Source: Ceratodon purpureus (Eukaryota > Streptophyta > Bryopsida > Pseudoditrichales > Ditrichaceae). From it: 64,000 nucleotides of DNA. A program made the position numbers and the translations under genes. The notes under the pieces are model-generated. The model searched no databases. It worked only from the letters and a program-made list of their open reading frames with translations, and had not been told where the DNA came from. This document shows, in pieces, positions 1 to 64,000 of the stretch; within the stretch, counting starts at the first letter, position 1, and each line of letters starts with the position of its first letter. The stretch spans positions 80,705,566-80,769,565 of the forward strand of contig CM026426.1 in NCBI GenBank assembly GCA_014871385.1. The letters run 5' to 3'.

Positions 1-2770
1 GATATAACACTTGGGAAATCCAACGGAGTATACATCTAGTTAAGTTGTTTTCCATTACAATATATAAATTTCTAGTTCATAAGAATAGTTCTTTATTATA
101 GTAGTTGACGCAAATAATTGATAAAATCTATACAAGTTTTGAAAGAATAGTTAAAGTTAATGCTTGATAAAAAGTATAGAGTATATGAATGATTTTGTTA
201 AGAAAAGATGCAGATATTGGTCAAACTTTCAATATCGATTTAAAGATGAGAGTTGAAGCATCTTCTTAAGAATTATATGCAAGGTTCTTATATAAAGACA
301 CACAAATTTCGCTTTCAAAACCAGATCCTTCACTATTCGTTCCTTCCTCCATCACAATTGCACTTCATATGATGCGAAGTTCAGCATCAATTTCAGCTAA
401 GAAAAAGTAAAATTAGTGAATCTACAGCTTTGAATCATCAACACAGTGCTAGAATATCTATCTTTACAAACTTATTAACAAAATTATTTAATTGCAACAA
501 AATTTTTAAAATGCATATTACTATAAATTCATAGTTAAACAAATTATATTGGTAAGGTATCACAACATACATTGATGATGAAATCCGTATTTATGTTGCA
601 AAATTGTCACAAAATTTTGAGGCCATGAAACCCCGGAGATGCAAAGCCGTAAATTGTTGGCTTGATGCACTACTTTTTCTACTTGTATATGCTCATACTC
701 CTACCTTGAACCCTATACTTTAGTTTCAACTATCTCCAAGTTTTGTACTTGTAGGTGAACCTTGAGCTCCCACACGCCTTGTTTTATATAAATATAAATA
801 TACCTTTCCACTATTATTTTTATAGTGCTCACTATTATGTAATTTTTATTCTTTGATTTCTTTTATTTTAAATTTTTTAACTTTTTTAAAATTTTAAAAT
901 CATATCTACTTTATTCTGTTTTGTATTGTGTTTATTAGTAGGCCTTTCTCACCTTGATCCTGTTTGACTTACATCTTTGTCAATCTAAAGAATGCTCTTA
1001 TAGATTTGTTAGGATGATCATTTTTTTATTCTTTATCCATAAAACTGATAGCTAAGTATGTGTAATTGTTATCATATTGCACACTACACTATCTTTAATT
1101 TTTGTGGATTTTTTTTATTTTTTATTTCTTTCTATTTTTTGGTACTGCCTCCAATTTCTTTTCTATATTTCCTGCTTATTGATTTAAAAAGCCTCTCCGA
1201 ATCAATTATGTTTACAACAAAGGTTTGATTCTTTTTTGGCTCAGTAAAGGGACTGTTCAAAGGATGTTTGATGCGGTTGGCTTGAAAACATGAAGAGTCC
1301 CTTTTAAGAGCCAGGCATGAATTGAGAGCATTATATGCACTCAAGTTTTTCCTTCCAAGCTGAGGATTCTAAAACAAATGCACAAAGAAGACCATGCGTA
1401 CCTTCATATCATGTTCAGTCATTTGTTGACACATTCTAGAGTAAGGGGCAAGAAATTTGGACACCAATTATTGACTATCGGTTTCTTAAAGAGGTTTCTA
1501 AAAGAAGCCTCAAGTGACAACCCGTATGAGTCATAATCTATGGATATAAATGCTTATTTTTCTAAGGCCTTTGCCAAAACTACTCATTGCTATGGTTTTG
1601 AAGTTGTTGCGAGAGGATCATATACTCCAACAAAGAGAATTTTTTTTCTCAACTTGCGATAGATTTTTTTTAGTTTATGAATTCTTATTCTTTATCCATA
1701 AATTTACAAATAACTATGTATAATCATTTTTATAGTGCATACTAATTAGTAACTTTAATTCTATGGTGCTTTTTTTTTTTTTTTTAAAAAAAAACGTTTG
1801 TTTGGATATTGTCAATACTTTTTATTATTTACCTAATGATTCAATAAAAAAATCATTTCTCCCCTTGATTTAATTCATCTTCTCTTTTTGCCATCTTAAA
1901 TGTCATTTTCCTATACATTTTAAGCTAATTATTTCTTTATTCCTTATCAAAAAGAATTATAGTCATTCTTGTATAATGGTTTTTATATTGCTTACTTCAA
2001 TGTTTTTAATTGTGTAGTTTATTCATTTTTTCTTTTTTTTTGGGATTTTTAATTAATTTCTTTTTTCTATTTTGTGATTTTGTAATTAGAAAGCCCCCCT
2101 GCCTCCGTTACAATTTATCTTCTCGTTTTACCAACTTTAATATTGTTCTTCTCTAATTTTTATTCAATTTTTTTTTTTTTGCCACCTCGATTGTTTTTCT
2201 AACCCTTATATTTTTAGAGAACGTCAACTATCATTTTTATTTAGTTATTATTTGAATTCCTCTTACCATTGTATTCACAATAAGATTTTTGATTTTGCAA
2301 TTTATTCGTGTCTTAAATTTTCTTTACTTCACTGTTGTCTTCAACTTTTCCTTTTTGATTTCATTATCTTTGTATTTAAAAGTAATTTTTAAGATTATGT
2401 TTATCTTGTATGCTTTGCATTATCTATATCTCTATTGATGCTTTTTCCTTAATATTTATAACTTTCATATTTTAGAGGCCCTATAAGTAATCTTTTTTAG
2501 ATCTATTTCCCCCATAAAGTTACTTATGGAGCAAAACTTTATATATCAATGGAGAGAGAGCGACACCTGCGAGACAATTCAAAAGTCCAAATATCTTTAT
2601 TAAGTTGACATTTGCTAGTCTTCACTAGTAGCTACTTCATTCACGCAGTAGATAGTAGATATGCAAAGAAAAGCAGGTTCAGGGCCAATTAGCAAAGAAA
2701 GCATCTCAAGATTTTAAGCCAACATTTACAACTGAGCCAATCTTGATGCACACAAGTTTTACAAAGACAT
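1..2770. other. AT-rich region without recognisable gene
   Basis: I see no gene here. The sequence is strongly AT-rich with many T homopolymers. The ORF at 1132-1344 (minus) is short, has no recognisable motif and lies in low-complexity DNA. Weakly repeated blocks are listed separately. Confidence 0.6.
800..2240. repeat. Degenerate direct repeats
   Basis: Loosely similar blocks recur at about 805-860, 1030-1110, 1690-1770 and 1934-2020. Each has a TATGTATAAT-like start, then TTTTATAGTGC-like and CTTTAATT-like pieces. Between them a C-rich line of the type CTCACCTTGAT / CTCCCCTTGATT recurs near 950 and 1858. Copies are very diverged, so this is a probable ancient tandem repeat seen by eye only. 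Confidence 0.35.
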
Positions 2771-2779
2771 TCTAGATGA

Positions 2780-4380
2780 ACACTAATGCCTTGAATTATG
2801 CTTCAAAAGCTGTACTTTGAAAGATGGAGAAAAAAAAAAGTTTCATCCTATAGCATTCCACTCTAGCAAATTTTGTACTACTAAGAAAAGTTATGAGATC
2901 CGTGATAAGAAAATTCTTAAGTCTATTGTGGATTGATTTCATGATTGTTGTCATTTCCGTAAAGGAATTGTACTTCTAGTGATTGTAAATTCATATCACA
3001 AGAATTTAGAGTATTTTATGTCATCTTGTACTTTGAGTCATGCCAAGCTTGGTGGACCATATAGCTATCATAATTTAATTTTATTGCCACTTATTGATTG
3101 GAGAAGCAAGGAGGACTATCGAACTCCCTATTGAAAAGATTGTAAACTGCGTTTAAGGCAAAAGAAGTAGCATTTAATCAATAGTGTGGAAATTTGTTGA
3201 AGGCAGTTTGATTTCACCTTATTATCAATGTTATGCCACTCTCAAAGTGATGTTGACTTCTTCAATCAAATGTATCTTGCAACCTATAGAGATCTATTGG
3301 CTCTTAACATCAATAAAAACAATTGATTTAAAAGTAGAGGGAAAATTGTTAGTCTATAAAGAACCTATATACATTCCACAAGGTCCAACATGGCTTTAAA
3401 TTTTTAAATTTTATTATGGTTTTTGAATGCGAGTCATTTTGCATACAATAAGACTTTAGAAACTTCTATTATAGAGATTTTTGTGGCCTAAAATATGTTC
3501 AAGATCAAAGAATCCTCGGCACCACCCAAAGAGTCTCTATGTTACATTCATTGCCAATTTAGGGTAGCGCATGGTCTTTGATTGGTGGACTTTATTAGAA
3601 AAGCTCGTGCATGAAATTCATTTGATAGCATTTTTGTTGTAGTGGATCAAAATACAAAGATGGCGCATTTTGTTCTTGAGAAGAAGTCTTTTTCAAATAA
3701 AGGAACAATAAGACTATGTATTCATAATATATATCAACATCATATCACTCTACTTGACAATATAGTTGCTGATTGGCAAAATCAATTTGTATCAAATTTT
3801 TATTGGTTTTTTAGGAGATATTGAGAGTGGATTTCAAATCCTTTTCAACTTTCTATCCTTGAACTAAGAGTCACAAAGAACGGTTTAATCAAATTCTTAC
3901 CCAGCATATACAATGTGATATCAACTATCAGCAAGACAATTTGACAACATGCTAGCCTCTAACAGATTTTGATCACAATAATATTCGTTATGCTTCTACT
4001 TAGAAAAAACCATCTGATTTTAATTTTAATTATCATTCAAAGCTTGATCTATAGAGGCTACTTGCAAATGGTATTAGAGCAACAGATGACTTTGCATAGC
4101 AACTATTGCAAATTCAAGAGCAAACTGCTCAAGAGTGTTACAAGCAAAATTAGCAACCAAGCACCTACCTTTCAAGTTGAAGATAAAGAATGGCTTTTTT
4201 GACAAAACATCAAGACTAAGTGCCCTTGCAACAACTTGCACTATAGGAAATTGGGACCACTTTTGGTCTAGGACCAAATCAATAACATGGCATTTGTCTA
4301 GAGCTTACACGGAGACACATCCCACTTTTATGTCTCTCATTCAGAACTTTACTAAGAGCTATTCATTCTAGAAAGAGTAC
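2780..4380 (+). mobile_element. Ty3/gypsy LTR-retrotransposon pol relic (RNase H to integrase)
   Basis: Translated fragments follow the order of a Ty3/gypsy pol gene across several frames. At 2780-3130 they resemble the RNase H domain (AFHS- and EIRDKKIL-like pieces, then NLEYFMSSCTLSHA). At 3330-3530 they resemble the integrase zinc-binding region. At 3620-3830 the integrase core is clear (DSIFVVVDQNTKMAHFV, then IVADWQNQFVSNFYW, the family's VSDRD block with the first D retained and RD changed). At 3830-4380 they resemble the FHPQTDGQTER region and the C-terminal LGP/INNMAF/HVS segment. Many stops and frame changes make it non-functional. In the family this polyprotein copies and integrates the element. 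No gag and no clear pair of LTRs is visible. Confidence 0.85.
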
Positions 4381-4739
4381 AACAACAACCCCCTAGTATC
4401 GTAATTGAGAATCACAATGAAGACAACGTAAAAGAATTACTAAAGTTACAATGAAGTTGGAGAAAACTGGAGTATTTAGTACACTAGACCGATAATGATA
4501 TCAACATATATACATGGAATCAACTAGGAACCTTGCAAAATCATCTTAATTGGTAATATAGTTCCATTGACTTTATCCAGATAAACCTAAAGCTCTTCTT
4601 TACATTTGTTGCTTGAAAGAGAGGTAATTTTAGAAACATGACCTTTTGAACTTCATAGCTCCTTTTGCTGTAGAAGATCTTTTTAATTTTAAAACGTTTC
4701 TACTTTGAATTTATATTAGAATTTGTTTATACTGTAAAA

Positions 4740-4870
4740 ACTTCTTTCCTTTAAATTAAGTATATAAAAGGTGTAAGGTTGGAGACTCTGTTAGTCTCTG
4801 TTAGTCCAGTCCATCAAGTCATTCTAGTCCTTCAAATCTTTTATCTTGAAACCTTCCTTAGTAATTGAAC
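4740..4870 (+). promoter_or_regulatory. Possible LTR promoter remnant
   Basis: A TATATAAAAGG box lies near 4750, about 370 bases past the pol relic. It is followed by a short repeat (GTTAGTCTCT twice) and a CT-rich run. The position suits a 3' LTR with a TATA box, but no matching 5' LTR was found. Confidence 0.25.
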
Positions 4871-7800
4871 TTAAGCCAATTATCTTCATGTCATGTATGC
4901 ACAAGACTACAGATGAAGGCCAACTATAAACACTTCAAAAATGACGTAATTTTCAGTAAAGATTACATGGTCATGACTCCTCAGCCAAATTAATATAAAC
5001 AATTTATAGAAGAATACTATGCTTAAGCTATTACAAAGGAACTATTTCAGAACAATGCGTTTGATAGAAACATTGTTCAAATTGCATCAACTAGGTAATT
5101 TATCAAAGTTCATTTGGAATGTTTCAATTGTTCAATAGTGTTATACAAGGTGATGACTCAACGCTTTGGACACAAACATGTACATAGATATTAAACACAA
5201 TAGGACCAAGAAGTAGAATTTGAATGATTTGAAGAGTGATAATCTACCTCTAAAATAGTATCATTTGAGATTTTCAAAGGATTATGTTTGTCTAGCTTTG
5301 GTAGTTGCTAAGAGATTCATGAATTGAACAAGCTTCCTACAAAATTTGGCACAAACAAAAGACTATAGTTGCCTTGAATTCAAATTCTTCCAAGTTTGCA
5401 AATCAACTTTTTCATAATAATAGTATCAATATTTTGATATATCTAGACTATGATTTTATTTAAAACAAGCTTGACTCATGAGTAGTCTTGGAAACTGTTG
5501 AGGAAGAGACTTAATGGTGTGCTATAATGACCTTACCATTACTATTTCAAATAATTCTTCTAGAATCTATAATTGATTTATGACATAAAGTTTTGTAAAA
5601 AAAAAGAATCTTTGTGAGAACATCTTAGCTTCAAAATCTGACTTCAATTATTGAGAAGGACTTTTGAGCCAAAGAATTAGAGATACATCATATGGCCATT
5701 TTTTAAGCCTTGTAATAGTAGGTAGTCTTCTTCAATGAGTGACAATGATAGGCCATAAAAATAGATACATGAGAATTCTCAAAATTTGTTAAACGCATTG
5801 AGAGACCAATGCACAAATGATAAGTTAATTATGATGAACCTTAATGCATCTACACATACATGGAATCAATTTTCTTTAAAGTAATTATTTAACTTTGACA
5901 CTTCCAGTTTCATTTGGATATTTGTCTCCAAATTTTAATTGTATCCATTTGAGGATATAAGATTCTTTGACAGAACATCATTTCATCTGAGAATGATATA
6001 TTTTTGTTTAAAGAGATACTAGTCCATCTCTTATTTCAACTAATCCATTTAATGACAAACAATGGACTAAGTTTATGGAACATTGTAGATATGTTTTTTG
6101 GTTTCATTGTAGTACAATGTGGTTATCTTATAGACCATGTCAAGAATATCACTTTTGCTTTCCACGTTGTTTCGCAAATCATTTTTATCCAACTACTATT
6201 TTTTCTAAGGTGCTTCTAGAGAAACGTCATATTACCTTAAATGTTCCCCTAAACCTTTATTATTTGAAGTGCTTTCTTCCTACTTTAACTTTTCTGATCA
6301 TAAGATTTTCTTTTTGTACAAGATTCAAAGCATATCAAGTATCTATGGCTTATTTTGGTAAATTTTTATTCAAAAATAATTTAAAAGAATTTAAATTTCC
6401 AATAACTTAAAAGATTATTTTAACTTTCAAAAACTTTATTTAAAATCATAGAATATTCTACAGCTTAGATTTACTTTGAAAACAATTTCAATGTTATTGC
6501 TCCATGCCAAATTTGAAAGCTTAAATTCACATGGTCATCAAATATATAAAGGAATATTATTAATGAAGATCTATTAAACAAATAACACATAAGATTAACA
6601 TCAAAAAGCTATAACAAATAAAAACATGTTTACTTAAGCATACAAACATAAAAATTAAAGAATTAGGAATTGATGAGAGCAACACCAACTTTAACCATAT
6701 TTTTTTTGCACACAAAAGCAAACATTTCTTGTCATACACAATGGAAACGTCAATTTTAACAAAAACCAACCGATTGAAAAAGAAAGAAATAATGAAAGTG
6801 TAGGTCATGATCAAAATATTGTATGTTATACCGTAACAACATAGTAATTTTGCTATCTAGCGCACAATTATATCCTTTTTTGAAAAAATAAAGTATGCCT
6901 CTTCAAAATTGAATTTCTTGATTTTACCAAAAAATAACTAAAAAGGCTCAGATCAATTGGCTTAAAAAAAAACCAAACAATGAACAAAAAACAATTTATT
7001 CTATTTTTTGTTATTTTAATCTTCATAATTTTCTAATTATTACGTTTTTTATTTTTTGAAATATATTTTAGGTCGAACCTACTGTAGTACTATGGTACAA
7101 GCTCTCATTGAATAAACCTCACGTCATGTCAGTGTATTGGGATGAATTAGTTCCAAACATGACATTAGCAGCCGAAAAAGTTATCTTCTGATCTGAAGGC
7201 TTGATTGTTTGGTTCCTCACATTAAGATTGTAGAATTACATCCAAATATGCTATTAATATGTTAGGAAGGTAATCGACACCAGAGCCTTGCACAACAATG
7301 TGTGTTGTTCATCCTTGCTCCATTTTGAACTAAAGACCAAATATTGACTGAGTATGACAAAGAATAATTCCTTTGTGTAAAAAATATGCTTTTAGATATG
7401 TATTGATATCCTTGCCAAGATCATCAAACAATCTCATGTAGAGCCCTAACACATATATAAATACTTTCCATTTCAATACATTATTACTCTTTGTTGACTT
7501 GATTTTCATTGCAAACTAGAATAAATGAACTTTACTTAGATTTACTTATTGTTCGATCCAATTGGAACAAATTCAAATGTTGATTCTATGAGGATTTGAA
7601 TTTGAGTAGACAACAAAAATAACACGTGGTAATCTTTTATCAAGAACATGGCTTCTAAAAGTACCTTATTTTAAAAAGTGATTACACAGAAACCTCAAAA
7701 TGGAAGAATGTCACGGAATACCAAAAACAATTTGGTATCCTAAATATATGAATGTCTTACAACCTTCATTCATTATGCGACTACTAGATTAGAATGGGCG

Positions 7801-10410
7801 CAAGTGTATATAGGAGTCATGTATTAAGATGTGCAAAGATTTAAAGACATTTGTTTTATATTATGAAAACTTTCATTGTGAAAAAAAGAAGGTTACATAT
7901 GGTAAATTGTAACCAACAACTTCTTGCTCTATACATTCCATAGTAAGCAAATGCATTTTCATTATTTTACAACCAAATTTCCAATATATTAGCTTAAGAA
8001 TGCTTTTGCATAATTGTTATTAAATTAAGCATATGTCATCAACGAAATAGTCTAAGATAATTTGGTGGTTACAAATGTATTTGGACCATAAGCTTCCAAT
8101 AGTTCTAAACATGAAGATAAAGATTGGTTGATGTAGAATACTTATCAAGAAGTGTTTTCTTTAAAATAAGCAATATTCTTCACGTATTGGAATGATATTA
8201 TTATACACAAGAAGATTTGAGCCTTTGTTGTTGAATTTGATTTTTTATTACACTAGAACTAAGTTAGATTGATACATTGATAGAAGAGTTGCCAAATATT
8301 GAAAAAAATTATACATACATGAATCCAAAATTTTCATGAAATTAAATAAATTAAATTTTAAATTTGAATATTTTATTACATAATATTTTCTAGGAATCAT
8401 CTTCATTTATTACCAATAGCAGTGATAGATTCATCAAAATTTAAGCTTTGGAATTTGTGATTTGATTTTTATTTGATTTTAAACTTTGAGAATTCATAAA
8501 ATCCTCGAAATAGAATTTATGATATGTATTCGTTTGGTAATTATTATAATATCACTATTTTTTAATTTATCTGAATGGATATCTTAGTTCATGAAGTTTT
8601 CTTAATAGATATCTACGGTAATGTCTTAATAATCAATATATATCCAAAAACAATATATCATATCAACTAAGTCAAATTTGATAATAGATGTACCTCTTCA
8701 TTCTTTAGAGTAAGTCTTTTTTGAAGTCTTTGAATTTTTACAATCATTTCAGACGAATGAGGATCAGTACCTTCAAGTTTACGCCATCTATGTACATTCA
8801 AAGGGTTTTCAAGTTCCTCCGATAAAGCTTTCACCTATTTATTGATATTATCAACAAAGTATAATACTTAAGTTCTAAATAGCCATTGATTTAATACAAG
8901 GTGTCCGTGTGTGTGTGAGAGATGGTACATTGGATAGTACTGCAATAAATTCAGAGTTGTTAAAATATTTGTGCAAGTACTGAAAACCAAAGTACATCAA
9001 ACCAGCCTTTGTTGTTGAATTTGATGAATTGCTGGTTTGATGAATTGTGATTTATTAAATGCACTTGTATTGATACTATGACTTGACTTTGTTAAGCATG
9101 TTGATTTTGCTGTTTGAACCATTAAGAAATTGAATCGATAAACTCTTCAAATCACACGAATGCTCAAATCCAGCTGATATTTTCAGGAGGATTTCAGTTT
9201 CAATTAAGTTAATCTCTTCCTTATTTTATTTATCCAAAACTTAGATTTTCGGATGATTTAATTTCCAATTTTGTAAAAATTATATCTCTATAATTCTTCT
9301 CTGGAAATTGACACAATTTTTTTAAGTATGGACTAGTATAGATGAAAATGTATTATAGAATGGAGTTATGGATTCATAATCTTAATTGTGTCCTGTATGA
9401 ATAGCATTTTAAATTCTCAAGATATTCAATTGCTCTTTCATCTTGGTTTTCATTCAAGTGCAAGAGAGGTCAAATTATAATAAGACTTCATGAAAATGAC
9501 ATTTTTGGAAAACGTGTAAGCTTGCAAGAAACCTAGAAACTACAAGTAATTAATGTTCATGTTCATTAAGCATCATAAATTTTACAACAAAAATAAGTGA
9601 AGAATCTAGAGTACAATAATCTCAATAAGAGCAAAACTCTATACAACGAACAAAATGCTCTTATATATACATTCAAGTATATTCTACAAGCTTGTAATTT
9701 AAACACTCTTAACAAATGAAGTGAAATACATAGTTTTCTTTTCAAGTTCATTGTAGTATTGTCTATTAACCTAAAAATTTAACTATACATTATAAAAATA
9801 CGAAAGTATAACAATTATATATTTTTGATCAATTTTCATAGAGCCTATTTTAAATTATAATTGAAAAAATTGACTGACTTCAAAACCATAAAGTACAGAG
9901 TGAGATGGGAGTTTCTTCAAAGATACATGGTAAAGATCTTCTTGTATTTGATTTAAATTAAAATAGTTCACATTTTTAAAGAAAATATACCACAAATATG
10001 AATAGTGAAAAAATAATCCTTAAAAACTAACAAAGTTAATCCAATTTTCTAGAAGTCCTTTGTCCACCTATTCATGTTTGACAAATACACTAACTTATGC
10101 CAAACGTTAGCAACACCCCTCAAACCAAAATAAGAGCATGTCACATGTTGGTCTGCCCTACTCAAGAATGCATGTGATCCATGATGTAGGAGGACTCGAC
10201 TTCAACGTTGTATGTTGAAGATGAATTTGTTGCAAACAACTTTTGCTCCCTCATTATCCTTCATTGGCTATAGTGTACTCTGTCTACCATCATCTTGCGG
10301 CAGCCATTAAGGTCCATTAATTACCTTGTAGAAACTCCCATGATTCTATAGTATATCTTTAAAAAGATGGTATTATAACAACCAAGTATAGCTAACATGA
10401 ATAATATTAT
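4870..10410. other. AT-rich region, no supported gene
   Basis: Several short ORFs (6004-6410 plus, 6560-6814 minus, 9566-9751 minus) lie in AT-rich sequence and show no motif I recognise. A minus-strand stretch near 8030-8070 translates with a YVDD-like piece (DYFVDDICLI), which could be a Copia reverse-transcriptase scrap but is too short to call. Confidence 0.5.
8221..9025. repeat. Pair of identical 21-bp words
   Basis: The same 21 bases (beginning GCCTTTGTTGTTGAA) occur at 8221-8241 and 9005-9025 in direct orientation. This may be a scrap of a duplicated element. The sequence between them shows nothing else. Confidence 0.5.
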
Positions 10411-10912
10411 TTAATTAAGTATTTTGTACATTTTGTTGCAAAGATTCAAAGATTGCAGTGGAGAAGGATACTATACCACCTCCTTCAATATGGAGAGCGG
10501 TGGATAAAGAAGTCTTTACAACAATAGATGTATCGAGCAAGACCAATTTCCAACATGTGACATGTGGGTTCTTCCATTGTAATGGAATTTCCTGACCCTC
10601 TAGAAAAATACAAACACATGTTTGAAGAAGTTTCTGGCACAATGGGAGAGTTGTCTACGCAACACTCTTATGTTGTTTTGCAGCCAAGTACAACAACAAA
10701 ACCTCTATGTGTAAGTTCAACTCTTCTTTCAAATAGAATACCATTTGAGAATGAAGAAGGTTCTACAAGAGGTCCAATTGACCCCAACCTTCTCGTTAAG
10801 GAATTCAATGTGAACACCAATGACCGACTCATGAAGGCTTTAGACTTTGATCACTAGCTACATCTTGTGTTGAACGAGATAACTAGTGTATTGGAAGGAG
10901 TCACTTTGGATT

Positions 10913-10918
10913 GGGGGG

Positions 10919-10953
<35 letters not shown>
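10913..10953 (+). repeat. Poly-G tract
   Basis: About 40 bases, all G except one A at 10921. On this strand it could form a G-quadruplex. It may also be a sequencing or assembly weak point. Confidence 0.95.
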
Positions 10954-10954
<1 letters not shown>

Positions 10955-11702
10955 AGAAGGCTTGTTTATCTATATACACTGGTGCAAGTAAGGGTTCACT
11001 ATATGTGTTTTTTCATAGTAGAGGAGTTTAGGTCTCTTATAATTGAATCGTAGTACACTTTCAAGTACCATTTTTGACATTGACAAGCAACAATGGTCTT
11101 GGTGCTTGTAATGTCATTAGGAATTTAGTGATAAAAATGAACTTTCATACCATTGTTAAAAAAATCAGTGGAGAGCATGGAGACAACTATACAAACGTTT
11201 AGGGCAAGTTTTAAATATGTATCCAACATTTTATCTTAACAGAGGTATGGTTATAGGTCAGATTTTGAAAGAAGCAAGACTCATTTTTCCGGCAACTATT
11301 GGCCTCAAAGATTGGGCTCCACGGAAAGACAAGTTGACCAACAAAGTAGAAACTTCTACAAATTTTCTTAGAATGGAAAAGTAGGCAATTAGTTAAAACA
11401 GTTGATGTTGTAGAGAATTGTGCCAACTAAAGTTCCTCAAGTAGTTGTATTGGCTCTCTAATTTTGATGGTACTAGTATTTTGAAGAGAAAGATATCTCA
11501 ACAAGAAGATAATTCTAGGAAGTACCATTAACGCTATATGGTCCAAGGCTGACATTTGTATCATAACAAGGTATTGCTGCAAACGTGAATGAGGCATTGC
11601 AAAGTCAAGCAGAGAATTAAGAATGCCATGTTTTGAAAGATATAGAGATCATGGAGGGAACAGTACAAGAATGCATTTATGCCAAGATTTGCACCGACAT
11701 AA

Positions 11703-11745
11703 TGTCCTCTAAATGTGTGTCCTCTAAATGTGTGTCCTCTAAATT
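11703..11745 (+). repeat. 15-bp tandem repeat, three copies
   Basis: The word GTCCTCTAAAT recurs at 11704, 11719 and 11734, giving a perfect 15-base period. Confidence 0.9.
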
Positions 11746-13571
11746 ACAAAGCTATATTGCTACAAAGCATGTAACATAGGATGCAGTGTTAGCTCCAATA
11801 TAGCTTCATGGTGAATCCATCGCTGTGTCAAAATTATTGGAGATTGGTCTTCCCCCACCCATTTGCAAAGTCCCTTGACTATATTACATTATCAAAGAGT
11901 CTTCTTTGCAAATTGTGGATAAGGGGTTGCTGCAAACACTAGAGGCGTGCATGGAAGGCTTGTATAAACTTGAAGAAAATGGTGACCTTGGTTGGAAGTT
12001 CACAAATGTTGTTGGCCATTGGATTCACGCAATGAGGGCACGATTAGTAAGTAAGACATTTTTCCTTCGCGGTAAAATTAATGTGGACTTTATTTAAAGT
12101 TATCATATTCAACTTAGACTATGAAATCACTCTTTTGTGAAATTGCTGCTCTGATTATCTAATGCATGCAATAAAAGACAAGAGTGACAAGGAGGAATTT
12201 GTTTACAATAAATCAGCGCTTGGAATCCTTACTTTGATAGCTTGGACTTTGAAGGAAGACAAAATGAGCTTCATATGCTCTTCGTTTACTTGAAATACCA
12301 AGTGAAGCAATTTGAGCATGAAGGCCTCCAATGTTGTAAGAGAAGCTAAGAAAATCGACATCTATTGTGCACCATATAAATTTGATCATTAAGAACATTT
12401 GGAATTTGAAAATTGAAATTGGGCGTGGTCACAAGTCTTTTAATCATTATGGTGCAACATCCTCGAGTTTGCACCTTAGCAGCCATAAAAGCACACGCTG
12501 GAGGAAATGTAGCTATTGTTGCTTCTCAGGACTCCTATTAGTCCATGAAGCATGACGTTACAGGAAGAGTGTCTCCATGTAATGCGAGCTCTTAGACTGT
12601 ATGCACATTTCTCCTTATCTTGTTTTAGTCCCATATTACACTCTTTATTAGATACTACCCAACAAAGGTTGCTAGCTATTGCTTTGGATAGCATCGAGTC
12701 CTAGAGGTTGGTGCTATGTGCACAATAGATGGTGGATATTGGGTAGGCACTTTTCCCTTACATTTGTATTTCCAAAGCACAATATCTTTTGACATGTTGC
12801 AAGGACATTGCTTTCTTGGTTGGATTGGAAGTATTTTACCAAGAAGAAGTTCTAGTCAAAGTAGAGTCATTCTTGATCCAAGAAAATAGGTAATCAATTG
12901 CAGATTTAGATCCATATAGGCCAATTGTTCTTGACTTGACATGTGGCAGAATTCAAATACATTGATTGGCGGGAGTTGATGTTTAGCCTTGGCAACAGGA
13001 TCTGCAATTGATGTTGCCGAGATTGGTCATTTGATTACCATCATCTTTGTAATTTGCAATCATCATCCTCCTAAAAATTGTATATTTGTTAAGGGTCTCA
13101 AAGTTAAGGACTTGTCTTCATTTCAGGATTTTTTTAGATGAACTTGAAATGAAGTCTAGTTTAGTCAAGTGATTGGTCTTTTGAAGTATTCCAAAATACT
13201 ATACAAGCTATTTTCATTTCAATTATAGTATGGCTCTAATATGATCTTTTTTTTGTTACCATATGAAATATAAATTGAAAACCATCACTATCGATTATTT
13301 AGACACTTATTTTTTTAGACTTGTATATGGTTCCTAATTTAACATCTTGAAAATAAACCTTCGAATGTTGAAATAGATATGTTCCTAAAATCAATCATTT
13401 TTTAAAAGAAAACATGAGAAGTTGAGCAATTAGCATGGTGGAGAAAGGAAAATGCAAGAAACTACTCTATGTAGCATGTTCATTTCATATTTTTTTTTGT
13501 ATATAGTTATTTTAATTTATTTTCATGATAGAAAAAAAATTAATAAATTAATAAATGAACATCATTTCTTC

Positions 13572-13584
13572 CCCCCCCCCCCCC
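13572..13584 (+). repeat. Poly-C tract
   Basis: Thirteen consecutive C bases inside one unit of the degenerate array. Confidence 0.95.
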
Positions 13585-15344
13585 TACATAAAAATGAAAT
13601 ATTAAAAATAAAGAATGAAAAAAAAATAAAAGAAAGAAGTAAAATAGAAGAAAAAAACAACAATAATAGAAGAATATAAAAAAGAAAAAAAAATTAAATA
13701 TGGAAAAAAAAGAAGGTAGAAAAATAAATAAAAGAAGGAAAAATAAAGAAAAAGAAATAAAGAAAAGATTGTAAACAAATGAAGAAGAAAAAATTTTAAA
13801 AATTCAAAACAAATTAAGAAACATCACTTGTAGGATGAAAGAACAAGCTATTGAAGTGTGGTGTAAGAATAATAAAAGTGAAGTTAATGAGTTATGGACA
13901 GTGGATTCCTAACATAGCAATTTAGAAATACATTATTGTATGATGAATGTAGAATTTTTTATACGTGATTTGAAAGAAGACTTGAGAGGCTAGAAATTTA
14001 CATGATGGAAAAAATATAACGTGAAAAATTAGTCTACATACATAGTTAATATTTTCATTTAACATTTTCTCATCTAGAGCTACTTTAAGTTCTTTTAATG
14101 ATAGAACATAAATTATAAAAATTTAATAAATGAACGTAATTTCTTTTGCCCCTTTTTAATTTTAATATGATATATATTAAAAAAAAACTTCCCTACCCCT
14201 AAAGGTGGGTGGGCGGGACATCCCCTTACAGGACAGCTTTTATCACCTTCCTCACCAAATTTCATTCAAAATTAGCCCATTCTCAATTCAAACCTTATCA
14301 AATCTATGCAGTCTCTTGTAATTCCTAATTACCAATTTAGTCACATAGTGCTTTTCACCAAAGAATTGTCAATCAACTCACTACTTACAAATAGTAGTGT
14401 ATGATAAAACAATCCATATAGTAAATAATATTGTCTTAAAACTGACTATACAAGATCAAACACAAAATAGTTTGAATTTCCAGAAATCCTCTCATTCCAC
14501 GAATGTTGGTGTAGTAAAGTAAGAAAATCCAGAGGTAAAGGACCTCACTTGTCCCCATAAACACAACCAAAACCATAGTTTGGATTATGTTTGTAGACAA
14601 GGTGTCAAAAGCCCTTTACAGCTTGTTATTGGAAAAATCAAACCCTACACCAAACATACAAATCAAAGGGAGAGATGAAAGAGTCTAATTGCAATCATAA
14701 ATTAGAGGACCTGTTTAGTAATTCCACCAGACTGAGCCATGTTGCACTTTGCTTTAGCTCCACACCACCATTTACCAAAACCTCAGAAGCTCTAAAAATC
14801 TCTCACACAAATGTAGCAAACTAGAAATACTTTCAAAGTAGACAAGTAAATAGATGCATATGGCAAAGAAACTCGTAAGATTTTATACCCTCAAAAAAGT
14901 CTGTAGAGATTCACTTGTTTGTTATATGGACAGTTTGTGTAAATGAATAGCCTATATAAATGAACAGCCTCGCTAGTCCAATCATCTCTGACCCTTAGAT
15001 GAAGGTAAACCTAGATCAAATGGTTATAAATTAGTGAATTGCTATAGTAAAGTTCAAGCTTGTAGTAAGCCCCAAGTAAAGTAAGCTTCAAGTTTGGAGT
15101 AACTACCAGTAAGCCATGTGTAAGGGAGGTGGGTGGGTTTCACTAATGTACACCTTAGTCAGCATATCATGCCATAATAAAGTGACTATGTAATTGTTCG
15201 CAAAGTTTTACAAGTAATGTGCAAATTTATTTTGCAAGATTACATAACCAAAGAGTGCAACTTCTATCAAAATCATCGTATAAAAACCCTATTTATTAGC
15301 CAAAAAATAAATTCTAAATTAAATACAAATATAAGAGCTTTCGA

Positions 15345-15530
15345 ATAAAAATAAATAAAAATAAATAAAAATAAGTAAAAATAAGTAAAAATAAATAAAA
15401 ATAAATAAAAATAAATAAAAATAAATAAAAATAAATAAAAATAAATAAAAATAAATAAAAATAAATAAAAATAAATAAAAATAAATAAAAATAAATAAAA
15501 ATAAATAAAAATAAATAAAATAAAGATAAA
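15345..15530 (+). repeat. 10-bp AT minisatellite (AAATAAATAA)n
   Basis: About 18 near-perfect copies of a 10-base unit, with two copies reading AAATAAGTAA. The long minus-strand ORFs across it (runs of YFYLFLFIFI) come only from this repeat and are not genes. Confidence 0.95.
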
Positions 15531-16531
15531 AATAAAAAACTTGTTGAAGGTAGAAAGAACAAGATATTGAAGTGTGTTGTAATAGAGAAATTAAAGTGAA
15601 ATTCAAAAGTTTCAACTACTTCCTAATAAAGTAATTTGAAAATAGATTAATGAGCAATCAAGGTAGATTTGTCCATACGTATTTTTTTGGAATAAGACAT
15701 ACGAAATTAGAAATTAGGATGATGGAAAATAGAAAACATAAGAAATTACTATACATACATTGTTGATTTCTTTATTTCATTTCTCATCTATGGCTATTTT
15801 AAATTATTTTAATGATAGAAAATAAATTAGAAAAAATAATAGATGAACATCATTTCTTCCTCTCTTAAAATAAGATATGAAATATTGAAAGAAAAAGAAG
15901 AAATGAAGGGAAAAAAAGGACAATTATTCAAGGACGAAAGAACAAGATATTGTAGAAATTACTTTATATATGTTCTTCATTTTTTTGTTTTTTAATTCAT
16001 CTACATCAATCTTAATTTTTTATTTTTTTTATGATAGGAAATTAAAAAAAATCAATAGACGAACATCATTTCTTTTGCCCCTTAAATAAAATTAAAGCTA
16101 TTGAAGTGTGATGTAATTGTGCAATCAAATTGAAGTAAAAGAGTTTTAGTTGGTTTTCATCTAAGGCTATTTCAAGTGATTTCATTTAAAAAGCAGCAGG
16201 CAAAGAAATAACAATTTAGATAAATGAACCTTATTTTTTCAAAGGGGAAAGACATAAAAAATTGATAGGATAAATGTATATATATTCATTTAATTTTTTT
16301 TTTTAAAAGATATTAGACAAATTTAATTCTAAGCTGAAATAATACTTTGAGTGATTTTTTCATGCATTCTAATAAAGATTGAACCGATCTACTTATGATG
16401 ATTCAACCATATGCAGTAAATATTTTGTTATTCTTCGAAACCTCCACATATTGCATAATGTCACTGCGAAAGCAAGGAAAATTTATTTAAACATTCACAT
16501 ATACGTTTAATCATACAAGCAATTTTTTTTT

Positions 16532-16534
<3 letters not shown>

Positions 16535-16625
<91 letters not shown>
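16535..16625. repeat. (TA)n microsatellite
   Basis: An uninterrupted TA dinucleotide run of about 90 bases, able to form a cruciform. Confidence 0.98.
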
Positions 16626-16627
<2 letters not shown>

Positions 16628-16639
16628 AGGATTTATTTG

Positions 16640-17220
16640 AGAATGGTAACTAAGTAAATTACTTTGGTTTAAGATAAGAGAGAATTAAGTGCTGGGGATA
16701 TACTAGCAAAATTTCCATTAATGTTGACACGATTACAAGCACAAGAGCTTTGAAGTGACGGCTTAGAAACGGGCAGGAAGTGATTACTGCCCTTTGTGAC
16801 TGGCAGTCACCAGTTACTGTCAATAGAGAGTGTGGTGATGACCGGTGATCGGCAGTGTGAAGGTTGGACATGACACTTGGTGACTCGTGGTCGGGGGTGA
16901 CCTTCATCTCGCACCTCTTGAGCTGGGGGTCAAAACTACTGTGCTTGTGGAGTCTGCCAAAGCTACGAGCTTTGCTCATAGATGAGATAGCGAGTGGAAA
17001 TTGCTAGGGCTCTAAGTGCCGCCAAATGTGGGTTTCTACGAGAGGTTGGTGAGCTTGGATTGTGGAGGTTTTTAGGTTAATTATACTTTCTCTTCTTTTG
17101 GCGCTGTCAAGGTAGCATTGGGGTGGCTGTGGACATAATTTGTGTAGATGGGTGAGGCAGTGATGGAGTGAAGCCAGTGTACACGCTTCGGAGACACAAC
17201 TAGTGCGCTGAAGGGGCGAA
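16640..17220. other. GC shift region upstream of decayed gene
   Basis: Base composition changes from AT-rich to GC-rich near 16.7 kb. Minus-strand ORFs (16659-16979, 17004-17449) show no motif and look like shadows of a formerly coding or 5' flanking segment of the plus-strand gene at 17.2 kb. Confidence 0.35.
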
Positions 17221-17694
17221 GTATTGGAGCGCAAGAGAGGAGGAGTGACGAAGACGACGCTGGGAGGGAGGGTCCGCGGAAGAAGCTGCAAGGGTCGTCA
17301 GGCAGAAGAGGGAAATCTCCTAGGAGCTTGCTGCCGAGGAAATGCGGAAGAAGGCGGCAGTATAGGAACGAGGTTGTGGTTGTGGTCGGGACGAGGTGGA
17401 GGGAGGAGCTGCAAAGGAGGTGCAAAAGAAAACAAGAGGAGTGGCACAAGGTAGAGCAAGAAGCCGGGACGAGGTGGAGGGAGAAATTGCCGCGGGTTTG
17501 AAGTCCACAGCGAAGAAGAAAGGGAAGGGGAATGTGCCGTCTGAGAAGGCTTGTACATGCATGGAAGATGTCAATAAGGAGATTTTGAGGCTGAAGAAGC
17601 CTCTTCGGGAGTTAAAGAAGGGGGATTTTGCAAAAGAGTATGGACTCCCCAACGAAGGAGACAATCCCCACCACTTCCGTTGAAGCACGGTCTC

Positions 17695-18094
17695 CATTAC
17701 GTGCAAAATGGGATCATGAAAAAGGCCATGTAAGCCTGCCCTTTCTAGGTGAACCCCCTGCTTTGGGCACCTCTGCCGCTGGTAGCGGATGCCAGAGTTG
17801 CTCCCCGCACAGAACTGCGTGGCGCACTCACAACAAAAGTCCTCGGAATATTAGTTGAGACATGAATGACTGGCTTGGGGTTTGGTCCCAAATGGTCAAA
17901 TGGTGTCAGCCCGGCATTGTAGCTTGTGCCCTCCACACGCCTCGCGGGGAGGTCATTGGTTCGAGCCCCAGTGGCGGTTGCTGGCACCACGGTGGCACAG
18001 CCAGTGCCATGTCAAAAAGTACGCGGGCAGCGCCCGTTTTTTCTCTCATGTGCCGCTTACACGGCCTTTTCATGACCCCATTTTGCACGTAATG
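17695..18094. mobile_element. 400-bp non-autonomous TIR element (MITE)
   Basis: The ends are inverted repeats of about 40 bases with a few mismatches, starting CATTACGTGCAAAATGGG. The first 150 bases align with the left end of element A (33633 onward) and with the reverse complement of the right end of element B (56442 backward). They share ...TAAG(C)...CCTG..., then TTAGGTGA- and GCTGGCAGCG-like words. The last 190 bases align with the left end of element B (46264-46450). It is therefore best read as a deletion derivative of the large family that joins the two termini. It sits inside the decayed RING-like gene. A possible imperfect target duplication (TCTCC / GCTCC) is not convincing. Confidence 0.8.
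17900..17975 (+). other. tRNA-like segment with Pol III B-box
   Basis: GGTTCGAGCCC at 17958-17968 matches the Pol III B-box / T-loop consensus. A weak A-box-like GTAGCTTGTGCC lies about 35 bases upstream. The same segment is present inverted in the end of element B near 46392-46440. It does not fold into a clear complete tRNA, so it is tRNA-derived at most. Confidence 0.45.
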
Positions 18095-19419
18095 CTCCAA
18101 TAGAGATCGTAGGTTGTTCGGAAAACCTTTCAGAGATGGCGGATGTAGCGAGTTCTATTGGCAGGGTTGCCAAGTTTGAGAGGTGGTGGACAAAGAGAAG
18201 TACTTGCATCAGATTTTGTACCAACATGAGGAGGAGGAAGAGAATCTGAACCTGATCACGTTAAGGTTTGCCAAAGGGATTGCTTTGGAGTACAAGGAAG
18301 GTGGTTGTCGTGTGAATTGGTGTGCGTTTGGGGAGGAGACCAACAAGCGACGGAGGAGCTGGTACACGTTGGACATGACAAAGATGGAGGAGCTCAAAAA
18401 GAGTATCGCGGAGTCCAAGTGCGTGGAGGGAAAGAGGAAGGTTGACGTATGAGGCAAGGAATGGCGCAGCATCATGGTCAAGCCCGCATGGGAAGGGAAG
18501 GTGGAGCAAGGGGACGCGGTAAGGGTGAGGGGTCGTGGGGCACTAGCTAAGTCAAAGAGTGGACTAGAATTCGCCATGGCTTTGGGTGTCTGCTTGCAGG
18601 AGGATGCACAAGCACGTGGTCAGAGTAGTGGCAGGTCGGTGAAGGGGGCAGTGGAGGAGCGGCTGCAAGACGTGGAGCGATTGATGCAGGCTATTTACTT
18701 GGAGCAAAAGCACAAGCGGGACGTGAAGAAAGAGGGAGCTCAACGGCTTGACGGCGCCATTTGGAAGAGCAAACAGTCTGAACGGGGCATGGGCACGTTG
18801 AGGAAATAAGAGGTGCAGAAGATGGCGTTGATTAGAGCACTTGAAGAGCAAGGGTTTGATGTGTACAAGGAGATGATCAAGATGGAGGGAATTCAGGAGT
18901 AGCTGGCAAAGGAAGAGGTCAAGGTCGCGGCCGCAAAGAAGGAGCTCGAGACTTTCGAGGCTAAGATGTAGGCATTGACAAGGGAGTTGGAGTCGGGCCA
19001 GCTGCAGTTTGATGCCCTTGCAGCAGAGAAGTTTTAATTGAAGCAAGGGAGAAGTAATATGAACTTTACTCCAAGTCCAATGGTGTATGCGCCTGGCGAT
19101 TCAATTATGCCCGGGTTTGGTTTTGCAGATGAGACCTCGTTGATCAAGATTACAGCTTGCTGCTTGTGTTCCTTGCCATTCCCGCAGAATGACATGGTTG
19201 TATCCTCTTGTAGACACTTGTATCATCCTTTTTGTGCTTCAGTAGTCTTTGTACAAAGGTGGAAGTGCGTGGCTATAGGGTGCCGAGAGATATATCATCC
19301 AGATTGGCACCAAAGGTTTGGTTGGGGAGAGCCACCTACGGATGCGGTGGAGAAGGCTAGGATGCTTGGACTTCCTAAAGAAAGGAGGAGACTGATGGAA
19401 GAGAGAACAAACTAGGCTA

Positions 19420-20510
19420 TGGCAAAGGTGTCTTCGGATGGTAAGTTTGCTTAAACATAATTTTCAGGCTCTTATTATGTGCTTTGCAATAAATAGTCAT
19501 TGTTGTGCAATGCAGGGATTTGAGTGCTTATGTACTACGTAGCTGAGATTGTAGTATGTGATTGTTCCACTTCCGGTGAGTTCTTAAAGTTTGTTATAGG
19601 AGGTATAACCAGTATAGTGTTGGCTCATAAGGTTGTACATTCTATACTTGTTGTGGTTGCAAGCACTCATCTGATTGTATGATTAGATTAGTTAAGCTTG
19701 CACAATGTATAAGAAGTCCAATTTCACTAACAACATGTGTCTGAACATATATCTTAGTGTCAAAGTCTAAATGCAATATGTGTACAAGAAGTTGCTTCAA
19801 TGAATTCCATAAGTTATTGTGTATTGCATAGTACTTGGTAAATTTAGTTAGGCACTGGAAATGTCATATTTGTATATTAGGCCCAATCTTCAAGTACATG
19901 CAGCTACTTAGAGCAAGTATCTTATGTACTCCATGTGACATAATGGTTGAAATGTACTTATGGTGCTATACGTAGACGACATTGTATTTGATGGAGCTAC
20001 AACAAGTATTTCTTGTCTTTATTTAACTTGGTAGTAGAAGTCCTACATGGTAAATATAGATTGAATCCGTGTCCTAGAGTACATTCAGAATTGCGGACTT
20101 GTACAAATGGTCCACCAGTTCAAATCCAATAGGTAGTGATAGTCCTGGTTCATTTGTGCTAGTCGACTGCAATTACATTCATTACCATGTGTATAGACTC
20201 TAATCTCTTGTGTCGTGGGAGGTTCTAGCCTAAGGTTTGCAACACTTAAGAAGGCTTTCAACAACACGGGACGTAGACTTGAAGGGGAGACAAGCTAGGC
20301 AGCATGCTTTGGAGGCGTGCCTCAGGAGTTTGGTGGAGTGGCGCAACGGATTGTGAGGGGCGAGAGCATTCAGTCTAGAGAAGAACCAAGGTTGGAGAAG
20401 CGGGTAGAGTAGGTGGTGATGGACTGTCTCTCGGAGGGCACTCATCTGAAAAGATCTGAACCAAATCTTAAGTCGGAAGAGGATTCTTAGATGACGAAAA
20501 AGCCAACACC
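19420..20510. other. No supported gene
   Basis: This is intermediate-GC sequence between the RING-like relic and the acidic ORFs. The minus ORFs at 20085-20445 show no known motif. It may be intron or 3' flank of the decayed gene. Confidence 0.4.
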
Positions 20511-20513
20511 AAG

Positions 20514-21666
20514 ATGTCCCCCCTACGTTCGAGCTCTAGCACTAGCATGTCAGATGGAAGTTCGAAAGATGATGCGACCTCTCAGGAGGGTGTAGAGGGG
20601 GAAGGAGACGGCGACATTAGTATGCAGCTGAGGCCTTCACCGCAAGATGGACACGGTGGCAGCTCTCAACAGCCAGCCAGGGAAAACCGTGTGGAAGGAG
20701 TGGAGCTTGTGGATGTGACGAGTCAAGAAGGGGGTCGAGGTGATCGGGTTATTGGTGTTGGTGTCAGTGGGAGCGGGAAGAAGGCGACTTAAGGTGCCCG
20801 CGTCGTTGGAAGCGGGAAGAAGAAGGCCGAGGCAGTAGAGGAGGGGACAACAATGGAAGGAGAAGCGGTGAAGGCAATGGAGAAGGGACCGCTTGCAGTG
20901 AAGGGGAAGGAGGAACCGCCACAACTTGAGAGAAAGGCTTTGACCAAGCCGGGATACACCGCCTGCCGAAACACAAGGAAAGAGGGCTTTGAGTAGAATA
21001 TGGTCAGGATGGTGTAGGAGCCATGGCTGGGGGTTTTGTGGAGACATTGGTGCAGGTGAAGGGTGCTGCCAAGTTCATGGAGGTATCAAGGAAGGCCAAG
21101 GGGGGGGGGGGGTAAAGGAGACCTTGGCGGCGGCAAAGGAGGAGGGCGATGCGGGGAGCACTAATGTAGATGCGGAGGAGTTCGATGTGCAAGCTTCAAG
21201 GGACTTGGAGGTAAAGAGTGGAGCAATGGAAGGAGAGGAAGCCGTGGAGGATACAGGAGTAGTGGAAGGAGCAGCTGACTTGAAAAACGCGGGAGCAACA
21301 TAGGGAGAAGGAGAAGGGGTAATGAAGTCGATTCAGCCTTGGTCTCCATTCAGGTTGAGAGCGAAGAGGGTAAAGGGTCCGACTATGGAGGATGATGATG
21401 GGACGCGACATCAGGTGGCGATAAAGAATGTGTACTCAGCTGACAAGACCACATACAAGGAGCTGGCCGGGATTGCCAGGGTGAGTGGGAGTCCCGCTGC
21501 TGTCCCTGAAACTAATGTGCAGACCAGGGCGCGTACCGCCAAGGAGGCAGAGCAAGTGGCAAACGAATCTTCTTCGTCAACCAGGGCCAAGGAAAGAAAG
21601 AATGAGGAGAGAAAGAATGAGAAGGGAAAGGGCGACAAGGTAGGTGGCGCACTCTTACAGAAATAG
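20514..21666 (+). pseudogene. Acidic/Ser-rich low-complexity coding relic
   Basis: Plus-strand ORFs (20514-20792, 20989-21303, 21322-21666) encode Glu, Gly, Ser and Lys-rich, probably disordered sequence. The last piece (114 residues) holds a more ordered-looking segment, TYKELAGIARVSG, and ends in a highly charged KERKNEERKNEKGKGDK run. A short G tract (about 21101-21112) causes a frame change. I do not recognise it. It lies just upstream of the SUVR relic on the same strand and could be its N-terminal disordered region, but no WIYLD domain typical of SUVR1/2/4 is visible. Confidence 0.35.
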
Positions 21667-21721
21667 CACAGAGTTGCCATGTAGAATCAGGCCTTGAGCA
21701 ATCTATAGGATTGCTTTTAGT

Positions 21722-21770
<49 letters not shown>
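21722..21770 (+). repeat. Poly-T tract
   Basis: About 49 consecutive T bases between the acidic ORFs and the SUVR relic. Read on the minus strand it is a poly-A tail, so a minus-strand retroposed sequence could end here. Confidence 0.95.
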
Positions 21771-21771
<1 letters not shown>

Positions 21772-22034
21772 ATCTACTGAGTTGCGGTAGAAATCTTGTA
21801 TAGAACGGATTTGCAGGTATGTTAATGTATCTAACCTCATCACTGAGGTCTTCCTGACAGAGAAGGTTCAAGGCTTGTTTATTTTTTCCCCCATACGGCT
21901 GTGCTAAAAGCCGCCCATCATGATTTCTTGGCATTTGTACTTTTGGTAGTCTTCCCTTGCAGTCCTAGAATTTTTCTTTTCTATTTTTAAGAGCATGACA
22001 AGGAGAAGGTGGTCTATTGGGATGGAATTCAACC

Positions 22035-23080
22035 AGGCCAAAGCTTGGTATGATATTGCAGATTTATCTAAGGGGCTCGAGAGGATTCCTTTCCTTGTTG
22101 GTCAATTTGAAATTGCTCTGGCTTATTTTCAATACATGAGTTCTAGTGTAGTCTATGACCAAGCACACGTGCCTAACACCCTTGAAAGCCTCCATCCCAG
22201 GGACTTCTCTCTATGTTCCCCGGAATGCTTGGGCGCGATTGGTACTTGTGCATGCCAATCTAGTCTAGTTGGAGGAGTTGCATACACTAAAGGAGGCCAA
22301 GTGGAGGATACGTATCTTGAGCCATGGAACAAAGAAGATGCACATTACTGTAAGAAGGATGCACGGTGTTTTAATGGAGATTTAGTGTGTTGGGGTCATG
22401 TGGGTCGTCTTTCCCATAAAGAGTGCAATGTCAAGTGTAGGTGTCATAGTGATTGTAGCAATCGTGTTATTGAGCAGGGGATGAAGTATCAAGTAGAGGT
22501 TTTTCCTACAGCCCTTATGGGGTGGGGGATTTGGACGATTGAGCTAATACCTAGAATTGCGTTTGTTTTTAAGTTGACGGGAGAGATTTGAACAAATGCT
22601 GAGCAAATGGTTAGAAACTTGGGGGTAGTTGGGGTTCAGTCCTATAGCTTGCAACTTGATGCTGACTGGGCCACTGAGCGGAAACTGGACGACCACAATG
22701 CACTATGCTTGGACTCTTCTCGGTTTGGAAATGTGGCCAGGTTTTTGAACCACATGCTAGAACTTGCGACCATATTCTATATACTCTATGGTCTTTCTTC
22801 TCACGTTTTCAACTTGGCTTGAATATGGGCCTCTATCTTTACACGTGTGAAGATTCTAACCAAGTGGATATACCTGTCTCTACAGAGAGTGTGGATCGTC
22901 GCTTTTATCATGTAGCATTTTTTGCAAATTGTATCATACGTCCTGGAGAGGAACCAACCTAGGACTATGGCACTAATTTGATCAGTGATGATCCGGACCT
23001 ACGTCGATTTTCTTGCAAGTGTATGAGTAAAATGTGTAGAGACAATGCCTTACCACTTGCCATCCAAAGGTCAACCACTA
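22035..23080 (+). pseudogene. SUVR-type histone-lysine methyltransferase (pre-SET/SET/post-SET) relic
   Basis: The translation follows the SUVR1/2/4 group. It begins LSKGLERIPF and continues with a Cys-rich pre-SET (CSPECLGAIGTCAC, AYTKGGQVED, ECNVKCRCHSDCSNRVI). The SET domain follows: GWGIWTIELIP, then LQLDADWATE, LCLDSSRFGNVARFLNH and FYHVAFFA. A post-SET CKCMSKMC ends the relic. These enzymes methylate histone H3 Lys9 in plant nuclei. This copy is dead: TGA at 22589-22591, a frameshift after FLNH, loss of the conserved RC..AN part of the NHRC..AN cofactor/substrate motif (here MLELAT), and TAG replacing the Trp before DYG near 22960. Family membership is clear from motif order. Parent gene and age are unknown. 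Confidence 0.85.
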
Positions 23081-23216
23081 AACCACCTAGGAGAAGATGA
23101 CTTCACATCTGTGTTGTGTTATCCTTCTAAAAAGCAGGAACACGCTTGTACATTCTTCCAGATTTTGAGCGAGTGCCCTTTGTATATGCATAAAAGAAGT
23201 TAATTTTGAACAATAA

Positions 23217-23436
23217 TTAAGCCCATGTACTGTTTGTACTACCGTATATATATCTAAAACAGTCTCTTTGTATATTTTTGATATACTACATGTACAAATA
23301 GGCCAAATGCAAAGATTTTGAAGAATAGTTTAGTCCATGTGCTGTTTGTAGTACCGTACGTATTCAAGATATACTCTTTGTACAGTTTTTGATACACTAT
23401 GTGTACAAGTAGGCCAAATGCAAGGATTTTTGGGAC
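23217..23436. repeat. Tandem duplication, ~110-bp unit
   Basis: 23217-23327 and 23328-23436 are diverged copies. Both hold CCATGT.CTGTTTGTA, TACCGTA, TCTTTGTA, TTTTGATA.ACTA and GGCCAAATGCAA. The minus ORF at 23254-23496 is a product of this duplication. Confidence 0.8.
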
Positions 23437-23938
23437 TCTTGGAACTTCAACTATTGTGTAGCAAACATAGAACAACTTGGATAAACATACAAGCATTTAA
23501 ATTCTGGAGCTGGAAGTCTCAAATTGAGTTTATAAACTTACTTGTGCATTCTTAGAATCAATGTTTCCAATGATATTGTTACAATACTACAAGTACATGT
23601 GAATATACCGCACTATACTCTGTAGAACCAAAGTATAATTAGAGAGAATTCTAAGAGCTACTATACAAAATAAATCAATTGTTTTTAATCATCTTTGAAC
23701 ACGTACCACTCTTATAAGGCGTCTTCACATATCTGATGCGTTTCACTTGACATCTTGTATACAAGAGTACCTTTAACTCTATGTGAAGCAAGAACCTTAG
23801 GGAATTTACAAGGTCTAACCACATGGGCATCAACATGTGCATCAACAGCTTTGTTACAGAGTACATACGTCTTCTCACCACGTCCATGCTTCTTGTAATA
23901 CTTTCCTTGGATCGCAATGTCTCTAGCCCTAAATATAC

Positions 23939-23951
23939 CCCCCCCCCCCCT
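23939..23951 (+). repeat. Poly-C tract
   Basis: A C run inside the minus-strand gene relic, where it reads as poly-Gly and coincides with a frame change. Confidence 0.9.
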
Positions 23952-24431
23952 CTCAAGGACAAGTCATGGGCTCTGTTAACACAAACTTCTTCGCTTGACA
24001 CTGGAGAATGTAGAATTCCACCCCGTCTTCGCTATCTTCTTTTGCATCAGGAATTTGGGACCCTACTGATTCTGCACGATTTCAGTGCGTTTGTAATTAA
24101 ACAGTGATTTCGCACGTCATACGTGTATTTAGAAGTGTCGTTATATTACGGAAGTGACCTGCATTACTAGGATGTTAATGTAGTGTATTTTCAATGGTTA
24201 TGAAAAAAACGTTGTTTCTGCACAGAAGTCGTGCATGACGGAATCCGTACGTTAATTGTGTATCTACATTATAAGACTAATAAAACACGGATAATATGCA
24301 ATTGCATTCAATGCGGATCTAGTATTGTATACGTATCATATCAATGCCTTTTATTACATTCGTACAATTTTAGTATCTATCATGATGCAAATTATTTTCG
24401 TACAACATCCGTGTACAATATTTTATTATTA

Positions 24432-24485
24432 TTTTGAGAATCGTTTGGAATCTTTTGGAATATTTTGGAATCTTTTGGAATATAG
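24432..24485 (+). repeat. TTTTGGAATC(T) short tandem repeat
   Basis: About five copies of TTTGGAAT at 9-11-base spacing inside the 1.47-kb TIR element. Confidence 0.85.
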
Positions 24486-24502
24486 TGCTAAAAATTGTTT
24501 TG

Positions 24503-24835
24503 GAAAAAAAAATTCGCATAGCTATAAACATGCAAAGTCCGCTCGGAAAATAAAAATAGCTCATAGCCATGACGATTTTGGCCACTAAAACAAAAAAAAC
24601 AAAATATTCTGAAAACAATTGTAGATATAGATAACATTCTGCATAATCTAGTGCAAAAAAAAAATTTGAAAAAAAAGTTTATTTCACATAGTTAAAAACA
24701 TTCAAAGTCCGCTAGGAGAAAAAGAACAACTCACAGCCATGACTATTTTGGCCCAAAAAAAAAATATTTCAAAAATTCTGAAAAAAATTATAGATGTAGA
24801 AAAAGGCCTGCATGTTGTAGTGCAAAAAAGAATTT
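24503..24835 (+). repeat. ~165-bp tandem duplication inside the TIR element
   Basis: 24503-24668 and 24669-24835 are direct copies. Each holds CATGCAAAGTCCGCT / CATTCAAAGTCCGCT, GCCATGAC.ATTTTGGCC, ATTCTGAAAA, TGTAGATAT / TAGATGTAG and TAGTGCAAAAAA. Divergence is mainly in A-run length. Confidence 0.85.
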
Positions 24836-24929
24836 GAATTTCTTTTATTAAGACATGGCAAAAAATTGCCAATGGACTCTTATTTGTATAATTAGCAAAA
24901 GAATTCTATTGTATGCAACAAGGATTTGA

Positions 24930-25100
24930 GGTGGTGCTTGAGGTGGTGCAGTGGTTAGGAGATTGGCTTGTGGACTAAGGAGTGAGGAATTCAAATCTTC
25001 CCACCTGACATAGAGGTCGAGAACTTTTGGTGAGCCCAGATGTGGGATGGCCAGCTTAAGTAGATGGAGCAGTCAGATAGTAAGCGATTCCGTAACCTTT
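24930..25100 (+). mobile_element. tRNA-derived SINE-like sequence
   Basis: GTGGTGCAGTGGTTAGGA (24943-24960) resembles a Pol III A-box region. About 40 bases on, GGAATTCAAATCTTC resembles a decayed B-box. A T/A-rich tail follows. This is the layout of a tRNA-derived SINE head. It lies nested in the 1.47-kb TIR element. No flanking target duplication was identified. Confidence 0.5.
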
Positions 25101-27972
25101 TTTTAATATTTTTAAGTTTTTTAAAAATCATTAAAATTTTTAATTTAAAAAAAAAAGTAGTATTATTTTGATTATTTTGATAGAAATTTTTTTTTATGGA
25201 AAAGATGATGTCGCACGGAAGACGCACTGAATGAGTGTATTTATAAAGACGATTAAAACAAGACATTTGACAACGGTTTACAGTGAAGATTTCACACGTT
25301 TTCAATAGATGTATCAAGCATGTGGAATCAGTGCTATATCTGTTTGTACGATGACGATGTCATATCAGTATTGTTTGTGCGATCACGACGTCATATCAGT
25401 ATTTGTACGCGATGCATAACAAAGCGATGCAGAATCAGTGCGAAAATTACACGCATCCTTGAAATATCGGAAATCGCACTAAAATCGTGCAGAATCAGTG
25501 GGGTCCCAAATTCCTGATGTGCTGGAATCATGAAATTGTTGCCGATGTTTACCAAGTCACCAACCTCCTCTAAAATGCCGTCATACACCCAATTAACCTC
25601 GTCGTCATTTTCTTCAATTTGCTGTGCTACGGCTACTGCACTCATCGGACAGAGCCTTTAAACAATCCACTCTTGCACATGCGACAGGTTCTCACACTCA
25701 GTCCAATCACCATGAATGCTTGTGTCTCCAATGTGGCTGTGAGCGGATCTCCGCTTGGGCTTGGAGGTCATGTTTGAATTTATATTCTTGGTACATTTGA
25801 ATGAAAATGAGTCTTTCCAAACATCGTGATGATTTACTCCCAGGTTATTGAGAAACTCTGTTATTGAAAAATATATGTTGGCATGATACACAAAAGACCA
25901 TAAAGAAGGTATTAAAGTCTTTAAGAAGGTATTGATGAAGGTTGATTTGTTTTTTGATTTCATGAGACCATTTTCTAGAAATGTAAAGTCCCGTGGGCCG
26001 ATAGGGTGGTGAAAATTCAAAGAAGAAAGATGAGAGAGAATCTTTGAGAGAGTTACTTGTTATTTCTTTGACATCAGGGGTCATTATATTGTGCAAAGAG
26101 GTGGATATGCAACCATCAAATAATGTTTGCATGAATGGAGCCCCTGGTATTCTCTCGTGGTAGGAGTACCATCAATTTCAAATCAAGGCTAATCTTGGCA
26201 TTGCTAGAGCACCAAAAATAAATCTGTGGCTGCGAAAGTTCTGCATGTAGGTGTCATTTTTTTTGTGGCTATTCACTCCAATGAATACAAAGGCTACACA
26301 TATCAATAGAATGGACAGACTCTGCACAAGATGTTGAACCATAATCACAAATGCGGTTTGGAACTATGCATTCATTTTGCTTTTAATAACCACTTATAGA
26401 ATGATCTTATTGAAATTAGTCACCTACTTTGTTTTTTAAAAAGTTCCAACGAGCTTGCATGGATGCTTTTACATATTTTGAATGATGTGCATAAGAGCAA
26501 CAATATATGCAGTGAGTTGTCTCCAAAAAATATCCTCCTCCACTTTCTATTCAATAAATTGCAGGTATATGTTGGCGTATGTGATTGGGCTTGACGTCAA
26601 AGTCAACCAAATCTAAGAAATGACCTTATGTATACACTAAGTTTGGGCACATGACAAAGACATTGCGTAGGCAATGGTGGGTGCATCTTTGAGTTGCGTA
26701 GTTGCATAAGGCGGATGCAAATATTCAGATCATTTCAGACTTATCAAAGACCTAAGAGGATTTCACTAAAGCCTGGATTATGGATAGCTTAAAGTAATGA
26801 CCCAAACACCATGTCCAAGGAGTATAAGAAGTCGCAAAAGAACTCTCAAACTTACGTGGTTTTTGATATCCAAGATTTTGCAAATTTTTTTAAACAATAC
26901 TTGGATAGAGTCTACAACAACCAATGTGACAGTGTAGAAGGATTGTCTCATATCATTACTCGCTTTAGCATCACATACAATTAGCCTATTCCAAAGGAGC
27001 ATTTTTGAAAGGAAAATTAGTAATACCTTTAACAAATGATAGACTACCTCTAACAATAGTAGATAATATATAATACTTGGTAGATTTTAGTATATGACTC
27101 CATTTGCACCTATACTTTACAATGTTTTCTTTGGAATTTGACGTCTATAATATAAAAATTTAATTCTTATATATTTGTGCAATGATTATCATCCATTCTT
27201 TCTAATTGGTTCCATTTTTAAAATTATGTATCATATATTTTTCAATAAAAATGTCAATGTGTAATGCCAAAATTATGAATGGTTTATGATTCTAAATCTC
27301 TAGATGAGCATTCATTGAAAATCCCCACTTAAATTTTTAAAAATAAAAAAGGAATATCATCATTTTGTAGGTTTTAATAATTACGTAAGATGCATTGATG
27401 TAGTCCATTTCATAAGTGAGGTAAGAGATTTGAGAAGTCATCTTATGCAGGAAGTTGGGTCATGCTTTACCCAAGAAAACTTTATCAAAAGGGTCAAATT
27501 TTGATTTATAACTTGTTCAAAAATGAAACTTACAAAGCTTTTTGGTTGCGGAATGTATTAATTTTCTAAAACTCATTCAAATTTTGCACATTCATGTGGA
27601 TGTAATTAGCAATATAGTTTTTTCTTTTTATTCTATGACTCATTGTTATATTTGTAACTTTAGAAGATAAAATATACCCCTATATGAAATAATTTGTTTT
27701 CCTTTGAACAATGACATTCAAAACCTTTTGATAAGGCTGGCTATTTCTTAGCATCTCGTGACAAATCTTAATGCATCAAACCATAGGATCATACATTTAT
27801 CACAATAGATTATTCCTTCACAATAGAAAACTCAAACTTAGGATGAAAATAAATTGCTTTTTTAGCCCCAATCTTGAAGTACAACTTTTTTGCAATCCCC
27901 CTTATACCTCAAAAAACAATTGTCTTTCATTTTCAACATATACGGCTATGACGTCTTAATAAAGAAATTTGT

Positions 27973-28036
27973 ATCTAGAAATTCTTGGGAATAAAACTTT
28001 TTGATCTTTATAGAAATTCTTGGGAATAAACTTTTA
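27973..28036 (+). repeat. Short tandem duplication
   Basis: AGAAATTCTTGGGAATAAA occurs twice, about 39 bases apart, a recent-looking direct duplication. Confidence 0.85.
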
Positions 28037-30307
28037 TTATGTTCCAAAAGTAACTTGTGTGAACTTGCACATCTACTACTATTTGTCATCCAAGTTGCTA
28101 GTGTGTCTTCGACTAGACTCTGCGCCACTTGAGTAATGTCCTCTTAAGGCATATACTTTCAATGTTCTATGCTTCCACTTCAAATGGGTTGTTTATTGTT
28201 CAAAACTGTGGAAGTATTCTTGTTTATACTATAGAGCGGCATCTTCTTATTCCTAAAAATTGGGCATCCTCCTCCTTGCGATTGCAAAATGTTGGTGGTG
28301 TTGTGTTGTCATTTTGATACATCATGCTATCATATTTATGACATGATACATGTGGAGTGTCTAGGCTGTGCAGCTCTTCCTCTTGCCTTAGAAATATTCA
28401 AGAAGGCCCGTAGTATGCATTTTAGAGATTTGTTTAAGTATTTCATTGAATGTTGGCACCTTCCATGGGTTCTTATAGCCTTAGAGAGTGTTGCTTTCTA
28501 CTCTGTATTCTCCAACTCTGTGGCGCTAGAAGGAGGAGTCACTTCTAGAATCAAATGATATTGGAGAATCGCCCCGATCAGAGCTATGGTAGTACTCGTA
28601 GTAGGAATTTTTGGAATAATTTGGTGCCACTGCCCTCTGCCCTCTAGAGGCATTTGAAGTAGGCGTAGATCTTTGATATGACCAACGTGGCCACCAATCA
28701 CTATCTTCTTTCCAACCAGTCGAGGTTTATTGCTACCTCCTATTAATGAGGTGCATAAAAAGAACTGGCGCTGTGCGCCAATCCAAAGCCTTCTTTAGAA
28801 CAATTCGTGCCCATACCATTGCCGTATTGAAGTACAACATAATGTCTGCTCTTGGATTTTGCACCTCCATTGCAATAGTTATTTTTTAATAGCTTAGTTG
28901 TAACTAATTACTTTGACAATTGTGTGATGGACCTTTACAACCAGTCGTCGATACCAATGCTTGATGTGGGGGCAGCAACTTCTTGAGATGCTTCATCTTC
29001 ACGTACTTTTGGAAGGTGGTGCAAGTCCATGGTGTCTCATTATCCTGCCATCCATCCTCAACAAATACATCTAGATTGTTTGTTGCCTCCCAATCCATGT
29101 TCAATGTCGTCCCCTTTAAAACAACACGGTGATTGTTCCAAGGCATGGTTGGTTAGCAATACAAACTATCAAATATAAGAGCAATTTTACATAATGTGTG
29201 GAATAGTCTTCATACTCAAGGGGTCGCAAAAGATTTAGCACAAGGGCCAAACCTTCTCTATCCTCCCTTTTGTCCCTCCTCCCATCTCTTCCCAACCTCT
29301 TCACCTTCCCAACTTCCTCTCCTCCGTGGCAAGGCCAAACCTTTCATTTTTGAATGTGCACTCTTACACGTGGAGTTCAAATCAATTTTTTTTATACAAA
29401 TGCATTAATAATCAAAGGAATGTTCTAAAGATTATGTGGTTGTAAGAATTGGATCTCCTTTAAAGAGTAGGTATATTTAAGAACATACATTTAAACTATT
29501 CATCTTAATAATTTCCCATTCAAGTTATTAATTAAAGTGCCGAAATGGTTACAAGAATACAAATTATTTCAGAAAAACAAAGGAATGAAGTTTTGGGGAG
29601 GTGGTAGATGGAGATTACAAAGGAGAGATGGAACATTGAAATAATATAGAACGGGAAGCTTGAGATTTTTTACAATTTTTTTAGAAAATATACAAAAATG
29701 GAAGGCGTAGAGATTAGATAATGAAAGAGGACATGATTTAGAAATTGGAATTTTTTAAAAAAAGATGGAGATTAAAATTAGTATAAAAGAGTTTGTTGAA
29801 TAGAGTAGAAGAGATGTAATTTAGATTTAGAAATTAGAAACGGTGGTCAGAAATTAACACGTTATGGATGGAAAATTATGATCAAAGTAGGGAATGGTAA
29901 ACATAAATTAAAATTGTAGGGATAAGACATGATAAATAATAATTAGAATACAAAGGATTAAGGAGGGAATTTTAAATAGGGGGGTTCTAAATTTAAGAAT
30001 AAAAAAATAGAATTCATCGACTTTGGAAATTTGAAAGTTCAAGAATGCAAGGAAAATGAAGAAATATGAGCTGGAGATTAAACCTTGAGTGTAAACATAG
30101 TAGCTGGAACTATAGATGGAGGTAAGGGGGATACATTGAATAAATGTAAATTAAATTTTGAAATATGGTATATTAAAATTAAATGTTGGAGATGGTCTAT
30201 GGGAACAGAAATACGAAAGACATTGAATTAGAATTAGAAGTTTAGAGAATGTACCTAAGAATTAAAATACGGGGGGTAGTAAATTAGAATAAAAGTATTG
30301 TCTGGAG

Positions 30308-30322
30308 GAGGGGGGGGGGGGG
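30308..30322 (+). repeat. Poly-G tract
   Basis: A G run in purine-rich DNA. Confidence 0.9.
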
Positions 30323-30625
30323 TTGGATACAAATTATAAGACAAAGTAGAGTGCAATAGGATTTGCATAAAATAGAATGAAGTTGTTTGAAAAGGATTGG
30401 ATAGGAATAGAGGTCAGTAGATGGAATACAATAGATGATCAAAATTAAAAATTATTACAATGGAATTAATATGTGTTAGGGGAGAAGTCACATGCTTATT
30501 ACACACTAAGAATGATAAAGAATTTTTGATATAGGGGAGTTTTGAAGGGATGATTTTTTTGGAAGGCTGAGTTTCTTAGAAAAAATTTAACGTTCAAGAA
30601 TGTAAGCTAAATGGAGGATGGATGG

Positions 30626-30656
30626 AGGGGGGGGGAGGGGGGGGGGGGGGGGGGGA
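30626..30656 (+). repeat. Poly-G tract
   Basis: About 30 bases of G with one or two A interruptions. Several such tracts occur in this window and may form quadruplexes or mark assembly weak points. Confidence 0.9.
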
Positions 30657-31284
30657 GGTGAAAGAGGAGTTAATTTTCTTCTTTGAAATTTTGAAGCAAT
30701 AAATTGGAAAGACCTCTTAAAGAGAGGAAATATTATCCAATTCTAATTAATAATTAAAGAGTGACAAGCTTTTTAAAATTTTAACCTGAGCAAGGGCATA
30801 AAGGCTAGGGCTATAGTGAATATACAATATTTCATTTCTTACAAAATATAAGATTAGAATTAAGTTGCGTAGTGCCCCTTGAATGCTGGAATATTTAATT
30901 CATAGTACTTTGGTATAGCATATCACAAAGAAACATCAGCCATGTGAATATAGACACTTCACAAATTGCAAAGTTAATACAAAATTCAAATTTCATCTTA
31001 AAGTCCACTTTGACCATTTTAAAGCAGTATTAAGAAAAAAGATTTATAATTAATGCTAACAATATTCTAGACGGAGATATTAAAACATATGATGAAATTT
31101 GTACATATATCAGTCCTTTTTTTTTATTGTGAGTGAAGTATAAGAAGTTGTCTAAAACTGAGGAAAAGTAATAGTGAAGTTAATGAGAATTTTGAAATTG
31201 CAAAGTTTAGGTAGGCTAGTGGTTTATTAGTGGTGGGTTTTGGGGTAGACAATATTAGTTTAAGGAAAAAACAATGTTGGTGTT

Positions 31285-31490
31285 GTCGGTTCATGCAACC
31301 AATAGCCGACGCCGATCTAACTCTTAGACGGATAACCTACTATTGGCCGCCCGCCGCTTTGGTTGGCCCCTCTTATTGGCCATACGCAGGTTTGTACGAC
31401 TGCAGTTTCTCCTTTGGTAACCGTTTGCCTATTTAAGCATACAGCCGTCACTTCTTCCTCACTTCATTCTCCTTTCATGGCTATAGATAT
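31285..31490 (+). promoter_or_regulatory. CCAAT/TATA promoter-like island
   Basis: A GC-richer patch in AT-rich DNA holds CCAAT near 31299 and its reverse, ATTGG, near 31342 and 31374. TATTTAAG follows at about 31428, then a pyrimidine-rich stretch (CTTCTTCCTCACTTCATTCTCC) and an ATG near 31478. This resembles a plant core promoter or an LTR promoter. No intact ORF follows, so it may be the remains of a retroelement or gene start. Confidence 0.4.
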
Positions 31491-31749
31491 GTGTTGAACA
31501 ATCTTATTTGGGTATTTTTTGCTCTTACTAGGTGAAGAGACGGGGCTCCTATTATTGCAAGAAGGGAGTGTTTTTGCCATATTAATATACCAATAGTTGA
31601 TTGGATGAAAATCAAAGTTTTGGCTTATTTTCTTAAAAGCAAATTGTAACCATGTCAACAAAGAATGATATTGTGGTGAAGGATCGGGAAACTCTTGGAA
31701 TGGAATAAAAAGAAAGGTGCTACTTATGCTCTTCATTAGTAAATGTTGG

Positions 31750-33632
31750 ATAGTTAAAAATTAAAGGCGAGAGACGGCTAGGAATTTGAAGTGGAGGACT
31801 ATAAGACGTTCAAAACATTTACAAAATATGTGAAGTTGTACTACATTGGAAAAATTTGGCCTTGAGATTGCCATAGAATGAACACAAAAAGTTTTGCATA
31901 CAAGCTATGAATATGCAATGATGATCACTATATATACGGTGGACATGAGGTTTAGGAGGCTTTGTTAGAGGATCATCTAAGGAGTGAAGGATATTTGAGC
32001 TATAGCCAATTGTCAATGGTATATGCAAAGCAAATTCTCAAATGCAAGGTGGATTGAAAGACGTTCTCTACTACTACATGAGAGCTACTTGAGATTAGAA
32101 GAAATTAAAAGGATATTTCTAATCCATTTGATTTAAATTCAACTACCACAAGGAATGCTTTAGAAGAGTTGAAGAGAAAGCCCAATTGGGTGCTTATAGA
32201 CACCATTATTATAGTGCCACATTATGGAAAAAAGAAACCAACGGTGAGAGAGTCTAAAGTTATTAAGGAGAATTTGGTGGCAATATACTATCAACCATAT
32301 TTATGTGGTTCTTTATAAATGAGGGATCACTAATATGCACCACAAATATTGACAATCTACACAGTGCTAAGTAGGGAAACAGAGACAAAGCAATTGAAGA
32401 AGGAAGCAATAAAAAATAAATGATGTGAACATAGTTGCTCTAAGGGTCTCAAAGGTTCAATGTCTTTTGGATAATTCAAAGGAGGCAAGTCCAAGCACTT
32501 TAGCATTGAAGTATTAGGATCAAATTCCCACTAACCTCCATACTTCTAACACTACATTTATTGGAAATGAATAATTGCTAGAAGCAATGCCAAGCAACCA
32601 ACAATTAAAAGAGTTGTATGAATTTAGCATTAGGTGGGCTCAATTATATAGAGATAAAAATGAAAGCAATGTTCTAGAGCAAACAAAGAGGACTCAATGC
32701 TTGAAGTTCTAGAAACAACACAAGAGATTTATAATGTATTGAGAGTTGCAAGTTCCTTAAAGGATGTGGTTGAAATACTAGCGACAATGGCACTCAATCT
32801 ATTGCAAATGGCTCAAACTTTTGCAATTGTCACCCCAAGTGTGCTAAGAGTTTCACTTAGATTTGATAAATTTTGTGTATATAACCTCCATTTGGATAAA
32901 AGGTCGAGCTTTTCCAAAACAAAACACACCTAATGCAGAACCTACAAGAATAAGAAGAAGAGGTTGAGTAGGAGGATAAGGCTATGAAACAGTTGAATAT
33001 TATATTGGAATGGTTATGAAGGAATGCACTATGTTGGAAGAGCAAAACAAGCTTCTTAAGATGAAATCTACCAAGTAAGCATCATTGCCAAAGGTTCCAT
33101 AGGAAGGGGTGTGATAGAGCTAGATAGCGGCCTTGAAAGCTCAAACAACCTCACTTTTTCAAGTTTGAGGAGGGAGTTTGAGATGGTATCACAACAATCA
33201 GCTTGTTAGTGAAAGTTAAAAGCTCTTTTGTCCACGTTGCATCTAATATTGGCTATAGCTAGACCAAGACAAAATTGTAGAGGAAAATGAAGGGGCCGAT
33301 GGAACAATCACAAGAAACTGAATCATTATTACTGGACTTGGAGTGGCAAAAAAAGAAAGAGATGAGGCCTGAGAAGAATTAGAGAAGCTACAAAAGATTT
33401 TGAAAATGGTGAATGATATATTGTGCAAAGAGAAGTTAACTTTGTGCTTGGACTGGATTCATAAACTTTGGAACAAAGGATTAATGATCTGTAAGATACA
33501 ATACAATCTCAAGAATTCTTTGGCTACATTACACACGTTACTTGAAGTCATTGATTTTTGCTTGGAAGAATTCAAGCAAGCAAGAAATTATGAGGCCAGA
33601 AAGGTAACATTGTGGGGCGATGATTCAAAGAT
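31750..33632 (+). pseudogene. Unrecognised decayed coding region, cut by element A
   Basis: Plus-strand pieces read as protein across several frames: about 32110-32320 (NALEELKRKPNWVLIDTIII, then KKKPTVRESKVIKENL), 32697-32933 and 33260-33632 (a charged coiled-coil-like part, EELEKLQKILKMVND, then LEEFKQARNYEARKVTLWG). Frequent stops show it is dead. It ends abruptly where the terminal CATTAGG of element A begins, so A probably inserted into it. I do not recognise a family. Confidence 0.35.
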
Positions 33633-33672
33633 CATTAGGGGAAAAATGGGGTCTCCTAAGGGCCTTGTAAGA
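33633..33672 (+). repeat. Left terminal inverted repeat of element A
   Basis: Matches the ends of B and of the 400-bp element over about 40 bases. Inner sequence TTAGGTGAGCTTCCTGCCC also aligns with copy B. Confidence 0.8.
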
Positions 33673-34518
33673 CAGCCTGGATTAGGTGAGCTTCCTGCCC
33701 AAAAACACCTCTGTCGCTGTCAGCAGGGGTCTGAAACGCTGCTCGGAGCGACCTTTTGGAGACGGACGGGAGCTGCGTGGCTGGGTTTTGCCTCATTGGC
33801 GAGAGGGCGTGGACGGTGGTTGTTGAGCGCCAAGGAGTGGAATTTATTGCTCTGCGATTAATGAACTGCCTCGATCCGTTGCCTTGATCCACGTATTGTT
33901 CGAGTTGTTGCCACAACGGTTTGGGCGTGATCGCGCCACCGGCTCTACGCCGCTCAGCACTAAGAAAACAAAGCGCCCTGTTTTGCTTCAAGCAAATCGT
34001 TGTTGGCACTGTGGGATGCAAAATTGTATGTGAATTGCTCCAAAGATTCCGAGTGGCGATGGCGCCCCAGATCGGTGGAGAAAAATTCAGATCCCCATCA
34101 ATTTCTAGGCAGCGTCCGCTGGCAGCGACGGCGGCGACGGGTCGTTCTCAGTTGGCGACATTAGCTTCAACGATGAGATGAAAACTGATGTACTTGAAGG
34201 GAAGGTTAGTTAACCTAATTCAATAAACCTTTGTGGGGTGTTTAGGAGCTAGTGGGTTTTAGAGCAATTTGAATTTCGATTTCATTAGGCCTTGCTGCCA
34301 CAACGGCATAAGGCAATGTAGGTTTCGTGGTCGATTTACCACTTGTAGATGCCAGGCAGGTCTATCGAATTAGGTTCGAAGCATTTGTGGTTGCGAATTT
34401 AGTTTTTCATTGGGTGTAGGAGGTGTCTCGAAATCATAACAAGTTTTCTCGATTACCTGCAAATCACCAAGCGTGACCAGGGGAGATTCAATCAAGACTA
34501 CCGACTATCGGGTCCACG

Positions 34519-37500
34519 ATGGCAGCAAGGGCTGCACAAAGCAATCAGTACATTCCCCAAGTTTCACTGGACACACGCTATGCCATGGTCATCAGTCGAG
34601 GTTCTACGCAAGAGGAGTTGTGCATGAGGAGCTCGTTTCCAACACGGAGGTTGCGTGGAGACACGAACATTGACTTGTGGATCAATGGAGATATTAACCT
34701 TGCTGATCCAGTGACAGGGAAGCCACCTCCAATCAAGTCGCTAAAAGAGTTCATTGAATTCATATGTCATGGAGAGCGGGGTCTTTGCGGATATACATAC
34801 AGGCTGCTGGATCATTGTGTACATGGTCCTACACAGGTTTAGGGGTCGTGGATCCAGTTGGCACAGTTGAGCAAAGAAGTACTTCAGCTTAGAGGCGAAG
34901 CTCTAGCCAGCAACTCAAAGGCAGCCGAAGATGTCCAATTGGGGAGAATGCGTTGCCTTCAGTCAGAGAAGACATGCACGGATTTGCAAGCTGAATTGCA
35001 GGCTGTCCGTGATTGCCATGCCCAAAGGGTGGAGCAATTGGAGCGCCATGTGCAGGGTCTCGAAGAAGACGTTGACCGCTGCCAGCGGAGGGCCAGCTTC
35101 GAGAAGGAGACCCCCATGGGCATGCAAAGTAGGAGGAGGGCTCTTAGAGGGATTCACGAGTTAAAACCTGGATCAAGTAGATCAAAAGCAAGAGTGAAGC
35201 TTGTGTGGACACTGCTGCAACCAGATGTGGTGCAGTTTGTTGTCCAAAGGAACCGAGAGAACCGGAAGTGCTCTCGACTGCGGGGGGATAAAGAGTCCCA
35301 AAATAGGACTGTAGTAGCACTAGCTCGAATTTTGTCACGGCATGAAGGTGTAGCGCTCGCTTCTCAGCCTGCAATGGCACATGTTCAGTGAGATATTGCG
35401 AAAAATGTGCTCAAATCGATTGGTAAGAGTATTGGACCGGACAAAATTCTTGCTGCTTGCGACCAGGCAGGGGTTTCCCATCGGGGATATGGTGCTCTCT
35501 ACAAATCTGTGAAGGCTCCCATTGCTGCTCTGAACAAAGGAGTCTCCGGGAGTATTTTGCCGAGCCCCTATCACGTGAAACTGCTTCGGCAGGAGTTAAA
35601 TGCAAACGTGCCACAGTATATTGGCGAATACTACCATGCTGAAGGTCGACTTACGCTGCCAGCAAGTTCTAAGAAGAACAAGAAGTCCGAGGACATGGTA
35701 AAGGAAGTCGTTTTGACTGACAAGAATTCCCTATTCACAGACCTTGAGGTGGTCCAAAGAAGCATGGTGATCTTCTACGGCATCACGGAAGAAGGTAACG
35801 TAATCACCTCGGACTGTTGTTTTCAGAGTTTGCTGTCAGCAGGGTTATTTATCAATTAACTGTGACTTCCACATCCACTCGCCATGTTTCCACAGAGTTA
35901 AGAAGGGCACCGCTGGTATTTGTCATGAAATTGGACAAGGCCGAGATTGTCAATGGCAAGAAATTTGAATGGGTGAGCATCACGTTGATGAATAAGGCAC
36001 TTGACCCAGACATTCAGAGGAACCATGCCCTGTTTTTCTCAGTCTAGTCAGAGCAAGAAATCTAGCCAGTGGCAACCTTTCAAGTGGAAAAAGAGTCCTA
36101 CAAAGTTCTCTCGTGGATATTTGGGAAATCCAAATTTCCATCTGTGATTGCAGCACAGTCAAGTGGCGAGAAACTCACGGTCTTTGAAGTTGGAGAATTC
36201 CATGTGGAGTGGCATCTCGCTGCGGACATGAAGACAATCAAGTGTATGTACGGACTTCAGTCAGGGCCGTCGTGTGCAATGAACTGCATATACTGCGAGC
36301 AGAAGAGGGCTAAGCCTACCGTAGGGACAGCAAGCCAGGCGAGTGGTGCCATTAGAAAACGTGGGAAACCGAACTGGGTGGGGGGACAATTTGCCAACTC
36401 TGTGGAGCCAGGACCTTGTGACATGCATGCACATACAAGATGGCGGCCTATCTTGCCAATTCCATTGCACAGAGTGCACAGAGTGCACATTTGTACACTC
36501 CATGCCCTGGTTCAATTAGCGGAGAAGATTGTGCATCAACACATCATTTATGTCTGGAACATACAAGATCAAAGACTGAGGGCTACAGCAATAGAGCAGA
36601 TGGAGAAGTCCTTGTCTTTTATACGCACTCATGGTAGCAACGTGGAGATTAGAAAGGATCGGAAACTGAGTGGCAGCACGGGGAATGTGCCACAGAAACC
36701 ATCTTTCAGTGGGGTTGTTGCCAGCAGACTATTTAGACCAAGCGTTTGGTCTGGAAACGACAAGGCCTCGAAAGACATATATCAAGCAGAGAGCAGTAAT
36801 AGTGGCGGCGGTGCACATCGTAGAGCAAGGGCTGCTATTTGGCAAGCCTTTGAAGTGGTTCTACCATATTTCAGCGGCTTGGTGCTGACAGCAGAACAAC
36901 GACTCCAGTTCAAAGGGAAGATAGAAACGTGGGGGAGAACATTTTTGGAGGCCTTTGGAGAGGAGCATGTGTCGCACTACATGGTGAGTTATATACATGA
37001 AGTTTGGGATGAATTAGGGGTTGATGGCTGACCTTACTTTCTTCAATTCTCAATCCAGGACTAACCTTGGAGTGGCTGTTGACAGCATGTACTTGTCAGG
37101 CATGGCAGTTGGTTTGTGGAGGAATACGGTAGTCTGGCCGTATGGAGTTGCCAGGATATGGAGAAATCCCATCATCAAGCGAAGGCAGCAAATCAGGCGC
37201 ACACAGCTCATGGTGGTGGCAAAGAGCGCATCAGTGTTATTTTGCAACAATTCCAGCATTGGTACCGAAATATACAGCATCGATATAAGAAGAAATTAGA
37301 GAGCACCAGGGTTCTCAATACCCTCAATGATGAGGCAAGATTGGAGGCTTTGCGTAGAAGGCGAGAGCAGTGGCATCGATCAAATGCTGCCAGGGCTTTG
37401 GAGAATTGGCGGTCAAGGCGACAGCGTGTTGGCAGAGCTTGGGTGTGTGATAACACCGTTGGAGGTGGTGGAGCCAACAATGCTGAAGCAAGTAGTTCTG

Positions 37501-37625
37501 CCAACGAAGATGACTCCGGGGAGGATGGCAACAATGTGGATCCTGAGGAAGGTCGCAACTCCCTTGACAGTGACGACGCTGGCAACAACGTGGACCGCGA
37601 TGACGCTGGCAACGAGCCTGTATGA
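34519..37625 (+). pseudogene. Module 1, copy A: coiled-coil RNase-H-like (DDE-type) transposase candidate
   Basis: Starts ATGGCAGCAAGG, as does copy B. The N-terminal domain (34519-34842) has DTNIDLWINGDI and FIECHGERG-like (FICHGERGLCGY) motifs. A coiled coil (34858-35110) follows, then a domain with ILAACDQAGVSHRGYGALY. The putative catalytic core holds KLDKAE (D at 35934), HLAADMK (D at 36225) followed by C-x3-NCIYC, and DMEKSHHQAK (E at 37161), then HTAHGGGK and an acidic tail. An intron at 35795-35895 joins frames exactly; a second starts at 36984 after HYM and ends near 37108. Stops: TAG 34840, TGA 35389, TAG 36045 and 36063. Element movement is inferred from the core layout, not proven. 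Confidence 0.6.
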
Positions 37626-38225
37626 ATTGAGTACAATGCGTTCTAAACTCATTGGATGGACATCTAGAATGTGGCAAGATTTTTTTTAATTTTAATTCTT
37701 TTAATCAGAGTAGACAGTGGTTCTTCTACAAATATGTTTTTTGGTTTCATTCTAGAATAGCCACTTACAGATAGATTTATCAAAAATTCCGATGTTTTTC
37801 CACGAATTGCCTAAAATGGCTTATGCCTTCCTATGTTAATCTTGATAACTATTAAAAAGGCACCCATTGAGAAGGTAGTAACCCCACTGACGGAGAGGTC
37901 GCTGGCAGCAATGAGGACAGTGACGATGCGAGCATTGGCCGTGTGTGATTTGAGAGCTCTGTGTCTTAGTAATTAATTTGTAGCTATATAGAATGTGGCT
38001 GCCAACAATGTTTTTTTTTTAATTGGGTTAGACCATGGTTCTCCCTTAAACTTGTTTTGTGGATAACTCACAATAGTGCCTACTCCATGCAATTAGTAAT
38101 CTCCTTAATTAATGGGTCTTAGTAATCATATGTACCAGTCCCGCTAAAATTAAGATTTTAATTTCAGAGATGATTTTCTAAGTACCCACAACAAATGGGG
38201 ATGTGTGGTTTAGGGCCATGGCAAT
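37626..38225. other. AT-rich segment within element A
   Basis: This is non-coding sequence after module 1. At 37860-37950 a short duplicate of the module 1 acidic tail can be read (EVAGSNEDSDDA), suggesting partial tail duplication. The rest shows nothing. Confidence 0.45.
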
Positions 38226-39370
38226 GATTTGCATGGAGTGGCAATTAAGGGGGATATGAGAGCTTCCCACCAACTCCGTAACCTCCCTTCATTAAACTCT
38301 ATTTCAGACCCTGAACCCCCCTTAACCAAGGACGCACAGGTGGTTGACTCCAGCACAGGTTCCCCTCTCATTTCTTCTCTTCTTCCCACACGCCGCACGT
38401 GGTTGACTCGAGCACAGGTCCGCGCCTTCTTGCTGTTGAGGCCGCTTCCCTTGCTTCCAGCAAGCGCGCGGGCTTTTCTCCGTTTTTCAATTGGAGTTGT
38501 GGGTGCCGGAGAGAGATCGTGGACACGAAGGAAGGCGTCTTTGCGCCGTTGCTGATCGGTGGCAGGTGACGCCAAGGGCAGCAGCCGAGGAGGCGCAAGA
38601 AATTGTTGGAGGTTGCGGAGTGCAGCTCGAAGGAGCTGCAGCGTGAGGCGCGGGCCGTGGAGGAGGGGGCAGCGGAGCTCGGGCGCAAGGGAGCTGCGAC
38701 TGAGCTGCAAGGAGCTGAAGAGGGAGCAGCATTGCACGCTCGCTTAGGCGCAAGGAGCTGCGGAGGCGCAAGGGTAGCGAAGAGCTGCGGAGGCGCAAGG
38801 GGCTACGGGGGTGCAAGGGGCTGCGGAGGCGAGCTGCGGAGGGCAGCTGCGGAGGCGCAAGGGAGGAGCGGAGGAGGCGCGCAAGGGCGAGTTGCGGAGG
38901 AGCAAAGTCGCAGCAGGGGTGTCGCGAGGCGCAAGGAGCTGAGCTGCAGACGCGCAAGGGGCGAGTCGTGGAGGCCAAAGAAGGGAGGAGCAGAGGAGGC
39001 GGGCAGGGGCGAGTTGCGGAGGCCAACATTTCGGGAGGCTCAAGGGACAAGCTGCAAGGCGCGAGGGGCGAGCTAGGGAGGAGCAACAACAATTCTGCTT
39101 CGGACTTCAGCGAGGTAAGCTGCTAGTTTTCTGCTCTCTCCTCCTCGCATTATTTTTTTCAATTAGCTGTTGGAGTAAATCGGTCATGGTGTATTCGGAG
39201 TAGACAGTGGTTTAGCCATGGCCGCCGCAGTCCTTAGTTCTACAAGATTTTTGGAGAGAAAATGTAACTAGTCTAATCTGCAAGAATAATACTCTGTCCG
39301 TTTCTCACCTTTCAGCTGCCATGCGCGATCTCCCTATCGTAAAACGTGTTGTTTTTGCACTACAGCGCCA
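38226..39370 (+). promoter_or_regulatory. GC-rich 5' region of module 2, copy A
   Basis: This GC-rich island lies directly upstream of module 2. A comparable GC-rich island precedes module 2 in copy B (50540-51075, minus), so it is probably the promoter/5' UTR of that gene. Long ORFs on both strands here (up to about 200 residues, Arg/Ala/Pro-rich) arise from composition and are not believed to be proteins. Confidence 0.4.
38735..38880 (+). repeat. GGCGCAAGGAGCTGCGGA minisatellite
   Basis: Imperfect repeats built from GGCGCAAGG and AGCTGCGGA recur about every 20-30 bases, continuing more loosely to about 39070. Confidence 0.75.
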
Positions 39371-39373
39371 GGG

Positions 39374-41335
39374 ATGTCAAGCCGTAGGAAGGAAAAGGCC
39401 GCGGCTTCTCGGGAGGAGGATCGCATTGAGAAGAAGGAGGCCATCGTGAAGAAGGAGGTCGTCGAGCTTGTTTACAGCAAGGAGGATGGCAACGATGTTG
39501 AGACGCCATGGGATGATGCGTTTGATTTGGAGGGCTTAACCCCCTGCACTTCATGGACAACTCCACCACCTCGCCCCATTTCTGCTGGGTAGGCAGGCTG
39601 CGGATTACGATGAGGACTTCTTCCACCGCACCTTGCAGCTCTCCAACAAGGGGTTCAAGTTCAATGACCTCACCGGCGACAAGCATTGCAGGAAGGCCAA
39701 CTTCATCGACAGATGGCCAGAGCGTTCTTTTGGGCGGCACTACGTTGCTGACAGTGAGGATCCAAAGGCCTAGAGGAAAAACTTGGAGATGTACCGGTGG
39801 ACTTATGGAGGTGACCTCGACAATTGGGCATTCGGGACCTCCTTCCTTCGGGCTTGCCACATCTACTTTGAGGAGGGCGTGGATGTGAACTTTGCCCAGA
39901 AGGCGTAGGCAATTGTGAAGGGGCGTGAGAAGTTGCCAAGGCGTAATCCGCAGAAGTTGACACCCTCGGCCTTGAGGGAGCAGATTGAGGCCATCATCGA
40001 CTTCCTCGCCGGCCACATCCCTGGTGCTGGCAGCAAGAGCAAGGGCGGAGGGGCGGAGGCGAGTGGAGGGGCCAAGGCACTTGGAGCCACCTCTTAGGCC
40101 TTCACGGCCGCGGAGGCGAAGAAGGTCAGGGGTCGTAGATCCCTGCCCGGTCCTGCCAAGGCCGTGGCTCAGAAAAAGGCCGTGAAGACCCCGGCTGCCG
40201 TTGCCATCAAGGTGCAGCCCTTGGTGGCAACGGATCCAAAGTAGGTCCTGGAGCAGCATCGCCTCAAGAAGAAGTCATTGGAGGCGGCACTTGTGAAGGT
40301 GGAGGCTAGCCGGGACCGCGTGAAGGTCGACCTTGCAACCCAGCGGGACTACATCAAGGCCAAGGAGGCCGAGGAGTCCAAGCTCTATGACGACATCTTC
40401 TCCGCTCGCGAGGCCGCCAAGAAGGCCGCGGCTGATGGCAACGACCAAGAGAAGAGGCGCTTTGACCAGGCGGCCCGCTTAGGCCAAGACAAGCTGGGGC
40501 TTGCAAGCAAGGCACTCCTTGAGGCCCAGGCCCGCATTGATAGGGTCTACAAGAAGTTGGAGGAGATGGAAGCCGACGAGCAGAGACGGCATGCTGAGGT
40601 CTCCGCGCTGACAGCGGGGATCTCGGCCTTGGAGTTGGCATCAGCTTTCTTGCGGCGGAAGAAGGTGTTGGCTCGTTACCCCCGGGAGTTCTAGGTGTTG
40701 CCAGGAGCCCTGAACGACCCATGCCTCTTCTGCGAGCGTTACTTCATCGACACCTGCTGCGTACCTTTGTTCTGCGGCTGCTTGGCACATCCCCATTATA
40801 AGTTTGAGACAGTCTTCTTCCAAGACGCCCGATGCCGCCGATGCGAGCGGGGGATGACTGGAGGATGGCTTGGGCAGTGGGGCTTCTACCTGGACTCCAA
40901 GGCCGCGGAGGAGTTACGTCTCACGGAGGAGATCCTCCTGGCCGAGCCCGTTTCACCACTTGCGGGCAGCAAGAGGACCGCTTCCCCCTCTGTGCCCGCG
41001 CTTCCGTGGAAGAAGGCCAAGGGCGACCAAGGTTTATTGCCCGTAAACCTAACTACCCATTGCTCGTTGTTACATCCGAATGTTACTTCTTTTCTAATTC
41101 TTGTTTGATGGCAGCAACTGCAGAGGATGCTCTCCCAGACTCGGACTCCCTGGCGTTCGATCCCACGCAAAGCTCTCCTCATGAAACCCAGGCAGCCCTA
41201 TCCGGAGTTGGGAACAAGGACTCATCCGCCACCACTCAAGGATCAGGTGAAGCTGAGAAGAACAAGGACGACACCAACATGGAGGTACTGTCGAGCCTTG
41301 TTGAGGCAATTGCCACAAATGCAGCCGTGGAGTAG
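39374..41335 (+). pseudogene. Module 2, copy A: coiled-coil protein with C-terminal RING-like zinc cluster
   Basis: Starts MSSRRKEKAA. A DNA-binding-like domain of unknown type follows (DEDFFHRTLQLSNKGFKF, RKANFIDRWPERSFG, GGDLDNWAFGTSFL, PQKLTPSALREQ). Then comes a long Lys/Glu/Ala coiled coil (40278-40660) and a zinc cluster: CLFC, CGCLAHPHY, CRRC, ending GGWLGQWGF. After a probable intron (about 41033-41106) the C-terminus ends SLVEAIATNAAVE, like copy B. Five in-frame stops (39771, 39906, 40095, 40242, 40692) are all TAG, plus a frame change near 39590. The zinc cluster suggests protein or DNA binding; E3 ligase activity is possible but unproven. Confidence 0.6.
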
Positions 41336-42610
41336 ATTCCCACCTTGGATAGTTTTCTAGGCCGGATTAGGGGTTTGCTGGCAGCAATTGTAGGTTCGGA
41401 CTTTTATGGGCCACCTTTCTCAAAGTTTTCCAAACTTGAAAACAATTCGCCTCTGGACTGCCATGTCTCCTTGAAAGAAATGGCATTCTTGTCACCCTTC
41501 CTTTTTATTTGCAACTGTATTTCTTCTTTATTGTGGACTTCCGACAGCAAGGGCTGCACTTTAGCCGCCATTTTATCTTTCGACCTGTTGTTCTCTTCAA
41601 GCCCGCGCTATCTAAGAGCCATGACCGTCATCGAAGTTCTTCAATTTGTATTTCCCTTCTTATATGCAACCAGGTTGCATTTTCTATTTCCAAACTTTTT
41701 TTTTTTTTTTTTTTTTTTCTTATTTCATTATTCGCAACCATGGTTCCTTTTAGTTTTTGCAATTGTTATTATTTTCCGTATGCAATCTACTTCACCTCTT
41801 ATGTACAATTGTTTTCTATTTTTATCTTATTCTATAAGAATCAACCGTGGTCCTTTTTTTATTTGCAACCTTCTTTTCTTTTCTTGTTGTTGGCAGCAAG
41901 GGGTGTATTGTACCCGCCACTGCTAGTTCAGAGCACCAGGTTCACGAAGGAGCCAACCTCTCCGACCGAAGTGACAAACTTTACATTCCTTCCTAATTAG
42001 TTTATATTTGTCAAGTGCCAAATTCCATTTTGTGTTTGCAAGTCATGTGGTCTCTTCTTTGCAATTGTTTTTATTTCTTATCTTGCGATGGCAGCAGGCT
42101 CCACCGTCAATGGCGCCACCACAAGTTCTAAGCAATTTTCCAATTCAAAACCGGGCTCTTTGAAACCCTGGCCATTCTTTAGACTTCCTGTATTTTATTA
42201 TATTTTTCATTGGCACCCTAGGATTCACTTCTTAATTGCAACTGTCTTTGTGTTTTGGTTCCGCTAGCAGCACGTAGGTGGAGGGCACTTTAAATTTGCC
42301 GTATATAACACGTTAATAGAGGAAGTCCCATAGAAAGTCCTGAATGGTAAGCAAAACCACTACCTAAACTCACTAACGACTTGGCGAAGAACCTAATGAC
42401 ATCCCACATACTGTAACTATCCATTCCCGAAATCACTTTTCCTACAGCTCCACAATCTTCATCCTTTTGGGAATCGTGACATCCGCAGCTGTAAGGTGTC
42501 TCTATGGCGCTAGTTTATCTGCACCCAACCATGCCCTGTCATTTTCGTTTGCTGGCAGCAATGAGCCCTAAACAGCCAATTCCCAACACATCTAAACGAC
42601 AAGATGAATT
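41336..42610 (+). other. Non-coding segment with repeated GGCAGCA words and poly-T
   Basis: Lies between the convergent ends of modules 2 and 3. It holds repeated T/C-rich lines with TTTGCAA words and a GGCAGCA-type word at about 41380, 41890, 42090, 42260 and 42552. A poly-T run lies at about 41699-41719. It looks like a degenerate tandem structure and not a gene; the ORFs at 41345-42000 are Phe/Leu-rich artefacts. Confidence 0.45.
41699..41719 (+). repeat. Poly-T tract
   Basis: About 21 T bases inside element A. Confidence 0.9.
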
Positions 42611-42613
42611 CGC

Positions 42614-43764
42614 CTAGACTTGTACCTTTTTCTCACGAACACCATTGGCCTCTATCACAACCAGGTTGTACTGCCCGGGTACGTCATCTCCAAGTGCCAT
42701 TGCAATTTCGTGCCGCAGGTGGGATACTGGCCAACCCTTGCCAACTTCGAATGTTGGCAGCAGGTTCCCCTTAAACATACAAGACACTTCCACCATCACC
42801 TATTCTGGTAGGTGATCCATCGCTTCCCACTAACTGTTGGCAGCCCCCCTATACCTTATATACCTGAACCTGGTGTATAATGTTTGTCTTCCCACGTGAT
42901 AGCCGAAAACAATGCTGGTCCTGTTGGCAAAGCACATCATGACATCTTGGCCAATGTGGAACTTCTCGTTCCACCCTGGCTTCATCAGACTGCTCAGCAG
43001 AGCCTCGGATGGACTACTCAAAACAAACAGTGTAGGTGTCCACCTAATGCTGTCAGCAACTACCGCAAACAAATCAACCATAACATGGATTGGCATAAAC
43101 CATTAGTGGTGGACGAAGCTGCTACCAGTTGTTGCTTTCATGGCATTTGCAAAATCGAGAGTGAGCTTTGTTCTAAACGCCTCAGATGTGTGCATGTCTG
43201 GCAAAGGCCACTCCACATCGTTGAACCCTGGAAGCGGGAGTGCTTCAACCTTCCCGTAAGCGTGTCACCTGTTGGAGGCAAATACAGACCACCAAGGAAG
43301 AATGTACCTATGTCCAGCAACTCCGCGTGGCTCTGTCGATTCCGTGTTGCCTCCCCAATCTCAACATGGAGCACAAGAATGGGACCAAGGATAGTTGCGG
43401 GATGTACCCAATCTTCCAAAACCGACGCGTACAGGTAGTTTGCCATACCCGAATTGGTTGCTGCCTCCGTAGGATCCAAGCGCAGATGCCTTGGCTGATA
43501 TGCATGCTGCACAAGCACCTTATCAAGGTTGCATGCTCCATGCTTCGTGGAGATCCAAGAGAAATCTCTGATCTGCGCTTTGAAGGCCCCTCCAAACTTT
43601 TCTCCACCATGCCGCCTTGCTACTCTACCCCAAGGCCCATCCGACGCTGGTTGCAGCATAACCCATGAATCACGATCCACCCTCATGGGAATCCAATTGC
43701 CCTCCAAGTCTTGAGTGTTATGCAAGATGACACTCTGTACGAGGGAGTTTGGCCGTGTAGCCAT
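42614..43764 (-). pseudogene. Module 3, copy A: unknown protein with C-terminal ubiquitin-like segment
   Basis: On the minus strand it starts MATRPNSLVQSVILHN and aligns with copy B over its whole length. Conserved pieces are DRDSWV, GPWGR.ARRHGG, FFLGG, FMPIHVMVDLFAV and PSEALLSSLMKPGW. The C-terminal 60 residues (MVEVSCMFKG, PTFEVGKGWPVSHLRHEI, YNLVVIEANG) have the strand and helix pattern of a ubiquitin-like fold, with a hydrophobic helix face. Damage includes a frameshift near 43230, TAA near 43100 where copy B has Gln, and two TAG codons before the Ubl part. It runs toward module 2. Function unknown; an adaptor pairing with the module 2 zinc protein is speculative. Confidence 0.55.
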
Positions 43765-44505
43765 ACCACTAGAATGCATGAAATTTTCGACTGTGAATTC
43801 AAAAACTTACAGATGTTGTCGTCGCTGTCATCAACCGCGAGAACTACATGCTGTCAACACACCCTCCGCCATCACGAACGGCTAATTCCGACGTCCACGC
43901 CGTCGCAACCAAGGTACGACCTACCCTAAACCTCATCCTGAAACCCCAATTCCCAACTCAGGTGCTCTCTCCAACCTATGTGGACGGCAGACCGCTGGCA
44001 GCGTTTGGGAGACCACTACAGCTAAACCCTAAATCTCTATTGCACAATGCGTGACCACCGACAGCCCAAATCGAACAACATTACCTAGCCTTTGGAGGCC
44101 TCCACCGTTCCATCCTGGTTGACAACGCAACCGCGACAACTCTCTCACGGCACCGTTGGAGGTTTGGAATGACCGTTGGCAGCATTTCGACATCAACACC
44201 TTGTGCACGTTGCATCTCAAAGGGGGAGCGGCAACTCGATTCCGGTAGGTGGCCAAACTCAGTCAGTTTTGCAGGAATTCATAAACCCATCAACACTGAC
44301 AACCTTCTCCAATGCTCGGATTCCGTTCTCGAAGAGGCTCTGTTCTCGGCCTGCGGGACTACACGCGCGGGAGAGGGAAGCATTCCTGCGCGAGTATTGG
44401 CTAGACCCCCCCATTCGCGATTTGGCTCGCTTTTGGCGACTTGCTGGCACCATTGCTGCCAGCAGGTAAAGTGCACGGGCATGGCAAAAATTCAGGCAAA
44501 GATTC
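43765..44505. other. 5' flank of module 3 in element A
   Basis: GC-rich sequence upstream of module 3, holding several GGCAGC-type words (43998, 44174, 44441, 44452). ORFs on both strands lack copy-B support and are not called. Confidence 0.4.
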
Positions 44506-44545
44506 TAGGAAAAGGCCTTGTGGAGACCCCAACCTTCCCCTAATG
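44506..44545 (-). repeat. Right terminal inverted repeat of element A
   Basis: Read inward it starts CATTAGGGGAAGGTTGGGG and keeps AAGGCCTT. It is more decayed than the left end. Confidence 0.65.
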
Positions 44546-46263
44546 TGATGGGCCACACAAACCATCATACAAAGAGAGGGGCAAACAAAATTAATTAAGC
44601 CTTAGAAGTGGAGGATGGATGGTATTGTACAATGTTTTTTCATCCCATTTTGCTAGAGCTAAGTAGATAGTAATCCACACTTGCGACCTCGTCTTTGAAT
44701 TATTGACGGACAAGTGCAACTTGTGCTTGAAACATTTTGAACGAGAGTGGGCATATACGTTGATGCAATGCAGCCATACCTTTCACATTACTTGCATCAC
44801 TGCAAGCTCGTTGACACAATCAGTGTGTCCAATGTGTTGCTTTCCAATTATTACCAGGTTCTACAAATGATGAGGCTTCAACACATTATGCCCCATCGGC
44901 ACGACTTCCATTCAATGGAATCTCCCATTGGATCAACTTCCAACAAAATTCTTCAATTATAGGTAGTAGAGACAACTATTTATTTAGAGTTCTTTGTCAT
45001 CTTCTCACTAACTAATTAAGGAATGCAACATCGGAGGAGATGCATTCTCATGGATGACACAAGACTACAATCTAGTTGTAGTCTTGCGCATTCCATCAAT
45101 TGTAGTCATTAGCTAGAAGAATGGGCTAGACATGCCTGGAGCAAAATGATTAGTGTTATTGGAAGAGAATGTTAACCTTGTGAAGACATAGGTGGGGAAA
45201 ATATTGACAAGCTTTGCATCAAGAAAGGTGAATGCGTGCAACTGAAAGCGCAAAAGAGATGATTGATACAACACCAACGATAGTTAGTAGGCAAGAGTGC
45301 AATGCCAAATTTCAGCCGTGCATTGAAAGTACAAAGAGGATAGGAAGATTGCAAGGTTAAGCCAGAGGACACGGACTCGCAGTCAAACAAAAGCATATCA
45401 TGTAGACGAGCCTTCTTTCCTAGCAAAATAGTTTCTAGAAGGATTATTGTGGTATTTCTTGAAAGATGATTAGATAGAAAGAAGTGGTAGACATGCCGTA
45501 GTAATCTTTTACTATGAACGTAAGGAGAAATTGTATGGAAAAAGTGATTGATATAATCTCTACTTTTAAATTTCTGAATTTCATGTGTCATATGGATGTT
45601 AGAAATGAATAAAGTATACTTTTGCGTGGCGTGTGTGCCAATGTATGAAATATATAGACTATTTTGAACTAAAAGACTATGTGTTATACCAAAAGATGAG
45701 CAAACTGCAATTCAGAAAGAGTACAAGACAATGGTAAAAATGATAGGAAACAAATGTGCTTGTATGTGGAATAATCCAAATGGATCTCTTAATGAATGAA
45801 GAAGGAATTAAGACAACAAAAGCTTTTCACGCATCTCCGTAAATACAACTATAGAATTGACATTGGAACATCAGTAACTTATATCACTCCCTAGGTTGCA
45901 TGCTATGTCTACGTCAAAGATTTTACCACCCACTGATGTTCATTGGAGGATCATAACCATAATTATTCTTGACTTCAACCCCACTAGATCCTGAAAGATC
46001 ATCTTCACAATTGGTCACAGTCTTCACCTTAATCTTTTGCTATGACCCCTTCTTAAGAATGATCATGATTGTTTTGGCCATTTCAACAACATCAAGATGA
46101 GTCTTACCTCGTCAAAAAACAAAAGAAGTGAGGAGGTCAGAGTGTTTTGTTCCTTGACTATTTTATAGGCAGCTTATTTATAAACATGTTTTCAAACTCA
46201 ACTTTGAGCTTATGTTTGAAGAGCTTAGATAATGGTACAATCGCATAGCTAGAAAGTATGTTA
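44546..46263. other. Spacer between elements A and B
   Basis: AT-rich flanking DNA of about 1.7 kb, with no recognisable gene. ORFs at 44747-44962 and 45172-45591 show no motif. One perfect hairpin is listed separately. The spacer lacks the GGCAGCA words seen in the elements, which fits its being old host DNA. Confidence 0.5.
45060..45086. repeat. Perfect 11-bp hairpin
   Basis: Arms CAAGACTACAA and TTGTAGTCTTG surround a TCTAG loop. A third GTAGTC word follows near 45100. Confidence 0.9.
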
Positions 46264-46303
46264 CATTAGGAGCAAAAACAAGTCCAGAAAAGGCTGTCTA
46301 AGC
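46264..46303 (+). repeat. Left terminal inverted repeat of element B
   Basis: Pairs with 56403-56442 with about six or seven mismatches in 40 bases. Confidence 0.85.
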
Positions 46304-46450
46304 GGCACGTGAGAGAAAAAAATGGGGCCTACCCGCATACTTTCTGACGTGGTCGCACTCGTGCCACCGTGGTGCCACCAAACCGCCAAGGGGGGTCGAA
46401 CCAATGACCTTCCTGCAAGGCGTGTGAAGGCGCTGCTACAGTTGCAAGCT
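46304..46450 (-). other. Subterminal tRNA-like segment of element B
   Basis: On the minus strand GGTTCGACCCC (46392-46402) matches a Pol III B-box. The whole segment aligns with 17900-18060 of the 400-bp element. It could be a SINE fragment fixed inside the transposon end. The corresponding end of copy A lacks it. Confidence 0.5.
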
Positions 46451-47205
46451 GATAGTGATCTGGCGGAGCCTCGGACCGGATCCCGAGCCGGCCTGCTCGT
46501 GTCAGCGATCTTTCTGCCGGCACTTTGAACGAGGACATTATGAGTTTGCCCACCTCCCTCCTCCATCGACGACGAGTGAGTGCTGAAGTTTTTTGAACGC
46601 GTAGGGAGAGTGAGTGCAGCCAGCAGGGGTTAGTGCTAGGAGAGAAGCGTGGCATGTGGGAATTTTTTTGCAGCCAGCGGGAGTTGGGGCTGGGAGGATT
46701 CCAGCTGATTTGGGAGAGTGGGTGCGGATTTGTGCAAAGGGAGAAACACGTGATTGTGGGAATATGGTGCCGGCAGCAAGAGTTGGCACTTGTTGCGAGT
46801 TGTCCAGGTGATTTGGGGTATTGGGTGTTGTATATGTAGTGAATTGTGCTTGAGTAGGACATCTTGAATCAAGGTGGAAGTGCATCTTTCTTAGCTGTCA
46901 ACTCAATGTGCCGTTCGCTGCCAGCGAGCTACAAAACTAGATAACTTTTTTTTCATAACGATCAATTCCATGTCTTGACATGATCCAGGCTTTTTTCCCT
47001 CCTGGAAGCAATGTTGTGACTAGGCAAGATTATGGAAAACTTCATCTTTGATTACCAACTCAGAATTTTGCTATCGTCAAGTACTAAAACTGTGCAAATG
47101 TGATTTTCTCTGTGCTGGCAGCATGTTCCCTCGCCTTGGTTGGTACGAAAGGGAGATGTTATAGTTCATTATTGTGTCTCCCAACACCTTGGGGTATAGG
47201 GAAGC
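46451..47205. other. 5' flank of module 3 in element B
   Basis: Holds GGCAGCA-type words (46618, 46770, 47115). ORFs on both strands lack support from copy A. Confidence 0.4.
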
Positions 47206-48354
47206 ATGGCTAGACGGCCAAAATCGCTAGTTCAGAGCGTAATTCTGCACAACGATCAAGATGTCCATGGCAATTGGATCCCATTGAGGCTGGACCGGGA
47301 TTCATGGGTTCAGCAGCAACCAAAGTCGGAAGGGCCTTGGGGTAGAGAAGCAAGGCGGCATGGTGGAGATAATTTTTGAGGGGCCTTCAAAGCTCAGATC
47401 ATGGATTTTTCATAAACACCTGGTGTGCGTGGAGCAAGCAACCTGGATAAGGTGCTTGTGCGGCATGCATATTAGCCTCGCCAATTAAGCTTGGATCCCG
47501 CTGTGGCAGCGAGTAAGCAATGCACGGCCAACTACCTATACTGCTCGTACTTTGATGATTGGCTGCACCCCACATCTATCATCAGTCCCATTTTTGTGCT
47601 CCATACAGAGATTGGAAAGGCGACGCGGAATGGTTAAAGCCATACAGACTTGTTGGACACGGGTACATTCTTCCTTGGTGGCGTATATTTCCCTCCGGTA
47701 GAGCCTATGTTGTACGAGAGGATAGAACCAATCCCGCTTCCTGGTTTCAACGACGTGGAGTGGCCTTTGCCAGACATGCACACCTCTGAAGCCTTCAGGA
47801 CGAAGCTGACAGCAGATTTTTCCAATGCGATGAAAGCGTCCACTGGTAGTAGTTTCGCCCATGACCAATGGTTTATGCCTGTCCACGTTATGGTGGACTT
47901 GTTTGCGGTTGCATGTGACAACATTCGGCGGACTCCTACACTCTTCTTTCTACACTCCCCGTCTGAGGCACTCCTAAGTAGCTTGATGAATCCTGGATGG
48001 GTTGAGAAGTTTCACATTGGCCCGGATGTTATCAAGTGTGTTGTGAATAGGTCCAACATTGTCTTCCAGTACCATGTGGGCAAGCAAACAGTACACACTA
48101 GGTTCCAGTAGACAAGGTTTAGGGGTGTTGCCAACAACAGATGAGATGCGATTGACCATCTACTAGAGGTGAAGATGGTAGAAGTCTATTGTACATATAG
48201 AGGGAGACCAATGCCAGCATTTGAAGTAGGCAAGGATTGGCCTCTATCCCACTTGCGCCATGAAATTGCAATGACGCTCGGAGACGATGATCCCAAAGAG
48301 TTCAACATGGTTCTGGTGGAAGCAGACGGTTCACGTGAAAAAAGGTACATGTAA
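47206..48354 (+). pseudogene. Module 3, copy B: unknown protein with C-terminal ubiquitin-like segment
   Basis: One continuous frame of 383 codons starts MARRPKSLVQSVILHN and ends with the Ubl-like piece (MVEVYCTYRG, PAFEVGKDWPLSHLRHEI, FNMVLVEADG). It matches copy A from end to end, which fixes start and frame. Stops interrupt it near 47379, 47412, 47487, 47634, 48109 and 48142. Copy A has Gln at two of these places (AYQPRH, NRQSH), showing C-to-T origin. From 47650 to 48108 it is open. The middle has a conserved LPGFNDVEWPLPDMHTSEAF segment. No known catalytic motif is seen. Confidence 0.6.
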
Positions 48355-49079
48355 GCAACATCACTCCATTGGTTTTAGATACGCAAGGTGCTGCTACTTG
48401 GTGCCAGCATAACGGTACTAACAGAGTTTGTTAGAAGCATTGATGTAGATCAACATACGTAATAAGAAGCGTGTACTTCTTTGTAAGGTGGCGGTTCCCA
48501 AAACCATCAAGATAGTGGAAGTGTAGGACAGCAACGTTTTCACCACGGCATTAAGGTGTTCTATCAGGGTCTTCACAAGTCTGCCCACAATATTTGAAAT
48601 GCCTCCACGTTTCAGTAACCGATGCCAGAATGATTTTTTATACTTGTAAGGGACTATGCGTTGTGCTTGAGACATCATGTATGGTTTAATATATGTTTTA
48701 TCATCCTCTAAACGGTCTGTAACCTTCCCCCTTGATGAATGCAAGTCTACTTCATCTTGCTGCCAGCACAAATTAGGGTTTAGAACAAAGGCGACTTCCA
48801 TACCATCACGACCAATGTTGCAGCCACATGTACAAAATGAATATAAAAGAGGATAACATTCATCATAAGTGTACAAAAAAATGAGGTTCGGATTTTAGAA
48901 AGTCTGACCCCCCCCCATCTGAACTACTTACACACTGCGACCAGCAACTACTTGCTGGCACCGCAGCTGCAAACATAGAGTCAAAAATCAAGGCAGAATT
49001 TGAAAATGCAACGTGGATCAACATAAATGCCGCTAATACTAATCCAATATGGCACTATCAACAAAAAAAAACATAGACT
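48355..49079. other. Non-coding segment between modules 3 and 2 in element B
   Basis: Equivalent in position to 41.3-42.6 kb of copy A. It holds GCTGSCA words near 48758 and 48952. The minus ORF at 48418-48876 shows no motif. Confidence 0.4.
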
Positions 49080-50219
49080 CTAAGCTTCTGCTGAGCTCGC
49101 GATGGCATCAACTAGCTTCTCTAGGGCAGCTCCAGCCAGGTCTTGAGTCCACCACCATGAGAGGCTGAGTCCACCACCATGAGAGGCTGTGTCCTCGGCG
49201 TCCTGGCGTGGAGGGGCTTGTGTCTCCCGCTCGAAGCTCAGGTTATCTGACTTCTGGGTGTTGGGAACACCATCGGCATCCCCTTCGGCGGCTGGCAGCA
49301 AGGTCGCGGATACCAGGGGCTGAGCGGAGGTCTTGGCGATGACAAGCGGATCCGAAGCCCCCCCAACCTCTTCAAAGCAAGCCTTCTTCCTGACTTGGTC
49401 TTCCTCCCCCAAAGGAAGAGAAGTGCCCTTAGCCGCCCTCTTGCTGCCAGCAACGGGGCTCTAGAGGTTTGGTACTCCGACCCCGGACTTGAGAACCTGC
49501 TGGAGGTGGTGGAGCTCCGCTTGAGCTGACTCATGCAGTGGAAATCCCCATTGCCCAAGCCACCCCCTACTCAAAGAGCGGCAGCAACGGCTACACTTGG
49601 CGTCAAAAAAGAAGACAACCTCAAACATGCAATGTGGGTGTGCCAAGTTGCCGCAGTTCAAGGGTACAAAAGCGGCGTCAACAAAGTACCGTGCATAGAC
49701 GGGGCAAGGGTCGGAAACCTGAATGGGGAGGGCTCGAAACTTGGATGGCAGGTGTGGGAGCACACTCTTCAAGCAAATGAATGGCGCTGCCAGCTCGAGT
49801 GACATGATCTCCACACTAAAGACCCCGATCTCGGCCTTGCACTTCTCTATGTCCCCCATCAATGCTGCCAGCTGCATCTCCTTGTTGTCAATGCGAAGCT
49901 GGGCTACTTGGGCAGCCTTGCTTGCATTGGAAGCCTGATCACCACCAAGACGGGCCAAAGCATCCAACCTCTTCTTCTCATCTGTGTTGCCAGCGGCCCT
50001 GGCTATCTTGTTGGTAGTACGGTGGGCGACCACATTGTCATAGAGCCGGCCCTCCCTATCCTCCTTCTCCTTCGAGAAAGTCCTCTAGTTCTTCAAATCT
50101 CTAAGAATCCCCTCCCTTTGAGCCTCCTTCTTCGCAAGGTCGGGACCTCCCTCGCCTTCGTGGTCAAAGGGGAGGTCCCACGGCGTGAGAACATCGTCGT
50201 CCTTGCTGCCAGCAACCAT
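49080..50219 (-). pseudogene. Module 2, copy B: short coiled-coil / RING-like zinc protein
   Basis: On the minus strand it starts MVAGSKDDDVLTPWDLPFD. It goes directly to the coiled coil (50090-49830), omitting the roughly 200-residue N-terminal domain present in copy A. The zinc cluster reads DPCPVYARYF, CGNLAHPHC, CSRCCRS and GWLGQWGF. The first Cys pair (CLFC in A) is reduced to CPVY, so zinc binding here may be impaired. The C-terminus ends LEKLVDAIASSAEA. Two in-frame stops, both TAG (50085 and 49461). A 24-bp duplication lies in the tail. Function as for copy A, unproven. Confidence 0.6.
49144..49191 (-). repeat. 24-bp tandem duplication
   Basis: GAGTCCACCACCATGAGAGG plus CT(G) occurs twice in a row inside the module 2 tail of element B, adding eight residues in frame. 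Confidence 0.9.
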
Positions 50220-51075
50220 GGCTGCGACACAACCACTTCTTGTTAGAGATGACAGTACCTGAACTAAAATCAACGCACTCTAAGTCCTACATAAATAGTG
50301 AAGTAGGAAAGAGAGTAAATCCAATGTTTAAATTCTAAACTTCACAACAAGCACAGCTGCAACACGTGAAGGAAAGCTTCTTGCATACAGTTCATCACCC
50401 ATTCATTTACACAACCAAGTCGGCAACCATCTTGACACAACCATTTGCAAGTAGAAACCAACACGCCTCTTCCTTGCAAAGTAGACTGAGCCCAACAAGC
50501 ACAGCTGAGCTCAATGAAGAAATTTGAAATAACCAATTGAAATTCTAACCTGAACTCCGTGCCCCTTCTACCTTGCAGCTGTCCGTCGTTCCTCCTCGTT
50601 GCCTGCAGCTTCCCGTTGCCACAGAATCTGCCTCCTCACTGCCTTGCAACTGTCCGTTGTTTCTCCACACTGCCTTGCAGTTGCAGCGCCCTCCGCATCA
50701 CCCCTCAAGCGCCGCCTCTCGAGTCTCCTCCTTCGCGTCCATAGCTCCCCTCCTCCCCGCCCGCAGCTCTCCTCCTCCCCGCCCGCGACTCCCCCCCTCT
50801 GTACCCTCAGCTCCGCGGCTCCCTTCCTCCCTGCGCCCTCAGCTTCGCGCCTGCGGCTCTCTTTCACCCCGCAACCCCAGCCCCCCTCTCCCTTCCCACC
50901 TTCCTCTCTTTGCACGAGCTCGCTCGGGTCTCCTCCTCCGCTCCCTGGATCTCCCCTCCAAGTCGTTGCCTTCAGCACGGAGGGGTTGCTGGCAGCAACG
51001 AGGGCAAGAGGGGGGAAGGGGAGCGCTCCTCCCCCTCTCTACCCAGCGCAGGAATGGGCGCCCATTATAATGCAG
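50220..51075 (-). promoter_or_regulatory. GC-rich 5' region of module 2, copy B
   Basis: A C/T-rich island (50540-51075), GC-rich on both strands, upstream of module 2 on the minus strand. It is the counterpart of 38.2-39.3 kb in copy A. It carries an exact TTGCTGGCAGCAA at 50986-50998. Pro/Ser-rich and Gly/Arg-rich ORFs over it reflect composition. Confidence 0.4.
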
Positions 51076-51079
51076 CCCC

Positions 51080-52359
51080 CTCTACCATGTCCCATCACAT
51101 TAAAAAAGATAGGATAAAAAGAAAAATTGAAAAAAGAATTGAAAAAAGAAAACAAAAAATTAGGGGAAGAAATATGGAAAAAAAGAATAAAAATAAAAAC
51201 AAGATAAAAACTCTAACATAAAAAATAACAAACGGCAAGAGAATTATCTGAAATTGGAAGGAAAAAAAAAAAATAAAGACAAAATAAAAACCAAATGAAA
51301 ACAAAACCTTATTCAGCGATTTTAAAAATACTTGAATGTGGGAAAAAATAAGAGAAGTTGGGAAACTAACTAAATTAAAAAATGAGAAGATAACATAAAA
51401 AATGACGAAAGATAACAAAATAATTAAAGATTGGAAAAATAATTCAAGGACATTGAGAAAAGTTTTTTAAAAAGATTTTAAAAAGGGGACAAAAGTGTAT
51501 AAACTAAAAAAATGTCAGGAACTTGGGAAAGATATAAAAAATAGGGAAAAGGAAAAAAAAAATGGTGGAAAAAAAATGAGGAAAAAGGGAAATATATAAA
51601 AATGGAGGAAATGAAGAAAATAAATAATGAGGGGACCAAAAGACGACAAAAAAGGAAAAATAAAATTTGGGGGGACCAAAACAGAGCAAACTCAAAATTC
51701 CAAATGGTAAGGAACCTTAACGTGAATTGAGAGAAGAAGGAAATAATGTAATCTTATATATTATCAATTAGTAGTTCTCAAAGGAACTTTCGAAAACATC
51801 ATCTGCTATCAAATGAGAAAAATATGAAATTCGAAAAATTAAAAAGTGTAAAAATTATTATTCATATCGATATATTAAAGAATATGAATTGTATAAGTTT
51901 ATGAAAATCTTATAATTTATTCTGGAATAACTTCCCGTAAAAGTGTAGTTGGCTCTACTATTTCGTTTTTATATGTTATTTTCGTATTTCTTACCCTTCG
52001 TACCAAGTACCCTATTTTATTTTAGGAGAACTATTATAATTCTTTAATAAGTATTGTAAAGATGAAAATTTTAGAAATTTGGGAAAAGAATCAAAAGAAG
52101 TGATAATAAGAACCAGAACAAAACAAAAATCAATTATTATAAATTATCAACTCAGTAATCAATGAGTAAAGTTCACACTACAATATTGGAAGAATAAAAT
52201 AAAGACAAAAACAAGATGAAAATCAAAAAAATGAAAAATGGAAGATAAGAGAATTATCTGAAATTGGAAGGGGGGAAAAAAAAAATTGGAGACATAATAA
52301 AAACCAAATGAAATTTAAACCTTACTTGGGGATTCCAAAAATTCCAAAATGTGGAGGAG

Positions 52360-52422
<63 letters not shown>

Positions 52423-52935
52423 CCAAAATCGGAACAAAATATCATGAATTTGGAAATAAATTCAAGAAGAACGCATCTCATTAATTATAAATGAGAAACC
52501 ATGTCATCAACGAGTAAAGTTCACACTACAATATCAGAAATTGAAAAAAGACAAAGGAATTCAGAAAATGTCGTTTTAAAAAGATGGGAGGAAAAACATG
52601 AAATAAAATAAAATTAAAAGTTAGAAAACCATTAAAGAAATGAGGAATAAATTTAAAAAGAGATAATAACTAACAAGCTTGTCTCCTCTTCCCGGCCTTG
52701 TAGACTATTTTCATTAACATAAATTCAAACGCCAAAGATTAGGTTAGAAGGATCTCATGTATTCAACTTCCATCTAAAGGTCTTACAGAATACATGTACT
52801 CTTTAAAATATTATTTAGTGGTTCTCAAAGGAACTTTCAAAAACATCATTCTAAAGAAATGAGAAAAAACATAATAAGAACTAAACAGAACAAAACCTAG
52901 AACAAAACCATGAAACTGTTCAGTTCATTATACAC
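51080..52935. other. A-rich insert with internal direct repeats in element B
   Basis: The plus strand is extremely A/G-rich, unlike the flanking element DNA. A block containing GAATTATCTGAAATTGGAAG occurs at about 51240 and 52250. A block with GTTCTCAAAGGAACTTTC occurs at about 51774 and 52823. A block with GAGTAAAGTTCACACTACAA occurs at about 52162 and 52510. These look like segmental duplications within a non-coding satellite-like or retroposed sequence. No gene. Confidence 0.6.
52365..52420 (+). repeat. Poly-A tract
   Basis: More than 50 consecutive A bases. It could be a retroposon tail or slippage. Confidence 0.95.
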
Positions 52936-53047
52936 TCTATAGGATACATTTGAAATGAAAGGTATTACTTTTGTACAACATTACCCTCCTACAATACATT
53001 GTATAAAAAGAAAAAACATATCAACTGTGCTGAAGTCTCTGAGCCCC

Positions 53048-55633
53048 CTAGTCACTGTCAGCATGTTCAATGTTGACATCGGGGGCAATATCCTCCGAGG
53101 CACCCCTGTTGCCAGCATCTGCGATGTCCTCATAGTTGCCATCAGCGTCCCTCTGTTCATTTTCCTCGCCCCCACCGACAACCATGTCCCCGTTAGCATT
53201 CCATTCCGGCTCTTCTTCCATCATGCCATCTCCTTCGCCCTCCACGAATTCTTCAAGAACATATGCTCCCCCAATACGCCTCCTCCTTGACCTCCACTCC
53301 TCGCAGGCAATGGCAGCATTTGATTGATGCTACCACTCGCATCTCCTCGATGCCGCTAGGGCCCGTGGTCTGTCATCCGGGTCAGGTACAGCTCCCTAGA
53401 TCTCCATTTTCTTCCTACAACGATCTTGTATGTTTCGGTACCAATGCTGGAACTGTTGGAGAATTGCACTAGTACGGGCTTTCCCACCACCATGGGCTGT
53501 ATGTGCTTGATGTGCTGCCTTTGCTTGGTGGTGTGATTTCTCCATACCTTGGCAACTCCAGACTCCAAGGCTCCCATAGTGATCCACAAACTAAGTAGAG
53601 TGTCGTACAATTACGTGTTGTCAACAAGAAGAAGGAAGTTAAAAGGCGGATGCTTAGGTCAAGTAGACGGTTCACTGAAGAAACACCAAAAGCAACAACA
53701 GACAAAGCCGTGAGCATACCATATAATGCGTAACATGCTCCTCTCCGAAGGCCTTTAAGTATGTCTTTCCCCACTTGTGTATCTTCTGCTTGAACTGCAT
53801 CCGTTGCTCTGCCGTCAACACAAATCCGGTCAAATATGGTACGACCTCTTCAAAGGATTGCCACATCTGATACTTTGCAATGCCGTCAGCTCCACTTCCG
53901 GCATTATTATTCTCAGCTTGACATATTTCCTTCCAGGCCTTATCATTGCCAGACCAAACGCTTGGCCTAAAAAGTCTGCTGGCAACAACACCACTCAGAG
54001 AGGGTTTCTGTGGCACGTTTCCAATGTTGCCACTCAACTTTGAGTCGCTCCTAATCTCCATGTTTCCATTATGAGCCCCAATTGTGGACAACGACTTCTC
54101 CATCTGTTCAATTGCAGTAGCCCTAAGTCTCTGATTTTGTATGTTCTAAACATACAGGATATGGATGTGCACAATTTTCTCTGTCAATCGAACTTAGGCA
54201 TGCGGTGTACGAATGTGCACTCTGGACAAAGGAATTGGCAGGATAGGCCTCCACCTAGTAGATGTTGTCATGTCACAAGGTTCCTCAGGTACGCTGCTGG
54301 AAAATAGCCCCTCCACCCAGTTTGCTTTACCACGGCTTTTGATGGCAGCATTTGCCTGGCTTGCTGTCCCCACAGTGATCTCTATCCTCTTTTGGTCGCA
54401 GTATATGCAGTTAATCACACATGCAAGCCCAGACTGAAGCCCATACATGCACTTAATTATCTTCATGTCTGCTGCAAGTAGCCACTCAACATCGAATTCA
54501 CCAACTCCAGGGATATGTAGTCTCTGGCCATCTGACTGTGCTGCAATCACAGCTGGCAAGTTCGACTTTCCAAATATCCACGAGAGAACATCGTAGGACT
54601 CCTTCTCGACCTGGAACGTGGCAACTGGCCAAATCTCCTGCTCGGATGGTACTGAGAAGTACCTCTCGTGGTCCATTGAATGTTAGCGTCCAAAGCCCTG
54701 TTCATCAACGTGATGCTAACACGTTCAAATTTCTTCTTGTTTACAATCTCTGCCTCATCCTATTTGAGGACAAATATCAACGGAGCCCTTTCCAACTTTG
54801 CAAGAATCTCCTCACGTGAGAATGTTTGTGTAATGCAATCGAATTAGCTTCCTTTCTTAAAGACACACAATGCAGTTGTTGGCACCATACAAACATTCAC
54901 CTTTGCTGCCAACAGGATAAGAAGAGGATGCATACCTGATTCGGTGATGCCATAAAAGATCACCATGCTCTGCTGGACCACCTCAAGGTCCGTGAATAGC
55001 GAGTTTTTTCATCCAAGACTACCTCCTTTCGCTGCTCTTCGGTTCTCTTGCTTTTCTTTGACACTATTGGCAACTCCATCCTTCTCACAGCGTGGTCAAT
55101 AAATTGTGGCAAATTCGCATTTAGCTCTTGCCGAAGCCTTCTAACGTGGTCGGGACTAGGTGGTATGTTGGATTAGTCTCCAATTCAATCCGCAATTGCA
55201 TGCATGTATCCTCAAGGTCCCTGTTATGGTCAAGCCTCTCTCTGGTGCGAGCAAGGTCGTCTCTCACCTTCCCTAGTTCTTCTTCTAAATGTCGGCACTG
55301 CATTTCCATCTCACGCCGTATAGGTCCTCCTCCATCAACGAGACCCAATGTGCGGGCATATCCATACAGACCTCGCTCTCCATGACATATGAATTCCAGG
55401 CAATTCCAAAGAGTTTCGAATGGAGGTGGCCTCTCTATCCCTGGATCAACCGGGTAAATGCTGCCATCGATCCACAAGTCAATGTTGGTATCCTCGGCTG
55501 CCCTCCATCCTGGAAATGTTGATGGGTGGGGTTGCTCGCCTCGAATTGAACCTCTCTTAACAAGTGGTGCATAGTGTGGATCAAGACAAACTTGTAGACG
55601 GTAGCTTGAAGGCTCCGCCACTCTTGCTGCCAT
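53048..55633 (-). pseudogene. Module 1, copy B: coiled-coil RNase-H-like (DDE-type) transposase candidate
   Basis: On the minus strand it starts ATGGCAGCAAGAG and follows copy A: DTNIDLWIDGSI, FICHGERGLYGY, a coiled coil, then the core. Candidate catalytic residues are D in DEAEIVNKKKFE (near 54750), D in LLAADMK (54467-54469) and E in GMEKSHHQAK (53540-53542). HTAHGGGK and an acidic tail ending EHADSD follow. GT-AG introns after ITESG (near 54935) and after HYM (about 53725 to 53590) match the copy A positions. Damage: a frameshift near 55130, TAG before DEAE, TAA and TAG near 54110-54190. The conserved residues, despite decay, argue that both copies descend from a working enzyme. Confidence 0.6.
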
Positions 55634-56402
55634 CGAGAGTCCTGAAATCCAAAGTAGTGGGATCCAACTCTCAATGGCTCGGATCGGATTGGAAGTATGA
55701 AGAAATACGTTCTTGAGATTGCCAAATACCCAAAACCGCAGAGTTCTCAACACCTAAACCCTATACCATAGCCACTCAAGGAAATTGCAATATGAAATGA
55801 AGAGCATCATGTACTTTAGTACAGGCCATGCACGACCCGAACTTTCCATAGTAAATACGACATTTACACAACCTCTTCAGTCCACGGCAGTAGGAGTTGC
55901 AAGAATACCCTTCCAATGCTTACTGCTCGAATTTGTAATTGCTGCCAATGCGTATCCGTAAAAACGTGCTCACAGGTTTAGTTGTCACTCTTTCCCTTGA
56001 ATTCCTTTAATTCCACCTTAGAATTGGGTCTTTGGTCCTGCAACACCCAAATTCTACGCACCCAACTTTGATTCACTCCATTCCTAGGTGGGGAGACCAA
56101 CCTAGTCCCGACCGAGCTCCATGGCTTCTTCCCGTTGTGGCAGCAAACTTCGAATCTTGAAACGGTTGACACCAATCTCCCGTCATCTCTCCTTCGAATC
56201 GGGCTTGAAGGGCAGTAAATGCGACAAGTTGTGGTTCACCAAAAAACAGAGCCACCTCGGCGCCACTAGGCACACCGACCCCGCCCCGCAACCCCACCCC
56301 GAGACCATTAAGACGCCTTATTAACTCTGCGCGCAGCAATTCTGGCACTCGCTGCCAGCAACAGAGCGGCATTTGGGCAAGGGATTCACCTAATTTGGGC
56401 AG
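55634..56402. other. Upstream end region of element B
   Basis: Holds leader sequence of module 1 on the minus strand and subterminal sequence homologous to the left end of copy A (GCTGCCAGCAACAGAGCGGCATTTGGGCAAGGGA near 56350-56385 and its counterpart at 33690-33730). No separate gene. Confidence 0.45.
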
Positions 56403-56442
56403 GCTTACACGGCCTTTTCAAGACCTGTTTTTGCACCTAATG
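56403..56442 (-). repeat. Right terminal inverted repeat of element B
   Basis: Read inward: CATTAGGTGCAAAAACAGGT, then CTTGAAAAGGCCGTGTAAGC. It is the best-preserved end in the family here. Confidence 0.85.
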
Positions 56443-56999
56443 GTTTCAACTTCTTGAGCTTATGCCTTTATTTCCTTTGAAAGGGCCACCAAAGCCGAGG
56501 AGGGCTTCAAGCTTGATAAGGGAACCTTTTGAAATTATAGTTCTAAATATAGACAAGGATGCGCCACTATGCAAGAGGAGTTTGCTAATTTCTAATTTGT
56601 GTGAAGTGAAGTTCTTAGTTAATCCTTGGCAGTGCCCAAAATGGTGTCTCCTTTTGTGAGAACATTTTTATTTCCTTTCTTGACACCAAAGTCTTTAGAA
56701 ATCGCTGTTGGTTCATGGTGGAGGATACTATCACTATTAGGGATGTTGTCTCTATTGATGAATCAAGCTATGGGCAACAAGTTGTGTTCTATCTTGCCAG
56801 CAACATGGTGATCATTAAAGTTGTACTTGATGCTTAATGCTCTAGAATTGAGACTTATTTTAGAGTGGGCTCGCTATCAAGGTCATCTCTAAAGGCTCCA
56901 CATTGTAATCAATTGGGGTGTTTGCATTTGAATTGCATGATTAATTTATGTCATCCATCTCCCTAGGCTAAGGGTCTTCAAAATCCAATTTCTATGCAT
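56443..56999. other. Flank between element B and the hAT relic
   Basis: Plus ORFs at 56462-56811 show no motif. One TTGCCAGCAACA word at 56795 lies outside element B. No supported gene. Confidence 0.4.
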
Positions 57000-58340
57000 A
57001 CCACCTCTTCTTGTTAGTGAGCTTTGCGTTAGCAAACATATGCAAATTTGTATATACAAACACCATATCATTAGCCCTTTCTAATATCAACCAATTTTTG
57101 CTTCTAATTGTGGAAAAACAAGTAGCTACTCCAATTACATTTGCACAACAAAGAAAACAAAGTCTTTGTTGGTATCCTCTCTGCCATTGGTGGAATGTAT
57201 TTACCACAAGCACCTTTGAAATCCCATCAAGAGTAAGGAAAACACTTCAATTATGTAGGATCCATTGTGTCACAAAATGGAGGAGCCTTGTGTCCAAAGG
57301 CTAGGTACTCTTCAACCATGCCTGCATAAGCTTCCAAAGTGCAAAGAATCCTTAATACTTGTTGCATGTTGTGATGGCATCTGCATCATCAGCAAACTCT
57401 TCATCATTAGGTAAATAAGGATTAAGAAGTGCAGTAGCGGGGTGTAAATTGGTTGTGGTCATCTTCTTAAAAGCGTAGAACTCCGCCTCCACATCATCTG
57501 CTATGTTACTTTCAAGGTCAAATGGTTCATCTCATGGGGCAAAAGCATGTATTTTAAGGTTTTGAAGGATGAAATAAATATTTCATAGAGAGGATTTCTT
57601 TGGCGTCAAAGATCCAAAGCACATACACTACAGGGGCTACCATCTCTCAAAAGTCTATACACCGCTTCCTCAAGTGCTCCCCCAAAACCATTGTCCTAAT
57701 GGTATGAGAAATCTGTAACTTGTTTTAACAAGAATGTGATATTTTTTCTTTTTGTAAGCTTGCCACTTTTGATCCTCCACAGTCTGCTGTACTACTTCTC
57801 TAACCTTCACCAAGCGATCAATCATAATGAAATGAGACGCAAATCTTGTTTGACTCGGCATCAACAAGGTAAATTTTTTCTTATGCTTTCAAAACGCAGC
57901 AAGGGCATTTGCCTCATCTTGATAAACTTCACCAAAAGACTTGGTCTCCTTTAGAATTTCCTTGATCTATGAAGGCTTTGCCAAATACTCCAACAACAAG
58001 TCTATGGAATGCGCGGCACATCCTTGGACATATATTTGTGGACATTACTCGCAGATTATCTTCAAGGCATTGAACATCTCCAGTGCATCATCGATGTACA
58101 CTTGAACAATGTTTTGGGATCCAACTTGTTCTATTAATAAATCCGTAATAGATGCCATGTACTTGGCGGTCATCTTGTTATTCGTAGTATCTACAACTTC
58201 CAAGAAGAGTTCTTTTACAAGAAAAAAGAATATTGCTTTGCATAGTGGGCAACTACTCATTAATGTCCATCCATCTACGGCCAGAGTTCCTCCAAACTTT
58301 CTAACACTCTCTTAAACTCGATGATAAAGTTGAGCTTTCA
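57000..58340 (-). mobile_element. hAT-type (DUF659) transposase relic
   Basis: Minus-strand pieces follow the plant hAT/DUF659 order. GGTLAVDGWTLMSS (near 58275, the DGWT block) comes first, then FLEVVDTTNNK and QNIVQVYIDDALEM. GCAAHSIDLLLEYL follows (near 58000, the CAAH.IDL.L block), then PSQTRFASHFIMIDRL. The C-terminal dimerisation segment (near 57110-57000) reads FSTIRSKNWLILERANDMVF. These enzymes cut and paste hAT elements through an RNase H-like core. This copy has several stops and frame changes and is dead. No TIRs were identified. Confidence 0.8.
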
Positions 58341-61300
58341 AATCAATCTTTGCCTCCACCAACAATCTTGTCTGGATGTTATGGAGACTACCATCGGCCT
58401 TTGGAGCGTGGAACATGGTCTTATAACATGTGGTTTTGACTTTGTGCAACCAATCTATCAAAGCGACAGCTCCACAATTTCAAGCTTTGTTACAATTCCA
58501 CGTTTTCTATATGACTCTATTTACTGTAGCAACTTCAGATCTTACCTTGTCAACAATAAAACACTTGTATGTCTTAGAGTCAATGTGTGTCTTGTAAAGA
58601 TAGGTGTCTAAATCGACTTTGGCAATTTTTGTTCTCAATTAGCCATTTACAAAATTTAAATTCATTAGAGTTCTTTTTATCAAGATTTAAAATGTAGAAG
58701 TTAGCTTCATGAGTGGAATCCACAACTTGCATTCAGGATTTTAACAAATAAGCAACTACAAAAGAAATTTTATATGACATAAATGTTGAAAGTAGACTAT
58801 AATTTAGCCCAATCAAACTCTCAATGAAGCAAGACACAAGAATACCTATAAAATGTAGAATATATCATTTAGAAGGTATCTAAAAATTGCTCCAAAAGTG
58901 TTCTTGCTAGGTTTGACTTCCCCACCTTGGTAATTCACATAGTGCTCAAAAAGTACTCTTATCAAATTAGAGTCTCTCTCCTTAGTAACTTACATTCATC
59001 TCATTAAAGAATGAATATATTAAAAAGGAAAGAGAAGTCAAAGGTGCAACAATAGATGGTGGATTATGCTTCTATTGAAAGAATGGGCTTCTCCACCTTT
59101 CCAAGTGACTATTTATCTCTACAGAAGCCAACACCCAATTGCTTTCCATATTGGATAAGGACACCAAGCTTCCACTTTTTCACTTTTCTATAAAGTAGTT
59201 ACGGTCTTACTCTAATATATTTGATAGATTTCATGATATACATTCACATGTAGTACTTTTCCATTACAAGTGTCGTCATCTTTAATTTCTTCAACAATCT
59301 CTATTGCTGTGCATGTAAAAATGTTTTTTTGATAGGATTTTTGGAGTCTTCTGCCGATAAAAAATTCTTGTAATTAAAACTTGTAAATGAAATATTCTTT
59401 AGATATTTCCATATGAAAATTAGAAAAATTAATGAATCTCAATGAATGGCATGTTCATTGATAATAATTATGTAAGTTATTATTTGATAAGTAATCTTTA
59501 CAATTCAACTAACCTCCAATGACTAAAACAAGGAACTTTTGACCTTTCCAAGCATGTATGAGATTCAAATTTGGTGGAACTTTACTTCTATACATGTAAG
59601 AATTCATGACTTTTTTATAGCAAATGTCTTTTCAAAATATACTTTTTGAGAACAAAAATTTAGGTACACTCCTCATGTAGTGTCAAAAAAAACTTTTACA
59701 ATAACTTTGAACCTTATAATCTTAAACTTTGTATGATGGAATTTGCTCCAATTTGGCATACACCTTTTTAATACAAGGTAGATAAAAGATTCTACAGTCA
59801 TAAATTTTATCTTATGTTTAATATTATAAATCAAAAGATTGGTATCAGTACAAGTGTGCGCAAAACAAAACTATTTGGCCTTAATGAGATTTGATGTAGA
59901 AGAAGAAAGGGGCCACACAATTCTATTGTATTGTTTTGGATAGGCTTAACTTTACTATCTACATCCAAGCAATTATAATAATGATATTTGACTTATATAA
60001 GTTTGTCATCATAGTAAAAAAAAAGTATCATAAATGTATTGGAAAAGTCAAGAAATAGCTTTGCCATAATAAATATAGACTTGTATGCCTTGAGTTTTTA
60101 TTATCTTGTTACAACTTGGAATTAAACAATCAATATATTATTGTAGAAGTTCTTTCAAAATAAGCATGTGTATCTAGCTATTTTGTTAGATGATGTAGAC
60201 AATAGGCTTAACATCTTTAATATATGAGTCAGACAAATTTCTTGAATCACAATGTGACACAATGAATTAATATGCCTATTCCCAATTACACTAAAATGGC
60301 TTTTTCTTTAATCATAATTCTTTGCAAAGAGCCTAAAATTCGTGACTCCATAATGTGGAGCTAGGAATAGAAAAACATCCCGTCAATTACAATCATGCTC
60401 AAACTTCTAAGTACATTTTGCTAGAAGATTTGACAGTCAAGGGTGCTTATGTTGGCGTTGGATATGAAGGGAAGGTCTTGCATGTGAAGGAGAGAAGGAT
60501 TAAGAAAGATAGAGGAAAATACAGAGAGCAGAAGTGAGCTCAATATTGTAAGAGTGCATGCATCTCCAAATTTAAGGTAAAGGATTTTGGAAGACTCAAA
60601 GATGACGACATTAAGTATTTATATGAAAAATGTCAAAGGTAATAGTTGTTTTTGTGATGTAAGTATAAATAACTTGAATATTTGATAAGTAACTATTAAT
60701 GTTTTATAATTGAGAATCAATCATGTACCGTAACACCATAGCAAGTTTGTTCTTAGATAATTCCCCAAAAAAAAAAAAAAAATACCGGAAATTACGGGCC
60801 TTCAAGAACAAATTTACTGTAAATTACTTTCAAGAATGATCAAAATTTCAGAAAATCTGAATAACCACATTGCACGAAGAAGCGACCCCAAGTTCTACAG
60901 CTATAAAGCTTCCGAGATCCTATAATTTAGCTGACGGGTTCCCGAGATCCACAATTCTTGTTGCTTGTTTGCCGAGCAGAGGCTCTTAGAAAGGGTGTGA
61001 GACTAGTATCAGTTGACGGGGAAGAGGCATCGAGGGATGGACTGAGGGAGGCATCGAGGAGGCAACAAGGAAGGCACACAGCAAGGAAACAAAGTCTTTA
61101 AAATTGTGAGCTGTGATAGAAAAGTGAGTGGGGATGCAAAATAACATGGGTGAATAGTGCCTCGGGATGTGCAGCCAATCAGAAAGCCCGCCTGAATTGT
61201 GACGCCACCATTTTTGTCGCCTTCTGAGACTGAGAGTGATGTGGCTGCTCGAATTACCCTCGTATGTGCCGAAATCTACCTCTCAACATTTCTTTCGACT

Positions 61301-61610
61301 TTCTCAAAACGAGGGCAGTGAAAAGTACCACTTTATTTCGAACAAGGGACCTTTTCCAGGCAAAAACAATTGTTCGCTGTGTGTAATTATATGGCAAAAT
61401 TAAGTGAAATGGAAACAAAAGCTTAAGCTCTTACTTTGGCCTGCTTGGGAGTCCCCACCCGAAATGCAACCAAAACCACCGTCGAAATTTTTGCACTTGG
61501 CAACAAAGTGGTGGGATTGGATTTTAGGTCTTTTTGGGTTTTTGGGGTTTTAAGGTTGTGAGTTTTGTGGATGAATTTGTAAGTTTGGGCGATGGGATGG
61601 TGTGGGTTTT
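58341..61610. other. AT-rich region, no supported gene
   Basis: 58.35-58.6 kb may hold the decayed N-terminal part of the hAT relic on the minus strand. 60355-60537 is a 60-residue plus ORF (Lys-rich, HVKERRIKKDRGK) without recognisable motif. A poly-A run lies at about 60763-60781. From 61.0 kb GC content rises toward the RGTB fragment. Confidence 0.5.
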
Positions 61611-61616
61611 GTATAG

Positions 61617-62081
61617 AAGTCAGATTTCGATGCAGTGGCGATGGAGCATCTGCGCATGAGCGGGGCGTACTGGGGGCTCACGGCGTTGGACATCACGGGG
61701 CGCCTCGGGGACACGAATGTTGATGAGAACGTTGCGTGGATTGTCAAGTGTCAGGATGAGTGCGGTACTATCTGCTTAACCCATACTTGAAGTTCTCTTG
61801 TTTGATTGTGTTTTGCATTCGAAAAAATTAGGGCATCGTGGAGAAGCTAGTTTTCGTTTCTCCGATTCAGGTGTAGGGATTCAGATTTTTCATCTGATGT
61901 GGAGTGCGGCGCTGTGTCCCCAGATGATGGATTAGTTGCGAGGCAGAAGCTCTGGGAGGGGAGGAAGATGGGGTTGGTGGTGGGAGCATATTCCGTACAC
62001 TCTTAGTGCTGTACAAATCCTATGCCTGTTTGACAGGCTTGACGCCGTGGATGGAGATAAAATTGCTCGGAGACTCATGAG
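61617..62081 (+). pseudogene. Rab geranylgeranyltransferase beta subunit fragment (two exons)
   Basis: Exon 61617-61764 follows a TATAG acceptor. It reads KSDFDAVAMEHLRMSGAYWG, then LTALDITGRLGD and WIVKCQDECG, ending at a GT donor. The next exon part at 61987-62081 reads HIPYTLSAVQILCLFDRLDA, then VDGDKIARRL, and ends at a GT. These match the N-terminal third of plant RabGGTase beta, the catalytic subunit that attaches geranylgeranyl groups to Rab GTPases with the alpha subunit and REP. The start of the second exon is corrupted where GGFAGN.GHDP is expected, and no first exon or later exons (with the zinc ligands) are visible. It is therefore a gene fragment or pseudogene. Confidence 0.85.
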
Positions 62082-62227
62082 GTGTTGGTATGACAGGTAT
62101 TGAATATCAGATTCTTTGATCATGGCCAGTATGCTCTGGTATGGCTCATCGTTCCATCACTCCATGTTTCTAGGGTTTTTCTCTTATGTCAAAATCTTGA
62201 GCAAAGTTGTGTAAAATCATCTCTCAG

Positions 62228-62319
62228 CTGAAGCTCGTCCTGTAGAACCCTATGTGAAGACTGCATGGGCAGGAATTCCCACTTCACCAGCTTGGCTCCC
62301 AACTTATATGCTTATCACG
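62228..62319 (+). other. Possible orphan exon
   Basis: CTCTCAG precedes it and GTGAGT follows. One frame is open throughout: EARPVEPYVKTAWAGIPTSP, then AWLPTYMLIT. It does not match RabGGTase beta. It could be an exon of a neighbouring captured gene. Confidence 0.3.
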
Positions 62320-62499
62320 GTGAGTAGACACCAACCTAAATTATACATTGCTCCTGCACATTGACGTCTCTGTTCATAGGTTCATTCAATCTCTATGAAT
62401 CGATCATCTGATAGATTCTAGATTCAATCTGGATAAGTGTGAGGTATATTTCAGAAATTTTATGGCCTGTCTTTAACACCATCGTGGTGTGTTCTGTAA

Positions 62500-63210
62500 T
62501 GCAGACTGATAGGCTCTCATACAAGAGGGAGTGATTCAGTAGAGGCCATCTCAAATTTAGACACTAAAAAGAAATCTGATTAGTTGTTTTAGCAAATCAT
62601 GCAAAATACCTTTGCCGATAATTCAAGAGTAGCACTTGCTTTGCACATTTTGAACAACGCAACATATCCTTGAGACTTTTGGGTTTTTCTCTTTTGTTGG
62701 ATTTTGTCTTTTGGGTTTTTTCTCTTTTAAGGGGTATTTAAGTAATTATGGACAAAACGCTCAATTATGGACTACTTTGCATCATCAATAGACGTCCAAT
62801 TCATGCGTTATCCCTCAAATTTAAAGACAAAGATGTCAAATATTTATGAAAAAATGCATTCTGCTTACAAGGGATAAAATCATTTGAGTGAATTTTAATA
62901 TAATGTTGAAAAGAGGACATCCAAGTCCCACTGTCATGGCCAAATCCCTCGGCGAGTGGCTGACTAAAAACTCTAAACCCGAGAAACCCTAAACCCTAGA
63001 AACCCTATCCTTAGAAATCTATCTTTTCTAATAAAAGGAAAAACTTGCTCTGCAAAATGTGGATCCGTGAAGTGAAGCGGGTGAAGGGAAGATCGTCGGC
63101 GAACCGCTGAGTGGACACGACTCCCAGGCATCTCACATTGGGGTATCCGTCTGTGAGGACTCTGGAGTCGTCGTTCAGAATGAACAGTATTCACGGTCAC
63201 AACGTTCGAT
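62500..63210. other. No supported gene; telomere-box sequence
   Basis: Includes AAACCCTAAACCCTAG near 62985, the plant telomere-like box often found near transcription starts. A further TTTAGGGTTTAGGG lies near 63368. The minus ORF at 62973-63200 shows no motif. Confidence 0.45.
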
Positions 63211-63217
63211 GTCCTTT

Positions 63218-63240
63218 CTAGTCGGCTGGTCGCCGACTAG
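63218..63240. repeat. Perfect hairpin 1
   Basis: CTAGTCGGC, loop TGGTC, GCCGACTAG: 9-bp perfect arms. Confidence 0.95.
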
Positions 63241-63581
63241 GAGAGCCAACCTCTTCCTTACTGAACCGACCTCTGGAATTTGAAATACATATAAAAATGA
63301 TGAGTAAATAAAGTCACATAATGCGGCATTAAAAATACATCAGGAAAAAAGTAACTACCCATATGGTTTAGGGTTTAGGGTGTTCGCCTAAAAGAGCGTT
63401 CAAAGGAGACAATGCCTGGTCCTGATATTAGAAATTGGGATAATTTGTCATATGATAAATTGTACTCTTCAAAAGTAGACCATACCAGGAGAAGTACACA
63501 ATATTGGTTAATTACGCTTAGATAAATATCTGCAAAAGACGATAAGTTATTTCTACTTTGGTTAGTCCGAGTTAAGATAGT

Positions 63582-63606
63582 CCTAGTCGGCTACCTGCCG
63601 ACTAGG
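63582..63606. repeat. Perfect hairpin 2
   Basis: CCTAGTCGGC, loop TACCT, GCCGACTAGG: 10-bp perfect arms. Confidence 0.95.
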
Positions 63607-63657
63607 AGATATGCGCTAGTAGGCTAGCTGCGGCTAGCTGCAGATAGTTAAGCTAGT

Positions 63658-63682
63658 CCTAGTCGGCTACCCGCCGACTAGG
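63658..63682. repeat. Perfect hairpin 3
   Basis: CCTAGTCGGC, loop TACCC, GCCGACTAGG: the same arms as hairpin 2. AGA/AGAG follows each copy. Confidence 0.95.
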
Positions 63683-63796
63683 AGAGTAGGCGCTACTAGA
63701 CTAGGTCCACGTTGGCAACTAGTCGTCCGGAAAACCCTAGAGAAGTGGATTACTAGAACTTTTACCAGTTTGGTAGACGAACTCCAGCCGGATAAT

Positions 63797-63838
63797 GTAG
63801 AAGGAGGTCGCATACTGTAGAAGTTGGTCGCATATTGT
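63797..63838 (+). repeat. Short direct repeat before the terminal ORF
   Basis: TGTAGAAG.(A/T)GGTCGCATA occurs twice in a row just upstream of the ORF start. Confidence 0.8.
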
Positions 63839-63854
63839 CCACTGTTTTGTCGTT

Positions 63855-64000
63855 ATGGGGAGGCGGGGTAGCAATGTGGGGTATCCGCATTATCAGGAGA
63901 CACCGGCTGACCTCGAGGAGCTCCGGCCATGGTATAGGGCGGTGGTCGCTCGTTCTCGCAACACCGCCATTCCAGCTTTCAAATACATCACACGCCTTCT
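63855..64000 (+). CDS. Partial hypothetical ORF at window end
   Basis: ATG at 63855 opens a frame that runs to the window edge without a stop (48 codons). It begins MGRRGSNVGYPHYQETPADL and continues with ELRPWYRAVVARSR. GC content rises sharply compared with upstream sequence, which supports coding. I do not recognise it. It lies about 170 bases downstream of the last of three hairpins, which might belong to its 5' region. Confidence 0.4.
   Translation, partial: MGRRGSNVGYPHYQETPADLEELRPWYRAVVARSRNTAIPAFKYITRL

Follow-up and report, generated by a model that had tools for sequence, protein, structure and literature searches.

Elements and coding modules at the locus

The window, by which we mean the whole stretch of 64,000 nucleotides of Ceratodon purpureus DNA that was analysed, contains three members of one terminal inverted repeat (TIR) DNA transposon family. 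Two of them, element A (33633..44545, plus strand; 10,913 bp, measured from its ends) and element B (46264..56442, minus strand; 10,179 bp), are decayed autonomous-type copies in opposite orientation. The third, element C (17695..18094, plus strand), is a non-autonomous, MITE-like member of 400 bp with 40-bp TIRs, and had been overlooked in the preliminary description. In element A, end alignment places the TIRs at 33633..33672 (plus strand, module-1 side) and 44506..44545 (minus strand, module-3 side); in element B they lie at 46264..46303 (plus strand, module-3 side) and 56403..56442 (minus strand, module-1 side).

Elements A and B both have the termini CATTAGG...CCTAATG, and the TIRs of A, B, C and the copies with exact ends start with CATTA(G/C)G. 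All six ends of the three elements can be aligned over about 40 bp. In ungapped comparison with the right end of C, the left end of A and the left end of B matched at 30/40 positions each and the right end of B at 35/40, while the best score found anywhere in the window with 200 shuffled queries was 25/40. The right end of A gave 24/40 against the right end of C, which is under the shuffle best, and 30/40 against the left end of A. The subterminal sequence is side-specific, as the module-1-side ends resemble each other and so do the module-3-side ends. Matching ends and matching subterminal sequences had been claimed for A and B in the preliminary description, and both observations hold, the former above the shuffle control with the single exception of the right end of A against C. 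The ends of C can be aligned to those of a full-length copy on another contig (C9) over 118 bp at 77% and 191 bp at 90% identity; C carries both end types and looks like an internal-deletion derivative.

Translated comparison confirmed that A and B have three gene modules in common, in identical order and on the same relative strands. Module 1, a putative DDE-type transposase gene, occupies 34486..37613 of element A (plus strand; supported by tblastn against B, dN/dS and motif residues) and consists of an N-terminal and coiled-coil part followed by a catalytic part at about 35862-37613; the A copy contains stops and frame changes. The counterpart in element B (53108..55675, minus strand) also has stops. 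Module 2 (40245..41108 in A, plus strand) would encode a protein with a coiled coil and a RING-like Cys/His cluster, both labels having been assigned by eye. Its core homologous to B lies at 40290-40982 (plus strand) in A and at 49431..50138 (minus strand) in B. Module 3, found at 42437..43765 (minus strand) in A and at 47134..48539 (plus strand) in B, specifies a conserved protein of unknown fold, with an open frame of 414 amino acids in the copy on C9.

All three modules are under purifying selection. The comparison of A with B gives dN/dS values of 0.18 for module 1 (308 codons of its catalytic part), 0.35 for module 2 (228 codons), and 0.12 and 0.31 for module 3, which was analysed in two parts of 206 and 170 codons, respectively. 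Four usable controls in a wrong frame or on the wrong strand gave 1.43, 1.04, 1.48 and 0.87; a fifth (module 1, opposite strand) was badly aligned and was dropped. Moreover, in six gap-free blocks the mismatches between A and B depend on codon position and cluster at one of the three. Stops are present in modules of both elements, and their divergence is old (dS 0.7-1.5), in agreement with the earlier view of A and B as diverged family members. With such a dS, the lineages of A and B seem to have been active independently of each other for a long period, during which selection acted on all three proteins.

Copies across the genome

Genome searches with the ends and with module 1, proposed earlier as a check of the family, revealed many relatives. 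The left 401 bp of A gave 944 candidates, of which 40 were scored, with 92-100% identity. For element C, 40 copies were scored out of 1266 candidates, again with 92-100% identity, each covering 397-400 of the 400 positions. The catalytic region of module 1 of B gave 86 scored matches out of 1343 candidates. Each of the three counts includes the place of the query itself. The family is a real TIR family, with precise shared ends, many copies and a three-gene form.

The full copy on contig C9 (5092218-5103742) is 11,525 bp long, has perfect 40-bp TIRs and is flanked by sequences without a repeat. Module 3 is open in this copy, and modules 1 and 2 each have at least one in-frame stop. Several of the scored module-1 matches show just two TGA and two TAA codons, and in the C9 copy these stops fall inside a short in-frame intron with GT...AG borders.

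The window belongs to contig C6, which at 110.5 Mb makes up 30.5% of the 362.5 Mb assembly. This location of the family is most likely a sex chromosome of C. purpureus of more than 100 Mb. According to PMC8000587, the U and V chromosomes of this moss are each larger than 100 Mb, or about 30% of the genome, for which a size of about 360 Mb is given; PMC13120521 gives two assemblies, of 358 and 349.5 Mb. Of the 86 scored module-1 matches, among them the place of the query, 54 lie on contig C6, as do 26 of the 40 scored copies of C; these shares come from best-scoring lists and are therefore biased to relatives of queries which themselves originate from C6.

Insertion without target-site duplication

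A target duplication of fixed length had been expected for this family. The first reading of the flanks seemed to provide one of 3 bp (GAT/TGAT for A, GTTA/GTTT for B, and CTC/CTC for C), but it was rejected, because flank matches stayed within the range of shuffled flanks, a match matrix had no diagonal, and CTC was present in two unoccupied relatives of the C site (L086 and L087). Flank statistics and empty sites were both used in this analysis.

In 30 of the 40 scored copies of C, flush matches between the two flanks at 2, 3, 4 and 5 bp were seen in 1, 2, 1 and 1 copies, respectively, against shuffle means of 1.61, 0.57, 0.28 and 0.09 and shuffle maxima of 6, 4, 2 and 2. The match matrix, with ten positions per side, showed no diagonal among these 30 copies (counts of 4-15 out of 30). 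Four of the copies (L017, L018, L025 and L036) have changed or shifted terminal bases. A second set of 37 copies was composed of A, B, the C9 copy, 26 of the 30 and eight out of ten additional ones, leaving out four with imprecise ends, one whose flanks are identical to those of another copy and one without exact ends. Here a flush match of 3-5 bp was found in 6 of the 37 copies, against 1.05 expected (P 0.0006), and a match of at least 3 bp was absent in the other 31. A minority of copies may thus have short duplications, or may occupy sites with short repeats. Element C itself is among the six (CTC), and the CTC repeat already exists in two of its eight empty relatives. The flanks of the full-length copies (A, B and the C9 copy) lacked flush matches of at least 2 bp, and base preference in the flanks of family copies is not strong.

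The joined flanks of C gave 41 matches out of 114 candidates, two of them being the halves of its own flanks and 39 spanning places elsewhere. Eight of these empty sites were read base by base, and the junction was gap-free in each; the nearest gap was 38 bases off in one site and 143 bases off in the other seven. For two further copies, L022 (349 candidates) and L015 (78 candidates), five empty sites each were gap-free within 140 bases of the junction. These are three independent insertions inside other repeats, all of them of the 400-bp form, with zero duplication and zero deletion. Searches for A, B and L024 found no empty site. Identity between the 18 empty sites and the joined flanks at the occupied loci is 78-92%, so that later changes at a junction may in principle have occurred; that a stagger was trimmed back to exactly zero in all three insertions would be a coincidence. 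In the three cases checked (with eight, five and five empty sites), insertion is duplication-free, and the fixed-length duplication assumed at the outset is absent from them as well as from the flank tests.

Module 1 and the placement of the family

Module 1 has the residue pattern D...D-CxxC...H(4)H...E, with CIYC as the cysteine motif and HVIVRH before E; the second histidine lies 20 residues ahead of E. Conservation was assessed in an alignment of 16 copies, made up of A, B, the C9 copy and 13 members of a set of 30 retrieved module-1 loci. The first D is kept in 13 of 15 copies and the second in 15 of 16, the two cysteines of C-x2-C in 15 and 16 of 16, and the H-x4-H pair and E in all 16. 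As these residues keep the order typical of the CMCT group, module 1 is a putative DDE transposase, judged from its sequence. AlphaFold2 predictions for it were unusable (pLDDT 31.6 and 34.8), and an RNase H fold could not be read from them.

Pfam scans of the modules gave matches only below the curated cut-off. For module 1, whether taken from A, B or the C9 copy, the model of CACTA transposases, PF02992 (Transposase_21), gave no match with E values up to 1; elsewhere in the genome this model does detect CACTA elements, with 150 scored out of 1940 candidates, these 150 being over the cut-off. Sequence searches of solved structures retrieved no transposase; with E values of up to 10 admitted, no chain of RAG1 or Transib was matched either. 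A match to poly(ADP-ribose) glycohydrolase (E 0.002, 55 residues) reaches into intron sequence and was taken as chance. Scans for module 1 in viral and bacterial/archaeal contigs, and for module 3 in viral contigs only, found nothing useful. A motif of animal transposase-like proteins, searched as a DNA pattern, was found at five viral loci, none of which matched the module-1 profile; at two of the five the motif lies in an open frame, in unrelated-looking proteins.

The features of the family together with its host point to Lanisha, a superfamily reportedly found in C. purpureus. Lanisha was proposed as novel by Maumus, McDaniel and Carey (Repbase Reports, 2020, cited in PMC12730594), and is presented there as a CMCT-type DNA transposon in which the stretch from the second D to E holds a C(2)C and an H(3-4)H motif. 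Both motifs are also present in module 1, in 15-16 of the 16 copies, and the 5'-CA..TG-3' termini of CMCT type are present in the family. As far as citations tell, the authors of the Lanisha report overlap with those of C. purpureus genome papers. The family of A, B and C is thus probably Lanisha, placed by description rather than by sequence comparison, and the earlier suggestion that it was possibly undescribed probably gives way to a superfamily already proposed in 2020. We consider it fairly probable (roughly 0.7) that this is a cut-and-paste TIR family of a moss, most likely Lanisha, with a DDE enzyme encoded by module 1 and duplication-free insertion.

Among other explanations, an undescribed superfamily distinct from Lanisha, with non-staggered insertion as its hallmark, is unlikely. 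It would agree with the lack of Pfam matches above the cut-off and with the duplication-free insertion, which differs from the 2-5 bp target-site duplications given for the CMCT lineages (CACTA/Mirage/Chapaev/Transib) in PMC12730594: such duplications were absent at the three insertions, and 3-5 bp flush matches are confined to the six copies described above. If the Lanisha entry states 2-5 bp as well, this would be a difference from that superfamily too. However, C(2)C and H(3-4)H agree with the account of Lanisha in PMC12730594, which speaks against a separate superfamily, as do the shared authorship seen in the citations and the abundance of the family in this genome, which makes it what the Lanisha authors would have found.

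Slightly less likely still is a diverged EnSpm/CACTA element with the usual 3-bp duplication and a transposase too diverged for the Pfam model. EnSpm/CACTA elements have several genes each, as in the family studied here, and TIRs that start with CACTA or a close variant. They share with it the CA..TG termini and the same residue signature, D-D-CxxC-H(4)H-E, and CACTA is abundant in this genome by the PF02992 counts given above. However, the family starts with CATTA, PF02992 fails to match module 1 in any of the three copies compared, 3-bp flush matches in 2 of 30 copies are within the shuffled range, and the empty sites show zero gain, with no 2-3 bp duplication at the tested sites. Transib and RAG1, of the CMCT group, likewise have the D-D-CxxC-H-H-E order; module 1 has no match to a solved chain of theirs, and Transib makes 5-bp duplications, unlike this family. 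The earlier statement that known superfamilies do not fit is upheld in part: the profile searches agree with it, including that with Transposase_21, but the residue pattern of module 1 is of the CACTA/Transib type. Spy, of the PHIS group, resembles the family in that the title of its paper describes DNA transposons without target site duplications; it is grouped with PIF/Harbinger and ISL2EU and not with CMCT, and the flanks of A/B/C copies have no strong base preference. Finally, insertion by a recombinase or another enzyme that leaves no duplication, module 1 not being a DDE protein, is very improbable: tyrosine-recombinase elements (Cryptons) typically leave no duplication, and the structure predictions of module 1 were unusable, but the family has perfect 40-bp TIRs with fixed ends, the module scans found no Pfam recombinase match, and D, D and E are kept in nearly all aligned copies.

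Under the preferred reading, a cut-and-paste family that is most likely Lanisha, the module 1 transposase would recognise the ends and join them to target DNA whose two strands are cut at one and the same position, bluntly and with no stagger. Modules 2 and 3 would be accessory proteins kept by selection, with DNA binding, complex assembly or silencing evasion as guesses for their roles, and elements like C would be mobilised in trans by module 1. We give about even odds to the more specific proposal of a DDE transposase related to RAG1 and CACTA that performs strand transfer with no stagger, so that neither duplication nor loss of target bases results, in an autonomous transposon keeping a RING-like protein and a third, conserved one.

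In DDE enzymes of this group the target strands are normally cut a few bases apart, and the resulting duplication is the main evidence of insertion and a key to superfamily classes. If insertion is seamless, annotation tools based on duplications would overlook this family, although its candidate places number more than a thousand. If the proposed mechanism is true, zero stagger would be possible in this enzyme group, and the family would provide a natural system of unusually clean insertion. The shares of scored copies on contig C6, with the bias stated above, are also relevant to the question of which sequences fill the old sex chromosomes of mosses.

Element C and its surroundings

Element C, a 400-bp non-autonomous (MITE-like) member of the TIR transposon family (17695-18094, plus strand), is nested, in the region of about 17084-19412, within a different repeat with coding-like frames. 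When the left and right flanks of the insertion were joined and searched against the genome assembly, 114 candidates were obtained. An open frame near element C (19038-19412) contains a Cys/His cluster similar, by eye, to the RING-like cluster of module 2, the second gene module of elements A and B. Among the genomic copies of element C, L074 and L075 have identical flanks (12 bases read on each side) and are located on different contigs (C55 and C13, respectively), which suggests a duplicated assembly stretch or a segmental duplication.

Other repeats and coding frames

Several mutually diverged repeats (identity about 71-80%) occupy 13398-16105. The open frame 21950-22591 has a weak Pre-SET match (E 0.0005, under the curated cut-off), and perhaps encodes a histone methyltransferase fragment. 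The minus-strand open frame 58048-58311 resembles, and may be, a hAT transposase fragment.

CACTA elements in the assembly

The CACTA-type transposase domain Transposase_21 (PF02992) is abundant assembly-wide: 1940 candidates were found, and all 150 listed, which constitute the scored part, exceed the cut-off.
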